A DNA stretch of 64,000 nucleotides from positions 1,612,001 to 1,676,000 of the forward strand of contig NZ_JACHLZ010000001.1 in the NCBI RefSeq assembly GCF_014204755.1. The letters run 5' to 3'. How positions within the stretch are numbered: the stretch's first letter is position 1; each line of letters begins with the position of its first letter. Below the pieces are notes generated by a model that worked only from the letters and a program-made list of their open reading frames with translations, was not told the origin of the DNA and made no database searches. Below, piece by piece: positions 1-64,000 of this stretch. The stretch comes from Brachybacterium aquaticum (lineage in GTDB: Bacteria; Actinomycetota; Actinomycetes; Actinomycetales; Dermabacteraceae). A program made the translations under genes and the position numbers.

Positions 1-651
1 GGCGAGGGAGACGACCAGGCGCAGGTTCGCCTCGAGCAGGTGGTCCTTGGCGGCGCGGCCGTCCTCGGCGATGATCGCGAGCTCGCGACCGGCCTTGGTC
101 TTGCGGATCGACTCGTCGGCCTTCAGCTTCTGCTCGGCGTAGAGGCCGGCCTCGATGCGCTCGGCGAGCTCAACCTCCTGCGCGGCGTTCAGCAGTGCGA
201 CCTTGCCGATCTGCTTGAGGTAGTCCTTGACCGGGTCGGCGGTCGCGCCGGCGGTGACGACCTGCTGGGCGGGGGCGTCGTCCTCGGAGGCGTTGAAGAC
301 GAAGCCACCGGACTCCTCGACCTTGTCGTCGGTGCCGGAGGTCTTCGCGCCCTCGGCGGTCTCGGTGCCCTCGGCATCCTCCGGAGCGTCCTCGGCGTCG
401 GTGTCGACGTCCTCGGGGGCGTCCTTGGCGGTGGTCTTCTTCACCGTCTTCTTCTTGGCCGCGGCAGCGGTGCTGCGCGGCTTCGAGGTGCTCGCCGCCT
501 TCTTCTTGGCGGCTTCCTTCGTGGTGGTCTTCGTGGTCCCGGCCTCGTCGGCGGCGGGGGCGTCGTTCTCGACGGCCTCGGTGGTCTTCGAGGCCGCGGC
601 GCGGGTGCTGCCCTTCGCCGTGGTGGGCTCAGCAGTCTTGGAGGAGGTCAC
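1..651 (-). CDS. rpoD: Principal RNA polymerase sigma factor (RpoD/SigA), N-terminal part
   Basis: This is the primary sigma-70 factor that directs RNA polymerase to housekeeping promoters. The first 217 residues are visible and the gene runs off the left edge. The start is a GTG preceded by an AGAAGGA ribosome binding site. Residues 1-130 are a Lys/Ala/Thr-rich then Asp/Glu-rich tail, usual for actinobacterial SigA. Sigma region 1.2 follows (DPVKDYLKQIGKVALLNAAQ, then ELAERIEAGLYAEQKL) and the reading ends in region 2.1 (EANLRLVVSLA). The leader of about 150 nt carries a probable stress promoter at 807-837. The identity is secure from region 1.2/2.1; the rest of the protein cannot be seen. 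Confidence 0.95.
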   Translation of the reverse strand, partial: MTSSKTAEPTTAKGSTRAAASKTTEAVENDAPAADEAGTTKTTTKEAAKKKAASTSKPRSTAAAAKKKTVKKTTAKDAPEDVDTDAEDAPEDAEGTETAEGAKTSGTDDKVEESGGFVFNASEDDAPAQQVVTAGATADPVKDYLKQIGKVALLNAAQEVELAERIEAGLYAEQKLKADESIRKTKAGRELAIIAEDGRAAKDHLLEANLRLVVSLA

Positions 652-806
652 AGAGTTCCTTCTTCCGGCGGCGGCCCGATGCGGGCGGTCCACCGCACTC
701 GGGCGATCGGTCTTCTCGGCGCGGCTCACGGGATGCGCAGCGTGTCGCGTTCCCGGTTCGAACCGTGGAAACGGCGCACGAAGGCACGGTGCCGTCAAGC
801 CTGTCG

Positions 807-837
807 AGTATAACGTCGATTCGCGGCAGGTATTCCC
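807..837 (-). promoter_or_regulatory. Probable dual promoter of rpoD (SigH/SigR-type plus TATACT -10)
   Basis: On the minus strand GGGAAT (837-832) is followed after 17 nt by GTT (814-812), the pattern of SigR/SigH oxidative-stress promoters. A good housekeeping -10 hexamer TATACT (812-807) overlaps the GTT. No clear -35 for the latter is visible. Transcription from here would give a leader of about 150 nt. Confidence 0.5.
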
Positions 838-922
838 ACCCCGTCCCAGGAACCTCGGGACTCTCGGCGAGCACTGCCCGGAGAGAGAGCCGGCACACGG
901 CCGGCACATTGCTGATGCAGGG

Positions 923-1321
923 TCAGTGCAGGCGGTCGTCCTTGACGGCGAGCACGGGGCAGGGCGCGCCGAGCACGATCTTCCGGGCGGAGGCGCCGAG
1001 GTTGAGCTTGCCGATGGGCGCCTTGCGGCGCAGCCCGATCACCACGAGGCTCGCGCTGCTCTCCTCGACGACGGAGAGCACGAACTCGCCGATCTCGCGG
1101 TCCTCGCCGCGCTGCACGGTGACGCCCTCGGTGCTGCCGCCGAGGTCCTCGACCGCGGCGAGCACCTCCTCCTCGGTCGCGGCGGTGGTGCCGGTGCCGG
1201 GCACGGCGTGCTGGTGCGCGGCGACGAGCAGCGGCTCGCCGGTCCGTGCGGCGTACCGGATCCCGGCGCCGAGCGCGGCCCGGCCCTGCGTGGACGGGGC
1301 GTACCCCACGACGATGGTCAC
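923..1321 (-). CDS. Universal stress protein (UspA domain)
   Basis: A single Usp domain of 132 residues, an ATP-binding fold linked to stress survival; its precise role is not predictable. The N-terminal strand VTIVVGYAPS and the C-terminal nucleotide-binding stretch (GKLNLGASARKIVLGAPCPV, then LAVK) are characteristic. I chose the GTG at 1321, which has GGGAGG nine bases upstream; a GTG three codons earlier lies too close to that site. It is followed 42 bp later by convergent-free sequence and metX lies upstream on the same strand, but the two need not be co-transcribed. Confidence 0.85.
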   Translation of the reverse strand: MTIVVGYAPSTQGRAALGAGIRYAARTGEPLLVAAHQHAVPGTGTTAATEEEVLAAVEDLGGSTEGVTVQRGEDREIGEFVLSVVEESSASLVVIGLRRKAPIGKLNLGASARKIVLGAPCPVLAVKDDRLH

Positions 1322-1363
1322 GCGCGTCACCTCCCTCAGTTCCGACGCTGCGACCCGGTCAGC

Positions 1364-2542
1364 TTAGTCGGCCAGCAGAGCACCGATCCACTCCTCCAGT
1401 CCCGGATGGGCCAGCAGGAAGGCATCGTGTCCGATGGGCGAGCTGGCGACGTGCCACTGCGCACCCTCCACGTGCTCGGCGATCTCGTGGACGAGCGTCG
1501 GAGGGAACAGGCGGTCGGAGTCGATCGCGACGGCGAGGGTGCGGGCGGTGATCCGTCCGAGCGCCGCGGCGGTCCCGCCGCGCCCTCGGCCCACGTCATG
1601 GGTGCTCATCGACTGGACGAGGGTGAGGTAGGAGTTCGCGTCGAAGCGGCGCGAGAGTTTCACGGCGTGATGGTCGAGGTAGCTGGTGACCTGATGGCGA
1701 CCGCTGCCGTCCAGCGGGTTCTCCGGCTCCTGCGGCCGGTTCCCGAAACGGGTCTCCAGCTCGGTCGCGGTGCGGTAGGTGGTGTGGGCGATCCGCCGGG
1801 CGATGCCGAGGCCGAGATGGGGGCCGTCCTCGGGCGGGAGCTCGTAGTAGTCACCGCCGTGGAAGCCGGGGTCGACGCGGATCGCGGCGATCTGGGCGCT
1901 GTTCCAGGCGATCTGGTCGGCGGTGGCGCGGGCGGAGGAGGCGATCACGGCGAGGCGCTCGACTTGCTGGGGGTGGGTGACTCCCCATTCGACGGCTCGC
2001 ATCCCGCCCATGGAGCCGCCGATCACGAGCGCCCAGCGCTCGATACCGAGCCGCTGGGAGAGGCGGTGCTCGGCCGCGACCTGGTCGCGGACGGTCAGCT
2101 GGGGGAAGCGGGAGCCGTAGGGCCGACCGTCGGGCGCGGGCGAGCTGGGACCGGTGCTGCCCTGGCAGCCGCCCAGCACGTTCGGGGCGACGACGAAGTA
2201 GCGGTCGGTGTCGATGGGGCGGCCGGGGCCGACGAGGTCCTCCCACCAGCCGCCGGTGGGGTGCGAGGGACCGGCCGGGCCGATCACGTGGGAGTCGCCG
2301 GTCAGCGCATGGAGCACGAGCACGGCGTTGCCGCCGTCGGCATCGAGGGTCCCCCAGGACTCGTAGGCCAGGGTGACGTCCTCGAGCACCTCGCCGCTCT
2401 CGAGCGCGAGTCCGCCGAGCGGTGCGAAGAGTCGGTCCCCTACGCCGCAGGCGGGGCTCCAGGCGCCGGAGCGGGCCGCGCTCGACTCCTGCGACGCCTG
2501 CGCGTCCGCGGTGCCGCTGCGGTGCTGTCCGAGGAGGGTCAT
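1364..2542 (-). CDS. metX: Homoserine O-acetyltransferase (MetX)
   Basis: An alpha/beta-hydrolase-fold enzyme that acetylates L-homoserine with acetyl-CoA, the first committed step of methionine synthesis by the acetyl route. It has 392 residues, a usual length. The nucleophile elbow GGSMGGM holds Ser177; the acid lies in AIDSDRLFPP near residue 342 and the histidine in SPIGHDAF near 371, completing the triad. The HALTGDSH and WWEDLVGPG stretches are typical of MetX rather than of lipases. AAGGAG lies seven bases before the ATG. No metY/metZ partner is next to it. The DUF4192-like gene upstream is 52 bp away on the same strand. Confidence 0.95.
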   Translation of the reverse strand: MTLLGQHRSGTADAQASQESSAARSGAWSPACGVGDRLFAPLGGLALESGEVLEDVTLAYESWGTLDADGGNAVLVLHALTGDSHVIGPAGPSHPTGGWWEDLVGPGRPIDTDRYFVVAPNVLGGCQGSTGPSSPAPDGRPYGSRFPQLTVRDQVAAEHRLSQRLGIERWALVIGGSMGGMRAVEWGVTHPQQVERLAVIASSARATADQIAWNSAQIAAIRVDPGFHGGDYYELPPEDGPHLGLGIARRIAHTTYRTATELETRFGNRPQEPENPLDGSGRHQVTSYLDHHAVKLSRRFDANSYLTLVQSMSTHDVGRGRGGTAAALGRITARTLAVAIDSDRLFPPTLVHEIAEHVEGAQWHVASSPIGHDAFLLAHPGLEEWIGALLAD

Positions 2543-2594
2543 CGGCAGTGCTCCTTCCGTGCCCGGCCTCGTTCCGGGGCGTCCCCTTCTCCCC

Positions 2595-3755
2595 TCAGGC
2601 GGCGGGCCACCAGGCGGGGAAGATGGGGGTGTCGGTCATTCTGGACAGCAAGGGTGCCAGAGTCGACTCCGGTTCCCGCTCCCTCAGCTCGTCGACGAGA
2701 CGTCCGGCGGTCGCGAAGCGGTGGTTCCACCACGACAGCAGCACCAGCAGAGTGGTCAGTGCGCGCCATGCGGGGCGGGCGGTGCCGCGCCCGCTGCCGA
2801 CGGCCCCATCGAGGGCGCCGGTAGCCACCTCACGCACCTCCTCGAGGAGGCGATACCACCTCCCACCTGCGCAGACGTCCTCGCTCGGACGCCACGACGG
2901 ATCACGGCAGAGCTCCTGCAGGAGCTCCTCCCGTTCGATCGTCCGCTCCCGGCCGTGCTCGACGAGGCGGGCCAGCAGCTCCCAGTGCAGACGGTCCACG
3001 GCGAGGGCCGAGAGCAGCGCGGCGAGCTGTTCACACTTCGACATGTCCTCGGCCGCGAAGGCGTCCTCTGCTCCGTCGCGCAGGGCGGCCAGGGCCGTTT
3101 CCGCCGACTCCAGCAGCGCCATCGGGTCGGCGGGCGAGGCGAGGTCGACCGGTGGAAGGGCGAGCCGTCTCCCGATCGCGGCGAGACGCGGATCGGCGTG
3201 CGCCGGCCGCGGGATGGCGCGGCCGCGCAGCACGGCGGACGCGGCGGCCCGGGTCTCGGCGAACTCCCGCAGCGTCCCGGCGGGCAGGGCGCGCTGCGCG
3301 CCGCGGGGTGCGGAGGGGTCGACCGGGGTGAGCTCCCATCTGCGCCCGTCGGCGGCCCCGCGCACGGAGAGCAGACGTGCTCCGGTGGCGTCCGGGCCGG
3401 TCCCGGCGCTGCGCAGCAGATGCGCGGCGCGGGGCAGGACCTCGTGGATCACCTCGTCCAGGACTCCCTGGTAGCCGTCGCCGATGACGACGAGCGCGTG
3501 TACCCCGCCGCTCCCCCGCAGCGCCATGAGCGCGAGGTGGGAGGCGAGGTGCGCGGCCCCGTTGCCGGCCAGCAGGTCGCGCAGCGAGGAGCGGGTGAGC
3601 ATCGGGGGTGTGCCGCGGCCGCCGGTGCCGGCCAGGAGGAGGCAGTCGGACGGCAGCTCGTGGAGGCTGAGCCGCGCCTCGGCGAGCAGCTCGGCGGGGT
3701 CCTCGGCGGAGCGGAGGTGGCGGGCGGGATCGGCGGGGCTGATGTTCGTCGTCAT
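2595..3755 (-). CDS. DUF4192-like protein of unknown function
   Basis: A 386-residue soluble protein common in actinobacteria and of unknown function. The N-terminal half (HELPSDCLLLAGTG, then the LVVIGDGYQGVLDEVIHEVL stretch) and the C-terminal WWNHRFATAGRLVDELRERE with APLLSRMTDTPIFPAWW match the general layout of DUF4192 proteins as I remember them. The start is the ATG at 3755 with GGAAGGG upstream; a longer frame reaching 3938 would add a 61-residue low-complexity head with no binding site. It is divergent from the polyprenyl synthase. No catalytic motif is recognisable. Confidence 0.7.
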   Translation of the reverse strand: MTTNISPADPARHLRSAEDPAELLAEARLSLHELPSDCLLLAGTGGRGTPPMLTRSSLRDLLAGNGAAHLASHLALMALRGSGGVHALVVIGDGYQGVLDEVIHEVLPRAAHLLRSAGTGPDATGARLLSVRGAADGRRWELTPVDPSAPRGAQRALPAGTLREFAETRAAASAVLRGRAIPRPAHADPRLAAIGRRLALPPVDLASPADPMALLESAETALAALRDGAEDAFAAEDMSKCEQLAALLSALAVDRLHWELLARLVEHGRERTIEREELLQELCRDPSWRPSEDVCAGGRWYRLLEEVREVATGALDGAVGSGRGTARPAWRALTTLLVLLSWWNHRFATAGRLVDELREREPESTLAPLLSRMTDTPIFPAWWPAA

Positions 3756-3976
3756 GGGGCGACCCTTCCCGAGATCGCGCCGCCCCAGGGGGACAGCGCC
3801 GTCACTGGGGACGACGGGGCCCTGTGGAGGAACGGTCGGCGGCGCGGGCGCTGTCGTCGCCGCCGCACTCGTCGTCGCCGTCACCTCGGCGCGGACCGGT
3901 CCGGCCCGGCGTGGGAGGATCGGGGCACACGTCTGCACAGCCGGTCCCGCACGGGCCGCGCGGGAAGGAATCCTCC

Positions 3977-5176
3977 ATGACCTCTGCCGGGCACTCCCCC
4001 GCGTCCGCGGGATCCGAGCACGCCATCGCCGAGCACGCCGCCGAGCCCGGGACCGGTGCGGCCCCGTCGGCCGACCGCCTCCGCGAGCTGGACCAGCTGC
4101 TGGTCGCGAAGGTCGCGGAGATCACCGCGAAGGAGCTCGACTCCCGTCGCGCGCAGCTGGCGGAGATCGCGCCGGAGGCGGCATCCCTCGTGGACGATCT
4201 CGAGCGCTTCCTCGAGGGCGGCAAGCTGCTGCGGCCGCGGTTCTGCTTCTGGGGCGGGGTCGCCGCACTCGGCCGAGAGCCGGACGAGGCGGAGATCGAC
4301 GCGCTCGCCCGCCTCGGGGCCGGGATCGAGCTCGTGCAGGCGGCGGCCCTGCTGCATGACGACGTCATCGACCACTCCCCCATGCGGCGCGGTCGTCCCG
4401 CCCAGCACGAGCAGGCCCGGACCCGGCACGAGGCGGCAGGCCTCGCCGGCTCTTCCACGGAGTACGGGGTCGCCGTCGCGATCGTGCTCGGCGACCTGGC
4501 GCTGAGCTGGTCCGAGCAGGTGGCTGCGGCGGTCGGCGGTCAGCCGGAGCGCGTCGCCCGGGCGCTCGCCGAGTTCGAGGCGCTGCGCACCGAGGTCATG
4601 TCGGGCCAGTTCCTGGACGTCCTCCACCAGGCCGGCGGCTTCGCCTCGGCGCCGGATGCGGAGAAGGCGGCGCTGTCCGTGATCCGCTGGAAGACCGTCC
4701 CCTATACGGTGCTGCGCCCGGTGCGGGTGGGGGCCGCGCTGATGGGGGCGCAGGACGCGGCGCTCGAGACCCTCTCGACCTGGGCGATCGAGGTCGGCAC
4801 CGCGTTCCAGCTGCGCGACGACCTGCTGAGCGTCATCGGTGATCAGGACGAGACCGGCAAGCCGATCGGCGGGGACATCGTCGAGGGCAAGCGCACGGTG
4901 CTGCTGGCCCGCACGGCTGCTGCGGCCGACGAGGCAGGGCGGCGGCTGCTGGCCGAGGTGGTCGGCGCGGCGGAGGCGCCGACGGATCGCATCGAAGCCG
5001 TGCACGAGCTCATGATCTCCACCGGCGCGGTCGCGTCGGTCGCGGGCGACGTGCGCGCGCAGGCCGCGCGCGCCGCGGACCTGCTGGCAGGGGCCGAGGA
5101 GCTCGGCGAGCTGGGGCGCGGCGGGCTCGCCGCCCTCGCGGCGCAGGCGACCGACGTCGGGTCGCTGCCCTCCTGA
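3977..5176 (+). CDS. Polyprenyl (geranylgeranyl-type) diphosphate synthase
   Basis: A trans-prenyltransferase that condenses isopentenyl diphosphate with an allylic diphosphate, supplying chains for menaquinone, carotenoids or lipid carriers. It has 399 residues. The first aspartate-rich motif is LLHDDVID (Asp128-Asp129) followed by RRGRP; the second is QLRDDLLSVIGD near 280. GGKLLRPR near residue 82 is the substrate-binding loop. The ATG at 3977 has GGAAGGA upstream. The DDxxD motif with two intervening residues suggests a type-II/III short-to-medium chain enzyme; chain length cannot be fixed. Its position beside the Rv2175c/pknL pair mirrors idsA2 (Rv2173) of M. tuberculosis. Confidence 0.9.
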   Translation: MTSAGHSPASAGSEHAIAEHAAEPGTGAAPSADRLRELDQLLVAKVAEITAKELDSRRAQLAEIAPEAASLVDDLERFLEGGKLLRPRFCFWGGVAALGREPDEAEIDALARLGAGIELVQAAALLHDDVIDHSPMRRGRPAQHEQARTRHEAAGLAGSSTEYGVAVAIVLGDLALSWSEQVAAAVGGQPERVARALAEFEALRTEVMSGQFLDVLHQAGGFASAPDAEKAALSVIRWKTVPYTVLRPVRVGAALMGAQDAALETLSTWAIEVGTAFQLRDDLLSVIGDQDETGKPIGGDIVEGKRTVLLARTAAAADEAGRRLLAEVVGAAEAPTDRIEAVHELMISTGAVASVAGDVRAQAARAADLLAGAEELGELGRGGLAALAAQATDVGSLPS

Positions 5177-5218
5177 GCCCCGGGGTCAGGGCAGTCAGGC
5201 CGGAGCGAGAGGGCAAGC

Positions 5219-5246
5219 GCGCGAAGGGTCAGGCGCGAGGGATCAG
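5219..5246 (-). repeat. 14-bp tandem repeat containing the Rv2175c-like stop codon
   Basis: Two 14-bp units (5219-5232 and 5233-5246) differ at two positions. Read on the minus strand each begins CTGA, and the first CTGA supplies the stop codon of the DNA-binding protein gene. Confidence 0.6.
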
Positions 5247-5596
5247 AGTGCGAGCGCGAGGGCGCGTCGGCGCACCTCGCCGCGCTGACCGCGGCGCAGG
5301 TGGTCGATCGGACGGCCCGGCAGGGTCTCGTCCTCCTCGAACAGCCACGCCAGCAGCTCCTCGTCGGTGAAACCGCCGTCGCGCAGCACCGTGATCGTGC
5401 CGGAGAGGTGCGGGGCGATCTCCCCGTCGACCAGGAACAGCGCGGGGACCGAGCGCACCACCGGGTCGCCGCGTCGCACGGCGACGAGCTTGCCCTCCTC
5501 GATGAGGCGGCGGACGCGGGAGACCTCGACGTCGAGCCGCTCGGCGACGTCGGGAAGGGTGAGCCAGTCGGTGATGAGGGTGTCCAGGTCGTTCAC
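5243..5596 (-). CDS. Rv2175c-like winged helix DNA-binding protein
   Basis: A 117-residue protein related to M. tuberculosis Rv2175c, a DNA-binding substrate of PknL. The N-terminal helix-turn-helix reads WLTLPDVAERLDVEVSRVRR and is followed by a small C-terminal domain (FTDEELLAWLFEEDETLPGR). A threonine at position 6 (VNDLDTLI) lies in the same flexible tail that carries the phosphorylated threonine of Rv2175c; this correspondence is inference. The GTG at 5596 is chosen because homology begins there; no ribosome site is evident. It is divergent from the kinase gene, with 176 bp between the two starts, so co-regulation is likely. Confidence 0.85.
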   Translation of the reverse strand: MNDLDTLITDWLTLPDVAERLDVEVSRVRRLIEEGKLVAVRRGDPVVRSVPALFLVDGEIAPHLSGTITVLRDGGFTDEELLAWLFEEDETLPGRPIDHLRRGQRGEVRRRALALAL

Positions 5597-5760
5597 GGCA
5601 CAAGGGTGCCACGCCTCGGCGTCGCCCCGCACCTCTGTACGTGATGATCCGATCCGTCCGTGGTGATCCGGCACGATCCGAGGCCTTCGCGGAGCGTGTT
5701 CCCGGAGGTCTGTGCGGCGCGTCGCGTGTGTCGGTCCCCGTTCCTGGCACGGGACCGCCC

Positions 5761-5772
5761 TAGATTGACCTC
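5761..5772 (+). promoter_or_regulatory. Leaderless promoter of pknL
   Basis: TAGATT (5761-5766) ends six bases before the GTG start and no ribosome binding site lies between, so transcription should begin at or next to the start codon. Confidence 0.65.
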
Positions 5773-7959
5773 GTGAGTTCGGCGACGTCGACTTCCCCCG
5801 GCATCAGCCTGCTCCTCGACGACCGTTATCGGGTCGAGGAGCCGATCGCGCGCGGCGGAATGGCGACCGTGCACCGCGGCCATGACGAGCGTCTGGATCG
5901 CGTGGTCGCCCTGAAGATCATGCATCCCCATCTGGCGATGGACGAGGAGTTCCGGCGACGCTTCGGCCGCGAGGCCCGTGCCGCGGCCCGCCTCGCGCAC
6001 CGCAACGTGGTGGGAGTGTTCGACCAGGGCGGCGACGGCGACCGCATCTACCTGGCGATGGAGCTCGTCGAGGGCGAGACGCTGCGGGCCCGGATCGTGA
6101 AGAGGCACCGCCTCACAGTCGGCGAGACCCTGCGCATCACCGAGCAGGTGCTCGAGGCGCTCGTCGCCGCGCATCGCGCCGGCATCGTCCACCGTGACAT
6201 CAAGCCCGAGAACATCCTGCTGGACCTCACCGACACGGTGAAGGTCGCGGACTTCGGCCTCGCCCGCGCGATCGGGACGAACAACTCCTCCACCGGTGCG
6301 GCGCTGCTGGGCACCGTCGCCTACATCAGCCCCGAGGTCGTCACCCGCGGCGAGGCCGACGAACGCAGCGACCTCTACTCCCTCGGCGTCGTGATCTTCG
6401 AGATGCTCACCGGGCGCCAGCCGTTCCAGGGCGAGCAGCCCGTGCACGTCGCCTTCCAGCACGTCCACGACGACATCCCCGCCCCGTCCACCGTGGTCAC
6501 CGGCATCCCGCGGGAGCTGGACTCGCTGGTGACCTGGGCTGCGGCGCGCACCGTCTCCCAGCGGCCCGCGAGCGCGGAAGACCTGCTGCGCGCGGTTCGG
6601 GAGCTGCTTTCGACCCTCCCCGCCCGCGTGCTCGGCACCCGTCCGGAGCCGCGCAAGGACACCGCCACCGGCGACCTGCCGCGCGTCACCGCCTCCCTCG
6701 ACGAGGTCGCCGCCGAGCTACTGGGCCGCCCCCGCGCCTTCGATCCCGCCGCAGGTCTCGGAGCAGGTCCCACAGCGGGCGCCGGTGCGGCCGACGAGGA
6801 CTCGGCCCCGGCGACGGCCGGCGACCACGACGAGTCCCGGGCGGCTGCGTCGGCCGACCTCGGCGACGCAGACGGGACCGACGCAGCCGCGACCGACACA
6901 GGTGCGACCGACGCCGACACCCACGCCACCTCCGGGGCTGACGAGCCCGCCGCCGCGTCCTCCCCTGCTCCCGCCGCCGAGGAGCAGGACGAGACCTCGC
7001 GCAGCGTCGTCCTGCGCTCCCCCCGCGAACGGCGCGGCCGCCACCTGCCGGTCGGGACGCGCCACCGCTCCCGTCCCATGGCGGCGCTCGCCGCGCTGAG
7101 CCTCGCCGCGGCCCTCGTCGGCGGGGCCTGGACCGGCGGGGACTGGTACCTGAACACCGGTCCGGGCGCGGACCGCACCGTCCCCCTGGTCACCGGCACC
7201 CCGCTCGCCGATGCCGAGGCGGCGCTGAGCGCCTCCGACCTCACCGTGCGCACCGAGGAGCGCTTCGACGCCTCCGTCCCGGCCGGGCACGTCATCTCCT
7301 CGGAGCCCTCCACCGGCGCCACCGTGAAGAAGGGCGACGACATCCGCGTCGTCGTCTCCAAGGGCGAGGAGACCTTCCCGGTGCCCGCGCTCGAGGGCGT
7401 CGCCCTCGAGGATGCCCGCGCCGAGGTCGAGGCGCTGGGCCTCGAGCTCGTCGAGGACGATCCCGAGTACTCGGAGACCGTGCCCGAGGGGCAGGTCATC
7501 TCGCAGTCCGCCTCGGCCGACGCGCTGCCCGTCGGCGGCGAGGTGCACGTGGTCGTCTCCCAGGGGCGGATGCCGCTGAGCGTCCCGAACGAGACCGGCA
7601 ACTCCGGCTCCGCCGCCCGCTCCGCTCTCGAGGCCGCCGGGTTCGAGGTCACCGTGGGCGAGGCCCACTCGGCGAGCGTGCCTCGCGGCGCGGTGGTCTC
7701 CCAGTCCCCCGCCTCCGGCACCCTGTACCGCGGGGACACCGTCCACATCGTCACCTCGCTCGGCCCCGAGATGGTGACCGTCCCGGACGTGTTCCGCCAG
7801 CCCGAGGCCCAGGCGCGCGCCACCCTCGAGGCGGCCGGGTTCTCGGTCAGCGTCGTCCACGACAAGGGCGACCCCGTGTTCGGGCAGGTCTACGAGCAGT
7901 CCGCCGCCGCGGGCGGCCAGCTCGCCAAGGGCTCCACCATCACCATCAAGGTGTTCTGA
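5773..7959 (+). CDS. pknL: PASTA-domain Ser/Thr protein kinase (PknL/PknB-like)
   Basis: A membrane Hanks-type kinase of 728 residues. The cytoplasmic kinase domain spans about 16-285: glycine loop ARGGMATV, Lys48 (VALKIM), catalytic HRDIKPEN (Asp142), DFG at 160-162 and YISPEV. A Thr/Asp/Ala-rich linker (about 320-430) leads to one membrane helix near 434-460, then four extracellular PASTA repeats (about 470-728) expected to sense peptidoglycan fragments. The C-terminal residues KVF coincide with a tandem DNA repeat. The gene has a leaderless promoter and is divergent from its likely substrate gene. The pairing with the Rv2175c-like gene and class II DAHP synthase matches M. tuberculosis pknL rather than pknB, which sits with ftsW/pbpA. 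Confidence 0.93.
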   Translation: MSSATSTSPGISLLLDDRYRVEEPIARGGMATVHRGHDERLDRVVALKIMHPHLAMDEEFRRRFGREARAAARLAHRNVVGVFDQGGDGDRIYLAMELVEGETLRARIVKRHRLTVGETLRITEQVLEALVAAHRAGIVHRDIKPENILLDLTDTVKVADFGLARAIGTNNSSTGAALLGTVAYISPEVVTRGEADERSDLYSLGVVIFEMLTGRQPFQGEQPVHVAFQHVHDDIPAPSTVVTGIPRELDSLVTWAAARTVSQRPASAEDLLRAVRELLSTLPARVLGTRPEPRKDTATGDLPRVTASLDEVAAELLGRPRAFDPAAGLGAGPTAGAGAADEDSAPATAGDHDESRAAASADLGDADGTDAAATDTGATDADTHATSGADEPAAASSPAPAAEEQDETSRSVVLRSPRERRGRHLPVGTRHRSRPMAALAALSLAAALVGGAWTGGDWYLNTGPGADRTVPLVTGTPLADAEAALSASDLTVRTEERFDASVPAGHVISSEPSTGATVKKGDDIRVVVSKGEETFPVPALEGVALEDARAEVEALGLELVEDDPEYSETVPEGQVISQSASADALPVGGEVHVVVSQGRMPLSVPNETGNSGSAARSALEAAGFEVTVGEAHSASVPRGAVVSQSPASGTLYRGDTVHIVTSLGPEMVTVPDVFRQPEAQARATLEAAGFSVSVVHDKGDPVFGQVYEQSAAAGGQLAKGSTITIKVF

Positions 7960-8017
7960 GCCCGCACGGTGTTCTGAGCCCGCACGGTGTTCTTAACCCA
8001 CACGGTGTTCTGAACCC
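7950..8017 (+). repeat. 18-bp tandem repeat spanning the pknL stop codon
   Basis: Units GGTGTTCTGAGCCCGCAC at 7950-7967 and 7968-7985 are identical, 7986-8003 has three changes and a fourth partial unit covers 8004-8017. The first unit holds the last codons and stop of pknL, so the stop region exists in about four copies, in phase because 18 is a multiple of three. Confidence 0.9.
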
Positions 8018-8051
8018 CGCAGCCCCCCGTCGGCCGCACCCCGCACGCAGA

Positions 8052-8086
8052 AGCGGCGCCCGCCCCGGAAGGGGACGGGCGCCGCT
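8052..8086. terminator. Bidirectional terminator between pknL and aroG
   Basis: A G+C-rich hairpin with arms AGCGGCGCCCG-CCCC and its complement (one bulged A) around GGAA lies between the convergent ends of pknL and the DAHP synthase gene. There is no long T run, usual for actinobacteria. Confidence 0.75.
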
Positions 8087-8109
8087 CGCGTCGTCGGTGC
8101 GCTTGCCCC

Positions 8110-9507
8110 TCAGCGGCGGGAGAGCATCTCCGCGACCAGGAAGGCCAGCTCGAGGGACTGCTGATGGTTCAGCCGCGGATCCACGAGGGTCTCGTAGCGG
8201 CGGGTCAGGCCCTCCTCGTCGATCTCCCCGGTGCCGCCAAGGACCTCGGTGACGTCGTCGCCGGTGAGCTCCATGTGCAGGCCGGCCGGGACGGTGCCGA
8301 GCGACTGGTGCACCTCGAAGAAGCCCACGACCTCGTCGAGGATGTCCTCGAAGCGGCGGGTCTTGTACCCGTTGGAGGAGGTGATGGTGTTGCCGTGCAT
8401 CGGATCGGTCACCCACGCCACCTGGGCGCCGGAGTCGCGCACGCCCTCGACCAGGGCCGGGAGGCGGTCGCGGATCTTGCCCGCCCCCATGCGGGTGATG
8501 AAGGTGAGGCGACCCGGCTCCCGCTCGGGATCGAGCTTGTCGATGAGGCGCAGTGCGTCGTCGACCGACGCGTCCGGACCGAGCTTCACCCCGATGGGGT
8601 TGCGCAGACGTGCCATGAAGTCCACGTGCGCGCCGTCGAGCTGACGGGTGCGCTCGCCGATCCACAGGAAGTGGCCGGAGCAGCCGTAGATCTCCCCGGT
8701 GCGGGAATCGATCCGGGAGAGCGCCTCCTCGTAGTCAAGCAGCAGCGCCTCGTGGGAGGCGTAGAACTCCACGACCTTCAGCGCGTCGAAGTCCGCGCCG
8801 ATCGCGTCCATGAAGCGGATGGCCTTGTCGATCTGCCCGGCCAGCTCCTCGTAGCGGTCGTAGCCCGCGCCGGAGGAGGTGAAGCCGCGGTTCCAGGAGT
8901 GGACCTCGCGCAGGTCGGCGAAGCCGCCGCCCGTGAAGGCGCGCAGCAGGTTCAGGGTGGAGGCGCTGGTGGTGTAGGTCCTCCACAGGCGCTTCGGGTC
9001 CGGGATGCGGGCGGACTCGGTGAATGAGTACTCGTTGACGGCGTCACCGCGGTAGGTGGGCAGGGTGACGCCGTCGCGGGTCTCCTCGTCGGCGGAGCGC
9101 GGCTTGGCGAACTGGCCCGCCATGCGGCCCATCTTCACCACCGGCACCGAGGCGCCGTAGGTCAGCACCGCGGACATCTGCAGGATCGTGCGGATCTTGT
9201 TGCGGATCCGGTCGGCGGTGGAGTCGGCGAAGGTCTCGGCGCAGTCCCCGCCGGCGAGCAGGAAGGCCTCGCCCCGGGCCGCGGCGGCGACGCGCTCGCG
9301 CAGCACGTCGACCTCTCCGGCGAAGACCAGCGGCGGGGCGGCGCGCAGCGCGTCGAACACGCCCTGACGGGCTTCCTCGTCCGGCCACACCGGCTGCTGC
9401 ACGCGGGGATACTCGCGCCAGGCGCCGAGGGCGGCGAGGCCGTCATCGGCGGAGGACAGCGAGAAGGCGTGCGCGCGGGCAGGGGCGTCGGGGCTGAATT
9501 GAGTCAC
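8110..9507 (-). CDS. aroG: Class II DAHP synthase (3-deoxy-7-phosphoheptulonate synthase)
   Basis: This enzyme condenses phosphoenolpyruvate with erythrose 4-phosphate, the first step of the shikimate pathway. The 465-residue length and motifs (LLAGGDCAETF, KMGRMAGQFAKPRS, SHEALLLDYEEAL, RNPIGVKLGP, WVTDPMHGNT and LHMELTGDDVTEVLGG) identify the plant-like class II family, the type used by M. tuberculosis AroG. The cysteine of GGDC and the histidine of DPMHGN are metal ligands in the family. Translation begins at a GTG six bases after a TACCCT hexamer, so the mRNA is probably leaderless. A shared hairpin separates it from pknL. Confidence 0.96.
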   Translation of the reverse strand: MTQFSPDAPARAHAFSLSSADDGLAALGAWREYPRVQQPVWPDEEARQGVFDALRAAPPLVFAGEVDVLRERVAAAARGEAFLLAGGDCAETFADSTADRIRNKIRTILQMSAVLTYGASVPVVKMGRMAGQFAKPRSADEETRDGVTLPTYRGDAVNEYSFTESARIPDPKRLWRTYTTSASTLNLLRAFTGGGFADLREVHSWNRGFTSSGAGYDRYEELAGQIDKAIRFMDAIGADFDALKVVEFYASHEALLLDYEEALSRIDSRTGEIYGCSGHFLWIGERTRQLDGAHVDFMARLRNPIGVKLGPDASVDDALRLIDKLDPEREPGRLTFITRMGAGKIRDRLPALVEGVRDSGAQVAWVTDPMHGNTITSSNGYKTRRFEDILDEVVGFFEVHQSLGTVPAGLHMELTGDDVTEVLGGTGEIDEEGLTRRYETLVDPRLNHQQSLELAFLVAEMLSRR

Positions 9508-9519
9508 CCCGACAGGGTA
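9508..9519 (-). promoter_or_regulatory. Leaderless promoter of aroG
   Basis: On the minus strand TACCCT (9519-9514) ends six bases before the GTG at 9507, without a ribosome binding site between. Confidence 0.55.
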
Positions 9520-9579
9520 GCCAAGCCCGCGCCCTCCCGGGGCCCGGCACCCGAGGGGCGGGCGGGCATCACACCCGTC

Positions 9580-9635
9580 GGCCGACGGGGCAGGCCGAGG
9601 CGGCCGACGGGGCGGGGAGCGCGGGGCCGACGGGG
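9580..9635. repeat. Three copies of GGCCGACGGGG
   Basis: The 11-mer occurs at 9580, 9602 and 9625 (spacing 22-23 bp) just beyond the stop codon of the acyltransferase gene. The same GTCGGCCGAC-type word recurs in many intergenic and low-complexity coding places in the window. Confidence 0.7.
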
Positions 9636-9639
9636 AGGC

Positions 9640-10347
9640 TCAGCCCGCCGACTCCGCCTCTCGCTTCAGCCGGCGCTTCACGTCGGCGGCGTACTCATCC
9701 ACGCGCTCCTGCCCGGAGAGCTGCTGGATGCGGTCCATGACCTCGTCGGTCACCGCGCGCAGCACCTTCGCCTCCTCGGCGCCCTCCATCCGGGCGGCGA
9801 TCTCTGAGGCGTCGATCGGCTCCCCGACCACCGCGTGGATGCGGGGGTGGCGGCGGGGGAAGTACGTCCGGCCCCGCTGGGCCTCGTGGGCGCCGAGCAT
9901 CGCGACCGGCACGATCGGGGCACCGGAGGCGAGGGCGAAGCGGGCCACGCCCGTCTTGCCGCGGTACAGGCGCCCGTCCGGGCTGCGGGTCCCCTCGGGG
10001 TAGATGCCGAGCACGTCCCCGCGGGCGAGGACCTCGAGCCCGGCATCGATCGCGGAACGGGAGGCGCTGCCGCCGCTGCGGTCCACCGGCATCACCCGCA
10101 GCCCGCGCATCACCGCGGCCACGACGCGGTTCAGCGGCGAGCGCCCGGCGAAGATGTCCGACTTGCCCAGGAAGTGCACGCTGCGGCGCACCTGCCCGGG
10201 CAGGAACACGGTGTCGGAGTAGGCCTGATGGTTCGAGGCGAGGATCACCGGGCCTGTCTCGGGGATGTTCTCGTGACCGCTGAGCGTGGGCCGCCACAGG
10301 AGGTTCACGACCCCCATGACGAAGGGCTTGGCGATCTCGTACAGCAC
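9640..10347 (-). CDS. 1-acyl-sn-glycerol-3-phosphate acyltransferase (PlsC family)
   Basis: A 235-residue membrane-associated acyltransferase expected to acylate lysophosphatidic acid in phospholipid synthesis. The HX4D catalytic box is NHQAYSD near residue 41 and the EGTR phosphate-binding box is YPEGTRSPDG near 120. One hydrophobic N-terminal segment (KPFVMGVVNLLW) probably anchors it. The GTG at 10347 has AGGAG eight bases upstream; a longer open frame upstream is the antisense of the esterase gene. It corresponds in position to Rv2182c. Divergent from the esterase gene, 84 bp apart. Confidence 0.9.
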   Translation of the reverse strand: MLYEIAKPFVMGVVNLLWRPTLSGHENIPETGPVILASNHQAYSDTVFLPGQVRRSVHFLGKSDIFAGRSPLNRVVAAVMRGLRVMPVDRSGGSASRSAIDAGLEVLARGDVLGIYPEGTRSPDGRLYRGKTGVARFALASGAPIVPVAMLGAHEAQRGRTYFPRRHPRIHAVVGEPIDASEIAARMEGAEEAKVLRAVTDEVMDRIQQLSGQERVDEYAADVKRRLKREAESAG

Positions 10348-10431
10348 GGGACGCTCCTGGGGTCTGCTCGGCGGCGGGATTGCGGACGGGGTGCGTGTGC
10401 GCCGTGCAGGAGCAGGTGCGACCATGTCCCC

Positions 10432-11217
10432 ATGGCGTTCAGCGAACTGTCCCGTCCGTGGCGCGCGCGGGGTCACTCTAACCCGCGCGGCGGGCTCCTC
10501 CTGTGCCACGGCTTCACCGGCTCGCCGCAGTCGCTGCGCCCCTGGGCGGAGCATCACGCGGCGCTCGGCTGGGAGGTCGAGCTGCCGCTCCTGCCGGGCC
10601 ACGCCCGCACCGAGCGGGAGCTGGACCGCACCCGCTGGCAGGACTGGTACGGCTGCGTGAAGGACGCGGCGCTCGAGCTGTCCGAGGCGACCGGGCCGAT
10701 CGCGGTGGGCGGGCTGTCCATGGGCGGGGCGCTCACCCTCGCCCTCGCCGAGGACCCGGATCTGCGCGGCAGGATCGCGGCGATCGTCGCGGTGAACCCG
10801 GGGATGACACTGCCCGCGGTCGCCGCCGTCGCCCCGCTGATCGCCCCCGTGGTCCGCACCCTGCCCGGGATCGGCTCCGACATCGCGCTCGAGGGCGCGG
10901 CCGAGGAGGCCTACGACCGGCTGCCGGTGCGTTCCGTCGGCCGCCTGCGTCAGCTGTTCTCCCGAACCCGCGCCGACCTCGGTGCGATCGAGGTGCCGCT
11001 GCTGCTGGCCACCTCGCGCGGGGACCACACCGTCCCGCCCACCGACAGCGACATCGTCGCCGCCGGGGTGCGCGGCCCCGTCGAGCGCCTGTCCCTGACC
11101 CGCAGCTTCCACCTCGTGCCGCTGGACCACGAGGCGGAGCTGCTGTTCGAGGCCTCCGCGCGCTTCCTGGACACGCACGTGCCCGCACGGGGACCCGCGC
11201 CGCGGAGCGCCTCATGA
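10432..11217 (+). CDS. Alpha/beta hydrolase, carboxylesterase/monoacylglycerol lipase type
   Basis: A 261-residue serine hydrolase without signal peptide. The oxyanion region is LLLCHGFTGSPQSLRPWAE, the nucleophile elbow is GLSMGG near residue 89, and the acid and histidine lie in SRGDHTVP and DHEAELLF. The overall layout resembles Est30-type carboxylesterases. The ATG at 10432 is at the start of the homologous region; the nearest ribosome site (AGGAG) is rather far upstream, so the start is moderately sure. The stop overlaps the next gene by four bases (ATGA), so the two are translationally coupled. Confidence 0.85.
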   Translation: MAFSELSRPWRARGHSNPRGGLLLCHGFTGSPQSLRPWAEHHAALGWEVELPLLPGHARTERELDRTRWQDWYGCVKDAALELSEATGPIAVGGLSMGGALTLALAEDPDLRGRIAAIVAVNPGMTLPAVAAVAPLIAPVVRTLPGIGSDIALEGAAEEAYDRLPVRSVGRLRQLFSRTRADLGAIEVPLLLATSRGDHTVPPTDSDIVAAGVRGPVERLSLTRSFHLVPLDHEAELLFEASARFLDTHVPARGPAPRSAS

Positions 11218-11822
11218 GCGGCGGACGCGACGGCCGCGGGCGGGCGCCGGAGCCTCGCCCCGATCCCCGGGACGTGGACGCCGAGTTCGCCCGCATGCTC
11301 GAGGGCGAGGGCGTCGTGCTGCCTCCCGGCGAGGCGCCGCGGGAGCTCGCCGCGCCCGCCGCCTCCCCGGCCTCGGCCGCGGACTCGAACCGGCACGACG
11401 ATGGGCACGACGACGAGGACAACGACCCGTGGTCCTTCAGCGCAGACTCCCCGCCGGAGCCGCCCACGCAGGAATCGCGCGAGCGCTCCCGCGCCGCCCA
11501 CCCCTCGCAGGGACTCTCCCCCGAGGCGAGGCCGACCGGTCCGCGGGACGCGACACCGCGCGAGCTCGACGACGACGAGGTGATCTACGGGGACTTCGTC
11601 GCCCCGGACCCCGACCTCCCCCAGCCGTCCTCGCCGGTGCTGTGGTCCTGGACCGCGCTGCTGGGCGGGTTCGTGCTCGTCCTCGTCATGGTCGTCACCC
11701 CGTCGCTGCCCGGATTCCTGGGCTGGCTCGGCGGGGTCGCCGCCCTTGGCGGCATGGTCTCGCTGCTGCTGCGCCTGCCGCGCGGGCGGCGCGAGGACGG
11801 GGACGACGGCGCCCAGGTCTGA
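11214..11822 (+). CDS. Hypothetical membrane protein
   Basis: A 202-residue protein I do not recognise. Residues 1-130 are acidic, proline-rich and disordered (including DDGHDDEDNDPWSF); DDDEVIYGDFVAPDPD follows, then two membrane helices (LWSWTALLGGFVLVLVMVV and GFLGWLGGVAALGGMVSLL) and a short basic tail. It overlaps the esterase gene by four bases and probably shares its transcript. A 21-bp duplication follows the stop codon. No function can be assigned. Confidence 0.75.
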   Translation: MSGGRDGRGRAPEPRPDPRDVDAEFARMLEGEGVVLPPGEAPRELAAPAASPASAADSNRHDDGHDDEDNDPWSFSADSPPEPPTQESRERSRAAHPSQGLSPEARPTGPRDATPRELDDDEVIYGDFVAPDPDLPQPSSPVLWSWTALLGGFVLVLVMVVTPSLPGFLGWLGGVAALGGMVSLLLRLPRGRREDGDDGAQV

Positions 11823-11828
11823 GCCGTC

Positions 11829-11870
11829 GGCCGACGGGGCGGGCTCGCCGGCCGACGGGGCGGGCTCGCA
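11829..11870 (+). repeat. 21-bp duplication after a stop codon
   Basis: Two 21-bp units (11829-11849 and 11850-11870) built around GGCCGACGGGGCGGGCTC follow the membrane-protein gene. Confidence 0.75.
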
Positions 11871-11895
11871 GGCCGGGACCCGGCGTGCGTCACCC

Positions 11896-12831
11896 TCAGC
11901 GCGCGAGGTCGGCGGCGCCGACGATGCCGGCACGGTTCCCCATCTGCGCGGGCACGAAGTCGGCCAGCGCCCGGTGGCCCCGGGCCGTGAGGTGCTCGGC
12001 GTAGGCCGCTCGGGCAGGGGCGAGCAGCAGCTCCCCGGCGGCGGAGACCCCGCCGCCGACGACCACGACCTCGGGGTCCAGCAGCGCCGCGATCGAGGCG
12101 ACGCCGCGCCCGAGCCAGGTGCCGATCTCGGCGATCAGCTCGACCGCGCCCTCGTCGCCCTGCTGCGCCAGGCGGGTGATGAGGGGCCCGTCGATGGCCT
12201 TGCGGTCGCCGCCGGCGGCCTGGACCAGCCGGCCCAGCAGCGGGTCGCCGGTCGCGGCGCGGCGCTTGGCCGCGCGCACCAGTGCGGTGCCGGCCGTGTA
12301 CTGCTCGAGGCAGCCGCGCAGTCCGCAGCCGCACCACTGCCCGTCGGGCACCGCGGTCATGTGGGCGACCTCGCCCGCGAAGCCGCCGGAGCCGCGCAGG
12401 AGGTTCCCGTCCAGCACCACCGCGCCGCCGAGACCGGTGCCCACCGTCATCATCAGCATGTGCCGGGCCTCGGTGGCGGCGCCGAAGCGGTACTCGGCCC
12501 AGCCCGCGGCGTTGGCGTCGTTCTCGACCACGACCGGCAGCCCGGTGAGGCGCTCGAGCTCCTCGGCCAGGGCGTGCTCGCGCCAGGCCAGGTTCGCTGA
12601 GAACCGCACGGTGCGGCGGTCCGCGGCGACGAAGCCCGCCGCCCCGACGCCCACTCCCACCACGTCGTGGGCGGAGCGCAGCTCGGCCACGGCGTCCGCG
12701 ACGGCCGCCTCGATGAGCACCGCGTCGGTCGCGGGGGTGCTGCGGGTGGTGGCTGCGATGATCTCGCCGGCCTCGTCCACGACCCCGGCCGCGATCTTGG
12801 TCCCGCCGATGTCCACGCCGATGGAGAGCAT
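11896..12831 (-). CDS. ROK-family glucokinase
   Basis: A 311-residue ROK kinase that probably phosphorylates glucose with ATP in the cytoplasm. It has the phosphate loop DIGGTKIAAG at 7-16, the sugar-binding ENDANAAGWAE, the second phosphate stretch TVGTGLGGA, and the ROK zinc motif CGCGLRGCLEQY near 165 with GEVAHM before it. There is no N-terminal helix-turn-helix, so it is an enzyme and not a ROK repressor. Glucose specificity is inferred from the family. A GAGG lies about 13 bases before the ATG. It is divergent from the acyl-CoA ligase gene. Confidence 0.88.
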   Translation of the reverse strand: MLSIGVDIGGTKIAAGVVDEAGEIIAATTRSTPATDAVLIEAAVADAVAELRSAHDVVGVGVGAAGFVAADRRTVRFSANLAWREHALAEELERLTGLPVVVENDANAAGWAEYRFGAATEARHMLMMTVGTGLGGAVVLDGNLLRGSGGFAGEVAHMTAVPDGQWCGCGLRGCLEQYTAGTALVRAAKRRAATGDPLLGRLVQAAGGDRKAIDGPLITRLAQQGDEGAVELIAEIGTWLGRGVASIAALLDPEVVVVGGGVSAAGELLLAPARAAYAEHLTARGHRALADFVPAQMGNRAGIVGAADLAR

Positions 12832-12912
12832 GCTGTCCGTGCCTCGTTCCTGATGGTCTTCCCGATGCTGTGGGCGGCGCCGCGACCCATCGGGGCGCGC
12901 CTGTCGTGGCCC

Positions 12913-12938
12913 ATCGTAGAGGCCCTCTGCCGTAGACT
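12913..12938. promoter_or_regulatory. Divergent -10 elements of glucokinase and acyl-CoA ligase genes
   Basis: TACGAT on the minus strand (12918-12913) faces the glucokinase gene and TAGACT on the plus strand (12933-12938) faces the ligase gene. No convincing -35 boxes are seen. Confidence 0.45.
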
Positions 12939-13017
12939 TCGGGGGACCCCACCAGCGCTTCCGGTCAGGTTCCCGGTTCGCCGGTCCTGCCCACCCGACC
13001 GGATCGAAGGAGATTCG

Positions 13018-14826
13018 ATGAAGCAGTTCAGCACGCCCCCGCAGCACGAGAGCCGCCCCGACGAGAACGCGACGGATCTGCTGCTCGGCAGGCTCCGCGC
13101 GAATCCCTCGGTCCCGATCTACGAACTGGCGCAGGAGGGCGGCGGGTACACGCCGCTGAGCACCGCGGACTTCCTCGCCGAGGTCAAGGCCGTCGCCAAG
13201 GGCCTGATCGCCTCCGGCGTCGAGTCCGGAGACGTCGTCGCGATCCTGTCCCGCACCCGCTACGAGTGGGCGCTGGTGGACTGGGCCGTGTGGTGGGCCG
13301 GGGGTGTGAGCGTCCCGATCTACGAGACCTCCTCCCCCAGCCAGATCCAGTGGATCGCCTCCGATTCGGACGCGAAGTTCGCCCTCGTGGAGACCACCCG
13401 CCACAAGGAGGACGTGGAGTCCGTCCGCGGCGACCTGCCCTCCCTCACCCGGATCGGCGTGCTCGACGACGGGATCCTCGAGGACCTGAAGTCCCGCGGC
13501 AAGGACGTCTCCGACGAGGATCTCGAGGCGCGCCGCACCTCGCGCCGTCTCGAGGACGTCGCCACGATCATCTACACCTCGGGCACCACCGGCCGTCCCA
13601 AGGGCGCCGAGCTCACCCACGCCAACTTCGTGGACACCACCCGCAGCGCCGTGACGCTGCTGGGCGACGAGGTCCTCCCGACCGGCTCGCGCCTGCTGAT
13701 GTTCCTGCCGATGGCGCACGTGTTCGCGCGCCTGATCACGGTGCTCGCCGCCGCCTGGCCCGTCACCACCGCGTTCACCCCGGACACGAAGAACCTCCTG
13801 CCCGACCTCGCGGCCTTCAAGCCGACCTTCCTCCTCGCCGTCCCGCGTGTGTTCGAGAAGGTCTACAACGGCGCCGAGGCCAAGGCGATCGCCGGCGGCA
13901 AGGGCAAGATCTTCGCGGCCGCCGCGAAGACGGCCATCGACTACTCCACCGCCCTGTCCGAGGGGAAGGTGCCGCTGCCTCTGAAGGCCAAGCACAAGGT
14001 CTTCGACAAGCTCGTCTACGGCACGCTCCGCAACGCGATGGGCGGCCAGGTGAAGTGGGCCGTCTCCGGCGGCGCCCCGCTCGGCGCGCGCCTGTCGCAC
14101 TTCTTCCGCGGCATCGGGGTGACGATCCTGGAGGGCTACGGCCTCACCGAGACCACCGCGCCCATCAGCGTGAACCTTCCCTGGGACGTGCGCCCCGGCA
14201 CCGTCGGCCCGCCGCTGCCCGGCGCCTCCGTCGCGATCGACGACGACGGCGAGCTGCTGGTCAAGGGCGTGATGGTCTTCAAGGGGTATCACAACAACCC
14301 CGAGGCCACCGAGGAATCGTTCAAGGACGGCTGGTTCCACACCGGCGACCTCGGCGCCCTCGCGGAGGACGGCTCGATCACCATCACCGGCCGCCGCAAG
14401 GAGGTCATCGTGACCGCCGGCGGCAAGAACGTCTCCCCCGCCCAGCTCGAGGACCAGCTGCGCTCCCACCCGCTGGTCAGCCAGTGCGTGGTCATCGGCG
14501 ACCAGAAGCCCTTCGTCGCCACGATCCTCACGCTGGATGCCGAGATGCTCCCCACCTGGCTGAAGAACAACGGCCTGCCGGAGATGTCGGTCACCGAGGC
14601 GGCCCAGGACCAGCGCGTCCGGGCCGAGCTGCAGACGGTCGTGGACCGCGCGAACACCTCCGTCTCCCGCGCCGAGTCCATCCGCGCCTTCGAGGTCATC
14701 GACTCGGACTTCACCGAGGAGAACGGGTACCTCACCCCCTCGATGAAACTCAAGCGCAACGTGGTCGTGAAGGACATGGCCCCGATCATCGACAAGATCT
14801 ACTCGAGCTCGAAGCCGAAGAGCTGA
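13018..14826 (+). CDS. Long-chain fatty-acid-CoA ligase (FadD15-like)
   Basis: An AMP-forming acyl-CoA synthetase of 602 residues that activates long-chain fatty acids. Motifs in order: YTSGTTGRPKGAELTH near 185, the LPMAHVFAR gate region, GYGLTETTAPIS, TGDLGALAEDGSI and GRRKEVIVTAGGKNVSP. The AAGGAG six bases before the ATG is strong. The same position in M. tuberculosis is taken by fadD15 (Rv2187). The stop codon lies in the first unit of a 13-bp tandem repeat and a perfect hairpin follows. Confidence 0.93.
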   Translation: MKQFSTPPQHESRPDENATDLLLGRLRANPSVPIYELAQEGGGYTPLSTADFLAEVKAVAKGLIASGVESGDVVAILSRTRYEWALVDWAVWWAGGVSVPIYETSSPSQIQWIASDSDAKFALVETTRHKEDVESVRGDLPSLTRIGVLDDGILEDLKSRGKDVSDEDLEARRTSRRLEDVATIIYTSGTTGRPKGAELTHANFVDTTRSAVTLLGDEVLPTGSRLLMFLPMAHVFARLITVLAAAWPVTTAFTPDTKNLLPDLAAFKPTFLLAVPRVFEKVYNGAEAKAIAGGKGKIFAAAAKTAIDYSTALSEGKVPLPLKAKHKVFDKLVYGTLRNAMGGQVKWAVSGGAPLGARLSHFFRGIGVTILEGYGLTETTAPISVNLPWDVRPGTVGPPLPGASVAIDDDGELLVKGVMVFKGYHNNPEATEESFKDGWFHTGDLGALAEDGSITITGRRKEVIVTAGGKNVSPAQLEDQLRSHPLVSQCVVIGDQKPFVATILTLDAEMLPTWLKNNGLPEMSVTEAAQDQRVRAELQTVVDRANTSVSRAESIRAFEVIDSDFTEENGYLTPSMKLKRNVVVKDMAPIIDKIYSSSKPKS

Positions 14827-14872
14827 TCCCGTCGGCCGACCCCATCAGCTGATCCCGTCAGCTGATGTCGTC
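14821..14872 (+). repeat. 13-bp tandem repeat starting at the acyl-CoA ligase stop codon
   Basis: Four 13-bp units: AGCTGATCCCGTC (14821-14833), a diverged GGCCGACCCCATC (14834-14846), AGCTGATCCCGTC again (14847-14859) and AGCTGATGTCGTC (14860-14872). The first unit contains the stop TGA. Confidence 0.85.
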
Positions 14873-14890
14873 GGCCGGACGCCCCCCGCG

Positions 14891-14917
14891 GCCCCGACGT
14901 CCCTCGGACGTCGGGGC
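14891..14917 (+). terminator. Terminator hairpin after the acyl-CoA ligase gene
   Basis: A perfect 12-bp stem (GCCCCGACGTCC and its complement) with a CTC loop, 24 bp before the next promoter. Confidence 0.8.
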
Positions 14918-14940
14918 CGTCGCCCGTCAGAGGGCCGTCG

Positions 14941-14953
14941 TAACCTGTCCCCC
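14941..14953 (+). promoter_or_regulatory. Leaderless promoter of the exonuclease gene
   Basis: TAACCT (14941-14946) ends seven bases before the ATG at 14954; only C-rich sequence lies between. Confidence 0.6.
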
Positions 14954-16624
14954 ATGTCCGCACGCCGCCAGCTGAGCTTCGACGACCTCGGCACCCCGCT
15001 GGCGGAGGCGACGATGGTGGTGGTCGACCTCGAGACCACCGGCACGAATCCCGCGGCCGACGCGATCACGGAGATCGGCGCGGTGAAGGTGCGCGGCGGC
15101 GAGGTCCTCGGGGAGTTCCGCACCTTCGTCGACCCCGAGCGGCCGATCCCCGCCTACATCGCCTCCCTCACCGGGATCACCGACGCCACCGTGGCCGGCG
15201 CCCCGCGGATCTCCACGGTGCTGCCGATGTTCCTGGACTTCGTGGGCCCGGCGGCGCTGGTCGCCCACAACGCCCGGTTCGACATCTCCTTCCTGCGCGC
15301 CCGCGCCGCCGAGTGCGACGTGGAATGGCCGAAGGTGCCGGTGCTGGACACCCTCGCGCTCGCCCGCACCGTGTTCCGGCGCGACGAGGTGCGCGACCAC
15401 AAGCTCTCCACCCTCGCCGCGCACGTCGGCGCGAGCATCACCCCGGACCACCGTGCCCTCTCCGACGCCCGCGCGACGGTCGACGTGCTCCACGCAATCA
15501 TCGAACGGCTCGGCCCCACCAGCGCCTCGACCCTCGAGGACCTCGGCTCCGCCCACCGCCGCGCGACCCCGGTCCAGCTGCGCAAGAAGCACCTCGCGGC
15601 CGACGTCCCCGCCGTGCCCGGCGTCTACCAGTTCCTCGACGCCTCCGGCGCCGTGCTGTACGTCGGCACCTCCCGGAACCTCCGCTCCCGCGTGCGCACC
15701 TACTTCACCGCGAGCGAGACCCGCCGCGCGGTGCTGGACATGCTGCCGCGCGCCGAGTCGCTGCGGGTGATCGAGTGCGCGACGGCCACCGAGGCCGCGG
15801 TGCGGGAGCTGCGGATCATCGCGCGGGAGAAGCCGCCGTCGAACCGGCGCGGTCTGCGCCCGGAGAAGGCCAACTGGCTGCGCCTCGGCCCCGGCACCGA
15901 GGGACTGCGGGCCGCGCGGCTCGCGCGCAGCGAGGACGACGGCTCCGCCCAGATCGGCCCGCTCACCTCCCGACACGACGTGGAGCCGTTGAAGGGCCTG
16001 CTCACCGACGCGGTGATGGGGCGGCTCTCGGCGTTCGGCGAGGGCAGGGCGGCCGACGGGGACGGCGGGCCTGCCACGAGCGGGCACCGTGACCGCGTGC
16101 GGCGGGCGATGATCTCCGACCCCCGCGAGGTGCTCGATCACGTCGCGCAGCGGATGCGGGCCCAGGTCGCGGCCGGACGCTACGAGGAGGCGGAGAAGCT
16201 GCGCCGCCTCGCCGGGACCTACCTTGCTGCGGCCCGGCGCGCCTCACGGCTGCGGGCGCTGGCCGAGGTGCCGCTGCTCATCGCCGCCCGTCCCAGCATC
16301 GAGCCGGTGATCGGGGGTCGCGGCTGGGAGCTGCTCGCGGTGCGCCACGGCCGCTTCTCCGGCTCGACCCTCGTCCCGGCCGCGAAGGATCCCGTGCCCT
16401 TCGCCCGGTCGCTGGCGATGACGGGGCAGGGCGAGGCGGAGCTCGCCGCTCCCCTGTGCCAGGGATACCACCAGGAGGCGGAGATCCTGCTGAGCTGGCT
16501 CGAGGGCGAGGGGGTGCGCACGGTGCTGTGCGAGGGCGAATGGAAGGTCCCGGCCCGGGCCCGGTTCGACGACGCCCATCTCGCGAGGCGCTTCGCCCTC
16601 ACCTCCGCGGCCGCGGAGGCATAG
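14954..16624 (+). CDS. DnaQ-like exonuclease fused to UvrC-type GIY-YIG endonuclease
   Basis: A 556-residue fusion. Residues 20-185 are a DEDDh 3'-5' exonuclease: Exo I VVVDLETTG (Asp25, Glu27), Exo II LVAHNARFDISFL, Exo III HRALSDARATVDVL. Residues about 218-300 are a GIY-YIG nuclease as in UvrC/Cho (VPGVYQFLD, LYVGTSRNLRSR). Near 400-420 a UVR-like helical hairpin (AAGRYEEAEKLRRLAG) follows. The architecture is that of Rv2191 in M. tuberculosis and suggests a DNA repair nuclease that incises and trims; its physiological role is unproved. The gene sits before trpD as in M. tuberculosis. Confidence 0.92.
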   Translation: MSARRQLSFDDLGTPLAEATMVVVDLETTGTNPAADAITEIGAVKVRGGEVLGEFRTFVDPERPIPAYIASLTGITDATVAGAPRISTVLPMFLDFVGPAALVAHNARFDISFLRARAAECDVEWPKVPVLDTLALARTVFRRDEVRDHKLSTLAAHVGASITPDHRALSDARATVDVLHAIIERLGPTSASTLEDLGSAHRRATPVQLRKKHLAADVPAVPGVYQFLDASGAVLYVGTSRNLRSRVRTYFTASETRRAVLDMLPRAESLRVIECATATEAAVRELRIIAREKPPSNRRGLRPEKANWLRLGPGTEGLRAARLARSEDDGSAQIGPLTSRHDVEPLKGLLTDAVMGRLSAFGEGRAADGDGGPATSGHRDRVRRAMISDPREVLDHVAQRMRAQVAAGRYEEAEKLRRLAGTYLAAARRASRLRALAEVPLLIAARPSIEPVIGGRGWELLAVRHGRFSGSTLVPAAKDPVPFARSLAMTGQGEAELAAPLCQGYHQEAEILLSWLEGEGVRTVLCEGEWKVPARARFDDAHLARRFALTSAAAEA

Positions 16625-16674
16625 GCTCGAGACAGCACCGCACGGCAGCTGCCGTCACCGTCGAAGGAGAAGCC

Positions 16675-16956
16675 ATGATCACCGCCATCGTCTCGATCGT
16701 CGTCGACCCCAGCCGCATCCCGGAGGTGGCGCAGTCGGTCGTGGACATCGACGGAGTCGAGCAGGTCTAGTCCGTCACCGGCGACGTGGACCTCATCGCC
16801 GTGGTCCGTGTGAAGGCCCACGAGGACCTCGCCGGCGTCATCGCCGACCACCTCAGCAAGGTCGAGGGCGTCCTGGACACCACCACGAACATCGCCTTCA
16901 AGACCTATTCCAAGCGCGACCTCGACGCCGCCTTCGACCCCGGCCTGGACAGCTGA
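16675..16956 (+). pseudogene. Lrp/AsnC ligand-binding (RAM) domain protein interrupted by an amber codon
   Basis: A stand-alone RAM domain of 93 codons resembling the effector half of Lrp/AsnC regulators (MITAIVSIVVDPSRIPEVAQ, later DVDLIAVVRVKAHEDLAGVI and NIAFKTYSKRDLDAAF). GAAGGAGA precedes the ATG. Codon 32 (16768-16770) is TAG at the point where family members have a tyrosine (VYSVTGDVDLIA). Everything after it keeps the frame, the family residues and high third-position G+C, so the interruption is one base (TAC or TAT to TAG) and recent, or a sequencing error, or suppressed. A GTG just downstream could restart translation. A perfect terminator hairpin follows. Confidence 0.8.
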
Positions 16957-16990
16957 CCCCAGGGGCGGGCGCGACTCGGCCAGGACGACG

Positions 16991-17030
16991 GACGGCCCGT
17001 CCGCTCCCCTCACGGAGCGGACGGGCCGTC
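16991..17030. terminator. Bidirectional terminator between the AsnC-like gene and trpD
   Basis: A perfect 17-bp stem (left arm 16991-17007, right arm 17014-17030) with a six-base loop lies between convergent genes. Confidence 0.9.
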
Positions 17031-17079
17031 TGTGACTGCGCGGCGCGGCCGCGCCGTCGGCGCCTGCGCGGAGCCGGCC

Positions 17080-18162
17080 TCAGCCGTTCTCGGCGAGGGC
17101 CTTCTGCGAGGCGGCGGCCCACCGCTCGAGCAGGGTGGCAGGGGCCCCGGAGTCCAGCGCCGAGCCGGCCTCCTCGTAGGCGGCGGCGAAGCGGTCCGCG
17201 AACCCGTCGGAGGCCTGCTGCTCGATCCCGTCGTGGGCGACGATGCCGGCGGCGGCGTTCAGCAGCACCGCGTCGCGGATGGGGCCCATGCGCCCCTCGC
17301 GCTCGCCGGCGTAGAGGTCGCGGGCCACCTGGGCGTTCTCCTCGGCGGTGCCGCCGCGCAGGGCATCGAGACCGCTGCGCTCGATGCCGAGCAGCGCCTG
17401 CGGGTCCAGTACGTGCTCGCGCACCTCCCCGCCGCGCACCTCCCACACGTCCGAAGGAGCGGCGACGGTGAGCTCGTCCAGCCCGTCCTGGCCGCGGAAC
17501 ACGAGGGCGCTCGTGCCGCGGGAGGCGAAGACGCCCGCGACCGTCGGGGCGAGGGCGCGGTCAGCGACGCCGACGGCGCTGGCCAGCGGCCGGGCAGGGT
17601 TCGTGATCGGGCCGAGGATGTTCATCACGGTCGGGATGCCGAGGCCCCTGCGCGCCTCGGCGGCGAAGCGCATGGAGGGATGGAACACCTGAGCGAAGAG
17701 GAAGGTCATCCCCACCTCGCCCACGAGCCGTTCGACCTCGGACACCGGCAGTTCCAGGCGCACACCGAGCGCCTCGAGGACGTCGGCCGAGCCGGAGCGG
17801 GAGGTGGAGGCGCGATTGCCGTGCTTGACGACGGTGCGGCCGGTGGAGGCGATGATCATAGAGGCCATCGTCGAGATGTTCACGGTCTGGGCGAGGTCGC
17901 CGCCGGTGCCGACGATGTCGATCGCGCGGCGGTCCGCCTCCACAGGGCGGGCGTGCTCGATCATGGAATCGGCCAGCGCCTCCAGCTCGGTGCTGGTCAC
18001 ACCCTTGGCCTGCAGCGCCACGAGGAAGCCCGCGACCTGCACGGGCGACGCCTCGCCAGACATGATCCCGTCCATCGCCCAGGCCGCCTCCGCGGCGGGG
18101 AGCTCCTCACCGCGCACCAGGCGCGCGGTGAGCCGGGACCAGGTCGGGATGTTCTCGCTCAT
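17080..18162 (-). CDS. trpD: Anthranilate phosphoribosyltransferase
   Basis: It transfers phosphoribosyl from PRPP to anthranilate in tryptophan synthesis. The 360-residue length is normal. DIVGTGGDLAQTVNIST is the PRPP-binding signature, VKHGNRASTSRSGSADVLEA binds anthranilate and magnesium, and HPSMRF with GIPTVMNILGPITNPA are further family blocks. GGAGC lies before the ATG. No other trp gene is adjacent, as with the isolated trpD (Rv2192c) of M. tuberculosis. It is divergent from ctaE. Confidence 0.96.
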   Translation of the reverse strand: MSENIPTWSRLTARLVRGEELPAAEAAWAMDGIMSGEASPVQVAGFLVALQAKGVTSTELEALADSMIEHARPVEADRRAIDIVGTGGDLAQTVNISTMASMIIASTGRTVVKHGNRASTSRSGSADVLEALGVRLELPVSEVERLVGEVGMTFLFAQVFHPSMRFAAEARRGLGIPTVMNILGPITNPARPLASAVGVADRALAPTVAGVFASRGTSALVFRGQDGLDELTVAAPSDVWEVRGGEVREHVLDPQALLGIERSGLDALRGGTAEENAQVARDLYAGEREGRMGPIRDAVLLNAAAGIVAHDGIEQQASDGFADRFAAAYEEAGSALDSGAPATLLERWAAASQKALAENG

Positions 18163-18206
18163 GCTCCGATCATCGCACTTCCGACTCCTCGGCCGTCGCC
18201 CCGGTC

Positions 18207-18228
18207 ACCGTTCGGATCACGGAACGGT
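18207..18228. promoter_or_regulatory. Inverted repeat between trpD and ctaE
   Basis: ACCGTTC (18207-18213) and GAACGGT (18222-18228) form a perfect 7-bp inverted repeat with an eight-base spacer in the divergent intergenic region. It looks like an operator but no regulator is identified. Confidence 0.4.
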
Positions 18229-18386
18229 CACGACCACGCACATGGCCGGTCACCTGCGCGTATCGGTGCGTGTCCCGGTTCGTGACAGCGCGTCAGGAGG
18301 GATATGCTGGCCCGGTCCGCCCGGGGTGCAGACCCCGCGGTGAGCCTGGTCGTCGTGAACCGGGCACACTGAATCTGACGACACGA

Positions 18387-18398
18387 CATAATGGTGAC
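18387..18398 (+). promoter_or_regulatory. Leaderless promoter of ctaE
   Basis: CATAAT (18387-18392) ends six bases before the GTG start at 18399. Confidence 0.6.
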
Positions 18399-19133
18399 GT
18401 GACTACTGCGACCCTGACTGAGCGCCCCGCCCCCGCTGCTGCCCCAGCGGTCGGGCGTCCGAACCCGACGCAGATCGGCACCCTCGTCTGGCTCGCCAGC
18501 GAGCTGATGTTCTTCGGCGGCCTGTTCGCGATGTACTTCACCCTGCGCTCCATGGCGCCGGACACCTTCGCCGCCGGCCAGGCACACTTCACGCACGGTT
18601 TCGCCCTGCTGAACACCTCGATCCTGGTCTTCAGCTCCGTCACCTGCCAGATCGGCGTGTTCTACGCCGAGGGCCGCTTCCCCGGCGGGAAGCCGTTCCC
18701 GCCGCGCAAGCGCCGCGAGGGCTCGATCTTCAACATCGCCGGCTGGGGCATGATCGAGTGGTACACGCTCACCTTCATCCTGGGCGCGATCTTCGTCTCC
18801 GGCCAGGCCTACGAGTACACCGAGCTCGTGCACAACGGCGTGACGATGTCGTCCTCCCCGTTCAGCTCGATCTTCTACCTCGCCACCGGCTTCCACGGCC
18901 TCCACGTGATCGGCGGCCTGATCGCCTTCCTGATGGTCCTGGTGCGTGCGTACGTGGCGGAGAAGTTCACCGCGCACGAGCAGATCTCGGCGATCTGCGT
19001 GTCCTACTACTGGCACTTCGTCGATGTCGTGTGGATCGTGCTGTTCTTCGTCGTCTACATGCTCGACCCGATCATGAGCGCCACCTCCCCCGGCCACGTG
19101 ATCCCGTCGACCTTCAACTGGACGATCTTCTGA
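18399..19133 (+). CDS. ctaE: Cytochrome c oxidase subunit III
   Basis: Subunit III of the aa3 terminal oxidase, 244 residues. Membrane segments include IGTLVWLASELMFFGGLFAM, a second near FALLNTSILVFSSVTCQIG, and later FYLATGFHGLHVIGGLIAFL and SYYWHFVDVVWIVLFFVVYM. The conserved glutamates and histidines of the family (SELMFF, GFHGLHV, YYWHFVDVVW) are present. The GTG start at 18399 follows a leaderless promoter; an earlier open frame lacks family similarity. It heads the ctaE-qcrC-qcrA-qcrB operon, as in other actinobacteria. Confidence 0.95.
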   Translation: MTTATLTERPAPAAAPAVGRPNPTQIGTLVWLASELMFFGGLFAMYFTLRSMAPDTFAAGQAHFTHGFALLNTSILVFSSVTCQIGVFYAEGRFPGGKPFPPRKRREGSIFNIAGWGMIEWYTLTFILGAIFVSGQAYEYTELVHNGVTMSSSPFSSIFYLATGFHGLHVIGGLIAFLMVLVRAYVAEKFTAHEQISAICVSYYWHFVDVVWIVLFFVVYMLDPIMSATSPGHVIPSTFNWTIF

Positions 19134-19224
19134 GCCTCCCGCCCGCGCACGCTCCCGGGCAGAGCGCCACTCCATACCTCCCGTCCCTTCCCGCCCGCCC
19201 CCTCCACGAATCGAGGTCCGAACC

Positions 19225-20025
19225 GTGAAGGCTCTCGCCGCACGTCGCCATCACCCGATGGCGCTACTCGTGATCCTGCTGCTCGCGCTCGTCGCGACCG
19301 GCGGGCTGTACGTGGCGCTCAACCCGCAGACGGCCCAGGCCGAGGCCTACACCGAGGACGACGTGAATGCCGGCCAGGCACTCTTCCTCGCGAACTGCGC
19401 GACCTGCCACGGTCGTGACGCGCAGGGCCTCACCGATCCCGACGGCGCCACCCTCGGCCCCTCGCTGATCGGCGTCGGCGCCGCCGCCGTCGATTTCCAG
19501 GTCGGCACCGGTCGCATGCCCATGCAGCAATCGGGCGCCCAGGCCGCCGCCAAGCCGCCGCAGATGAACGAGGAGCAGACCCGGCAGCTCGCCGCGTACG
19601 TCGCCTCGCTCGGCCCCGGCCCCGCCGTTCCCGACGAGGAGTGGCTCGACACCGCCCAGGGCGACGCCACCCGCGGCGGCGAGATCTTCCGCATCAACTG
19701 CGCCATGTGCCACAACGCCGCCGGTGCCGGCGGCGCGCTGACCCGCGGCAAGTACGCCCCGCAGGTCGTCGGCGTCGAGGGCAAGCACGTCTACGAGGCG
19801 ATGGACACCGGCCCCCAGAACATGCCGGTCTTCAACGACACCAACCTGTCCCCCGAGGACAAGCGCGACGTCATCACCTACCTCGAGACCCTCGAAGAGA
19901 CCGGCACCCCCGGTGGCATCTCCCTGGGCTCCGTGGGCCCCGTCACCGAGGGTCTGTACGCCTGGACCATCGTCCTGTCCCTCCTCCTCGGTTGCGCCAT
20001 CTGGGTGGCGGCGAAGGCAAAGTGA
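19225..20025 (+). CDS. qcrC: Cytochrome bc1 complex dihaem cytochrome c subunit
   Basis: The fused dihaem cytochrome c (cytochrome cc) that passes electrons directly from the bcc complex to the aa3 oxidase, replacing soluble cytochrome c. 266 residues: an N-terminal membrane anchor (about 12-32), first haem site CATCH (Cys58, Cys61, His62), second CAMCH (Cys159, Cys162, His163) and a C-terminal helix (about 240-262). Methionine ligands probably lie in RMPM and NMPVF. The GTG at 19225 has GAGGTCC upstream. The stop overlaps the qcrA start by four bases. Confidence 0.96.
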   Translation: MKALAARRHHPMALLVILLLALVATGGLYVALNPQTAQAEAYTEDDVNAGQALFLANCATCHGRDAQGLTDPDGATLGPSLIGVGAAAVDFQVGTGRMPMQQSGAQAAAKPPQMNEEQTRQLAAYVASLGPGPAVPDEEWLDTAQGDATRGGEIFRINCAMCHNAAGAGGALTRGKYAPQVVGVEGKHVYEAMDTGPQNMPVFNDTNLSPEDKRDVITYLETLEETGTPGGISLGSVGPVTEGLYAWTIVLSLLLGCAIWVAAKAK

Positions 20026-21098
20026 ACGCGAGCATGAACACCAACCTCGACGGCACCTCCCCCAAGAAGGGCGTCTCCGCGATCGCCCCGAAGGAGGGCG
20101 GCGGCTTCCCGAACCCCGGACTTCCCCCGCATCCGAAGCGCCAGTCCGATCTGTCCAAGGCTGCGGAGAAGCGCGCCGAGAAGCTCGTGGCCGCGATGTT
20201 CCTCCTGAGCATCGTGGGCACCGCGGTCTTCATCGCGGCGTACTTCGTGGTCACCCCCACCGGGCCGAACCTCTTCGCCGAGTCGGAGACCCCGCAGGCC
20301 GTGTGGTGGTCGAACCTGATCACCGGCCTCGGCCTGGCCGTGGCGGTGTTCTTCATCGGTGCCGCCGCCGTGCACTGGGCCAAGACCCTCATGCCCGACG
20401 AGGAGTGGGTCGAGGAGCGCCACGACATCGCCAGCTCCCCCGAGGACCGCGACGAGGCCGCGGCGATCCTTCGCGACGGCATCGCCGAGACCGGCATCGC
20501 CCGCCGCCCGCTGATCGTCACCACGATGGTCGCCGCCCTGGCCGCCCTGCCGATCGCGGTGCTCGCACCGCTGTCGACCCTCGGCCCGCTGCCCGGCAAC
20601 AAGCTCCACCACACCTTCTGGGGCCACAACCCGGGTCAGCGCCTGGCGCGCGACCACGACGGCACGCCGATCAAGCTCTCCGACGTCGCGATGAACTCGA
20701 TCTTCCACGTCATGCCGGAGGGCCTGACCCACGAGACCGAGCACTTCCTCGAGGAGCGCGCCAAGGCCGCTGCGGTGATCGTCCGCATCGACCCCAAGCT
20801 CGCCAAGAACGAGGAGTCGATGGCCATGGGTGTGGACGGCGTCCTCGCCTTCTCCAAGATCTGCACGCACGTGGGCTGCCCGGTGGCGCTCTACGAGCAG
20901 CAGACCCACCACATGCTGTGCCCGTGCCATCAGTCCACCTTCGACGTCACCGACGGCGCCAAGGTGATCTTCGGCCCGGCCCACCGTCCGCTGCCGCAGC
21001 TGCCGATCGAGGTCGACGCCGAGGGCTACCTCGTGGCCCCCGGTGACTTCACCGAGCCGATCGGTCCCAGCTTCTGGAACATCCACAAGGACAAGTGA
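20022..21098 (+). CDS. qcrA: Cytochrome bc1 complex Rieske iron-sulfur subunit
   Basis: A Rieske [2Fe-2S] subunit of 358 residues with the actinobacterial extra N-terminal membrane helices (near 63-85, 105-128 and 170-190). Cluster ligands are CTHVGC (Cys281, His283) and CPCHQST (Cys300, His303). The GTG at 20022 overlaps the qcrC stop (GTGA) and has GAAGG upstream, so it is preferred over an ATG four codons later. It transfers electrons from menaquinol to cytochrome cc. Confidence 0.95.
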   Translation: MNASMNTNLDGTSPKKGVSAIAPKEGGGFPNPGLPPHPKRQSDLSKAAEKRAEKLVAAMFLLSIVGTAVFIAAYFVVTPTGPNLFAESETPQAVWWSNLITGLGLAVAVFFIGAAAVHWAKTLMPDEEWVEERHDIASSPEDRDEAAAILRDGIAETGIARRPLIVTTMVAALAALPIAVLAPLSTLGPLPGNKLHHTFWGHNPGQRLARDHDGTPIKLSDVAMNSIFHVMPEGLTHETEHFLEERAKAAAVIVRIDPKLAKNEESMAMGVDGVLAFSKICTHVGCPVALYEQQTHHMLCPCHQSTFDVTDGAKVIFGPAHRPLPQLPIEVDAEGYLVAPGDFTEPIGPSFWNIHKDK

Positions 21099-21102
21099 TC
21101 AC

Positions 21103-22782
21103 ATGACGACCACGACTCCCGGCACCCGGAAGCAGGCTTCCGACTCCGAGGGCACCACCCGCATCGGCAAGCTCGGCGCGGTGGGCGGCGACTGGCTGGA
21201 CCAGCGCGCCTTCGGCGGCTCGCTGGTGCGCACCTTCGCCCGCAAGCTCTTCCCCGACCACTGGTCCTTCATGCTCGGCGAGATGGCGCTGTACAGCTTC
21301 GTCATCCTGCTGATCTCCGGCGTGTTCCTGACCATGTTCTTCGACCCCTCCATGGAGGAGGTCGTCTACGACGGGCCATACACCGCGCTGCAGGGCGCGA
21401 TGATGTCCCGCGCCTTCGAGTCCACCCTCGAGATCTCCTTCGAGGTCAAGGGCGGTCTGCTGTTCCGGCAGATGCACCACTGGGCCGCGCTCGTGTTCAT
21501 GGTGTCGATCTTCGTGCACATGTTCCGCGTGTTCTTCACCGGCGCCTTCCGCAAGCCTCGCGAGCTCAACTGGCTCGTCGGCTTCTCGATCATGGTCCTG
21601 GGCATGGTGGCCGGCTTCACCGGCTACTCCCTCCCCGACGACGTGCTCTCCGGCAACGGCCTGCGCGTGGTCGACGGCCTGATGAAGTCCGTCCCGGTCG
21701 TGGGCACCTACATCTCGATGCTGCTCTTCGGCGGCGAGTTCCCGGGCACCCAGATCATCCCGCGCTTCTTCACCATGCACATCCTGCTGGTGCCGGCGCT
21801 GCTCCTCGGCCTGATCGCGATCCACCTGATCATGGTCGTCGCGCACAAGCACACCCAGTACCCCGGCCCCGGCCGCACCGAGCGCAACGTGGTCGGCTAC
21901 CCGATCCTCCCCGTGTTCGGCGCGAAGGCCGCCGGCTACTTCTTCCTGATCTTCGGTGTGATCACCCTGATCTCGGCGACCACGTCGATCAACGCCGTGT
22001 GGGTGTACGGGCCCTACGACCCCTCCCCCGTGTCCGCCGGCTCGCAGCCGGACTGGTACATGCTGTGGACGGACGGCGGCCTGCGCCTGATCCCGGGCTG
22101 GGAGTTCACGATCTTCGGCTACGTGATCTCGCTGAACATGCTGATCCCGATCGCGATCTACGGCCTGATGCTCGCCTTCCTGGCGCTCTACCCCTTCATC
22201 GAGGCGTGGGTGACCGGCGACGACCGCGAGCACCACATCAACGATCTGCCGTACAACGCCCCGGTCCGTACGGGTCTCGGCGTCGCGTGGATCTTCCTCT
22301 ACGTGCTGCTCGCGATGGCGGCCAGCAACGACCTCATCGCCGTCGCGCTGCAGCTGTCGATCAACGACCTCACATGGCTGTTCCGGATCGCGTTCTTCGT
22401 GGGCCCGGTGCTGGTCTTCTACATCACCAAGCGCTTGTGCCTGTCGATCCAGCGCCATAAGCGCGACCTCGCCCTGCACGGCCGCGAGACCTCGCGAGTG
22501 GTGCGGACCGAGACCGGCGACATGATCGAGATCCACGAGCCGCTCAGCGACTACGACCGCTGGGTCCTCGTGCAGCACGACGACTACCGCCCGCTCAAGG
22601 CCGGCAAGGGCGTCTCCGCCCTGCGCGCCCGTGCGACGAGCTTCTTCTTCAAGGACCGCATCGAGCCGGTCACCCCGGCTGAGCTCCGCGAGGCGCTCGA
22701 GCACGCGGGTCATGAGAAGCACGTCATCGACGAGCTCACCGGCGGCGACTACCGCATCCCGGCGGAGAAGGTCCACCACTGA
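21103..22782 (+). CDS. qcrB: Cytochrome bc1 complex cytochrome b subunit
   Basis: The menaquinol-oxidising cytochrome b, 559 residues. Paired haem-ligand histidines are in the helix HHWAALVFMVSIFVHMFRVF and in FTMHILLVPALLLGLIAIH. The Qo-site motif is PDWY (QPDWYMLW), the actinobacterial variant of PEWY. The C-terminal extension after the last helix (from about residue 450) is charged and cytoplasmic. The start ATG lies four bases after the qcrA stop. A very strong hairpin follows, ending the operon. Confidence 0.96.
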   Translation: MTTTTPGTRKQASDSEGTTRIGKLGAVGGDWLDQRAFGGSLVRTFARKLFPDHWSFMLGEMALYSFVILLISGVFLTMFFDPSMEEVVYDGPYTALQGAMMSRAFESTLEISFEVKGGLLFRQMHHWAALVFMVSIFVHMFRVFFTGAFRKPRELNWLVGFSIMVLGMVAGFTGYSLPDDVLSGNGLRVVDGLMKSVPVVGTYISMLLFGGEFPGTQIIPRFFTMHILLVPALLLGLIAIHLIMVVAHKHTQYPGPGRTERNVVGYPILPVFGAKAAGYFFLIFGVITLISATTSINAVWVYGPYDPSPVSAGSQPDWYMLWTDGGLRLIPGWEFTIFGYVISLNMLIPIAIYGLMLAFLALYPFIEAWVTGDDREHHINDLPYNAPVRTGLGVAWIFLYVLLAMAASNDLIAVALQLSINDLTWLFRIAFFVGPVLVFYITKRLCLSIQRHKRDLALHGRETSRVVRTETGDMIEIHEPLSDYDRWVLVQHDDYRPLKAGKGVSALRARATSFFFKDRIEPVTPAELREALEHAGHEKHVIDELTGGDYRIPAEKVHH

Positions 22783-22810
22783 CCCTCCCCCGCCCGCGGT
22801 GACGCGGACA

Positions 22811-22852
22811 TGACGAAGGAGCCCCGAGGAATTCCTCGGGGCTCCTTCGTCA
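22811..22852 (+). terminator. Terminator of the ctaE-qcrCAB operon
   Basis: A perfect palindrome of 42 bases (about 19 paired bases around AATT) begins 29 bp after the qcrB stop. Confidence 0.92.
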
Positions 22853-23092
22853 CTCGTCGCCTGGCGCGGGGCCGTTCGGCGGCTGACAGCGCTCTTCTCC
22901 CACCGCAGTGGCATGGTCACGCCGTGCTGGGCCCTCTCCCCCGGCCAGGGTGCTTGACGTGTCGCTGCTCCGCAGGGATAGCGACGCCTCATGCACCCTG
23001 CCCCGCCGGCAACGACGCGTCAGGCACCTTAGCCGCACAGATCAACTGGCGTGAGGCAGTACGGCCGACGAGTTGCGACACGGTGCCAGGCG

Positions 23093-23146
23093 CAGAGGCC
23101 CGCGGCTCAGAGGCCCGCGGCTCAGAGGCTCAGAGGCTCAGAGGCT
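23093..23146 (-). repeat. 15-bp and 8-bp tandem repeats after a small gene
   Basis: Two units CAGAGGCCCGCGGCT (23093-23107, 23108-23122) and three units CAGAGGCT (23123-23146). On the minus strand the array directly continues from the stop codon of the small gene and each unit carries CTG/CTGAG. Confidence 0.9.
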
Positions 23147-23421
23147 CAGGACAGGAGCATTCCCCTGCCTCGACGCCCTTGGGGATCCTCCCGCCCGCCG
23201 GCGATATCTACGAGATGACGTGCGGCGACGGGTCGAAGACGACGATCCGCGCGGCGCAGCGTGCGCAGGGCCCGCAGAGGTCGATCCGCGGGGTCGACGC
23301 CCGCCTGTGACAAGACGTCCAGCGCCCACGTCACGGCGTCACGCTCGCCGCCCTGTCCGGGGTACAGCACGGCGATCTGTGCTCGAGCTCGGTCTCTCGG
23401 GCTGATGGATGGTCCGATCAT
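23146..23421 (-). CDS. Small hypothetical protein
   Basis: A 91-residue reading frame starting MIGPSISPRDRARAQIAVLY and ending in an arginine-rich tail. I do not recognise it. Support for coding: the ATG has AGGGGAG about eight bases upstream, third codon positions are G+C-rich and the middle (ERDAVTWALDVLSQAGVDPA) looks like an amphipathic helix. The same frame stays open upstream to 24111 but that part has poor coding character. It lies alone between the qcr and cta gene clusters. Confidence 0.5.
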   Translation of the reverse strand: MIGPSISPRDRARAQIAVLYPGQGGERDAVTWALDVLSQAGVDPADRPLRALRTLRRADRRLRPVAARHLVDIAGGREDPQGRRGRGMLLS

Positions 23422-24178
23422 CTTGGGTCTCCCCTCGCTCCGAGGACCTCCGCCGCACTCGGCGTGCGCAGATCCGGGGTGGACTCGGTGCAAACACGCT
23501 AGCACCTGCCAGAGCGACGACCCATGGTGCGTCACAGCGCTCGCAGCACGCCTCGGCGCGCAACCACGCTTTAGCGCAGGAACCCCGACTCGGAGCAGAA
23601 ACACGGCCCTGGCCGACTCTCTCCGCCTGCCGCATCGCACGGTCCGCAGACGCCCCTTGCGATCCGCTCGTCTACATCCGCTTTCAGCTGTACAGACCTT
23701 TACATGGCATATCCGCCGTACAACAGTTCCTACCCCACCAAGTTCGGCGGTGGCCGGACTGCCAGCACTCTCACGTTCGATGCGCGCAGACAGTTCGATC
23801 ATCAGTGCGCACAGGAGCTCCTTTCTCCGGCGGAACTCTGCAGCCGCGTGCTGCGCGCTATCACTCCGCGGCTCGACCTGCGGCAGAGGTCTCCCGAGGG
23901 CCGGAAGGATGCCGTCTGCTCCTGTGCGGCGCAAGGGTGCCCGCCCTGCGGTCTCGTGGAGTGTCGGACCCGCCCGCCGGGCCCGATGCCGTGCTCGGCA
24001 GACAGCACCAATGCAGTCTGCTGTGCACAGCGATCGCCGGAGGCAGAACGCCCGTCCTCGGCGTGCAGAGACCCCGACTGGTCGATGCGGAGTCCCGCGG
24101 CCCGCACACATGCGCGCGCCTCACTTCCGGTGCCTTCCTCTCCGAGCCCCCGGCGATCCCTGCCTCGGCATGCAGGAA
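23422..24178. other. About 750 bp with no convincing gene
   Basis: Open frames exist on both strands but none shows a ribosome site plus the strong third-position G+C bias of neighbouring genes, and A+T content is visibly higher than around it. No tRNA, transposase or direct repeats are seen. It may be a decayed gene or foreign DNA between the two respiratory clusters. Confidence 0.5.
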
Positions 24179-24204
24179 GGCCCCGCATCCGAAGATGCGG
24201 GGCC
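24179..24204 (-). terminator. Terminator of the ctaC-ctaD-ctaF operon
   Basis: A perfect 11-bp stem (GGCCCCGCATC and its complement) with a CGAA tetraloop, 43 bp beyond the ctaF stop. Confidence 0.85.
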
Positions 24205-24246
24205 TGCCAAGTGAGCTGCTCCCCGAGGGGTGCGCGCTGTGGTCGA

Positions 24247-24663
24247 TCAGTGGGCGTGCTGGCCGCTCGAGAACTCGAGGACCCACTGGATCACGCCGTA
24301 GACGCCGAACATGACGCCGAAGGCGAAGATCCACCAGCCCGCCGCGATCCCGAGGAAGCACAGCGCGCCGCCAATGGCGGTCCAGAGCGGGGCCCAGCTG
24401 TAGGGGCTGAAGCTGCCCTGCACGCCGGCGTCGTCGTGGACCTCGGCATCGAGGTTGTCGGATGCTCCGAGGTCGTTCTTGCGGATCGCGATCGACATGA
24501 CCATGGCGATCATGAAGGCCAGGCCGGTGAGACCGATCAGGGCCGGGAAGCCGGCGGGCTCGATGCCCAGGGGCTCGTAGAAGCCGGTAAGCAGGCCGTA
24601 GGCGATCGCGACGATCAGGAAGAAGACTCCCATGATCCAGAAGATCTTGGCGGTTGCTCTCAT
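24247..24663 (-). CDS. ctaF: Cytochrome c oxidase subunit IV (actinobacterial type)
   Basis: The small actinobacterial subunit IV of the aa3 oxidase, 138 residues with four membrane helices (two near 5-25 and 40-62, two near 95-112 and 113-132) ending EFSSGQHAH. The ATG at 24663 is one base after the ctaD stop codon, so translation is coupled. A much longer frame upstream is antisense-like sequence inside ctaD. Confidence 0.92.
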   Translation of the reverse strand: MRATAKIFWIMGVFFLIVAIAYGLLTGFYEPLGIEPAGFPALIGLTGLAFMIAMVMSIAIRKNDLGASDNLDAEVHDDAGVQGSFSPYSWAPLWTAIGGALCFLGIAAGWWIFAFGVMFGVYGVIQWVLEFSSGQHAH

Positions 24664-24664
24664 G

Positions 24665-26377
24665 TCAGTTGGTCCTCGGGTTCTCGGCGGGCTCCTCGGC
24701 GAGCATGTGGTCCTGCAGCGCGACCTCCGGGTGGTGGAGATCGAAGGCGGGACGCTCGGAGCGCACGCGGGGCAGCGAGTGGAAGTTGTGGCGCGGGGGC
24801 GGGCAGGAGGTGGCCCACTCCAGGGACGCACCGTAGCCCCACGGGTCGTCGACCTCGACCTTCTTGCCCTTCAGGTGGGTGAGCACCACGTTGAGCAGGA
24901 AGGGCAGGGTCGAGGCGCCCATGACGAATGCGCCGACGGTGGAGATCTGGTTCATCCAGTCGAACCCGTCCTCGTACAGGTAGTTCACGTAGCGGCGCGG
25001 GGCGCCGGCCACACCGAGCCAGTGCTGGATGAGGAAGGTGAGGTGGAAGCCGATGGTCAGCAGCCAGAAGTGCAGCTTGCCGAGGCCCTCGGAGAGCTTG
25101 TAGCCGAACATCTTCGGCCACCAGAAGTAGAAGCCCGCGAACATCTCGAACACCACGGTGCCGGCCATCACGTAGTGGAAGTGCGCGACCACGAAGTAGG
25201 TGTCAGAGAGGGGGAAGTCCAGCACCGGCGAGGACAGGATGACGCCGGTCAGACCGCCGAAGATGAAGGTGGTGAGGAAGCCGAGGGTGAACAGCATCGG
25301 CGTCTCGAAGGTCAGCGACCCTCGCCACATGGTGCCGATCCAGTTGAAGAACTTCACGCCCGTCGGGACCGCGATCAGCATCGTCATGAAGGCGAAGAAG
25401 TCCAGCATCACGGCGCCGGTGGTGTACATGTGGTGCGCCCACACGGTGACCGAGAGGGCGGCGATGGAGATCGTCGCGCCGACGAGGGTCTTGTAGCCGA
25501 AGATCGGCTTGCGGGAGAACGCCGGGATGATCTCGGAGGCGATGCCGAAGAACGGCAGCGCGAGCACGTACACCTCGGGGTGGCCGAAGAACCAGAACAG
25601 GTGCTGCCACAGGACCGGGCCGCCGTTGGCGGGATCGAAGATGTTCGCGTCGAAGCGACGGTCCGCGCCGAGCGCGAGCAGCGCCGAGGCGAGCGGCGGG
25701 AAGGCCATCAGCACCAGCACACCGGTGATGAGGATGTTCCAGGTGAAGATCGGCATCCGGAACATGGTCATGCCGGGCATGCGCATGCACAGGATGGTGG
25801 TGATGAAGTTGACCGCGCCGAGGATCGTTCCGAAGCCCTGCAAGCCCAATCCGAAGACCCACAGATCACCGCCCAGGCCGGGCGAGAACGTCGTGTCCGA
25901 CAGCGGCGCATAGGCGAACCAGCCGAAGGACGCGGCACCCTGCGGGGTGAGGAAGCCGGCCACCACGATGAGGGAGCCGAAGAGGGTCAGCCAGAAGGCG
26001 AACATGTTCAGGCGCGGGAAAGCCATGTCCACGGCGCCGATCTGCAGCGGCACCAGATAGTTGGCGAAGCCGTTGAACAGCGGAGTGCCGAACATCAGCA
26101 GCATGATGGTGCCGTGCATTGTGAACAGCTGGTTGTACTGGTCCTTGGAGACCACGACCTGCAGGCCGGGCTCCCAGAGCTCGGTGCGGATGCCGAGGGC
26201 GAGCAGGCCGCCGAACGCGAAGAACGCGAAGGCCATGCCCATGTACATCATGCCGATCAGCTTGTGATCGGTGGTGGTCAGCAGCTTGAAGAAGTGCCGT
26301 CCGAGGCCGGTGGGGCGCTCCTCCTGGAACCGCGCGGTCCCGGCGGTGCTCGCGGGGGCGGTGACGTGGGTGCTCAC
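24665..26377 (-). CDS. ctaD: Cytochrome c oxidase subunit I
   Basis: The catalytic haem-copper subunit, 570 residues and twelve helices. His88 (FTMHGT) ligates the low-spin haem a; HPEVY at 266-270 supplies a CuB histidine and the cross-linked tyrosine; His315-His316 are further CuB ligands; HFH at 399-401 binds haem a3 and haem a. The GTG overlaps the ctaC stop by four bases (GTGA). In M. tuberculosis ctaD is elsewhere in the genome, so the ctaC-ctaD-ctaF arrangement here is the Micrococcales form. Confidence 0.97.
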
Positions 26378-27309
26378 TCGTTGTCTCCCTCGGTGGTGGA
26401 GGACGCGTCCTCGGTGTAGCGGGGGCCGGCGTCGTCCTGGCGCTCGCGCATGGACCATTCCTCCGCGTTGCGGTTGAGGTCCACGCCCAGCTGGCCCTCG
26501 TTGCCCTGCTCGCGCAGCTCCTGCATGTGGTTGTCGTACTCCTCCTGGGAGACGACCCGCACGTTGAAGAGCATGTCGGAGTGGTACTCGCCGCACAGCT
26601 CGGCGCACTTGCCGGAGTAGGTGCCCTCACGGGTGGGGGTCACCTGGAAGCTCGTGGTGTGCCCCGGGAACATGTCCTTCTTGTACAGGAAGTCCACGAC
26701 CCAGAACGAGTGGATGACATCGCGGGAGTCGAGGCGGAACTCGACGGTCTGATCCACGGGGAGCCACAGCTCGGGGAGCATGTCCTCGGCGCCCGGCTCA
26801 CCCGTGGCGAAGGACTGCACGCCCGCCGGCTCGTGGACGTTCTCGTCGACGTAGTTGAAGTCCCAGCTCCACTGCTTGGCCACGATGTTGACGGTCACGT
26901 CGGGCTCGGCGACGTGCATCTCGATCTCACGGGCATCGCGCTGGGTGAAGTAGAAGAGGGTCAGCACCATGACGACCGGCACGAGCGTGAACATCAGCTC
27001 CAGCGGCACGTGGTAGCGCAGCTGGACCGGGTAGCCGGTGTCGTTCTTGCGGCGGCGGTAGGCGACGGCGCACCAGATGGTCAGACCCCAGATCAGGAGG
27101 CCGACGACGACCAGCACCGCCCAGGATCCGACCCACAGGTTCGTGATCCGTTCGGTCTGGTTGGTGACCTCCTGCCCGTCGCCGGGGCCGGGGAGGAAGC
27201 CGCGCTGCTGCGCCTCGGTGCAGCCGGCGAGGACCAGAGTGGCCAGGGCGAGGCCGGCTGCCGCGAAGCGGCGACCTCGCCGCGCGCGCTGGGGGACCTG
27301 GGGGATCAC
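26374..27309 (-). CDS. ctaC: Cytochrome c oxidase subunit II (lipoprotein)
   Basis: The CuA subunit, 311 residues. It starts with a lipoprotein signal ending in LVLAGC (Cys30), then two membrane helices (about 58-80 and 103-122) and the cupredoxin domain: KQWSWDF near 145, and CuA ligands His200, Cys235, Cys239, His243 and Met246 ([12 protein letters not shown]). The GTG at 27309 is chosen because AAGG lies eight bases upstream and the signal peptide begins there; an in-frame GTG at 27483 follows a strong -10 but would bury the signal peptide. Confidence 0.94.
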
Positions 27310-27483
27310 AGGGATGACCTTCCGCTCGTCGTCTCCGGACCTCGTCGCCGCACCGGGGGATGTTCCGGTCCGGCTCCGCAGCTCGGATTTGGTACTGACG
27401 TGGGCCGTAGATGCCCACAGTGCCGCGCCTTCCCCCGGGGAAGAAGGCCGTGCCGGGCCGGGGAGCCCGCCACTTGACGGCAC

Positions 27484-27495
27484 CCCGTCATCATA
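27484..27495 (-). promoter_or_regulatory. Probable promoter of the ctaC operon
   Basis: TATGAT (27495-27490) is the best -10 hexamer upstream of ctaC and ends six bases before an in-frame GTG at 27483. Transcripts starting here would be about 174 nt longer than the chosen ctaC start. Apart from this and the hairpin at 27631-27673, the 27310-27797 interval shows no gene. Confidence 0.5.
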
Positions 27496-27630
27496 CGGCG
27501 TGTTCTCAGTGGTCGTGGCACTTCGACCCACCGTGGACCATGGACTTCTTCCCGCCGTGATCGGTCCGTGATCTGCGAGTCGTCGCGATCACACGTCGAG
27601 CGCGCGCGGCGTGCCTGCCGCACGCACGCC

Positions 27631-27673
27631 GGAGGGCCCGGGCGATGACTCTGGGTCATCGCCCGGGCCCTCC
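27631..27673. terminator. Terminator downstream of the ErpA-like gene
   Basis: A perfect 19-bp stem (27631-27649 with 27655-27673) around TCTGG, about 125 bp past the erpA stop and upstream of the ctaC promoter. Confidence 0.88.
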
Positions 27674-27757
27674 GTGAAGGTGCGCCGTCCGCGGGACGGC
27701 GCCGTGGCGTCCGGTGCGTGCGTCTCCGTGCCCGGCCGACGGGGCGGGTCCGTCGTC

Positions 27758-27799
27758 GGCCGACGCCGATCGACCGACGCCGATCACCTGAAGACGATC
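27758..27799 (-). repeat. 14-bp tandem repeat after the ErpA-like gene
   Basis: Units GGCCGACGCCGATC (27758-27771) and GACCGACGCCGATC (27772-27785) are nearly identical; a third, diverged unit (27786-27799) reaches the stop codon. Confidence 0.65.
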
Positions 27800-28157
27800 A
27801 GCTGAAGGAGTCGCCGCAGGCGCAGGAGCTGCCCGCGTTGGGGTTGTCGATGGTGAAGCCCTGCTTCTCGATGGTGTCGGCGAAGTCGATGACCGCACCG
27901 GTGAGGTAGGGGCTGCTCATCTTGTCGACGATCACCTCGACGCCCTCGAAGTCGGCGACCAGGTCGTCGTCCATGAGGCGCTCGTCGAAGTACAGCTGGT
28001 AGATCAGGCCGGAGCAGCCGCCGGGCTGCACCGCGATCCGCAGGCGGAGGTCGTCGCGTCCCTCCTGCTCCAGCAGGGTGGTCACCTTGTGGGCGGCCTC
28101 GGACGTGAGGGTGACGCCATGCGCCGCGGTGGGGCGCTCGGTGGTGGGCGTGGTCAT
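27798..28157 (-). CDS. erpA: HesB/IscA/ErpA-type iron-sulfur cluster insertion protein
   Basis: An A-type carrier of 119 residues that delivers Fe-S clusters to apoproteins. The three ligand cysteines are present: Cys48 (PGGCSG) and CxC at 112-114 (SSCACGDSFS). GAGGAGG lies six bases before the ATG at 28157. It sits upstream of the ctaC operon as Rv2204c does near ctaC in M. tuberculosis, so supply of clusters to the respiratory chain (for example the Rieske protein) is a reasonable inference. Confidence 0.92.
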   Translation of the reverse strand: MTTPTTERPTAAHGVTLTSEAAHKVTTLLEQEGRDDLRLRIAVQPGGCSGLIYQLYFDERLMDDDLVADFEGVEVIVDKMSSPYLTGAVIDFADTIEKQGFTIDNPNAGSSCACGDSFS

Positions 28158-28305
28158 GAGGTCCTCCTCGAAGCTCGTGTTCGGACAGGATACGCCTTGG
28201 GTCCTGGGAACGGGGCGGGCGCCCGCGGCGATCCGTCTCACTCCTCGGTCCCCTGTGCTCCGCCCGCCGTCCCCGCGCGGGCGGCGCTCCGCAGCGCTGC
28301 TCGAT

Positions 28306-28325
28306 GGGCCCCTCTCGAGGGGCCC
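28306..28325 (-). terminator. Terminator after the small membrane protein gene
   Basis: GGGCCCCT and its complement around CTCG, three bases beyond the stop codon of the 95-residue membrane protein. Confidence 0.75.
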
Positions 28326-28328
28326 TTC

Positions 28329-28616
28329 TCAGATCACGCCGCGGAAGAGCGCCAGCAGGAGCACGCCGACGTAGCCGAGCAGCACGCCGGCGATGATGCC
28401 GGTCGCACCGTCGCGGCTGCGGCCGCGCAGGACGAAGGAGACCGCGGCGATCACGACGGCGAGCACTGCGATCAGTCCCCACCACAGGAAGAAGTACCCG
28501 GCGACGAAGCCGATGACGAGGCCGGCGAAGAGCATCGGGATCATGAGCGGGGAGATGGGCTCCGGCTCCTCCCCCGGCGTCCGGGTCGTGCCCTGGCCGC
28601 GCCGCGCTGCGCTCAC
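28329..28616 (-). CDS. Small hypothetical membrane protein
   Basis: A 95-residue protein with a charged N-terminus (TTRTPGEEPEPISP) and about three hydrophobic segments (MIPMLFAGLVIGFVAGYFF, GLIAVLAVVIAAVSFVL, GIIAGVLLGYVGVLLLALF). No family is recognised. Its GTG start overlaps the dipeptidase stop by four bases (GTGA), so it is translated from the same mRNA. Confidence 0.75.
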   Translation of the reverse strand: MSAARRGQGTTRTPGEEPEPISPLMIPMLFAGLVIGFVAGYFFLWWGLIAVLAVVIAAVSFVLRGRSRDGATGIIAGVLLGYVGVLLLALFRGVI

Positions 28617-30061
28617 GCGGACTCCTCCCCCGCCCGGCCCAGCGCTCCGGCGCCGCGCAGCAGCAGCGCCTCGGCCAGGCACACCCGGGCGAACTCGCCC
28701 AGGTGCAGCGACTCGTCGATGCCGTGGGCGCGGGACTCGGGATCCTCGACGCCGGTGACGAGCACCTCGGCGTGGGGGAACACCTCGAGCAGATCGGCGA
28801 TGAACGGGATGGAACCGCCGAGCCCGGTGTCCACGGCCTCGGCACCCCAGGCGGCGGCGAAGGACTCGCGCGCGAGGTCCATGGCGGGAGAGCCCTGCTT
28901 GGCGAGGTAGGGCTTGCCGCGCTCACCGCGGGTGATGGTGACGCGCGCGGTCGCGGGCGCGTGGGACTCGAGATGGCTCACCAGCGCCTCCATCGCGCGG
29001 TCCGGGTCCTCCCCCGGCGGGATGCGCAGCGAGACCTTCGCCCGGGCAGCGGGCACGAGGGTGTTCGAGGCGTCGCGGACGGTGGGGGCGTCGATGCCGA
29101 GCACCGACAGGGCCGGGCGGGTCCACAGCCGCGCGGTGAGCGGCCCGTCCCCGGAGAGCTCAGCGCCCTCGACGACGCCGGCATCGCGGCGCCACTCCGC
29201 CTCATCCATGTCCACGGTCGGGTCCTCGGCGCGCAGCAGTCCCTGCACCGCGACCTCGCCGCGCTCGTCGTGAAGGGTGGCGAGCAGGCGGCTGAGCTGG
29301 GTGAGCGCGTCGAGCACCGGGCCGCCGAAGAGCCCTGAGTGGCCGGCGTGATCGAGCGCGCGCACCTCGACGACCAGGTCGACCACACCGCGGAGGCTGG
29401 TGGTCAGCGCGGGGGTGCCCACGGCCCAGTTCGCGGAGTCGGCGACGATGATGAGGTCCGCCGAGAGCGCCTCGCGGTGCGCCTCGATGAAGGGACGGAA
29501 GGTGGGCGAGCCCGCCTCCTCCTCGCCCTCGACGAAGACGGTCACGCCGATCCCGTCGGCCGCGAGCTCCTCGCCGACCAGGCGCAGGGCGGTCACATGG
29601 GCCATGACGCCGGCCTTGTCGTCGGCCGCGCCGCGTCCGTAGAGGCGCTCTCCGCGCACCTCGGGCTCGAAGGGGGCGCTGGTCCACTCCTCGACGTCAC
29701 CGGTGGGCTGGACGTCGTGGTGGGCGTAAAGGAGGACGGTGGGGCGGCCCTCGGCGGCGGAGGTGCGCCCGATCACGGCCGGGCTGCCGTCCTGCACGGA
29801 TTCGATGACGACCTCCTGCAGGCCGGCGCCGCGCAGGAGCTCGGCGACGGCCTCGGCACTGCGGCGCACCGGCTCGCGGTCGTAGCCGGGGAAGGCGATC
29901 GAGGGGATGCGCACCAGGTCCTTGAGATCCGCGATCGACGCGGGCAGCAGCGTCTCCAGGCGCTCGCGCAGCGCGCGGACTTCCGCGGAGTCGGCCCCCT
30001 GCTCAGGGTCGGCCTGCGCGGCGTCGGCGGCGGACGGGGTGACGGGGTCGTGTGCGGTCAT
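28613..30061 (-). CDS. M20-family dipeptidase (metallopeptidase)
   Basis: A cytoplasmic zinc peptidase of 482 residues. Motifs in order: YAHHDVQPTGD (metal His and catalytic Asp), GRGAADDKAG, the general-base stretch EGEEEAGS, the dimerisation-domain HAGHSGLFGG and the last metal ligand AHGIDESLHL. These match the dipeptidase branch (DapE/PepV/CNDP-like) of M20; the substrate is unknown. TACCGT ends six bases before the ATG, so translation is probably leaderless. It is divergent from the DUF3043 gene with only 105 bp between starts. Confidence 0.9.
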   Translation of the reverse strand: MTAHDPVTPSAADAAQADPEQGADSAEVRALRERLETLLPASIADLKDLVRIPSIAFPGYDREPVRRSAEAVAELLRGAGLQEVVIESVQDGSPAVIGRTSAAEGRPTVLLYAHHDVQPTGDVEEWTSAPFEPEVRGERLYGRGAADDKAGVMAHVTALRLVGEELAADGIGVTVFVEGEEEAGSPTFRPFIEAHREALSADLIIVADSANWAVGTPALTTSLRGVVDLVVEVRALDHAGHSGLFGGPVLDALTQLSRLLATLHDERGEVAVQGLLRAEDPTVDMDEAEWRRDAGVVEGAELSGDGPLTARLWTRPALSVLGIDAPTVRDASNTLVPAARAKVSLRIPPGEDPDRAMEALVSHLESHAPATARVTITRGERGKPYLAKQGSPAMDLARESFAAAWGAEAVDTGLGGSIPFIADLLEVFPHAEVLVTGVEDPESRAHGIDESLHLGEFARVCLAEALLLRGAGALGRAGEESA

Positions 30062-30073
30062 GCCCTCACGGTA
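30062..30073 (-). promoter_or_regulatory. Leaderless promoter of the dipeptidase gene
   Basis: TACCGT (30073-30068) ends six bases before the ATG at 30061. Confidence 0.45.
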
Positions 30074-30154
30074 CCGCCGCGGACTGCACGGGATCCGGGG
30101 ACGTCGCGCCGCGCCGTCCCCGGTCCGTCCCAGGGGATCCCCGGGGGCTTCGCC

Positions 30155-30166
30155 TAGAATGCCCCG
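30155..30166 (+). promoter_or_regulatory. Leaderless promoter of the DUF3043 gene
   Basis: TAGAAT (30155-30160) ends six bases before the GTG at 30167, with no ribosome binding site. Confidence 0.7.
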
Positions 30167-30760
30167 GTGATCTTCCGCAAGTCAGAACCCCCGCAGCCCC
30201 CCGAGCCGGCGCCCGAGCCCACCCGCCCCGGCTCCAAGGGACGTCCTACCCGCACCCGCAAGGAGGCGGAGGCGGCGCGTCGTCGCCCGCTGGTGGTCGA
30301 CGACCGCAAGGAGGCGCGGCGCCGGGACCGCGAGCGCGCTCAGCAGGAGCGCATGGAGGCGCAGCAGGCGCTGATGACCGGCGACGAGAAGAAGATGCCG
30401 CTCCAGCATCGCGGGGAGGACCGCCGCTTCGTGCGCGACGTCGTCGACTCCCGGCGCAACATCGCGGAGTTCTTCTTCCCGATCGCGCTGGTGTTCATGC
30501 TGATCGCGCTGGTGCTGCCGCTGATCCGTCCGGACCTCACCGCGGCGCTCAGCGGCGGCATGGTCGTCATCCTCTGGGGCGGCATCTTCCTGTGCGTCAT
30601 CGATGCCTTCCTCCTGCGGCGGAAGCTGCGGGCGAAGCTCGAGGAGCGCTTCGGCGGTGTGGGCCAGGGACTGGTCGGCTACGGCATCATGCGCGCGATC
30701 CAGATCCGCCGCTTCCGTCTCCCCCGCCCGCAGATCAAGCACGGCGAGGAGCCGCGCTGA
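30167..30760 (+). CDS. DUF3043 membrane protein
   Basis: A 197-residue actinobacterial membrane protein of unknown function. A basic N-terminal region (GRPTRTRKEAEAARRRPLVV, later HRGEDRRFVRDVVDSRRNIA) precedes two membrane helices (FPIALVFMLIALVLPLI and LSGGMVVILWGGIFLCVIDA) and a basic C-terminus. RDYVDSRR-type sequence before the first helix is the DUF3043 hallmark. Leaderless GTG start. A perfect hairpin ends the unit. Confidence 0.88.
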   Translation: MIFRKSEPPQPPEPAPEPTRPGSKGRPTRTRKEAEAARRRPLVVDDRKEARRRDRERAQQERMEAQQALMTGDEKKMPLQHRGEDRRFVRDVVDSRRNIAEFFFPIALVFMLIALVLPLIRPDLTAALSGGMVVILWGGIFLCVIDAFLLRRKLRAKLEERFGGVGQGLVGYGIMRAIQIRRFRLPRPQIKHGEEPR

Positions 30761-30778
30761 TCCCCCACTGAGAACAGC

Positions 30779-30820
30779 ACGAGAACGGCCGACGCGATCA
30801 CTCGCGTCGGCCGTTCTCGT
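30779..30820. terminator. Bidirectional terminator between the DUF3043 gene and aspS
   Basis: A perfect 19-bp stem (30779-30797 with 30802-30820) around TCAC between convergent genes. Confidence 0.9.
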
Positions 30821-30835
30821 GTCGGGCGTCGGGGC

Positions 30836-32695
30836 TCAGGCGCCCTGCGCGCCCCCGTCGGCCGGAGTCCCGTCGGCCGGAGCCCCCTCGGCACCGGGGG
30901 CCGCCTCGCCCTTCGCGCCGCGCTCGCCCTTCTGCTCGCGCTGGACGGGCTTGGCGTCCACGCCCGCCTCCTTGCGCTGCTGCTGGGTGATCGGGGCGGG
31001 CGCCGCGGTCAGCGGGTCGTAGCCGTTGCCGGTCTTGGGGAAGGCGATGACCTCGCGGATCGACTCCTCCCCCGCCAGCAGCGCGACGATGCGGTCCCAG
31101 CCGAAGGCGATGCCGCCGTGCGGCGGGGCGCCGAACTGGAAGGCGTCCAGCAGGAAGCCGAACTTCTCCTGCGCCTCCGCCTCGCCGATGCCCATGACCT
31201 GGAACACGCGCTGCTGCACGGACTGGTCGTGGATACGGATGGAGCCGCCGCCGATCTCGTTGCCGTTGCACACGATGTCGTACGCGTAGGCGAGGGCCGA
31301 GCCCGGGTCGGTGTCGAAGGTGTCCATGAACTCGGGCTTGGGCGAGGTGAACGCGTGGTGCACCGCGGTCCAGGCGCCGCCGCCCACGGCCACGTCGCCG
31401 GCCGCGCGGGCGTCGGCCGCCGGCTCGAACATGGGCGCGTCCACGACCCACACGAAGGAGAAGGCGTCGTGGTCGATGAGGCCGAGGCGCTCGGCGATCT
31501 CGTTGCGGGCCGCGCCGAGCAGGGCGCGGGAGGTCTTCGGCTCACCGGCAGCGAAGAAGATGCAGTCGCCGGGCGCGGCACCGGTCGCCTCGACCAGGCC
31601 CGCCTTCTCCTGGTCGGAGATGTTCTTGGAGACGGGACCGGTGAGGGAGCCGTCCTCCTGGACGAGCACGTAGGCCAGGCCCTTCGCGCCGCGCTGCTTG
31701 GCCCACTCCTGCCAGGCGTCGAGCTGGCGGCGGGGCTGGGAGGCGCCGCCGGCCATGACGATCGCGCCGACGTACGGGGCCTGGAACACGCGGAAGGGCG
31801 TGTCCTGGAAGTACTCGGTCATCTCGACGAGCTCGAGGTCGAAGCGCAGGTCGGGCTTGTCGGAGCCGTAGCGCCGCATCGACTCGGCGTAGGTGATGCG
31901 CGGGAAGGGCCCGGCGATCTCGTGGCCGCCCTTGGCCCACACGGCGGAGAGGATCTGCTCGGCCAGGGCGATCACGTCCTCCTGGTCCACGAAGCTCATC
32001 TCGACGTCGAGCTGGGTGAACTCGGGCTGACGGTCGGCGCGGAAGTCCTCGTCGCGGTAGCAGCGGGCGAGCTGGAAGTACTTCTCCAGGCCGCCCACCA
32101 TCAGCAGCTGCTTGAACAGCTGCGGGGACTGGGGCAGGGCGTACCAGGAGCCGGGCGCGAGGCGCGCGGGGACCAGGAAGTCGCGGGCGCCCTCGGGGGT
32201 GGAGCGGGTCAGGGTCGGGGTCTCGACCTCGACGAAGCCCTGGTCCAGGAGGGTGTCGCGGGCGGCGCGGTTGACCTCGGAGCGCAGGCGCATCGCCGCG
32301 GCGGGGCCCTGACGGCGCAGGTCGAGGTAGCGGTAGCGCAGACGCGTCTCCTCACCGACCTCGGTGTGCTCGTCGAGCTGGAAGGGCAGGGGCGCGGAGG
32401 CGCTGAGCACCTCGACCTCGGTGGCGGTGACCTCGATCTCCCCGGTGGGCAGCTGCGGGTTCTCGTTGCCCTCGGGGCGACGGTCCACCGAGCCGGTCAC
32501 CTTCAGCACGTACTCGTTGCGCAGGTGCATCGCCTCGTCCTCGCGCACGACCACCTGGGTGATGCCGGCGGCATCGCGCAGATCGAGGAACGTCACGCCG
32601 CCGTGGTCACGGCGACGGCCGATCCAGCCGGTGAGGGTGACGGTCTGTCCGATGTGCTCCGGGCGGAGCTCACCGGCGGTATGGGTGCGCAGCAC
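30836..32695 (-). CDS. aspS: Aspartyl-tRNA synthetase, probably non-discriminating
   Basis: A bacterial class II synthetase of 619 residues: anticodon-binding OB fold (1-105), motif 1 to motif 2 ([18 protein letters not shown]), the GAD insertion domain (about 290-420) and motif 3 ([13 protein letters not shown]). His31 in RRRDHGG is the residue associated with non-discriminating AspRS, which also charges tRNA-Asn for GatCAB; discriminating enzymes have leucine. Residues after about 580 are a low-complexity tail with a 15-bp repeat ([10 protein letters not shown]). The GTG at 32695 has AAGGA upstream. Confidence 0.95.
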
Positions 32696-33062
32696 GAGGT
32701 GTCCTTCTGAGGGGTCGACGGCGGGGTCCTCCCCCGGCGGCGGGCGCACGGGGGCACGCGCCCTGGGGCGCGGGAGGCCCAGCCTACCGCCCGCCGAGGG
32801 TGAGGGATCTCGCCACCGCCGCCCTGTTCTGCGAGGTCCCGCCCCCGTAGACTCGACGCTTGTCCGACCTGCCGGGGCCTCCGCCCCCGGGCATCCGCCT
32901 CAGAGCATCCGCCTTTGTGCGTCCGCCCGAGCGCAGGTCCCTCTGCCCGAATCCGCCCGAGCCGCACCGTGCACCCACGGTCCTCGTCGCGCGGAATGGA
33001 TGGGCACTCCACGCCCTGCGACCTGTGAGGGCTTGTTGACCCTCTGACCGTCGAAGGACGAT
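32696..33062. other. aspS-helicase intergenic region with probable helicase promoter
   Basis: A TAGACT hexamer (32848-32853) on the plus strand would give the DEAD-box gene a leader of about 200 nt. Long leaders are common for DEAD-box helicase genes and may allow temperature or auto-control; no defined structure was recognised. No gene is seen here. Confidence 0.4.
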
Positions 33063-35039
33063 ATGACCCACTCCTCCCCTGCCTCCGCTCCCACCGACGC
33101 CGCTGCGGACACCACGCCGGCCGACGGATCCGTGAGCGAGGACACCACCGCGGCCGACGCGTCCGCGGAGACCTCCGCCACTGCCGCGACCTCCGACGCC
33201 CCCGCCGAGGAGCCCAAGGGTCCGAGCTTCGACGACATCGACCTCCCCGCCGCCCTGCGCAGCGCGGTCGACGAGCTCGGCTTCACCACCCCGTCGGCGA
33301 TCCAGGCCCAGGCCATCCCCGCGCTGCTCGAGGGCCGCGACGTGATCGGCGTGGCCCAGACCGGCACCGGCAAGACCGCCGCGTTCGGCCTCCCGCTGCT
33401 CGCCGCGATCGATCCGTCCCTGCGCGAGGTGCAGGGCCTGGTCCTCGCCCCCACCCGCGAGCTGGCCATGCAGGTCGCCGACGCGATCTCCTCCTTCGCC
33501 ACCGCCATCGGCGGGCTGGACGTCATCGCGCTGTACGGCGGCTCCCCCTACGGTCCCCAGGAGCGCGCGCTCGCCCGCGGCGCCCAGGTCGTCGTCGGCA
33601 CCCCCGGCCGCGTCATGGACCACATGCGCCGCACCAACCTGCGCCTGGACACCGTGCGCTTCGCCGTGCTGGACGAGGCCGACGAGATGCTGCGCATGGG
33701 CTTCGCCGAGGACGTCGAGGAGATCCTCTCCCACTCCCCCGCGAGCCGTCAGGTCGCCCTGTTCTCCGCGACCATGCCGGCCGCGATCGAGCGCGTCGCC
33801 CAGGACCATATGAAGGACCCGGTGCGCGTGAGCGTCACCCCCCAGTCCTCCACAGTCAAGAGCGTCAGCCAGTCATACGCGGTCGTCCCCTTCAAGCACC
33901 GCACCGGCGCGCTGGCCCGCGTGCTCGCCACCTCCCCGGCCGAGGCCGCGATCGTGTTCGTGCGCACCCGCGCCGCCGCCGAGGAGGTGGGCTCCGCACT
34001 GGTGGCCCGCGGCCTGATCGCCGCGTCGATCTCGGGTGACGTGCCGCAGAAGGAGCGCGAGAAGATCGTCGAGCGCCTGCGCGACGGCTCCCTGCAGGTG
34101 CTGGTCGCCACCGACGTGGCCGCCCGCGGCCTGGACGTGGAGCGCATCGGCCTGGTCGTGAACTTCGACGTGCCGCGCGAGCCGGAGACCTACGTGCACC
34201 GCATCGGACGCACCGGCCGCGCCGGCCGCTCCGGCGAGGCGCTGACCTTCATCGGCCCCCACGAGCGCCGCGCCCTGAAGAACATCGAGCGCGCCACCAA
34301 GCAGACCCTCGCCGAGGCGGTCATCCCCTCCCCGCGCGACGTGTCCAAGCACCGTCTGGCCGGGCTTCTCGAGCAGGTCCCCTCCCGCATCGAGCGCGGC
34401 CGCCTGGAGCTGTACCGCGAGCTGATCGGTGAGTTCGTCGCCGAGAAGGACATCGACCCGCTGGAGCTCGCCGCGGTGCTCGGCGCGATGACCGTGGGCG
34501 ACGAGGGCCCCGGCTCCGCGACCGAGGACGAGGAGTTCACCTCCGCGAAGCTCTCGGGCTCCGACCGCGGCGACGACCGCGGCCCGCGCCGCGACGGCCC
34601 CACCACCGAGCGCGGCTACACCTCGTACAAGATCGGTGTGGGCCACACCCACGGTGCGCGTCCCCCGGCGATCGTCGGCGCGATCACCGGCGAGGGCGGT
34701 CTGAACGGCAAGGACGTGGGCAAGATCCAGATCTTCCCCACCTTCTCCCTGGTGCAGATCCGCGGCTCCCTCGATCCCCAGCAGATGGACCGGATCGGCC
34801 GGGCGAAGGTGGGCGGCCGCGAGCTGCGCATCGGCCCGGACAACGGCCCCAAGGGCGGCAAGGGCGGCCCCCGCGGCCCGCGCCGCGACGGCGACAAGCC
34901 CTGGCGCCGCGATGATCGTCGTGACGACCGCGGGCGCCGTGACGGCGGCGACCGCTACGGCAACGACCGCTATGGCAATGACCGCCACGGCAGCGACCGC
35001 TACGACGCAAAGCGCCGCGGCCCGCGCCGCGACGGCTGA
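33063..35039 (+). CDS. deaD: DEAD-box RNA helicase (DeaD/CsdA type)
   Basis: An ATP-dependent RNA helicase of 658 residues for ribosome assembly and mRNA turnover. A disordered acidic head (1-55) precedes the Q motif and RecA domain 1: AQTGTGKT, PTRELA, TPGR, DEAD (VLDEADEM), SAT. Domain 2 carries IVFVRT, ARGLDVERI and HRIGRTGR. A DbpA-like RNA-binding domain lies near 535-600 (IGVGHTHGARPPAIVGAITG), and the tail is Arg/Asp/Gly-rich with three RYGND-type pentapeptides from a 15-bp DNA repeat. GAAGGA precedes the ATG. Confidence 0.95.
   Translation: MTHSSPASAPTDAAADTTPADGSVSEDTTAADASAETSATAATSDAPAEEPKGPSFDDIDLPAALRSAVDELGFTTPSAIQAQAIPALLEGRDVIGVAQTGTGKTAAFGLPLLAAIDPSLREVQGLVLAPTRELAMQVADAISSFATAIGGLDVIALYGGSPYGPQERALARGAQVVVGTPGRVMDHMRRTNLRLDTVRFAVLDEADEMLRMGFAEDVEEILSHSPASRQVALFSATMPAAIERVAQDHMKDPVRVSVTPQSSTVKSVSQSYAVVPFKHRTGALARVLATSPAEAAIVFVRTRAAAEEVGSALVARGLIAASISGDVPQKEREKIVERLRDGSLQVLVATDVAARGLDVERIGLVVNFDVPREPETYVHRIGRTGRAGRSGEALTFIGPHERRALKNIERATKQTLAEAVIPSPRDVSKHRLAGLLEQVPSRIERGRLELYRELIGEFVAEKDIDPLELAAVLGAMTVGDEGPGSATEDEEFTSAKLSGSDRGDDRGPRRDGPTTERGYTSYKIGVGHTHGARPPAIVGAITGEGGLNGKDVGKIQIFPTFSLVQIRGSLDPQQMDRIGRAKVGGRELRIGPDNGPKGGKGGPRGPRRDGDKPWRRDDRRDDRGRRDGGDRYGNDRYGNDRHGSDRYDAKRRGPRRDG
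34953..35006 (+). repeat. 15-bp coding repeat in the helicase tail
   Basis: Units at 34953-34967, 34968-34982 and 34983-34997 plus a partial fourth encode RYGND, RYGND, RHGSD and RYD. Confidence 0.85.
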
Positions 35040-35056
35040 GGCCCAGCCCGGGACAT

Positions 35057-35094
35057 GAAGAACCCCGCCACCGGATCCGGTGGCGGGGTTCTTC
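35057..35094. terminator. Bidirectional terminator between the helicase and thioredoxin genes
   Basis: A perfect 38-base palindrome between two convergent genes. Confidence 0.92.
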
Positions 35095-35117
35095 CGTTCA
35101 GTGGTCGAGGGGCCTGA

Positions 35118-35486
35118 TCAGGCCTGCTTCTCCTGCGCCTCGGCGTAGGCCTTGCGGACCTCGTCCATGTCCAGGTTCTTCACCTGGCCGATGAGGTCCT
35201 CGAGGGCCGACTGGGGCAGGGCGCCGGCCTGCGAGAAGACCGGGATGCCCTCGCGGTAGGCGACGAGGGTCGGGATGGAGGTGACGCCGTAGCGCATCGC
35301 CAGCTCCTGCTGGTCCTCGGTGTCGACCTTGGCGAAGGTGACGTCCTCGTGGGTCTCGGAGGACTCCTCGAAGATGGGGGCGAAGCGCTGGCACGGCACG
35401 CACCAGCCCGCCCAGAAGTCGATCAGGACGATGCCGTCCTCGACGGTCTTGTCGTGGTTCTCAGTGGTGAGGGTGAGCGTAGCCAT
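35118..35486 (-). CDS. trxA: Thioredoxin with WCVPC active site
   Basis: A 122-residue cytoplasmic thioredoxin. The active site is FWAGWCVPCQRFAP (Cys29, Cys32), with valine where most thioredoxins have glycine; the cis-proline loop is TSIPTLVAYREG. The C-terminus is extended by about 15 residues (DEVRKAYAEAQEKQA). The ATG at 35486 is chosen because a SigR/SigH-type promoter ends about ten bases upstream, giving a nearly leaderless mRNA; no ribosome site is present. Valine in the CxxC loop is expected to shift redox potential. Confidence 0.92.
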   Translation of the reverse strand: MATLTLTTENHDKTVEDGIVLIDFWAGWCVPCQRFAPIFEESSETHEDVTFAKVDTEDQQELAMRYGVTSIPTLVAYREGIPVFSQAGALPQSALEDLIGQVKNLDMDEVRKAYAEAQEKQA

Positions 35487-35495
35487 GTCGGGACG

Positions 35496-35522
35496 AACGC
35501 CGGGCGGGGCGGGATCATTCCC
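35496..35522 (-). promoter_or_regulatory. SigR/SigH-type promoter of thioredoxin
   Basis: On the minus strand GGGAAT (35522-35517) and GTT (35498-35496) are separated by exactly 18 bases, the consensus spacing of SigR promoters that drive thioredoxin genes in other actinobacteria. Confidence 0.75.
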
Positions 35523-35558
35523 ACCCCGCACGGATGTGACTCAGGTCATCGCGGAGGG

Positions 35559-35606
35559 GCGTCAGCGCGGGAATCAGCCCGCGCGTCAGCGCAGGCGTCA
35601 GTCCTT
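35559..35606 (-). repeat. 12-bp tandem repeat spanning the hisS stop codon
   Basis: Four 12-bp units (35559-35570, 35571-35582, 35583-35594, 35595-35606), each with TCAG on the plus strand, that is CTGA in the hisS direction. The unit nearest hisS supplies its stop. Confidence 0.75.
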
Positions 35607-36971
35607 CGCCGCGGAGTCCTCCGCCTCGCTCCCGAGGATCCGCACCACGCGGTCCTCCGCCGGGGGCTCCCAGGTCGCGGCGTCGGCCGGGACCTGCTCG
35701 CCGCTGCGGATGTCCTTGACCTCGTCGGCGACGCCGTCGGTGCCGGGGAACCAGATGAAGGGGATGCCGCGGCGGTCGGCGTAGCGGATCTGCTTGCCGA
35801 ACTTCGCGGCCGTCGGCGCGACCTCGCAGGCGATGCCGCGGCGGCGCAGCTGCCGGGCCGCCTCGTCGCTCGCCCCGCGGTGCTGCTCATCGGCGACGGA
35901 GACCAGCACGCAGGTGGGCACCGGGCGGGAGGGCTTGGCGAGACCGGCCGAGAGCAGGCGGGAGACCAGGCGCGACAGCCCGATGGACAGGCCCACGCCC
36001 GGGTAGGTGTGGCGGTTGTCCGAGGCGAGGGAGTCGTAGCGGCCGCCGGAGCAGATCGAGCCGAGGGACTCGTGGCCGGTCACGAAGGTCTCGAAGACGG
36101 TGCCGGTGTAGTAATCCAGACCTCGGGCGATGGACAGGTCCGCGACGACCACGCCCGGGACCGCGGCCTCGACGCGCTCGATGACGGCGGTGAGCTCGGC
36201 GATGCCCTGCTCGACCATCTCGCCGTTGCCGCCGAGCGCCCGGACCTGGTCGGCGAAGGAGGCGTCACGGGTGCGGATGGAGGCGAAGGCGAGGGCGGCC
36301 TCGGCCTGCTCCTCGCTCGCGCCGGCCTCCTCGCGCAGCAGGGCGCGCACGGCGTCGGCCCCGATCTTGGGGAGCTTGTCGAGGCTGCGCAGCACGGCCG
36401 CATTGTCCTCGAGCCCGAGGGAGCGGAAGAACCCCTCGGACAGGCGCCGGGTGTTGGCATGGATGGTGAAGGCGGGCAACGGCAGACGGTCGAGGATCTC
36501 GGCCATGACCACCGCGACCTCGGCCTCGATGTGGCCCGGGAGGGTGTCCTGGCCGATCACGTCGAGATCGGCCTGGTAGAACTCGCGGAAGCGGCCGTCC
36601 TGGGGGCGCTCGCCGCGCCACACCTTCTGGATCTGGAAGCGGCGCAGCGGGAAGGCGAGGTCGTTCTGGTGCTCGAGCACGTACCGCGCGAGCGGGACGG
36701 TGAGGTCGAAGTGCAGGCCGAGCGTGCGCGAGGGATCGCTGCTCTCGCCGTCGGCGTCGTCCTCCGCATGCAGGCGCCGCAGGACGTACACCTCCTTGTC
36801 GATCTCGCCCTTGCGCAGCATCTGCTCGAGCGGCTCGACCGCGCGCGTCTCGATGCCGGAGAACCCGTGCAGCTCGGCGACCTCCCGGAACACGTCGATC
36901 ACGTGCTGCTCGACGAGGCGCTCTGCGGGCAGCCACTCCGGGAATCCTGACAGGGCGGCGATCTTCGCCAT
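35598..36971 (-). CDS. hisS: Histidyl-tRNA synthetase
   Basis: A class II synthetase of 457 residues. Motif 1 surrounds the RAVEPLEQML stretch, motif 2 is VWRGERPQDGRFREFYQADL, the HisA signature is ARGLDYYTGTVFE and motif 3 is YPGVGLSIGLSRLV. The C-terminal anticodon-binding domain covers about 355-440. AGAAGGAA lies ten bases before the ATG at 36971; a GTG three codons upstream is too close to it. The order relA-DUF349-hisS-aspS resembles Rv2583c-Rv2572c. Confidence 0.96.
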   Translation of the reverse strand: MAKIAALSGFPEWLPAERLVEQHVIDVFREVAELHGFSGIETRAVEPLEQMLRKGEIDKEVYVLRRLHAEDDADGESSDPSRTLGLHFDLTVPLARYVLEHQNDLAFPLRRFQIQKVWRGERPQDGRFREFYQADLDVIGQDTLPGHIEAEVAVVMAEILDRLPLPAFTIHANTRRLSEGFFRSLGLEDNAAVLRSLDKLPKIGADAVRALLREEAGASEEQAEAALAFASIRTRDASFADQVRALGGNGEMVEQGIAELTAVIERVEAAVPGVVVADLSIARGLDYYTGTVFETFVTGHESLGSICSGGRYDSLASDNRHTYPGVGLSIGLSRLVSRLLSAGLAKPSRPVPTCVLVSVADEQHRGASDEAARQLRRRGIACEVAPTAAKFGKQIRYADRRGIPFIWFPGTDGVADEVKDIRSGEQVPADAATWEPPAEDRVVRILGSEAEDSAAKD

Positions 36972-37101
36972 GCGGTGCACTTCCTTCTGGGTCGTCGGCA
37001 GGGCCGGGAGCCATTATCCCCCGTCCCGTGCGGGCCGCGTGGACGGCCGCCCCCGCCGCTCGCCGACGACGGACCGGGCGATCCCTGCGGCCGCGCCGCT
37101 G

Positions 37102-37107
37102 TAGAGT
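37102..37107 (+). promoter_or_regulatory. -10 element of the DUF349 gene
   Basis: TAGAGT is the only good -10 in the 243-bp divergent region between hisS and the DUF349 gene; it would give a leader of about 100 nt before the GTG at 37215. Confidence 0.4.
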
Positions 37108-37214
37108 TCCGTGACGTGGTCGACCCGACACCCGGGACGGCCGCCGCAAATTGCCCGGCCGCCCTGTGGCGGCAGTGTCCCGCCCTGCAGCGGATCCCTT
37201 CGAAGGAGCTCACC

Positions 37215-38912
37215 GTGAGCGAGTCCGAGACTCCCCTCCCCGCCTCGACCCCCGCCGACCCGGCGACCGCGCCGAGCGACGAGGCCGCCGTCGCGCAGTC
37301 CTCCGACCCGGTCGCGGACCCGGCCCCCCAGAGCCCGGCGCCCGAGGAGGCGGCCGACGAAGCTCCCGCGGCCGACGAGGTTCCCGCGGCGGAGGAAGCG
37401 CCCGCGACCGAGGAAGCGCCTGCGGCCGACGCGACTCCGTCGGCCGGTTCCGACGAGGAGTCCGCGTCGGCCAATTCCGCGCCCGCTGAAGCCGCACCCG
37501 CAGAGGCGGCGCCCGCCGCCGCGAAGCCGACCCCGCGCGCTCCCGGCGCGCCGCGCCCCCGCCCGGCCGCGCCCTCCCCCGCCGCGCTCGCCGCGAAGAA
37601 GCCCAGTGCCGCGCTGCTGCCGGTCGCCCCGCCGGTCACCGAGTACGACCCCGAGCAGATCGCCGCGGCGAAGGCCTTCGGTGCGGTCGCCGAGGACGGC
37701 TCCGTCACCGTGCAGGACGGCACCCAGGTGCGCACCATCGGCACGTCCACCGAGGCGGACCACGACGCGGCGCTCGAGCCCTTCGCGAAGGCCTATCTGG
37801 ACCTGGTCGCGTTCCTGGATCTCACCCAGACCACGCTGAACGCTCCCGAGCACACCCAGAACGAGCTCAACCGTCTGCTCGAGAACCTGCGCAAGAACAT
37901 GAAGGAGCCGCAGGTCGTCGGCGACATCCCGGCGCTGCGCGCTCGCGCGGCCGAGCTGCGCGAGCAGGCCAAGGAGAAGATCCGCGCCCTCGAGGCGAAG
38001 CGGGCCGAGGGTCGCGAGGCCGCGACCCAGCGCCGCACCGAGTTCGTGGAGTCCATCGAGGCGCTGGTCGCCACCGATCCCGAGCAGCTCTCCTGGAAGA
38101 GCGCCGGGGAGACCATGCGCCAGATGGTGCCGACCTGGAAGCAGATGCAGTCCGAGGACGTCGCCCTGGACCGGCCCACCGAGGAGGCGCTGTGGAAGCG
38201 GCTCTCGACGGCCCGCGCCTCCTTCGACCGCATGCGCAAGCAGTTCTTCTCCCAGCTCGACGAGCGCCACGGCGAGGCCGCCAAGGTCAAGGAGGAGCTG
38301 ATCGCCCGCGCCGAGGCGATGCAGGACTCCACCGACTGGGGCCCCACGGTCCGCGCCTACAAGGACCTCATGGACGAGTGGCGCAATGCCCCGCGCGGCA
38401 GCCGCAAGAAGGACGACGCCCAGTGGAAGCGGTTCAAGGCCGCCCAGGACGCGTTCTTCCAGGCCCGCAACGCCGACCTCCACGAGACAGAGGCGGAGCA
38501 GCGCAAGAACCTCGAGGCCAAGGAGGCCCTGCTGGTCGAGGCTGAGGCCATCGACCCGGGCACGGACCTCGAGGGCGCGAAGAAGGCGCTGCGCTCGGTC
38601 CAGGACCGCTGGGAGGAGGCCGGCAAGGTGCCGCGCGGGGACATGCGCCGCGTCGACGACCGCCTCCGCGCCGTGGAGCGGGCGGTGAAGGACGCCGAGC
38701 AGGCCGAGTGGCGCCGCACCGATCCGCGGACCAAGGCCCGCGTCGAGGGCGCGTCCTCGCAGCTGCACTCCGCGATCGCCTCGTACGAAGAGGCGCTCGA
38801 GAAGGCCCGCGCCGGCGGCGATCCGAAGAAGATCGCCGAGGCCGAGGCCGCGCTCGAAGCCCGCAAGGAGTGGCTGGCCGTCATCGAGCGCTCCGCCCGC
38901 GACCTGGGCTGA
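37215..38912 (+). CDS. DUF349 protein
   Basis: A 565-residue protein of unknown function, conserved next to relA in actinobacteria. The first 135 residues are an Ala/Pro/Glu-rich disordered head with repeated pentapeptide-like words (APAADEVPAAEEAPATEEAP). The remainder is helical and contains several DUF349 repeats, seen as W-containing units (WGPTVRAYKDLMDEWRNAP, WKRFKAAQDAFFQARNADLH, RWEEAGKVPRGDMRRVDDRL). GAAGGAG lies before the GTG. No enzyme motif is visible. Confidence 0.9.
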   Translation: MSESETPLPASTPADPATAPSDEAAVAQSSDPVADPAPQSPAPEEAADEAPAADEVPAAEEAPATEEAPAADATPSAGSDEESASANSAPAEAAPAEAAPAAAKPTPRAPGAPRPRPAAPSPAALAAKKPSAALLPVAPPVTEYDPEQIAAAKAFGAVAEDGSVTVQDGTQVRTIGTSTEADHDAALEPFAKAYLDLVAFLDLTQTTLNAPEHTQNELNRLLENLRKNMKEPQVVGDIPALRARAAELREQAKEKIRALEAKRAEGREAATQRRTEFVESIEALVATDPEQLSWKSAGETMRQMVPTWKQMQSEDVALDRPTEEALWKRLSTARASFDRMRKQFFSQLDERHGEAAKVKEELIARAEAMQDSTDWGPTVRAYKDLMDEWRNAPRGSRKKDDAQWKRFKAAQDAFFQARNADLHETEAEQRKNLEAKEALLVEAEAIDPGTDLEGAKKALRSVQDRWEEAGKVPRGDMRRVDDRLRAVERAVKDAEQAEWRRTDPRTKARVEGASSQLHSAIASYEEALEKARAGGDPKKIAEAEAALEARKEWLAVIERSARDLG

Positions 38913-38940
38913 GCCGCCCGACCTCCCGCGACCTACCCTC

Positions 38941-38983
38941 CACAGCGCCCCGCCCGTCCACAACGGACCGGCGGGGCGCTGTG
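38941..38983 (+). terminator. Terminator after the DUF349 gene
   Basis: Outer arms CACAGCGCCCCGCC (38941-38954) and its complement (38970-38983) enclose a smaller inner hairpin. Confidence 0.82.
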
Positions 38984-38989
38984 CAGCGG

Positions 38990-39001
38990 TACGGTCGGGT
39001 G
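38990..39001 (+). promoter_or_regulatory. Leaderless promoter of the AbiEi-like gene
   Basis: TACGGT (38990-38995) ends six bases before the ATG at 39002. Confidence 0.55.
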
Positions 39002-39814
39002 ATGAACGTCACGGACCCTCGCGCCACAGACCCGCCGTTCCTCGGCCCGGCAGAGACCGGCCCCGTCGGCCCCGCCGCGGTCGCCCCGCTGCGCTCGATC
39101 GGCCTGTGCGCGGCCTGGTCGCATCATGCCGCCGAGATCGCCGTCGGGATCGGCGCCCATCTCGAGCGCCTCGAGGAGACGCCGACGACGGTGGGGATGC
39201 TCGCCGACGGGGTCGTGGTGCGGATCCTGCCCGGCGTCTTCCTGCCCCCGGACCTGCTGGGCAGCGCGGTGGAGCGGGCCCTCGCGATCGGCTGCGCGCT
39301 CGGCGAGCACCTGCAGTCCCATCACGTGGTCTCCGGGACCTCCGCCGCCTGGGTGCTCCTGGGCGGGCATCCGTCACTGCCGCTCGAGCTGCTCTCCCCC
39401 GCCCACCGCGGGCGCGTGGCGGGAGTCGTGCTGCGCCATGCACGGCTCGCCCCCGGGGAGATCGACACCCTCGGCGGGGCCCCGGTGACCACGCCGCGGC
39501 GCACCGCCACCGACCTTCTGCGCTTCGCCCCGGAGCCGCTCGCAGGAGCTCTGCTGCGCGCCCTGATCGAGGCTGCCCTCGTGGAGGAGGGCGAGATCGC
39601 CGCCTCGCTGGAGGGGATGTACCGCCATCCGGGGGTGCACGCCGCCAGGGAGAGGCTGGAGCGCATCCTCGAGGACGAGGAGCAGTGGCCCCCTCAGAGG
39701 CGGTGGCCGCAGGTGACGGCCTGGGACGTGGCAGGGCGTCCTCGACTGATCCGCGACCAGGACGTGCCCTCGGGCCGGCCCCAGCGCCTGGTGGCGGGCC
39801 TCAGCTCGCGGTGA
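39002..39814 (+). CDS. AbiEi-like/DUF559-related protein
   Basis: A 270-residue protein resembling actinobacterial proteins annotated as type IV antitoxin AbiEi family: VVRILPGVFLPPDLLG, LQSHHVVSGTSAAWVLLG and GGAPVTTPRRTATDLLRFAP are the recurring blocks. The C-terminal nuclease-like half of DUF559 members is not evident. No AbiEii-type nucleotidyltransferase toxin is adjacent, so an antitoxin role is doubtful. The last 14 bases overlap the 3' end of relA on the opposite strand, with no terminator between them. Confidence 0.6.
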   Translation: MNVTDPRATDPPFLGPAETGPVGPAAVAPLRSIGLCAAWSHHAAEIAVGIGAHLERLEETPTTVGMLADGVVVRILPGVFLPPDLLGSAVERALAIGCALGEHLQSHHVVSGTSAAWVLLGGHPSLPLELLSPAHRGRVAGVVLRHARLAPGEIDTLGGAPVTTPRRTATDLLRFAPEPLAGALLRALIEAALVEEGEIAASLEGMYRHPGVHAARERLERILEDEEQWPPQRRWPQVTAWDVAGRPRLIRDQDVPSGRPQRLVAGLSSR

Positions 39815-42275
39815 GCGGTGCCCCTGCGCCGACGGGCTTGCCGTCGGCCGTCACCCGGTAGACGTCGTAGACCCCCTCGACGCGCCGCACCTGGGCGAGC
39901 ACGGCCTGGAGGTGGGACGGCTCGGCGAGCTCGAAGGAGAAGAACGTCATGGCCAGGCGATCGGTGTTCGACTGCGCGGAGGCCGAGTGCAGATTCACCT
40001 GCTGCTCGGAGATCACCAGCGCCAGGTCGGTGAGCAGGCGGGGCCGGTCCAGCGCCTCGACCTTGATGTGCACGAGATAGGCGGTGCTGTGGCGCCCGGA
40101 CCACTTCACCTCGACCATGCGATCGGGCTGCTGCTCCTGGAGCTGCTGGGCGTTGGAGCAGCTGGTGTGGTGCACCGAGATCCCGGAGCCGCGGGTGATG
40201 AACCCGATGATCGGGTCGCCCGGCACCGGGGCGCAGCATTTGGCGAGCTTCACCCACAGGTCGGAGTGGCCCTCGACGATGACCCCCTGATCGGTCTCCG
40301 AGGTGTGCCGTTCCGCGCGGCTCGCCCGCGGACGGACCTTGGAGGGCAGTGTGATCTCGGCGAGATCCTCCTCGGCCCCGTCGGAGCCGCCGAATGAGGC
40401 GCGCAGCTTCTCGACGACGTGCTGGGCGCCGGTGTGGCCCTCGCCGATCGAGGTGTACAGCGCATCGACCGAGGAGAGGTTCAGGTCCGAGGCGACGGTG
40501 GCGAGGGTGTCGTGCGTGAGCAGGCGCCGCATCGGCAGGTCCTGGCGGCGGATCGCTTTGGCGAGCTCCTCCTTGCCCCGCTCGAGCGCCTCCTCGCGGC
40601 GCTCCTTGGAGAACCACTGGCGGATCTTGGAGCGCGCCCGCGGGGACTTCACGAACCCGAGCCAGTCGCGGCTGGGTCCCGCCTCGGGGGACTTCGAGGT
40701 GAACACCTCGACCACGTCGCCGGTCGACAGGGTCGACTCCAGCGAGACCAGACGCCCGTTCACACGCGCGCCGATGGTGCGGTGACCCACCTCGGTGTGC
40801 ACCGAGTACGCGAAGTCCACCGGGGTGGAGCCCTGCGGCAGGGCGAGCACGTCCCCCTTCGGGGTGAAGACGTACACCTCCTGCGTGTTGATCTCGAAGC
40901 GCAGCGAGTCCAGGAACTCCCCCGAGTCGGTGGTCTCCTTCTGCCAGTCCATCAGCTGTCGCAGCCACGCGGCGTCGTTGGTGATCGACGCGGTCTCGCC
41001 CCCGCCCTGGGAGCCGGCCATCGCCTTGTATTTCCAGTGCGCGGCGACTCCGTACTCGGCCCGGCGGTGCATCTCCCGGGTGCGGATCTGGATCTCCACC
41101 GGCTTGCCGGTGGGACCGATCACCGTGGTGTGCAGCGACTGGTAGAGGTTGAACTTGGGCAGGGCGATGTAGTCCTTGAACCGGCCCTGCACCGGCGACC
41201 AGCGGGCATGGAGCGTGCCGAGCACGGCGTAGCAGTCCCGCACCGTGTCCACGAGCACCCGCACCCCGACCAGGTCGTAGATGTCGGAGAAGTCGCGGCC
41301 GCGCACGATCATCTTCTGGTAGATCGAGTAGTAGTGCTTGGGTCGGCCGGTGACCTCGGCCTTGATCCTCGCCTTGCGCAGGTCCTCGTTGATCTGGCTG
41401 GAGACGGTGGAGAGGTACTGCTCGCGGGCCGGGGCGTGCTGGGCGACGAGCGAGACGATCTCCTCGTACACCTTGGGGTAGAGCACCTGGAAGGAGCGGT
41501 CCTCCAGCTCCCACTTCATGGTGTTCAGGCCCAGTCGGTGCGCGAGCGGCGCGTAGATCTCGAGGGTCTCCTTGGCCTTGCGCTCGGCGGAGGCGGCCGG
41601 CACGTACTTCCAGGTGCGGGCGTTGTGGAGGCGGTCGGCGAGCTTGATCAGCAGCACGCGCACGTCGCGGCTCATCGCCACGATCATCTTGCGCACGGTC
41701 TCGGCCTGGGCGGCTTCGCCGTAGGTGACCTTGTCCAGCTTGGTGACGCCGTCGACCATCACAGCGATGACCTCGCCGAACTCGCGGCGCAGCTGGTCCA
41801 GGGAGTAGTCGGTGTCCTCGACGGTGTCGTGCAGCAGCGCCGCGGCGACGACGTCCGCCGGGGAGCCGAGCTCGGCGAGGATCGTGGCGACCGATACCGG
41901 GTGGGTGATGTACGGGTCGCCGCTCTTGCGGGTCTGGCCGCGGTGGGCGCGCTCGGCGACGGCGTACGCCTGCCGCACGATCTCGAGGTTCTCCTTCGGG
42001 CTGACCGCCGCCATGGTCTCCAGCAGCGGGGCCAGCAGCGGGTCCACGGCGGAGCCGGAGCGCGGGGAGAAGAAGGACAGCCGGGAGCGGCTGCGCCGCG
42101 GAGCGGGCGAGGGCGTGCGCGCCGGGGCGGGGGTGCGCGGGGAGGCGGCCGGTGCGGAGCCGGCGGAGGCGGCAGCGGGAGTCGCTGCGGCGGGCGGCAC
42201 GGCAGGAGGGCGCAGCTCGGGGTCCGCCGGCGTGAGTCCTCGCCCGGCGGTCTCGGATACGGGATGCTCCTGCAT
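39801..42275 (-). CDS. relA: Bifunctional (p)ppGpp synthetase/hydrolase
   Basis: A long RelA/SpoT homologue of 824 residues controlling the stringent response. A Pro/Ala-rich head (1-75) is followed by the hydrolase HD domain (HDTVED near 149-154, so hydrolysis should be active), the synthetase domain (TGRPKHYYSIYQKM near 310, later AHWKYK), TGS (VYVFTPKGDVLALPQGSTPV), a zinc-finger-like helical region (KLAKCCAPVPGD) and ACT (from about 745). GGGAGG lies nine bases before the ATG at 42275. It is followed by apt in the upstream direction, the usual secDF-apt-relA order. Confidence 0.96.
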   Translation of the reverse strand: MQEHPVSETAGRGLTPADPELRPPAVPPAAATPAAASAGSAPAASPRTPAPARTPSPAPRRSRSRLSFFSPRSGSAVDPLLAPLLETMAAVSPKENLEIVRQAYAVAERAHRGQTRKSGDPYITHPVSVATILAELGSPADVVAAALLHDTVEDTDYSLDQLRREFGEVIAVMVDGVTKLDKVTYGEAAQAETVRKMIVAMSRDVRVLLIKLADRLHNARTWKYVPAASAERKAKETLEIYAPLAHRLGLNTMKWELEDRSFQVLYPKVYEEIVSLVAQHAPAREQYLSTVSSQINEDLRKARIKAEVTGRPKHYYSIYQKMIVRGRDFSDIYDLVGVRVLVDTVRDCYAVLGTLHARWSPVQGRFKDYIALPKFNLYQSLHTTVIGPTGKPVEIQIRTREMHRRAEYGVAAHWKYKAMAGSQGGGETASITNDAAWLRQLMDWQKETTDSGEFLDSLRFEINTQEVYVFTPKGDVLALPQGSTPVDFAYSVHTEVGHRTIGARVNGRLVSLESTLSTGDVVEVFTSKSPEAGPSRDWLGFVKSPRARSKIRQWFSKERREEALERGKEELAKAIRRQDLPMRRLLTHDTLATVASDLNLSSVDALYTSIGEGHTGAQHVVEKLRASFGGSDGAEEDLAEITLPSKVRPRASRAERHTSETDQGVIVEGHSDLWVKLAKCCAPVPGDPIIGFITRGSGISVHHTSCSNAQQLQEQQPDRMVEVKWSGRHSTAYLVHIKVEALDRPRLLTDLALVISEQQVNLHSASAQSNTDRLAMTFFSFELAEPSHLQAVLAQVRRVEGVYDVYRVTADGKPVGAGAPLTAS

Positions 42276-42372
42276 GCACACCTCCCTGGATGGAAGGCCC
42301 CAGTCTACGCGCGGGTCACCGGTGCCACGGCACGGTCCGCCGCGGGCGCGGACGCACTCCGCGCAGCGCCCG

Positions 42373-42417
42373 CGGTTCCGGGCTCAGCGTGTGCAGGCTC
42401 AGCGGTTCCGGGCTCAG
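42373..42417 (-). repeat. 15-bp tandem repeat spanning the apt stop codon
   Basis: Units CGGTTCCGGGCTCAG at 42373-42387 and 42403-42417 are identical; the middle unit 42388-42402 (CGTGTGCAGGCTCAG) keeps the GGCTCAG end. In the apt direction each unit starts CTGAGCC and the first CTGA is the stop. Confidence 0.88.
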
Positions 42418-42980
42418 AGGGTCCAGACCGCGCTGAGCGGCACGCCGGGCAGCTGGTCCCGGCCGCCGAGCCCCTCGAGCTCGATGAGGAAGGAGGCGCC
42501 CAGCAGCTCCACGTCGAAGCGTCGGGTCAGCTCGATCGTCGCCGCAGCCGTGCCGCCGGTGGCGAGCAGGTCGTCGACCACGAGGGTGCGTGCTCCGGCC
42601 GGCAGGGAGTTCTCCGGGATCTGGATCTCGGCGCTGCCGTACTCGAGGTCGTACTTCAGGCCCGCGGGGCGGCCGGGAAGCTTGCCTGCCTTGCGCACCG
42701 GGATGAACCCGGCACCGAGCTCGTAGGCGAGCGGCGCGCCGAGCACGAAGCCGCGCGCCTCGGTGCCCACCACGTACTCGATCCCCTCGGGCAACAGGGT
42801 CGTCCACCAGCGGATCACCGCGCGCAGCGCCGCGGCGTCGCGCAGCAGCGGGGTGATGTCGCGGAACAGCACGCCGGGGGTGGGGAAGTCCGGGTACTCG
42901 GTGATGTGGCTGGTGCGCAGGGCGTCGATCTCAGCGGCCGTGGGAAGCGGCTCGGCGGGGTGCTGCGGAGCGGTCATCAT
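42414..42980 (-). CDS. apt: Adenine phosphoribosyltransferase
   Basis: A purine-salvage enzyme of 188 residues converting adenine and PRPP to AMP. YPDFPTPGVLFRDITPLL is the typical N-terminal block and LVVDDLLATGGTA the PRPP loop. GAGG from the end of secF lies just before two adjacent ATG codons (42980 and 42977); the first is used. It is six bases from the secF stop and so belongs to the secD-secF-apt transcript. Confidence 0.95.
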   Translation of the reverse strand: MMTAPQHPAEPLPTAAEIDALRTSHITEYPDFPTPGVLFRDITPLLRDAAALRAVIRWWTTLLPEGIEYVVGTEARGFVLGAPLAYELGAGFIPVRKAGKLPGRPAGLKYDLEYGSAEIQIPENSLPAGARTLVVDDLLATGGTAAATIELTRRFDVELLGASFLIELEGLGGRDQLPGVPLSAVWTL

Positions 42981-42985
42981 GGTCC

Positions 42986-44236
42986 TCACCTGCCGGTGCG
43001 TCGGCGTCGAGTGGTCCGTCGCGGCTGCTGCCGGACGGGTCGGGGGGAAGCTGCGGAGCGGGCCGACGCGGCGGTCCCCTCGGCCGGGTCCTCCCGCCCT
43101 GCGTCGAGGCCGTCCTCGAGATCGTCGTCGAGATCATCGTCGAACGCGTCCTCGGACGCGTCGTCCCGGCGCCCGTCGGCCCGGTCCTCGTCGGCCCGGC
43201 CCTCGTCGGCCCGGCCCTCGTCGGCCGACGCGCCGGCCGGAGCGAGCGCGCCGTCGGCCCCGCCGCGCCGCGCGCGCAGCACGGAGGCGGTGTGCTCCTT
43301 GATCTCGGGCTCGCGCTTGCGCAGGTCCACCAGGACGCCCGGGGCGAGGAAGATCGAGGAGTAGGTGCCGGCGAGGATGCCGATGAACAGGGCCAGCGAG
43401 ATGTCCTTGAGCGTGCCGGCGCCCAGCAGGAACGCGCCGATGGCGAGGATAGAGCCGATCGGCAGCAGCGCCACTATCGAGGTGTTGATCGAGCGGACCA
43501 GGGTCTGGTTCGCGGCGAGCTCGACGAGGTCCGCGAACGTGCGCCGTCGCTGCGAGGTGAGGTCGGCGGTGTTCTCACGGACCTTGTCGAACACGACGAT
43601 CGTGTCGTACAGCGAGTAGCCCATGACGGTGAGGAAGCCGATCACGGTGCCGGGGGTGATCTCGAAGCCCACCACGCCGTACACGGCCGCGGTGAGGATC
43701 ATGTCGTGCAGCAGCGCGACCATCGCCGCGAGCGAGGACTTCAGGTTGCGGAAGTACAGCGCCATCATCGTCGCGACGAGCACGAGGAAGACGATCACGC
43801 CGCGGGCCATCTTCTGGGTGACGTCGCCGCTCCACACCGGGCCGATGTAGGAGGTGGAGATCGCCTCGGGCGAGACGTCGTAGGCGGCTGCGAGGTCCTC
43901 GGCGAGGGCTGCGGTCTCGGTGGAGTCCAGCTCCTCCGTCTGCACGCGCAGGGTGTCGGCGCCGAGCTGGGTGATCTTGGGCTCGTTGTCGGGCAGGTGC
44001 TCGCGCACCACCTCGCGGGCGGAGGTCTGCTCGGTGTCGGCCACACCCGCGATCTGGAACTCGGACCCGCCGGTGAACTCGATGCCGAGGTTCAGCCCGC
44101 GCACCACGGCGAGGGTGCTGAGGATCAGCACCACGATGATGCTGGCCAGGTACCAGGTGCGCCGGCGGGAGACCAGCGGCAGGATCCGGTGACCGGCGTG
44201 GAGGTCGTTGCCGAACTTGGCGAAGGTGGCGGTCAT
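42986..44236 (-). CDS. secF: Protein translocase subunit SecF
   Basis: A membrane component of SecDF that uses proton motive force to pull exported proteins across the membrane. 416 residues with six helices (first near 27-48, five between about 140 and 320); LGIEFTGGSEFQI is the periplasmic base and GYSLYDTIVVFDKVREN the conserved helix-4 block. After about residue 330 there is a long charged tail with pentapeptide repeats (ADEGRADEGRADEDRADG) and Asp/Arg-rich runs not needed in other SecF proteins. The ATG overlaps the secD stop (ATGA). Confidence 0.95.
   Translation of the reverse strand: MTATFAKFGNDLHAGHRILPLVSRRRTWYLASIIVVLILSTLAVVRGLNLGIEFTGGSEFQIAGVADTEQTSAREVVREHLPDNEPKITQLGADTLRVQTEELDSTETAALAEDLAAAYDVSPEAISTSYIGPVWSGDVTQKMARGVIVFLVLVATMMALYFRNLKSSLAAMVALLHDMILTAAVYGVVGFEITPGTVIGFLTVMGYSLYDTIVVFDKVRENTADLTSQRRRTFADLVELAANQTLVRSINTSIVALLPIGSILAIGAFLLGAGTLKDISLALFIGILAGTYSSIFLAPGVLVDLRKREPEIKEHTASVLRARRGGADGALAPAGASADEGRADEGRADEDRADGRRDDASEDAFDDDLDDDLEDGLDAGREDPAEGTAASARSAASPRPVRQQPRRTTRRRRTGR
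43175..43234 (-). repeat. 15-bp coding repeat in the SecF tail
   Basis: Units at 43175-43189, 43190-43204, 43205-43219 and a partial fourth encode the ADEDR/ADEGR pentapeptides. Confidence 0.85.
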
Positions 44237-46107
44237 CGGCTCTGCTCCTCGGTGTCGTCACCGGTGTTCCCGGCCCGGCTGTTCTCCGCCCGACCGTTCT
44301 GCGCCGCCTCGCGCTCGGCGGCCTCGCGGGCCTCACGGGCGCGGCGCACGGCGATCGGCTCGCGCGCGGGCTCGGCGGACTCGTCACCGCTGCGGCGCAG
44401 GCCGCGTCGGCCCCGCTCGTCGCCCGTGCGCACGCGGCCGCGGCCGGCGTAGGCGGGGACGTCGCGGTCCAGCCGCGCCGGGTCCAGGCCGCTCCAAGGG
44501 TGGCCCTTGCCGAAGAAGCGCGTGCGCACGAGGGCCTGCAGCATCGGATGGGTGAACAGGAACACGACCACGAGGTCGAGCACCGTGGTCAGGCCCAGCA
44601 CGAAGGCGAAGCCGCGCACGCCGCCGGTGGAGAGCACGTACAGCACGATCGCGGCGATCAGGTTCACCGAGTCGGAGGCGAGGATGGTGCGCTTGGCGCG
44701 GTCCCAGCCGTGGTCGACAGCCGCGGCGATGCCCCGGCCCTCGCGGATCTCGTCGCGCACGCGCTCGAAGTAGACGATGAACGAGTCCGCGGTGAAGGCG
44801 ATCGCGACGATCAGGCCCACCACGCCCGCGAGCGAGAGGCGGTAGCCGATCTCGGGAATGTTCGAGAGCACGGTGAGGGTGCCATAGGTCAGCAGACCCA
44901 TGATCAGCAGGCTCGAAGTGGTCACGATCGACAGCGCCCGGTACTGGGCGAAGGCGTACAGCACCACGAGCGCCAGGCCGATCAGGCCCGCGATCAGACC
45001 CATCTCGAGCTGGTCGGCGCCGAGGGTGGCGGAGATCTGCTGCTCGGAGGCGACCTCGAACTGCAGCGGCAGCGCACCGAAGCGGAGCTGGTCGGCGAGC
45101 TGGGTCGCCTGCTCCTGGCTGAAGTTGCCCGAGATCGAGGCCTCGCCGCCCGGCGAGGGCTCCTGCACCTGGGGTGCGGAGATGACCACGCCGTCCAGCA
45201 CGATCGCGAAGGCGTCGGAGGCGCCCTCGCCGTTGTAGAGCGCCGAGGTCATGTCCGAGAAGGACTGCGAGGCGACGTCGGTGAAGCGCATGTTCACCAC
45301 GTAGTAGCCGGTGGGCTGACCGGTGGGGGTGACGTCCGAGGCGACGGAGGCGTCCGCGATCCCGGCGCCGGCGACGACCTCGGGGCCGAGGAGGTACTTC
45401 GCGCTGCCGTCCGGCGCGCAGGCGACGATCGCCTCGTCCGGCGCAGCGGCGGAGGCTCGCTCATGCTGGGCGCCCGGGTCGACGCAGTCGGCGTTCATCA
45501 GCTCGGTCTGGACGTCAGGGGTCAGCCAGTCCAGCGACCAGGCCGGGTAGGCCAGCTCGCCCTCAGCCGGCGCGGGCGCCGGGGCGAGGGAGGAGTCCTC
45601 GCTGATCAGGCCGTCGAAGAGCTGCTGGGAGGGGTCGGCGGGGGCCGACGAGGACTCCCCGGTGGTGTCGCCTCCGCCGTCGGAGGCGTCCCCGCCGCCG
45701 TCGGACGGCAGGGGCTCGCCGGTCCCCTCCGGGGCGACGACGCCGAGCACCGGGCGGAAGGACATCGCGGCGGTCTGGCGGATCGCGGCGGCCGTCTGCT
45801 GGTCCAGCTGTCCGGGCACGTCGATGACGATGTTCGTGCCGCCCTGCACGGTGATCTCGGTCTCCGCCACGCCCATCGCGTTGATGCGCTGGCTCATGAT
45901 CTGGCGCGCCTGCTCCATGGCGGAGGCGTCGATCGCCGAGCCGTCACGGGACTGCGCCTGGAGGATGACCTGGGTGCCGCCCTCGAGGTCGAGGGCGAGC
46001 TTGGGGGCGGGCTGCCATCCGCCCCACTGGGTCCCGGCACCGATCCCGCCGCCCAGCAGCAGGATCAGCACGGCGAGGGCCGCGAGGGCGATGCGACGTG
46101 CGGGCAT
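44233..46107 (-). CDS. secD: Protein translocase subunit SecD
   Basis: Partner of SecF, 624 residues. One N-terminal helix (about 5-26), the P1 domain with LALDLEGGTQVILQA, an Asp/Ser/Gly-rich insert around 130-165, then five helices from about 375 with AIAFTADSFIVYFERVRDE. The C-terminal 90 residues are a basic cytoplasmic tail (RREAREAAEREAAQNGRAEN-like). It overlaps secF by four bases; yajC is 86 bp upstream. Confidence 0.95.
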   Translation of the reverse strand: MPARRIALAALAVLILLLGGGIGAGTQWGGWQPAPKLALDLEGGTQVILQAQSRDGSAIDASAMEQARQIMSQRINAMGVAETEITVQGGTNIVIDVPGQLDQQTAAAIRQTAAMSFRPVLGVVAPEGTGEPLPSDGGGDASDGGGDTTGESSSAPADPSQQLFDGLISEDSSLAPAPAPAEGELAYPAWSLDWLTPDVQTELMNADCVDPGAQHERASAAAPDEAIVACAPDGSAKYLLGPEVVAGAGIADASVASDVTPTGQPTGYYVVNMRFTDVASQSFSDMTSALYNGEGASDAFAIVLDGVVISAPQVQEPSPGGEASISGNFSQEQATQLADQLRFGALPLQFEVASEQQISATLGADQLEMGLIAGLIGLALVVLYAFAQYRALSIVTTSSLLIMGLLTYGTLTVLSNIPEIGYRLSLAGVVGLIVAIAFTADSFIVYFERVRDEIREGRGIAAAVDHGWDRAKRTILASDSVNLIAAIVLYVLSTGGVRGFAFVLGLTTVLDLVVVFLFTHPMLQALVRTRFFGKGHPWSGLDPARLDRDVPAYAGRGRVRTGDERGRRGLRRSGDESAEPAREPIAVRRAREAREAAEREAAQNGRAENSRAGNTGDDTEEQSR

Positions 46108-46193
46108 GGTGGGGTGTTCCTCAGGACGGCGGATTCGGGGAGAGGGCGCGGGTCACCGAGGGCCCGCGTCGCGGAGGGTCAGAGCACGCGAGC

Positions 46194-46676
46194 TCAGCGC
46201 TCGCGGGGCTGCTCGTCGCCGCGGGGGTCGTCATCGGCGACGGTGACACCGGGGACGGTGCCGCGGTTCTGCTCGAAGCGGTCCTGCTCGGCGCGGTCCT
46301 GCGCGAAGCGGTCCTGCTCGCCGTCGACGGTGCGGGAGTCGAAGGAGTCGTCGGCGAGCTCGCCGTCCTGCGGGGCATCCTCGAGCTCGGAGAGCTCGCC
46401 GTCCACGACCGGCCCGGTGGTGGGCTCGACGGCCATGGCGATGGCCTGGCGGGCCCACTTGGTCTGGCTGCCGTCCTCCGACTCGAGCACGACGATGTCC
46501 TCGTACTCCTCGACGATCAGACCGTAGAACCCGGAGTGGGTGCGCACCTCGTCGCCGACGCCGAGCTGCTTGACCAGCTCCATCTGCTTCTGCTGCATCT
46601 TGCGCTGGCGGTTCGACAGCAGCAGCAGGGGCAGCATCATGACGGCGAAGATGAGCAGGATGGGAAGGAGTTCCAC
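46194..46676 (-). CDS. yajC: Preprotein translocase accessory subunit YajC
   Basis: A 160-residue protein with one N-terminal membrane helix (LLPILLIFAVMMLPLLLLSN) and the YajC domain (LGVGDEVRTHSGFYGLIVEE). From about 105 onward it has an acidic tail with DRFxQ-type pentapeptide repeats encoded by a 15-bp DNA repeat. The GTG at 46676 has AGAGAGGAAA upstream. Position before secD is standard. Confidence 0.92.
   Translation of the reverse strand: MELLPILLIFAVMMLPLLLLSNRQRKMQQKQMELVKQLGVGDEVRTHSGFYGLIVEEYEDIVVLESEDGSQTKWARQAIAMAVEPTTGPVVDGELSELEDAPQDGELADDSFDSRTVDGEQDRFAQDRAEQDRFEQNRGTVPGVTVADDDPRGDEQPRER
46264..46323 (-). repeat. 15-bp coding repeat in the YajC tail
   Basis: Four units (46264-46278, 46279-46293, 46294-46308, 46309-46323), each with CGGTCCTG or CGGTTCTG, encode the QDR-type pentapeptides. 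Confidence 0.85.
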
Positions 46677-46855
46677 GGATTTCCTCTCTGCGGGCAGCAC
46701 CGTCGCGCGTGCTCGCGCACCCGGCCGGCCTGCCGCGGACACGACTGACCGCACCACTGTACCCGCCGTGCCCTGACCGGCCTCCCAGGGGAGACATGTG
46801 CCGCAGGCCCATCGGCGCGCTTGCTGGGGACCGTTCCCGGCTCAGCCCCCGGGGA

Positions 46856-46906
46856 GACTCAGAACCGCCCGAGACTCAGCACCGCCCGAGGCTCAGAACC
46901 GCCCGA
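46856..46906 (-). repeat. 17-bp tandem repeat spanning the ruvB stop codon
   Basis: Three 17-bp units GACTCAGAACCGCCCGA-type (46856-46872, 46873-46889, 46890-46906) with two substitutions. The unit nearest the gene encodes the last residues LGRF and the stop of ruvB. Confidence 0.9.
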
Positions 46907-48008
46907 GCATGGGCGCGGCGCCCTCGGGGCCGGCCGGCGGCTCCAGGCCCAGGTGCTCCCAGGCCGCGGGGGCGGCGGCGCGGCCGCGCGGGGTGCGCAG
47001 GAGGAAGCCCTCGCGCACCAGGTACGGCTCGACCATGGTCTCGACCGTCTCGGTCTCCTCGCCGACGGCGACGGCGAGGGTCGACAGCCCCACCGGTCCC
47101 CCGGCGAAGCGGCCGCACAGCGCGGCGAGCACCGCGCGGTCCAGCCGGTCCAGTCCTCTCTGGTCCACCTCGTACACGCGCAGGGCCTCCTGCGCGGCGG
47201 GGAGGTCCAGGGTGCCGCTGCCGCGCACCTGCGCCCAGTCGCGCACGCGGCGCAGGAGACGGTTGGCGATGCGGGGCGTGCCCCGGGAGCGGGAGGCGAT
47301 CTCCACCGCGGCCCGCTCCTCGAGGTCGACCTCGAGACGCACGGCGGAGCGGCGCACCACCTCCTCCAGCTCGTGCGGAGCATAGAAGTCGAGGTGGCCG
47401 ATGAAGCCGAAGCGGTCGCGCAGCGGAGCGGGCAGCAGGCCCGCCCGGGTGGTCGCGCCGACCACGGTAAACGGGGGCAGGTCCAGCGGGATGGACGTCG
47501 CGCCCACGCCCTTGCCCACCACCACGTCGACCCGGAAGTCCTCCATGGCGATGTAGAGCATCTCCTCGGCGGGGCGGGCGAGGCGGTGGATCTCGTCGAT
47601 GAACAGCACCTCCCCCTCGTCGAGCGAGGAGAGGATCGCGGCGAGGTCGCCGGCGTGCTGGATCGCGGGGCCGGAGGTGATGCGCAGCGGCGCGGACAGC
47701 TCCGCGGCGATGATCATGGCGAGCGTCGTCTTGCCGAGCCCGGGCGGACCGGACAGCAGCATGTGCTCCGGGGCGCGACCGCGGGCGGCGGCGGCGTCCA
47801 GCACCAGCGAGAGCTGGTCGCGGACCACCTGCTGGCCCACGAACTCGGACAGCCGCTTCGGGCGCAGTGCCGCCTCGGCGGTGCGCTCGGGCGGCAGGGA
47901 CTCGGGGCTGGTGAGCGACTCGGGACGCCCGTCCCCGTCGACCCCCTGCCCGTCGACCCCCTGCCCGTCGAACCCCTGCTCGTCGAACTCCTCGTCGTGC
48001 AGACTCAT
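46893..48008 (-). CDS. ruvB: Holliday junction branch migration helicase RuvB
   Basis: The AAA+ motor of the RuvAB complex, 371 residues. Walker A GPPGLGKT at 87-94, Walker B LFIDE at 135-139, sensor 1 GATTR at 184-188 and an arginine-finger region RDRFG near 197, then the winged helix domain. The N-terminus carries an unusual 25-residue head with GVDGQ repeats from a 15-bp DNA repeat. The ATG overlaps the ruvA stop by four bases. Confidence 0.96.
47936..47995 (-). repeat. 15-bp coding repeat at the RuvB N-terminus
   Basis: Units at 47936-47950, 47951-47965, 47966-47980 and a diverged 47981-47995 encode GVDGQ-type pentapeptides. Confidence 0.88.
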
Positions 48009-48616
48009 CGGTGGCCCCCGAGGCTGCGCAGCGCGGCGCGCAGGAGGGCGGCGGCGTCGAGGTCCTCTCCCCCGTCGGCCCGCGCCTTCTCGACCGCGCC
48101 GAGCGCGGCCTTCTCGGCCCAGCCGAGGCCCACGAGGGCCTCGACGACATCCGCGTCCGGACCGCCGACGCTCGCGGCCGGGCCCGCGCTCGAGGGCGCG
48201 GCCGACGTGGCATGCGGGGCGGGCAGCTTCCCGCCGAGCTCCAGGAGCATGCGGCCGGCCACCTTGGGGCCGATGCCGGGGGTGCGGGTGATGGCCTTGA
48301 CGTCCTGCTCGGCGACGGCGCGGCGCAGCTCCTCCGGATCGAGCACCGCGAGCACGGCCAGGGCCGTGCGCGGCCCGATGCCGGAGACGGACTGGACGAT
48401 GCGGAAGGTCTCGGCCTCCTCGGGCAGCGGGAAGCCGTACAGGGTCAGGGAGTCCTCGCGGACCACGAGCTCGGTGTGGAGCGTGAGCTCCGCGCCGTGG
48501 CGGGTGGCGGCCAGGGCCTGCGGCGTGGTGCGCACGAGGTAGCCGATGCCGGCCACCTCGAGCACGAGGGCGTCGAGGTCGAGGCGGACGACCCGCCCGG
48601 TCAGGGATGCGATCAC
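48005..48616 (-). CDS. ruvA: Holliday junction DNA-binding protein RuvA
   Basis: The junction-binding subunit of RuvAB, 203 residues: OB fold (1-63, [12 protein letters not shown]), two helix-hairpin-helix motifs ([10 protein letters not shown] and [10 protein letters not shown]) and the C-terminal domain that contacts RuvB ([10 protein letters not shown]). The GTG start lies six bases after a TAGGCT hexamer that adjoins a LexA-type SOS box, so ruvAB should be DNA-damage inducible. Confidence 0.95.
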
Positions 48617-48642
48617 GGCACCAGCCTAGAACACCTGTTCGA
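48617..48642 (-). promoter_or_regulatory. SOS (LexA) box and leaderless promoter of ruvAB
   Basis: GAACACCTGTTC (48629-48640; TCGAACAGGTGTTC on the minus strand from 48642) fits the Gram-positive/mycobacterial LexA box with no mismatch in the arms. It adjoins a -10 hexamer TAGGCT (48628-48623), which ends six bases before the ruvA GTG. Confidence 0.8.
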
Positions 48643-49236
48643 TCACTGGCGGGAGGTGGAGCGCTCCCGGGCGCGTCGTGCCTCGCGCTCGGCCCGGGCC
48701 CACACGGCCTGGGCGCTGGTGCGGGCACCGCCGGTGGCGTCCAGCGCCACCGGTCCCCCGCCGCGCCACAGCTGGGTGAGGGCGATCGCGACGGCGTCGG
48801 AGGCGTCGGCGGGCTGGGGGGCCGCATCCAGTCCCAGCAGCTTCACGAGCATGGTCTGGATCTGCTTCTTGTCCGCCCGTCCGTTGCCGGTGACGGCGGC
48901 CTTCACCTCGGAGGGGGTGTGCAGGGCGACGGGGATCCCCCGCTCCGCCGCCTCGAGCAGCGCGATCCCGGAGACCTGCGCGGTGCCCATGACGGTGGAG
49001 ATGTTGGCCTGGCTGAACACGCGCTCGACGGCGACGGCGTCCGGTCCGTAGCCCTCCAGCGCCTCGCGCAGTCCGCGGGCGATGGTCAGCAGGCGCTGGT
49101 CCAGCGGATCCTCGGAGGCGGAGCGGATCACGTCGGCGTGGACCAGGCGGGCGCGGCGGCCGCCGAGGGCGTCGACGACCCCGATCCCGCAGCGGGTCAG
49201 GCCCGGGTCGACCCCTAGCACGCGCAGCGTCGCCAT
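48643..49236 (-). CDS. ruvC: Holliday junction resolvase RuvC
   Basis: The endonuclease that cuts Holliday junctions, 197 residues. Catalytic acidic residues are in [11 protein letters not shown] (Asp10), VERVFSQAN (Glu) and [12 protein letters not shown] (two Asp). A basic tail follows residue 165. GAGGAGC lies five bases before the ATG. It is separated from ruvA by the SOS box, so the ruvC transcript may only partly overlap ruvAB regulation. Confidence 0.95.
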
Positions 49237-49397
49237 CGGTGCTCCTCTCCCCCGCCGCGCGGGCGGGATGCGTCGGCGGGCAGGGTCGCCGCGGCCGACG
49301 GTGCCGCGCGGCCCCAGGGCACCTTGCGGCGCGCCGGGGCCGGCGTGCACAGCACCCCGGCGTGCGGGGCGGTGCGGTGGTCAGAGGGCGCGGGGCG

Positions 49398-50156
49398 TCA
49401 CTCCGCGTCGGCGAGCTGCGCCTCGACGTCCGCGGGGATGTCGAGGTTGGAGTACACGGCCTGCACGTCGTCGCTGTCCTCGAGCGCGTCGATCAGGCGC
49501 AGCGCCTTCTGGGCGCCGTCGAGGTCGACGGGGGTGCGCATGGTCGGCACGAACTGCGCCTCGGCGCTCTCGTAGTCGATGCCCGCCTCCTGGAGGGCGG
49601 TGCGCACGGCGACCACGTCGGTCGCGGCGGAGAGGATCTCGAAGGTCTCCCCCTCGTCGGTGATCTCCTCGGCACCGGCGTCGAGGACCACCTCGAGCAG
49701 GTCGTCCTCGGTGTTGCCCTCCTTGGAGACCGTGACCACGCCGCGGCGCTCGAAGAGGTAGGACACCGAGCCGGAGTCGGCCATGTTGCCGCCGTTGCGG
49801 TTGAAGGCCAGGCGCACCTCGGAGACGGCGCGATTCTTGTTGTCGGTGAGGCACTCGACCAGGATCGCGACCCCGCCGGGGGCGTAGCCCTCGTACATCA
49901 GGGTCTCGTAGTCGACGCCGCCGCCGTCGAGGCCGCCGCCGCGCTTGACGGCGCGGTCGATGTTGTCATTGGGGACGGAGGTCTTCTTCGCCTTCTGGAT
50001 GGCGTCGTAGAGGGTGGGGTTGCCTGCCGGGTCGGGGCCGCCCATGCGCGCCGCCACCTCGATGTTCTTGATCAGCTTGGCGAACAGCTTGCCGCGCTTG
50101 GCATCGATGACGGCCTTCTTGTGCTTGGTGGTCGCCCACTTGGAGTGCCCGGACAT
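49398..50156 (-). CDS. yebC: YebC/PmpR-family protein (TACO1-like)
   Basis: A 252-residue YebC protein; recent work on the family ties it to relief of ribosome stalling, older work to transcription. [20 protein letters not shown] is the family N-terminus, RAVKRGGG and [14 protein letters not shown] follow, and the acidic third domain is complete. GGGAGGAGAG lies directly before the ATG and a TACAAT -10 about 47 bp upstream. Confidence 0.95.
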
Positions 50157-50202
50157 CTCTCTCCTCCCGATCGTCCGCCATGGGGTGGCGGATCGCCGCA
50201 CC

Positions 50203-50208
50203 ATTGTA
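50203..50208 (-). promoter_or_regulatory. -10 element of yebC
   Basis: TACAAT on the minus strand (50208-50203), giving a leader of about 40 nt before the ATG at 50156. Confidence 0.55.
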
Positions 50209-50253
50209 GGGGCAGGGCGGAAGGTGCTCGTCGGGCCTCCGGCACGACCCGCG

Positions 50254-51564
50254 TCACATCCGGACGACGGGCTCCGTGAGCGCGCCGACGAGGCGGCGAT
50301 CGGCCGTGATTCGCTCGAGCAGCTCGCGCTCGCGGGCGCGGGTCCTCACCGTCGGCTTCGCGAAGAGCACGCTGTGGCGCTCCATGCCCAGCGAGATGGC
50401 CGAGCGGATCAGGTCGCGCATGCCCATCCGGGCAACGGCGCCGTGCGCGCCAGCCCATTTCTCGGCCTTCCGGCGGCGGCGCATGGACACGAGCATCTCC
50501 ACCTCGTCCGGGGAGAACCAGCCCGCGCGCCCGTACTCGGAGAGCTGGCGGCGCAAGATCCGCTTCTCCCGCAGCCTCAGGAAGAGCACGATCCCCACCA
50601 GCAGCAGGAAGATCGGTACCTGGACGGTGACGTAGTAGCGCAGGAACCCGGCCATGGGCGCCTCGGGGTCCACCGGCAGGAAGAAGGTGGAGCCGTTCCA
50701 CAGGGCGTGCAGGACCATGCCGAGGGACAGCCCGCCGAGGCCGAGCCCGAAGTAGAGCATCAGGGAGCGCCGCTCGGCGGCGATCCCGAGGCCGAGCCCG
50801 CACAGTGCCGTGAAGGACACGTGCGCGAAGGGGGAGAGGACGCCGCGCAGGAAGAAGGTCTGCCAGAACACGTCGACCTCACCGGCGGCCTGCGCCTGAT
50901 GGAAGGAGCTGCCGAAGTAGAGGATGTTCTCGGTGAAGGCGAAGCCCCCGGCGATGAGCGCCGCGTAGACCACCCCGTCGATGGGGCCGGCGATGAAGCG
51001 GCGCCCGCGCAGGAGCAGCAGGGCGAGGCCCAGGCTCTTCATCGACTCCTCGACGACCGGCGCCTGCACGACCGCACCGAGGAAGGTGTCCACCAGCGAG
51101 GTCTCGTCCTCCGGGGAGATCCACAGGTCGAAGAACCCGCCGAACCACAGCGTCAGCAGCACCGAGCCGATCGCGCCCCAGGCGAAGGCGTAGACCAGGG
51201 ACATCCGCGGCTGCGGGGTGTAGCGGTCGATCCACCACACGGCCGAGAACACGATCGCGACCGGCACGAGGGCGGCGGTGAAGGCGACCAGCGAGGTCCC
51301 GAAGCCGAGCGGCAGGATGACGAAGAAGTACAGCACCGCGGCGGAGATCGCGAGGCCGAGCAGGGACAGGGCCAGCAGCAGCCAGCGCACCCAGCGCCGA
51401 CGGGGCTTCGCGGGCGGCGGGGTCCCCGGGCCGAGGCGTCCGGGGGCGCGGGGGTCGACCCGCGCCACGTCGTACCCGTAGCTCCCTCGCGCAGGGTGCG
51501 GGACACGGGGGTCTCCCCCGGGCGGCGGCGACGCAGGGCGCGGCGGAGCTCCGATCGTGCTCAT
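50254..51564 (-). CDS. PrsW-family intramembrane protease
   Basis: A 436-residue polytopic membrane protein. A Pro-rich cytoplasmic head (1-55) is followed by about eight helices carrying the four PrsW boxes: [13 protein letters not shown] (two Glu), [24 protein letters not shown] and VLHALWNGS, whose Glu and His residues form the metal site. A basic soluble tail starts near 340. Members cleave anti-sigma factors in Bacillus; the target here is unknown. It sits where pgsA/pimA genes are found in many actinobacteria. Confidence 0.88.
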
Positions 51565-51662
51565 CACAGCGACGCCCTGCCTCTCCCCCGGTCCGTGCGG
51601 CCCGCGCCGGGGCGGGCGGGCCGTGCCCGCCGCGCTCCCCTCGGCGCCTCGGCCATGCTAGC

Positions 51663-52331
51663 TCAGGGCCCCTCGGGGGCCGGCCACGCCTCGGCGTACA
51701 TCCGCCGGGTGTCCGCCAGCAGGAGCGGGACCGCCTTGGTGCGGCCGACGATGGGCAGGAAGTTCGCATCGCCCTGCCAGCGCGGCACCACGTGCTGGTG
51801 CAGGTGCGCGGCGATGCCGGCCCCGGCGACCGGGCCCTGGTTAATGCCCAGGTTGAAGCCCGCCGGATGCGAGACCTCGCGGATCACGCGCATCGCCGTG
51901 CGGGTGAGCTCGGCGACCTCCCGCACCTCGGCGTCGTCGAGGTCGGTGTAGTCGGCGACGTGGCGGTACGGGCACACCAGCAGGTGGCCGGCGTTGTACG
52001 GGTAGAGGTTCAGGACCACGTAGGCCACCTCGCCCCGGTGGACGATCAGGGCGTCCTCGTCGTCCTTGCCGGGTGCCGCGCAGAACGGGCACTGCTCGCC
52101 GTCGTCGGGGTCCTTCGGCTTGTTCTCCCCGCCGATGTAGGCCATGCGGTGCGGGGTCCACAGCCGCTGGGTGTCATCGGGGACGCCCACCAGGTCGCGG
52201 GCGTCCTCGATCCGGGAGGGCCCGTCGGCCGGGACCCCCCCGGCCGACGGGCCGCCGACCGCGGAGGTCGCGACGTCGGCGCGAGCCCAGTCGGCCGACG
52301 GCCCCGCCGGTCGTGCCTCAGGCGTGCTCAC
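51663..52331 (-). CDS. HIT-domain protein, probable Ap4A phosphorylase
   Basis: A 222-residue histidine-triad nucleotide hydrolase/transferase. Zinc-ligand CPFC near 80, [18 protein letters not shown] and the triad [10 protein letters not shown] near 180. Adjacency to thrS is the same as for Rv2613c, reported as an Ap4A phosphorylase; ThrS-type synthetases make Ap4A, so the pairing makes functional sense. The first 55 residues are a low-complexity head rich in the GTCGGCCGAC DNA word. The GTG overlaps the thrS stop by four bases. Confidence 0.88.
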
Positions 52332-54328
52332 ACCTGCACCTTGTCCCTGATCGCCGCGACGATCCGCTCGACCGCCTCGTCCACGGGGATGCCGTTGTCC
52401 TGGGAGCCGTCGCGCATGCGGAAGGAGACGGCGCCCGCGGCCTGGTCCTCGCCGCCGGCGATGAGGAGGTAGGGCACCTTCTCCTTGGTGTGCGTGCGGA
52501 TCTTCTTCTGCATGCGGTCGTCCGAGGAGTCGACCTCCACCCGCACGCCGTGCGCGCGCAGCTTCGCCGCGACCTCCTCGAGGTAGGGCAGGTACTCGGC
52601 GGCGACGGGGATGCCCACCACCTGCACCGGGGCCAGCCACACCGGGAACGCACCGGCGTAGTGCTCCAGCAGCACGCCGAAGAAGCGCTCGATGGAGCCG
52701 AACAGGGCGCGGTGGATCATCACCGGACGCTGCCGGGAGCCGTCGGGAGCGGTGTACTCGAGCTCGAACAGCTCGGGCTCGAAGAAGTCCAGCTGGATGG
52801 TGGACAGCTGCCAGGTGCGGCCGATCGCGTCCTTCGCCTGGACGGAGATCTTCGGCCCGTAGAAGGCGGCGCCGCCCGGATCCGGCACCAGCTCGAGGCC
52901 GGAGGCGGTGGCGACCTCCTCGAGGGTGCGGGTGGCCTCCTCCCAGGTGGCGTCGTCGCCCACCGACTTCTCGGGGTCGCGGGTGGAGAGCTCCAGGTAG
53001 AAGTCGTCCAGCCCGTAGTCGCGCAGCAGGTCCAGCACGAAGCCCAGCAGCGAGCCGAGCTCCTCCTTCATCTGCTCGCGGGTGGTGTAGATGTGGGCGT
53101 CGTCCTGGGTGAAGCCGCGGGCACGGGTGAGCCCGTGCACCACGCCGGACTTCTCGTAGCGGTACACGCTGCCGAACTCGAACAGCCGCAGCGGCAGCTC
53201 GCGGTAGGAGCGGCCCCGGGAGCGGTAGACGAGGTTGTGCATCGGGCAGTTCATGGGCTTGAGGTAGTAGTCCTGGCCCTGCTTGGTGACGTGGCCGTCC
53301 GCGTCCACCTCCTCGTCCATGTGCATGGCGGGGTACATGCCGTCCGCGTACCACTCGAGGTGCTTGGAGGTCTCGAAGAGGTTCTTCTTCGTGATGTGCG
53401 GGGTGGAGACGAAGGAGTAGCCGGCCGCCACGTGGCGGCGGCGCGAGTAGTCCTCCATCTCCATCTTGATCATGGCGCCCTTGGGGTGGAACACGGGCAG
53501 CCCGGAGCCGATCTCGTCCGGGAAGGAGAACAGGTCCAGCTCGCTGCCCAGGCGGCGGTGGTCGCGCCGCTCGGCCTCGGCCACGCGCTCCTGGTAGGCG
53601 CGCAGCTCCTCCTTGGTGGGCCAGGCGGTGCCGTACACGCGCTGCAGCATCGGGTTCTTCTCGCTGCCGCGCCAGTAGGCGGCGGCGGAGCGGGTGAGGG
53701 CGAAGCCGTTGCCGATGAGCTTCGTGCTGGGCAGGTGGGGGCCGCGGCACAGATCGGTCCAGACCGTGCTGCCCTTCTTGTCCACGTTGTCGTACATGGT
53801 CAGGCCGCCCTCGCCCACTTCGACGCTGGCGCCCTCGGCGGCGTCGTCGGCGGTGGACTTCAGGCCGATGAGCTCGAGCTTGTACGGCTCGGCGGCCTCC
53901 TCCGCGCGGGCGGCGTCGTCGGTGATCTCGCGGCGCACGAACCGCTGCCCGGACTTGACGATCCGGGTCATCTCCTTCTCGAGCGCCTTGAGGGACTCGG
54001 GGGTGAAGGGTTCGGCGACGTCGAAGTCGTAGTAGAAGCCGTCGGTGACGGGCGGGCCGATGCCGAGCTTCGCCTCGGGGTTGATCTTCTGCACCGCCTG
54101 GGCGAGCACGTGGGCGGTGCTGTGGCGCAGGATCGCCAGGCCGTCGGGGCTCGAGATGTCCACGCCCTCGACGGCCTGGCCGTCGGAGAGCACGGTGTCG
54201 AGGTCGCGCAGCTCGCCGTCGAGGCGCAGCGCGATGATCGAGACGGTGCCCTCGAAGAGGGCGGTGCCCGTGGTCCCCTCCTCGATCTGCTGGGGTGATC
54301 CGTCGAGGGTGATGGCGATCTGGGCCAC
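52328..54328 (-). CDS. thrS: Threonyl-tRNA synthetase
   Basis: A class II synthetase of 666 residues: TGS (1-62), the editing domain with [10 protein letters not shown] (His69, His73), the catalytic core with the zinc cysteine in MNCPMHNLV and motif 2 [17 protein letters not shown], motif 3 [13 protein letters not shown] and the C-terminal anticodon-binding domain. AAGGAG lies seven bases before the GTG. A TACCAT -10 (54389-54384) gives a short leader; no T-box is present. Confidence 0.96.
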
Positions 54329-54650
54329 GGGATGCTCCTTGCTGTGCGGGTCGAGCCGGCCGACGATGCCGGCTCCGCGGCCGATGGTATCGGGGAACCG
54401 TCTCCGACCACGACCCCGATCCGGGCCGACGGGGACCTCACCACGCCCAGGGCAATCAGACCGGGATCACCCCTCCGGGGTGAATCGGTGCACGTCAGAC
54501 ATGCCCCGGACCGAACCGACCTGCCTATTCGCCGGTTCTGACCGTTTCGGCCGCCGCCATGGTGGCCAGGACCGACATCCCCGACCCCAGGAAGGAGTCG
54601 TCCCTCCTCCGGCCGATCCCCGATCGCGGCCGCCCGAGGCGACGGCCCCC
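54329..54650. other. thrS upstream region with promoter and small hairpin
   Basis: It holds a minus-strand TACCAT -10 (54389-54384) for thrS and a 7-bp hairpin TCACCCC/GGGGTGA (54467-54483). No gene is seen apart from the truncated frame that begins at 54651. Confidence 0.4.
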
Positions 54651-54785
54651 GTGAGTCAGAACACACATTCGACCAAGGAGCTCCTCGTCGATCTCCGCGA
54701 CGCGAAGCCACGGCGCAGACGGAAGCACACCCAGGGCCGGGACCGCATCGTGTTCGGCGTCGCCGCCGTCCTCGCGACGGGCGTC
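54651..54785 (+). pseudogene. Truncated 5' end of a membrane-protein gene
   Basis: A GTG opens a frame with good codon use for about 44 residues (VSQNTHSTKELLVDLRDAKP, a run of basic residues, then GRDRIVFGVAAVLATG) that looks like the cytoplasmic head and start of the first helix of a transporter, perhaps of the BCCT type. Just as the helix begins, the frame turns into the antisense of the lacI gene and loses all protein-like character. I read it as the stump of a gene cut by insertion of the sugar island. The transporter identity is a guess. Confidence 0.5.
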
Positions 54786-54795
54786 GACGAGCGGA

Positions 54796-55836
54796 TCAGC
54801 GGGCGGTGGGCGCGGCGACGGTCCCGCGACGCACGAGGGCGCAGGGGATCAGCGTGGTCCCCTCCTCCGCTCCCGTCTCCTCCGCCTCGAGCAGGCGCAC
54901 GGCGGTGCGTACGGCCCACGCGCCCATCTCCAGGTGCGGGAGCGCGATGGTCGTCAGCGGCGGATCGAGGTCCGCCGCGAGCGAGGGTTGATCGTCGAAG
55001 CCGACGATCGACACGTCCGCGGGGATCTCGAGACCGTGAGCGCGGGCGGCGGCGATCGCGCCCGCCGCCATGCGGTCGTTGAAGCAGAACAGCGCCGTGG
55101 GCCGCTCGCCCTCCGGGCGGTCGAGCAGGGTCGTCGCGGCCGCGCGGCCGCCGGGGGCGGAGATGGCGCCCTGCGCCTCGAGCGCGGGGCCGGGGGCGAT
55201 GCCGGCGCTCTCCAAGGCGGAGCGGTACGCGGTGCGCCGCAGCCCCGCAGCGGCCGGCACCTCGGGGTGGAGCACCTCGTCGGCGCCGACGTAGCCGATG
55301 CGGGTGTGGCCCGCTCCGAGCAGCTCCGCCATGGCGAGCCCGGCGCCCTGGGTCTCGTCCGGCACCACGGCGGGACCGCCGCCGCGCGGGACGCAGTCGA
55401 GGAAGACGGTGCCCGGGGGCAGCGCCGCGGGCCGATCGACCTCGCGATGCCACATGCTCGCGTAGATCATCGTGTCGACCTGGTGATCGGCGAGCGCGCG
55501 GATCGCCTCGGTCTCCGCCTCGACGTCGCCCTCGGTGTCGACCAGCAGCAGGATCCTGCCGGCCTCGCGCGCGGCCTGCTGCGCGCCGCGCAGCATCAAC
55601 CCGGCGAAGGGGGTGGTCGCGATCTGGTCGGAGACCAGGCCGATCGTGTCGGTGCGGCGCGTGCGCAGGCCGCGGGCGAGGGAGTTCGGCCGGTAGCCGA
55701 TCTCGGCCGCCGTGCGGCGGACGATGTCCCGCGTCGCCTCGGGGATGCGGGAGGGGGCTCCGGAGAGCGCGAGGGACACCGTGGAGACCGAGACGCCCGC
55801 CTCGCGGGCCACGTCGGCCATTCTCACGCGTGCCAT
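54796..55836 (-). CDS. LacI-family transcriptional regulator (first copy)
   Basis: A sugar-responsive repressor of 346 residues. Helix-turn-helix MADVAREAGVSVSTVSLALS at 6-25, hinge helix PNSLARGLR near 50-58, and a periplasmic-binding-protein-like effector domain to the end (DTIGLVSDQIATTPFAG, VSIVGFDDQPSLA). It is the last gene of the island and 37-50% like in style to the second LacI protein (60237-61265), with shared blocks such as MWHRE. GGGAGAGG lies before the ATG. Its operator is unknown; the palindrome at 63192 is a candidate. Confidence 0.9.
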   Translation of the reverse strand: MARVRMADVAREAGVSVSTVSLALSGAPSRIPEATRDIVRRTAAEIGYRPNSLARGLRTRRTDTIGLVSDQIATTPFAGLMLRGAQQAAREAGRILLLVDTEGDVEAETEAIRALADHQVDTMIYASMWHREVDRPAALPPGTVFLDCVPRGGGPAVVPDETQGAGLAMAELLGAGHTRIGYVGADEVLHPEVPAAAGLRRTAYRSALESAGIAPGPALEAQGAISAPGGRAAATTLLDRPEGERPTALFCFNDRMAAGAIAAARAHGLEIPADVSIVGFDDQPSLAADLDPPLTTIALPHLEMGAWAVRTAVRLLEAEETGAEEGTTLIPCALVRRGTVAAPTAR

Positions 55837-55926
55837 CGCACCTCTCCCTCGCTGCTCTGCGGCCCTGCGTGCACGTCGGCGCGCGGTGCCCGCCAGCCTA
55901 GGGCACCGCGCGCCGTCGTGATCGGT

Positions 55927-56889
55927 TCACCCGGCGGCGGGCGGCACGACCACCAGCCGTCCCTCGCGGACCGTCACTGGCATCGGATCGCTGATCGTGC
56001 CGACGAACCCGCCGTCCTCGCCGTCGTGGTGGAAGGCCATGAGCTGCCAATCCCCCTCCCGGTCCCGGACCAGACGGCCGCTGTAGAGCGAGCGGTCGGT
56101 GAGGGCGTGGACGCGGTCGAGGTGGAACGGTCCCAGGGGCCCGTCGGCCGGTGCGGCCCAGACCCCTCCCGTGGCCCCGGTCGTCTGCATGGCCGCCGAG
56201 GTGTCGACGTCGAGGCAGGAGAAGACGAGGAACCATCGGCCCTCCACCTCCTCGACCTGAGGGACCTCGAGCTGGGCGAAGCCCTCCCCCGGAGCGGTGA
56301 GGGGATCGGCGTGCGTCCACGTGCGCAGGTCCGGGCTCGTGGCGTGTGCCAGCACCCCGCGGTCGTCGACGGCGCCGTCGCGGGCGCGGGCGGTGACGAG
56401 CATGTGCCAGCCCTCGCCGTCCGGGTCGCGGAGCACCCACGGGTCGCGGAACGCCTCGTCGTGCCAGGTGCCGTCGGCGAGGACCTCGTGGCGCGCGGGA
56501 TCCGCGGCCAGCAGCGGGTCCTCGCCCAGCCGCTCGAAGCGCAGCAGGTCCTTCGAGGCGGCCGCGCCGATGCGCTGCACGTTCGCGCCGTCCGCGGCGA
56601 GCGTGGAGCCCGTGTAGAAGAGGTACCAGAGCCCGTCGTCCCCGCGGACGGTCGACCCGGTCCAGGTGGCGAGGTCGTCCCAGGCCCCGGGGTCCGCCCG
56701 GACGAGGGCGTCCTCGATCCTGGTCCAGGTCACGAGATCGTCGGAGACCGCGTGGCCCACCTGCGCCCGGTAGTGGCGCCGCTCGGGGTCGTGGAGCGCC
56801 CGGGACGCGTAGAGGAAGAAGAGGTGGTGCGTTTCGCCGTCGTCGGCGAACCAGAAGTCCCATACCCATGAGTCGCGCAGTGCGAGCAT
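55927..56889 (-). CDS. Cytoplasmic clan GH-J glycoside hydrolase (GH32/68-like)
   Basis: A 320-residue five-bladed propeller hydrolase without signal peptide. Candidate nucleophile Asp is in DSWVWDFWFADDG at the N-terminus, the transition-state stabiliser is in AFRDPWVL and the acid/base Glu in QLEVPQVEE. The C-terminal beta-sandwich of classical GH32 enzymes is missing. The ATG overlaps the permease stop by one base (TGATG). In context it should split an imported fructose oligosaccharide; exact bond specificity is unknown. Confidence 0.75.
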   Translation of the reverse strand: MLALRDSWVWDFWFADDGETHHLFFLYASRALHDPERRHYRAQVGHAVSDDLVTWTRIEDALVRADPGAWDDLATWTGSTVRGDDGLWYLFYTGSTLAADGANVQRIGAAASKDLLRFERLGEDPLLAADPARHEVLADGTWHDEAFRDPWVLRDPDGEGWHMLVTARARDGAVDDRGVLAHATSPDLRTWTHADPLTAPGEGFAQLEVPQVEEVEGRWFLVFSCLDVDTSAAMQTTGATGGVWAAPADGPLGPFHLDRVHALTDRSLYSGRLVRDREGDWQLMAFHHDGEDGGFVGTISDPMPVTVREGRLVVVPPAAG

Positions 56890-57857
56890 CAGCCCTTCAC
56901 CCCGCTCGCGGCCACGGAGGCGATGAACTGGCGCTGGAAGACCAGGAACACGAGCAGGACGGGGATCGTGATGAGCGACGTGTAGGCCATGACCTCGCCC
57001 CAGGCGGTGTTGAGCTGGAAGAAGTACTGCATCCCCACCATGACGGGACGCAGCTGCTCCTGCTGGACCACCATGAGCGGCCAGAGGTACTGGTTCCAGG
57101 CGGCGAGGAAGCTGAGGATCGCGACCGTCGCGATCGCCGGCCCCGAGAGCGGCATCGCGATGCGGCGGTAGATCGTGAACCAGCTCGCGCCGTCGATGCG
57201 GGCGGCCTCGTCGATCGACCGCGGGATCGTGGAGAAGTACTGGGTGAACAGGAAGATGGAGAACGCGTTCGCGACGAACGGGACGATCTGCACCTTGTAG
57301 GAGTTCAGCCAGCCGAAGTCGTAGACCAGGACCCCGTTCTCGAGCCCCAGCGTGGGCAGCTTCGAGACCCAGTACACCATCGGCACCGCGATGGTCTCGA
57401 AGGGCACGACCAGGGTGGCCAGGACGAAGCCGAGCACGAGCCCGCGCCCCCGCCAGGTCAGGCGGGACAGCGCGAAGCCGGCGAGCGAGTTGACGAAGAG
57501 CCCCGCCACGACGGTCACCACGGTGACGATCACCGAGTTGGCCAGGAACCGCCACACCGGGACGCGGTCGAAGATCTTGTCGTAGTTCCCGAGGCTCACG
57601 TCGCCGATCGGCAGGAAGGCGCGCCACGAGGAGAGGTCCTGGAGGATCTGCGCGTCGGGCTTGAGGCTCGAGACGAACATGAACACTAGCGGGAACAGGA
57701 AGAACGCACCGAGGATGCCGAGCAGCACGTAGGTCAGGACGGTGCGTCGGCGGCGCCCTCCCCGCTGCCCGCGGGGACGTCGAGCGGGCTCCGCGGCGTC
57801 CCGGCGCGCGGCGGGGGAGGGGGCGGGGTCGGTGGTGGGGAGGACCGGTGCGGACAT
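56889..57857 (-). CDS. ABC sugar transporter permease (MalG/LacG type)
   Basis: Inner-membrane permease of 322 residues and six helices (first near 40-62). The EAA loop that docks the ATPase is EAARIDGASWFTIYRRIAMP. It overlaps both neighbours by one base (TGATG), so the operon is tightly coupled. No ATP-binding protein is encoded in the window; a shared MsmK/MsiK-type ATPase elsewhere is likely. Confidence 0.93.
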   Translation of the reverse strand: MSAPVLPTTDPAPSPAARRDAAEPARRPRGQRGGRRRRTVLTYVLLGILGAFFLFPLVFMFVSSLKPDAQILQDLSSWRAFLPIGDVSLGNYDKIFDRVPVWRFLANSVIVTVVTVVAGLFVNSLAGFALSRLTWRGRGLVLGFVLATLVVPFETIAVPMVYWVSKLPTLGLENGVLVYDFGWLNSYKVQIVPFVANAFSIFLFTQYFSTIPRSIDEAARIDGASWFTIYRRIAMPLSGPAIATVAILSFLAAWNQYLWPLMVVQQEQLRPVMVGMQYFFQLNTAWGEVMAYTSLITIPVLLVFLVFQRQFIASVAASGVKG

Positions 57858-58804
57858 CAGCGCTCACTCTCCTTGTTGCGGGTGAGGTAGGCCTGGAGCA
57901 GGGTCACGAGGATCACGGCGGCGAAGAAGATCAGCGACAGTGCCGATCCGTAGCCGGTCTCCTGGTTGCGGAAGCCCTGCCGCACGGCGTGGTAGACGAG
58001 GGTGGTGGTGGAGTTCATGGGCCCGCCCTGGGTCATGACGTCCACCTGGACGAAGAGGCTCAGCGCGGCGATCGTGATCTGGATCAGGACGAACACTCGG
58101 GTGGACCGCAGCCCGGGCCAGGTGACCGCGGTGAACTGGCGCCACAGGCCGGCGCCGTCCATGCGGGCCGCCTCGTAGAGCTCCTCCGAGATGGTCTGCA
58201 GGCCCGAGAGCCAGATGAGCATGTGGAAGCCGACCGCCTGCCAGATCGACAGCACGATGATCGCGCCGAGGGCGGTCGAGGGATTGTTCAGCCAGTCCGC
58301 TCCGGACCATGCGCCGAAGGTCACCCAGTCGATCGCGGCGTTGACGAGCCCCTCCTTCTGGTAGAGGAACTTCCACAGCACGGAGACGACCACGATCGAG
58401 GTGACCACCGGCGCGAAGAAGATGACGCGGAAGGCGGTCGCGCCGCGGATCTTCTGGTTGACCAGGATCGCCAGGACGAGCCCGAGCCCGGCCTGGAAGG
58501 GGACGATAAACAGGGCGAAGACCACGGTGTTGCGCACCGAGGCGACGAAGGTGGGGTCCGAGGTGAAGGCACGCACGAAGTTGTCGAGGCCGACGAACCG
58601 CGGGGCCTCGGGTGAGATCAGGCGCGCGTTGGTGAAGGAGAGCCCCAGCCCGAGCAGTGCGGGGACCACGAGGAACAGGAGCAGCAGGATCACGGCCGGG
58701 GCGACCATCGAGAGTCCGACGCCCCGCTCGCGGCGGGTGGCGCGCGAGCGACGCGGCCGGGCCGGGGCCTCCGCGACGGCGGGGCGGGTGAGGGTGTGCG
58801 ACAT
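57857..58804 (-). CDS. ABC sugar transporter permease (MalF/LacF type)
   Basis: Partner permease of 315 residues with six helices (first near 33-55). The EAA loop is YEAARMDGAGLWRQFTAVTW. AGGAAGG lies before the ATG. A strong hairpin separates it from the binding-protein gene upstream. Confidence 0.93.
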   Translation of the reverse strand: MSHTLTRPAVAEAPARPRRSRATRRERGVGLSMVAPAVILLLLFLVVPALLGLGLSFTNARLISPEAPRFVGLDNFVRAFTSDPTFVASVRNTVVFALFIVPFQAGLGLVLAILVNQKIRGATAFRVIFFAPVVTSIVVVSVLWKFLYQKEGLVNAAIDWVTFGAWSGADWLNNPSTALGAIIVLSIWQAVGFHMLIWLSGLQTISEELYEAARMDGAGLWRQFTAVTWPGLRSTRVFVLIQITIAALSLFVQVDVMTQGGPMNSTTTLVYHAVRQGFRNQETGYGSALSLIFFAAVILVTLLQAYLTRNKESER

Positions 58805-58816
58805 GGATGCCTTCCT

Positions 58817-58847
58817 GGCCCGGGAGCGCTCGCGGCGCTCCCGGGCC
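58817..58847 (-). terminator. Intercistronic hairpin between binding protein and permease genes
   Basis: A perfect 13-bp stem (58817-58829 with 58835-58847) around TCGCG, inside the operon. Such hairpins attenuate read-through or stabilise the upstream message so that binding protein exceeds permease. Confidence 0.75.
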
Positions 58848-58861
58848 GCCTGAGGGGACGG

Positions 58862-60184
58862 TCAGCTCGAGGCGCCGTACCCGTCGTTGCTGGAGATGTT
58901 GGCATCGATGTCGGCCACGGCCGTATCGAGGGTGCTCTGGATGTCGGCGCCGCTCATGATGTCCTTCGCGGCGGTCTCGAAGGTCGTCGAGATCGTGGCG
59001 TAGGCGGGGGTGGCCGGGCGCAGCACCGCGGCCGAGGCGGAGAGCTCCGCGAAGGGCACCAGCGCACCGTCGGCGCCGAAGTACGTCGAGGCCTGACGGG
59101 CGGAATCGGTCGCCGGGATGACGATCTGGCTGTCGGAGAAGGCGACGAGGTACTTGTCCTGGAAGGAGAACTCCAGGTAGGCGCGAGCACCCTCGAGCTG
59201 GGCGCCGGTCGCGGCGGAGGAGATGCCCCACTGCCACGAGCCGCCGCCGATCTTCGCGCCGGTGCCGAAGTCCGGCGGGGGCAGGATCAGCAGGTCCTCT
59301 CCCACGGTGTCGAGCGCCGCCTTGGCGTTCCAGGAGCCGGTGTAGGCGAGCGCGGCCTTGTCGTCGGCGAACTCCTGGTTCCCGATCGTGCCGGAGTTGG
59401 AGCAGTAGCCCTTCGCGAAGGCCTCCTGGAACCAGGTGAAGAAGGTGACGGCCTCGGGACCGTTGAGCAGCCCGTCCGCCGAGAGCAGGGTGTCGCGGTC
59501 CAGGAGGTCGCCGCCCGCGCTCTGGAGCATGGGGCTGTAGGCGTAGGGCCACCACTCGCCGGTGTCCTCCGCACCGATGTCCAGCGGCGTGTCGTAGCCG
59601 GCGCCCTTGAGGGTCTCCAAGGCGGAGGTGAACTCGTCGATCGGCCACGGCTCGTCGAGGGTGGGGATCCGGATCCCGTTCTTTTCGAGCACGGAGCGGC
59701 GGGCGAAGATCGCGAGCGCCGCGTCCCAGTAGCCGGCGGAGTAGATCTCGTCCTTCCAGGTCCCCACGGCGGTCGTGAGCAGCGAGTCGGTGATCTTCGC
59801 GTCGAGGCCGAGGGGCTGGATGTAGCCCGCCCACGCCCAGTTCGGCATGACGGGACCGTCCATGTCCAGGAGGACGGGCAGGTCACCGGCGGTCGCCGCC
59901 GCGGTGATCGCGTCGTTGTAGGACTCCTGCGGGAAGGACTCCTGGACGACCTCGTACTGCTCCTGCGAGGCGTTGAAGTCGGCGATGAGCTGCTTGTACA
60001 CGGCGAGCTCGCCCTCGTTGCCGGCGGAGTGGGTCCACATGGTGATCTTGGTGCGGCCTCCGTCGGAGTCGGAGGACGAGGTGGTGCCGGCGCGGGCGCA
60101 GCCGACGGCGGCGGAGCCGACGCCGGCTGCCAGGGCGGCGCCGAGCAGGGTGCGGCGGGTGAGACGGTTCTGCGAAGCGATCAT
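58862..60184 (-). CDS. ABC transporter sugar-binding lipoprotein
   Basis: An extracellular solute-binding protein (family 1) of 440 residues. The N-terminus RLTRRTLLGAALAAG carries a twin-arginine-like signal and ends in a lipobox GSAAVGC (Cys near 29). KITMWTHSAGNEGELAVYKQ starts the mature domain and AALAYTGSWNAKAALDTVG lies in the second lobe. AAAGGA precedes the ATG at 60184. It is first in the transport operon after lacI; the ligand is probably a fructo-oligosaccharide or difructose anhydride, by context only. Confidence 0.9.
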   Translation of the reverse strand: MIASQNRLTRRTLLGAALAAGVGSAAVGCARAGTTSSSDSDGGRTKITMWTHSAGNEGELAVYKQLIADFNASQEQYEVVQESFPQESYNDAITAAATAGDLPVLLDMDGPVMPNWAWAGYIQPLGLDAKITDSLLTTAVGTWKDEIYSAGYWDAALAIFARRSVLEKNGIRIPTLDEPWPIDEFTSALETLKGAGYDTPLDIGAEDTGEWWPYAYSPMLQSAGGDLLDRDTLLSADGLLNGPEAVTFFTWFQEAFAKGYCSNSGTIGNQEFADDKAALAYTGSWNAKAALDTVGEDLLILPPPDFGTGAKIGGGSWQWGISSAATGAQLEGARAYLEFSFQDKYLVAFSDSQIVIPATDSARQASTYFGADGALVPFAELSASAAVLRPATPAYATISTTFETAAKDIMSGADIQSTLDTAVADIDANISSNDGYGASS

Positions 60185-60236
60185 CGTTGATTCCTTTCGA
60201 GGGGGTGGTGGGTGCTGCGGTGGTCCGAGGGGTCGG

Positions 60237-61265
60237 TCAGGGGTCGTGCCCGGGCGGCCCGATCGTCGATCGGGTGACCAGCCGGCACGGCATGAGGTGG
60301 ACGGGGTCCTCGCCCTCACGGGCCCGGGGCCCGTCACGGTCGTCGAGGGCGCGTCCGATCGCCCATCGGCCCATCGCGTCGTGGGGCAGGGCGACCGTGG
60401 TGAGCCCGGGATCGAGATCCGAGGCGAGGAAGGGCTGGTCGTCGAATCCGACGACGGACAGGTCCCGCGGCACCGAGAGACCGCGACGACGCGCGAGGGC
60501 GAACACGCCGCTCGCGATCCGGTCGTTGAAGCAGAACACCGCGGTGGGCCGGGCCGTCGAGGGGAGCGAGAGCAGGTCCGCGAGCACGTCCCCGCCGGCG
60601 GGCCCGATCGGAGCGCTGCGCACCCAAGCGGGGTCCACGCGCGCTCCCGCCCCGCGCATCGTCGCGAGGAAGGCCTCCCGGCGGAGGGGCGAGGCGACGA
60701 GGTCGGGCTGGGCGTCGATGTAGGCGATGCGGCGATGTCCGGCCTCGAGCAGGGCGGTCGTGGCGAGGCGGGCACCCTGCCGCTCGTCGGGCACGACGGC
60801 CGGGCGGGCGTCGCCGCGCGCCCGGCAGTTGAGGAGGACCGTCCGCACGGGCAGCTCGGGGACGGTGATCTCCCGGTGCCACATGCAGGCGAGGACCAGG
60901 GCATCGACCTGGCGGTCGACGAGCGTGCTGATCGCCTCGCGCTCCACCTGTCGATCGGCATCGGCGTCGACGAGCAGGAGCATGCTGCCGCGCGCCCGGG
61001 CCGCGTCCTGCGCGCCCTTGACCATGAGGCCGGCGAAGGGGGTGGTCGCGATCTGGTCAAGGACCATCCCGACCGTGCGCGTGCGCCGGGTGCGGAGCGC
61101 GCGGGCCACGGAGTTGGGTCGGTACCCGATCTCCGCCGCGGTGCGCAGGACCAGCTCCCGGGTGCCCTCGGCGAGTCGCGCCTCGGCGCCGTTGAGGGCG
61201 AGGGAGGCCGTGGAGGGCGAGACGCCGGCGGCTCGTGCCACATCGGCGAGACGGATGCGCGTCAT
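60237..61265 (-). CDS. LacI-family transcriptional regulator (second copy)
   Basis: A 342-residue LacI protein, paralogue of the one at 54796-55836. Helix-turn-helix LADVARAAGVSPSTASLALN, hinge PNSVARALR, effector domain with VVGFDDQPFLASDLDPGL. Recognition-helix residues differ from the paralogue (SPSTAS against SVSTVS), so operators may differ. GGGAGG precedes the ATG. It is the first gene of the operon and lies directly downstream of two LacI-type operators, suggesting autoregulation. Confidence 0.92.
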   Translation of the reverse strand: MTRIRLADVARAAGVSPSTASLALNGAEARLAEGTRELVLRTAAEIGYRPNSVARALRTRRTRTVGMVLDQIATTPFAGLMVKGAQDAARARGSMLLLVDADADRQVEREAISTLVDRQVDALVLACMWHREITVPELPVRTVLLNCRARGDARPAVVPDERQGARLATTALLEAGHRRIAYIDAQPDLVASPLRREAFLATMRGAGARVDPAWVRSAPIGPAGGDVLADLLSLPSTARPTAVFCFNDRIASGVFALARRRGLSVPRDLSVVGFDDQPFLASDLDPGLTTVALPHDAMGRWAIGRALDDRDGPRAREGEDPVHLMPCRLVTRSTIGPPGHDP

Positions 61266-61312
61266 CACGACCTCCCTCCACGTCGTCGTCGACCTCGGTG
61301 GTCACCCACCCT

Positions 61313-61328
61313 GCAAAACCGATTTAGC
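61313..61328. promoter_or_regulatory. LacI-type operator 1
   Basis: GCAAAACCGATTTAGC, a palindrome with the LacI-family CG centre, just downstream of the predicted transcription start of the lacI-transport operon. Confidence 0.8.
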
Positions 61329-61340
61329 GTTGCGGACGTC

Positions 61341-61370
61341 ACAGTAGGCCCCGGGAGCACCCCGACGCAA
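61341..61370 (-). promoter_or_regulatory. Promoter of the lacI-transport operon
   Basis: On the minus strand TTGCGT (61370-61365), an 18-base spacer and TACTGT (61346-61341) lie exactly between the two operators. Confidence 0.7.
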
Positions 61371-61375
61371 GCACC

Positions 61376-61397
61376 TGCGCAAAATCGGTTTTGCGCA
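61376..61397. promoter_or_regulatory. LacI-type operator 2
   Basis: A near-perfect 22-bp palindrome with core AAAATCGGTTTT flanked by TGCGC/GCGCA, just upstream of the -35 element and 66 bp centre-to-centre from operator 1. Confidence 0.85.
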
Positions 61398-61491
61398 GAG
61401 CATCGAGGACCCGTCCTCGGCACGGAGCGATGCAGGTCAGGACGGCGTGTCCGAGTGCGCCATCACGGGCGCGGATCGCGGGCGGGGACGG

Positions 61492-61532
61492 GACGACCCC
61501 GGCCCCGCCGTCGGGCGGGCACCGGGGTCGTC
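61492..61532 (-). terminator. Terminator after the exported GH32 gene
   Basis: GACGACCCCGG (61492-61502) pairs perfectly with 61522-61532, with further pairing inside, 16 bp past the stop codon. Confidence 0.8.
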
Positions 61533-61547
61533 ACGCCGCGGCGCGGC

Positions 61548-63119
61548 TCAGAGCGGGGTCATGCGCAGCGTGGCCACCCGGGCCGGTCCGCCGTCGGCGT
61601 AGAGGGCGACCCCCTCGTCCCCCTCGCGGAAGTAGACCTGCTGCGAGAGCACGACGTGCCCTTCGTTCACGAAGACCTCGACGCTCTGACGGTCCACGAA
61701 CACCTGCAGCCGCACGCTGCGCGCGGCCGGGTCCTGCGGGGCGCGGGACTCCCGGAACTCCCCGAAGGAGCACTCCTCGCGATCCGCCGGGCCGCGGTCC
61801 AGGTAGACGTAATCGCGGTGGACCCCGATGTTCACGCGCCGGGTGCCGTCGGCGCTGCAGCCGACGGAGACGCCCACGTTCGTCGCCTCGTCCCAGCTCA
61901 TCTCGATCTCGAGCAGGTAGGCCGTACCGGCGAGCTCGGGCACCGGCGTCACGCCCGTGACGTCGCGCGCGGAGAGCACGACCGCCTCCCCTCCCCCGGC
62001 CGCGATCGCGGGGAGCGGGGTGCTCACGAGCGCGTACCGGCCGTCCGCCTCGCGGCGCAGCCGGAGCTCGCGCACGATCGAGGCCTGGCCGTTGTAGCCG
62101 TCGCTCGCGGAGGTCGGGACCTCGCGCTTGGCGTACTTCCAGTTGTTCATCCAGGCGATCGCCCGCCGCACGCCGAGTGGGTCCTGCTCATCGGGCCAGG
62201 TCACGGCGGAGTACCAGTCGTAGCCGTGGTCGAGCCACTGCGGCGTGCGCGACGCCGGCGTGAACAGCTCGCCGTCCCAGTCCCCGACCCAGTAGGCGAA
62301 GGTCATGGGCTCGCCGGCGGCATGGCCGTCCATGCTGCCGCCGATGACCCAGTGGACGGTGCCGTCATCGGCGCGCATGCGGAACAGGTCGGGGCACTCG
62401 ATGCCGCCGAGGTCCGTGTCGGTCGCGGGATCGACGAGGTAGTCGAAGTTGCGGCGCAGCTGCCACGCGTGGAGATCCGTGCTCGTGTACATCGCGGCAT
62501 AGCGCTGCCGGCCGATCACGCACACCCACTCCTGGCGGTCGGGGTCCCACTCGACCTTCGGGTCGCGGAACCAGGCGGCGTTCTCGAGCTCCTGCGGGTT
62601 CTCGGCGGTCTCCGCGTCGACGTTGGGGATGACCGGCTCCGCCTCGCGCGTGAAGCTGCGCCCGCCGTCGACGGACCGGTAGAGGTACTGCTGCTGCCGG
62701 CCGACCTCCCCCTCGGGCAGGCGGGTGGCGAGCGCGATCACGGCGCCGTCGCCGTACCCGGCGCCGCCATCCGCGTCGACGACCGCGGAGCCGCTCCACA
62801 CCGGCTCGACCCCTTCGATCGGGAGCACGGGGCCGTGATGCTCGAAGGTGACGCCGTCCCGTGTCGTGGCGAGGTCCCAGCCGCCGGGCCCCGCGGTCTC
62901 CGCGGCATGGAGGTGGTAAACGAGGGTCTCCCCGTCCACCACGATCGGCCGCTGCACGTCGCACAGCCAGCCGGATGACGGGGTGAGGTGATAGACCGCG
63001 CGGAGCGATCCGTCGCCGGCAGCCCGCGCGGCTCCCCCGGTCCCGGCGGCTCCGGCGGCGATCACGGTCCCGATCCCGGCGGCTCGCAGCAGCCCTCGGC
63101 GTGAGAGGTCATGGGTCAT
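61548..63119 (-). CDS. Exported GH32 enzyme, levanase/levan fructotransferase-like
   Basis: A secreted fructan-cleaving enzyme of 523 residues. THDLSRRGLLRAAG is a Tat signal with Ala-rich h-region, cleavage near AARA-AG. The nucleophile block is SSGWLCDVQRP in place of WMNDPNG, the stabiliser ENAAWFRDPKVEWD and the acid/base GGIECPDLF; the C-terminal beta-sandwich is present. The WLCDxQRP variant and NWKY with DGYNGQASIVRELRLR recall Arthrobacter levan fructotransferases from memory, which release difructose anhydride IV; a levanase or inulinase is the alternative. GAGGAGGAG precedes the ATG. Confidence 0.85.
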   Translation of the reverse strand: MTHDLSRRGLLRAAGIGTVIAAGAAGTGGAARAAGDGSLRAVYHLTPSSGWLCDVQRPIVVDGETLVYHLHAAETAGPGGWDLATTRDGVTFEHHGPVLPIEGVEPVWSGSAVVDADGGAGYGDGAVIALATRLPEGEVGRQQQYLYRSVDGGRSFTREAEPVIPNVDAETAENPQELENAAWFRDPKVEWDPDRQEWVCVIGRQRYAAMYTSTDLHAWQLRRNFDYLVDPATDTDLGGIECPDLFRMRADDGTVHWVIGGSMDGHAAGEPMTFAYWVGDWDGELFTPASRTPQWLDHGYDWYSAVTWPDEQDPLGVRRAIAWMNNWKYAKREVPTSASDGYNGQASIVRELRLRREADGRYALVSTPLPAIAAGGGEAVVLSARDVTGVTPVPELAGTAYLLEIEMSWDEATNVGVSVGCSADGTRRVNIGVHRDYVYLDRGPADREECSFGEFRESRAPQDPAARSVRLQVFVDRQSVEVFVNEGHVVLSQQVYFREGDEGVALYADGGPARVATLRMTPL

Positions 63120-63191
63120 GTCTACTCCTCCTCGAGTACGACGGCCGGCGCCCTGTTCGCCCCGCGCCTCGGTGCGCGTGGGCTCCACAAC

Positions 63192-63209
63192 CGATCAATC
63201 GATTGATCG
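63192..63209. promoter_or_regulatory. Palindromic operator upstream of the exported GH32 gene
   Basis: CGATCAATCGATTGATCG is a perfect 18-bp palindrome with a LacI-like AATCGATT core. A TAGGGT -10 on the minus strand (63229-63224) places it at the transcription start, 73 bp before the ATG. It differs from the two operators at 61313 and 61376. Confidence 0.7.
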
Positions 63210-63291
63210 CCAGCTCGGCGCCGACCCTACGCATCCGGCGGCGCGGAGGGAAGAGGAAGAAAGGGGAAAGGCCCGGCATCGCGCACACGAA

Positions 63292-63317
63292 GGGCCCCGA
63301 TCCGAAGACCGGGGCCC
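63292..63317 (-). terminator. Terminator of the tRNA cluster
   Basis: GGGCCCCG (63292-63299) pairs with 63310-63317, with CGAA in the loop, 11 bp past the last tRNA. Confidence 0.8.
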
Positions 63318-63327
63318 GTGCTCTCGG

Positions 63328-63399
63328 TGGGCGATACTGGGTTCGAACCAGTGACCTCTTCCGTGTCAGGGAAGCGCGCTACCGCTGCGCCAATCGCCC
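63328..63399 (-). tRNA. tRNA-Val (anticodon GAC)
   Basis: Full cloverleaf: acceptor GGGCGAT/ATCGCCC, D loop with AGCGGTAG, anticodon loop CTGACAC, T arm with GGTTCGAACC. CCA is not encoded. Confidence 0.95.
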
Positions 63400-63420
63400 G
63401 GGCGGCACCCTGGGGTGCCG

Positions 63421-63494
63421 TGGAGGTGGGTACGGGATTCGAACCCGTGTACACGGCTTTGCAGGCCGTTGCCTGACCACTCGGCCAACCCACC
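63421..63494 (-). tRNA. tRNA-Cys (anticodon GCA)
   Basis: Acceptor GGTGGGT/ACCCACC, anticodon loop CTGCAAA, T loop GTTCGAATC. The 3' CCA is encoded (63421-63423). Confidence 0.95.
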
Positions 63495-63496
63495 GG

Positions 63497-63549
63497 ATGA
63501 TGCGTGCGCATCATACGGAACAGCGCCCCCGACGTGATGTCGGGAGCGC
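63497..63549 (-). other. Two hairpins in the tRNA-Gly/tRNA-Cys spacer
   Basis: ATGATGCG-TG-CGCATCAT (63497-63514) and an 11-bp stem with one mismatch (63523-63549) lie between the two tRNAs and are probable processing structures or partial terminators. Confidence 0.55.
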
Positions 63550-63560
63550 CGCTCCCCGGG

Positions 63561-63633
63561 AGCGGACAACCGGACTCGAACCGGCGACCCTCACCTTGGC
63601 AAGGTGATGCTCTACCAACTGAGCTATGTCCGC
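63561..63633 (-). tRNA. tRNA-Gly (anticodon GCC)
   Basis: Acceptor GCGGACA/TGTCCGC, D loop AGTTGGTAG, anticodon loop TTGCCAA, T loop GTTCGAGTC. CCA is not encoded. Confidence 0.95.
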
Positions 63634-63659
63634 AGGACAGGGATCCGAAGATCCTGCCG

Positions 63660-63731
63660 TGGGCGATACTGGGATCGAACCAGTGACCTCTTCCGTGTGA
63701 AGGAAGCGCGCTACCCCTGCGCCAATCGCCC
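63660..63731 (-). tRNA. tRNA-Val (anticodon CAC)
   Basis: Same body as the GAC isoacceptor but anticodon loop TTCACAC, AGGGGTAG in the D loop and GGTTCGATCC in the T arm. CCA is not encoded. Confidence 0.94.
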
Positions 63732-63768
63732 TGGGGGTGATGTCCGCTCTCTCGATCGGACTCGAAGA

Positions 63769-63774
63769 AGCTTA
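63769..63774 (-). promoter_or_regulatory. -10 element of the tRNA cluster
   Basis: TAAGCT on the minus strand, about 38 bp before the first tRNA, sits in a locally A+T-richer stretch. No clear -35 box. Confidence 0.45.
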
Positions 63775-64000
63775 CATGGTCCGATGGGGTGCTCGCGCCC
63801 TGAGCGGGTGTGACCTGCATCCCCCTCGCCTTCCGAGGGGTGCCGCAGCCCCGCGCCCGCCCGGACACCCCTGGATCCGCGCAGGCCCCCACACTTACCG
63901 GAAGCCCCCGACGCCGGACATCCGGACCCGAGCTCCGCGACCGCTCCCGCCACCACCACCGCGCCGGCACCTGAATCGTGCGCCCGAGTCGTCCACCCTC
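63775..64000. other. Right-end intergenic sequence
   Basis: No gene is supported. A hairpin CCCCTCG/CGAGGGG (63822-63840) could be the terminator of a gene beyond the window. Confidence 0.4.

Follow-up and report, generated by a model that had tools for sequence, protein, structure and literature searches.

Bacterial minisatellites, or VNTR loci, are composed of short units repeated head to tail, and the MIRU repeats of mycobacteria overlap the ends of genes. MIRU is described as a repetitive element of ~100 bp present at 41 places (PMC2734929). Tandem repeat arrays at gene ends have already been published for the archaeal Borg elements, in which coding units are divisible by three and only 14-38% of intergenic unit lengths are so (PMC9879509). 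For short tandem repeats of bacteria and archaea, a preferential location downstream of gene ends is put forward in the discussion of one study, the results of which describe a weak bias both up- and downstream of genes (PMC12699852). The TAACTGA intergenic repeats of Beggiatoaceae are arranged in tandem, and their unit holds a stop triplet (PMC4679880). Excerpts of PMC4060949, PMC2884548, and PMC4849082 held nothing bearing on stops. No paper treating bacterial stop-codon tandem arrays as a class was found among the matches listed in the open-licence literature.

The arrays described here lie at the stop codons of genes on an ordinary, GC-rich bacterial chromosome, that of Brachybacterium. 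They resemble minisatellite/VNTR loci in their short head-to-tail units and in a single difference of unit number between close species, seen in a spacer array, but differ from them in being strongly concentrated at stop codons. The Borg repeats are perfect and A-rich in the excerpted text (PMC9879509), whereas only 7 of the 26 arrays at sampled Brachybacterium stops are perfect. The survey of PMC12699852 deals with unit lengths up to 9 and, in its excerpted text, never mentions the stop codon itself, which the Brachybacterium arrays cover. As excerpted, the Beggiatoaceae repeat is one fixed heptamer found mostly just upstream of putative starts, in contrast to the unrelated units found here at stops. 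Like MIRU, the Brachybacterium repeats are arranged in tandem between the genes of an actinobacterium, but their units measure 7-21 bp rather than ~100 bp and have no common sequence.

Materials and Methods

The window, a stretch of 64,000 nucleotides, derives from a 3.45-Mb Brachybacterium chromosome. The main stop census covered an 864-kb sample of the same genome, with 702 called stops and 729 starts; gene calls came from a simple purpose-written finder rather than a standard gene-calling program. Arrays were detected with TRF and with a purpose-written scanner (+1/-2 self-match, periods 7-30) at a working cut-off of 12, lowered to 7 for the eight loci of the window and to 9 for some ortholog tests. 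Dinucleotide shuffles served as controls, with one spacer shuffle for the scanner and five shuffles for the TRF census. In the genus counts, G042 was left without gene calls, adding no stops and being excluded from the uniform-placement test, and the coding fractions of 0.53-0.63 in G008, G027, and G035 imply missed genes and thus an inflated genus spacer length. The substitution profile describes a single pair of genomes, G034 and G012, over 110 kb, and its counts are low at a distance from stops; the sampled stretches of these two are partly orthologous and hence not fully independent. Copy number was compared between two close species; the 38 genus genomes searched gave no second strain. 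Hairpin controls were taken at random from the stops followed by at least 25 bases of spacer, half of which were used.

Arrays at gene ends in the window

An earlier note on this DNA had listed eight gene ends at which a short tandem array contains or abuts the stop codon. TRF reports an array at all eight places, two of them weak (Rv2175c-like and hisS), and four of the eight exceed the scanner's working cut-off of 12. The strongest is the pknL array (7950..8017, + strand), with 3.8 copies of 18 bp (TRF 108, scanner 38) and the stop codon at 7957-7959 within its first unit. The ruvB array (46854..46907, - strand) comprises 3.2 copies of 17 bp (TRF 94, scanner 28) and likewise holds the stop (46893-46895) in its first unit; its 17-bp period results in TGAs in all three frames. 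A small gene ends in two arrays, of 15-bp and 8-bp units (23089..23149, - strand; TRF 84 and 75, scanner 23 and 23). The ErpA-like gene (27798-28157, - strand; Fe-S_biosyn, PF01521) has 3.7 copies of 14 bp across its stop (27756..27807; scanner 17), TRF scoring the two halves of the array at 53 and 47. Below the cut-off, the AMP-binding enzyme (acyl-CoA ligase) gene (13018-14826, + strand; stop 14824-14826) carries 3.5 copies of 13 bp at 14821..14866 (TRF 64, scanner 11), with the scanner array starting at 14828, just past the stop. The apt-like phosphoribosyltransferase gene (42414-42977, - strand; PF00156) has 3.1 copies of 15 bp at its stop (42372..42417; TRF 64, scanner 11). The weak pair consists of 2.0 copies of 14 bp (5219..5246, - strand; TRF 42, scanner 8) at the Rv2175c-like gene (5243-5596, - strand; stop 5243-5245; Pfam Rv2175c_C and Rv2175c_wHTH) and 3.8 degenerate copies of 12 bp (35557..35601; TRF 55, 72% matches, no scanner array at cut-off 7) at the stop of hisS (35598-36971, - strand).

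For seven of the eight genes, Pfam backs the identity at the family level, with matches to Rv2175c domains, a kinase with PASTA, an AMP-binding enzyme, Fe-S_biosyn, His-tRNA synthetase, RuvB, and a phosphoribosyltransferase (apt). The small gene had no match in the Pfam search. Only the C-terminal ~100 aa of this ORF (23146-24111, - strand) are conserved; it was matched in 34 of 38 genus genomes, its own included, and elsewhere mainly over that C-terminal part. Rfam profiles run over the window at gathering scores matched only four tRNAs.

Excess of arrays at stop codons

Tandem arrays cluster at gene ends beyond chance. Head-to-tail copies in general exceed chance, by the scanner and by TRF, when compared with dinucleotide shuffles. 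In the 864-kb sample the scanner found 26 of 702 stops within arrays, compared to 1 of 702 in its single spacer shuffle and to 3 array-bearing starts out of 729, and TRF found 41 of 702 stops in arrays, compared to 3-5 in its five shuffles. The earlier note had set a test against other non-coding sequence, and by it arrays are commoner at stops than expected: if placement were uniform across non-coding DNA, 5.25 arrays of this genome would cover a stop, and 25 do so. The other Brachybacterium genomes gave 12 stop-covering arrays against 3.34 expected, or 12 against 5.96 in spacers of ≤400 bp; nine other genomes of the order yielded 2 against 0.95 expected, which is not significant. The genes that end in arrays have no common function.

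The stop-array rate of the window's own genome is about threefold that of the genus (26/702 versus 13/1136, p = 0.0003), and its spacers carry 2.7 times as many arrays per kb as those of the genus, or 2.2 times as many when only spacers of ≤400 bp are counted. Loss of NucS was considered as the source of this high rate and rejected, as the mismatch-repair gene nucS is present in this genome, with matches in 37 of the 38 genus genomes.

Position, reading frame and unit sequence

The proposal that the arrays begin at the stop codon held only in part, as they are stop-associated but have no fixed start, with 5' ends scattered between roughly -20 and +30 and rarer further 3'. The 5'-end density determined by TRF peaks from -20 to +19, at 0.0035 and 0.0026 per base, and is ~0.0006 beyond +100. 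TRF array density is as high as 0.0023 per base in one of the bins lying more than 40 bases upstream of starts. Counting the stop, 23 of 26 stop arrays extend into the gene by no more than one period; the exceptions intrude by 15 bases with a period of 13, 14 with a period of 7, and 40 with a period of 21, the last of which keeps frame.

As had been noted, periods are not restricted to multiples of three, and the stop arrays divide 10/8/8 by period modulo three. A total of 189 arrays lie at least half within genes, and among those at least 90% inside, only five have periods other than multiples of three. The frame rule of minisatellite/VNTR arrays, by which coding arrays keep frame and non-coding arrays are free, therefore holds here.

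The earlier note's statements on unit sequence were also reproduced. Most units were said to carry CTGA, and 22 of 26 sampled array stops do so, compared to 413 of all 702 stops and 391 of the 676 non-array stops (p = 0.007 for the latter comparison). In other Brachybacterium genomes CTGA occurs at 8 of the 12 array stops with a visible codon (13 in all), a count with no genus baseline. An origin driven by CTGA was rejected, as spacer arrays away from stops contain CTGA or TCAG at close to expectation (7/54 versus 5.4). The units were also said to be unrelated and not one dispersed element, and the 26 units share no excess of 6- to 10-mers relative to pieces from ordinary stops (10 shared 9-mer pairs versus 10.0 in equal pieces). 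A 501-base query containing the pknL array matched nowhere else in its own genome over the array. By k-mer sharing and this query, no related sequence is present at many loci, and a dispersed repeat family of the MIRU kind was rejected.

Comparison with relatives

Both pknL and ruvB stop where their orthologs stop (16 and 7 relatives' loci, respectively). An array spanning the stop is present at none of the 16 pknL loci, and the ruvB array is absent from all seven loci examined; one pknL ortholog, L038, has a different 7-bp array located 16 bases past its stop. At a cut-off of 9, 0 of 15 acyl-CoA ligase orthologs have an array, and 1 of 15 Rv2175c-like orthologs has a score-9 array across its stop, the window array in the latter case being too weak for a fair comparison.

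Counted in 20-base bins, the substitution level between G034 and G012 is 8.6% immediately after stops and 7.4% in the next bin, drops to 2.9-3.5% at +100 to +160, and is 3.5% over the last 20 bases ahead of starts. More than 40 bases upstream of starts, substitutions are 5-7% in most bins and 2.7% in one. As both free change and arrays are found in this upstream region, free DNA is not confined to stops.

Origin of the arrays

The arrays are probably short-unit tandem duplications of the minisatellite/VNTR kind that are born by slippage, filtered by selection, and survive at gene ends. This explanation builds on the observed excess at stops, the frame rule, the missing pknL and ruvB arrays in relatives, and the substitution gradient; slippage would be the cause, and the arrays would be neutral. 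Replication slippage is expected to make short tandem duplications, and one that spans a stop would be harmless at any length because the first copy retains the last codons and the stop while any further copies end up in the spacer. A duplication wholly within a gene would as a rule survive only with a unit that is a multiple of three, and one at a start or RBS would upset initiation. The first tens of bases past the stop are the least constrained non-coding DNA measured here, and the harmlessness of stop-spanning copies combined with this lax constraint would allow arrays to accumulate at gene ends as though "seeded" there, with an upstream edge predicted at about one unit inside the gene.

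Substitution-weighted placement accounts for 10.8 of 24 stop-covering arrays in spacers of ≤400 bp (Poisson p = 0.0003-0.0004); only if indels are assumed to be two or three powers more constrained, are 14 (p = 0.01) or 18-19 (p ~0.1) of the 24 explained. A 1.3- to 2.2-fold excess of arrays at stops is left after constraint weighting. The earlier note had suggested slippage seeded at stop codons and kept because it is harmless; slippage kept as harmless fits the data, and seeding draws weak backing from this residue. The CTGA excess at array stops, the roughly threefold rate of this genome, the residual at stops, and the freely changing DNA upstream of starts are observations that count against the filter, as is the unchanged unit number of the one aligned stop array.

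It is possible, though rather unlikely, that gene ends are instead hot spots of mutation: as ribosomes leave the transcript, slippage would be promoted by naked RNA, R-loops, or paused polymerase. The passage from translated to untranslated RNA at stops might, with similarly low probability, raise the birth of duplications beyond the effect of relaxed constraint, in a strain whose rate is raised throughout. The residual excess agrees with this, as does the peak of 5'-end density around the stop, and at -20..+9 arrays are denser where the stop is followed by a long tandem (7/1860) or mid-size convergent spacer (9/2580) than where the spacer is short, tandem, and operon-like (4/3154). However, long convergent spacers do not fit (1/1080), and an identical pattern would be expected if indels are more constrained than substitutions. 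In addition, array density is similar at -20..-1 and 0..+19, indicating that the stop codon itself is not singled out.

A selected device, also raised by the earlier note as serving backup stops, ribosome clearance, or 3'-end processing, is not borne out. It is very improbable that the arrays fix the distance from the stop to a terminator or RNA-processing site. By eye, the pknL and ligase arrays do separate the stop from an inverted repeat further downstream, and convergent spacers that contain a stop array have a lower median length (63, n = 8) than those of controls (100, n = 68). Predicted hairpin energy past arrays is nonetheless not clearly unlike that at ordinary stops, being slightly weaker for convergent spacers, at -26.4 (n = 8) versus -28.6 (n = 68), and slightly stronger for tandem spacers, at -25.1 (n = 18) versus -21.5 (n = 120), values compared without a significance test, and the relatives' pknL and ruvB genes manage without arrays. 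The best predicted hairpin lies on average 17-19 bases past the array and 21-22 bases past ordinary stops, and with no clear difference from control stops in energy or position, a role in stop-terminator spacing gains no support. Selection for extra TGAs as backup stops, to catch read-through or frame-slipped ribosomes, is if anything more doubtful still. Most units contain TGA, and the ruvB units place it in all three frames, but in the 23 of 26 arrays with a complete stop, later copies match the first about equally well at stop positions (94/103) and at other positions (370/405), so stop positions are no better conserved. An in-frame backup is possible in at most 10 of 26 arrays, and Ho and Hurst, in the excerpted text, report no selection for additional stops in eubacteria; fail-safe stops were rejected by copy identity and frame. 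Least probable of all is an artifact in which TGA-rich arrays close chance ORFs, a concern raised by the simple gene finder, as 21 of 26 array-terminated genes have Pfam matches, with domains reaching the last residues (ArgS 582/582, RNase J 563/564, PcrA 936/937), the pknL and ruvB stops coincide with those of orthologs, and the array rate is as high in strong (18/437) as in weak (8/265) gene calls.

With slippage filtered by selection as the preferred explanation, these arrays provide a measured case of tandem duplications gathering at the stops of a bacterial chromosome, and a null model, consisting of an intact first copy and a lax spacer, to be excluded before a regulatory role is assigned to gene-end repeats. 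The residual excess, if upheld, would indicate a mutational effect of the ending of translation. Stop arrays could also double as strain markers. Among five non-coding arrays aligned between G034 and G012, one differs by exactly one 14-bp unit, one differs by 9 bases of a 10-bp unit, and two are scrambled; the sole aligned stop array (L125) has three units in both genomes.

Results

Genes were called with a purpose-written simple finder on the window (bases 1,612,001-1,676,000 of the single 3,449,336-base contig of the source genome) and on 40 evenly spaced 20-kb stretches, 864 kb in total. In this sample 26 of 702 stops lie within a tandem array detected by our own scanner (cut-off 12), versus one after a single dinucleotide shuffle of the spacers; among start codons, counted for comparison, the figure is 3/729. 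A separate repeat finder, TRF, places 41 of the 702 stops within arrays at score 50, versus 3-5 in each of five shuffles, and 6/729 starts. With uniform placement in non-coding DNA as the null, the stop is covered by 25 of 80 arrays versus 5.25 expected, a count reached in 0 of 2000 simulations, and spacers of 400 bp or less hold 24 stop-covering arrays versus 7.8 expected. The corresponding counts in other Brachybacterium are 12 of 59 arrays versus 3.3 expected, and 12 versus 6.0 in spacers of 400 bp or less (p = 0.0145); nine other genomes of the order show no significant excess (2/21 arrays versus 0.95 expected). Convergent spacers alone hold 8 stop-covering arrays versus 3.7 expected (p = 0.02). 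Arrays are therefore denser at stops than in the remaining non-coding DNA of both the own genome and the genus, and the objection anticipated in the earlier note, that they might be no commoner there, does not hold. Pfam matches were obtained for 21 of the 26 array-terminated genes (3 in the window, 18 of 23 outside), which include ligA-, argS-, RNase J-, pcrA-, luxS- and cydB-like genes with no shared function apparent among the 26. Four clustered tRNA genes, Val(GAC), Cys, Gly and Val(CAC), were also seen at window 63326-63731 (-).

Eight genes in the window had been listed as ending in such arrays, and TRF reports an array at all eight, where the sequence was also inspected. Our own scanner scores four of these places at or above its cut-off (pknL 38, ruvB 28, small gene 23 and 23, ErpA-like 17) and places the acyl-CoA ligase and apt narrowly below it (11 each); the Rv2175c-like array scores 8, and that of hisS is not detected by this scanner. 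Pfam backs seven of the eight proposed gene identities, the mycobacterial names being orthologue names; the source organism is not a mycobacterium. The eighth, the small gene, found no Pfam match; its 321-aa ORF (window 23146-24111 (-)) has matches in 34 of the 38 genomes of the genus set searched, including its own, mainly over the C-terminal ~100 aa, and adjoins a cytochrome c oxidase subunit IV gene.

The arrays had been described as beginning at the stop codon. By our own scanner, the density of array 5' ends is 0.0011-0.0026 per base in 10-base bins from -20 to +29 and ~0.0006 from +30, and by TRF it is 0.0035 at -20 to -1, 0.0026 at 0 to 19, 0.0015 at 20 to 39 and ~0.0006 beyond 100. These profiles therefore describe a plateau or gentle peak rather than a sharp seed, with a gene-side limit about one unit in. 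Near starts, TRF gives 0.0002-0.0004 per base at distances of up to 20 bases and 0.0007-0.0023 at 20 to 120 bases upstream. Periods are indeed free of the reading frame (10/8/8 of the 26 stop arrays by period modulo three); frame-breaking periods are rare in genes, with 5 such arrays lying at least 90% in genes, the arrays of any period at least half in genes numbering 189. Frame-keeping periods of 15 or 18 occur in strong coding arrays at window 47934-47998, 43159-43226, 37350-37431 and 46263-46320, one of them within ruvB, in its 5' part as called, and another within a YajC-domain gene. Shared 6- to 10-mers are no more frequent among the units than among pieces of equal size taken at ordinary stops, which supports the view that their sequences are otherwise unrelated. 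Identity to the first copy is alike at the stop codon (94/103) and elsewhere (370/405) in the 23 of 26 arrays with a complete stop. A perfect 18-bp x 3.7 array (sampled stretch L061, 16106-16171) starts within the stop of an ABC-transporter ATPase, and its later units lack a stop codon, so the unit need not contain a TGA.

The window's pknL, used as a query of the genome collection, recovered 18 loci (15 Brachybacterium, two from a single Actinomycetales MAG and a distant kinase of Minicystis). A stop-covering array was found in 0/16 relatives' loci for pknL and 0/7 for ruvB, and the relatives' stops are located where the TGA of the first unit sits; both stops are thus old, the repeats being missing from every relative examined. 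In B. alimentarium a different, 7-bp array lies 16-55 bases past the pknL stop. At a cut-off of 9, no stop array was found in 15 relatives' ligase loci (the window's own scores 11); one of 15 Rv2175c-like loci carries an array scoring 9, no weaker than the window's own 8.

Between two close Brachybacterium genomes (G034 and G012, ~96% identical, 110 kb aligned), substitutions in successive 20-base bins after stops run at 8.6, 7.4, 5.5, 7.3, 5.2, 3.2, 2.9 and 3.5%; upstream of starts the nearest two bins have 3.5 and 3.9%, and those further away mostly 5-7% (one bin 2.7%). Among five aligned non-coding arrays in this pair, the difference is a single complete 14-bp unit in the first and 9 bases of a 10-bp unit in the second; two others are scrambled, and the only one at a stop, a 15-bp array (L125, 14239-14281), has three units in both species. 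At least one stop array is therefore older than a species split.

Discussion

We propose that slippage would generate tandem duplications everywhere, that those within genes would persist if in frame and those at starts only rarely, and that a duplication spanning the stop would leave the gene whole, the spacer behind the stop being the freest DNA measured. Slippage with such a survival filter predicts an upstream edge, free period, unrelated sequences, unrelated genes and lack of conservation, all five of which are observed. The amount is not fully predicted: weighting by the substitution profile expects 10.8 of the 24 stop-covering arrays, rising to 14 to 18.6 only if indels are assumed to be two or three powers more constrained. 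The residual 1.3- to 2.2-fold excess at stops is compatible with a mutational hot spot for duplication at gene ends, which we nevertheless consider unlikely.

In Borg elements, arrays begin within gene ends, and their units keep the frame inside genes but are free of it elsewhere (PMC9879509); a survey of short repeats describes weak enrichment both upstream and downstream of genes in bacteria, and states in its discussion that the region downstream of gene ends is preferred (PMC12699852). Ho and Hurst tested for selection for additional stops in eubacteria and reported none. We therefore file the stop arrays as ordinary minisatellite-type repeats, marked in position and mostly explicable.

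Two observations do not fit slippage followed by selection. CTGA is over-represented among array stops of the own genome (p = 0.007), and stop arrays number 26/702 there versus 13/1136 in other Brachybacterium (p = 0.0003). Spacer arrays per kb stand at 0.80 in the own genome versus 0.29 in the genus, the latter value being depressed because genes went uncalled in three of the genomes; relative to sampled other members, they are ~2.2 to 2.7 times commoner in the own genome, in which NucS is present.
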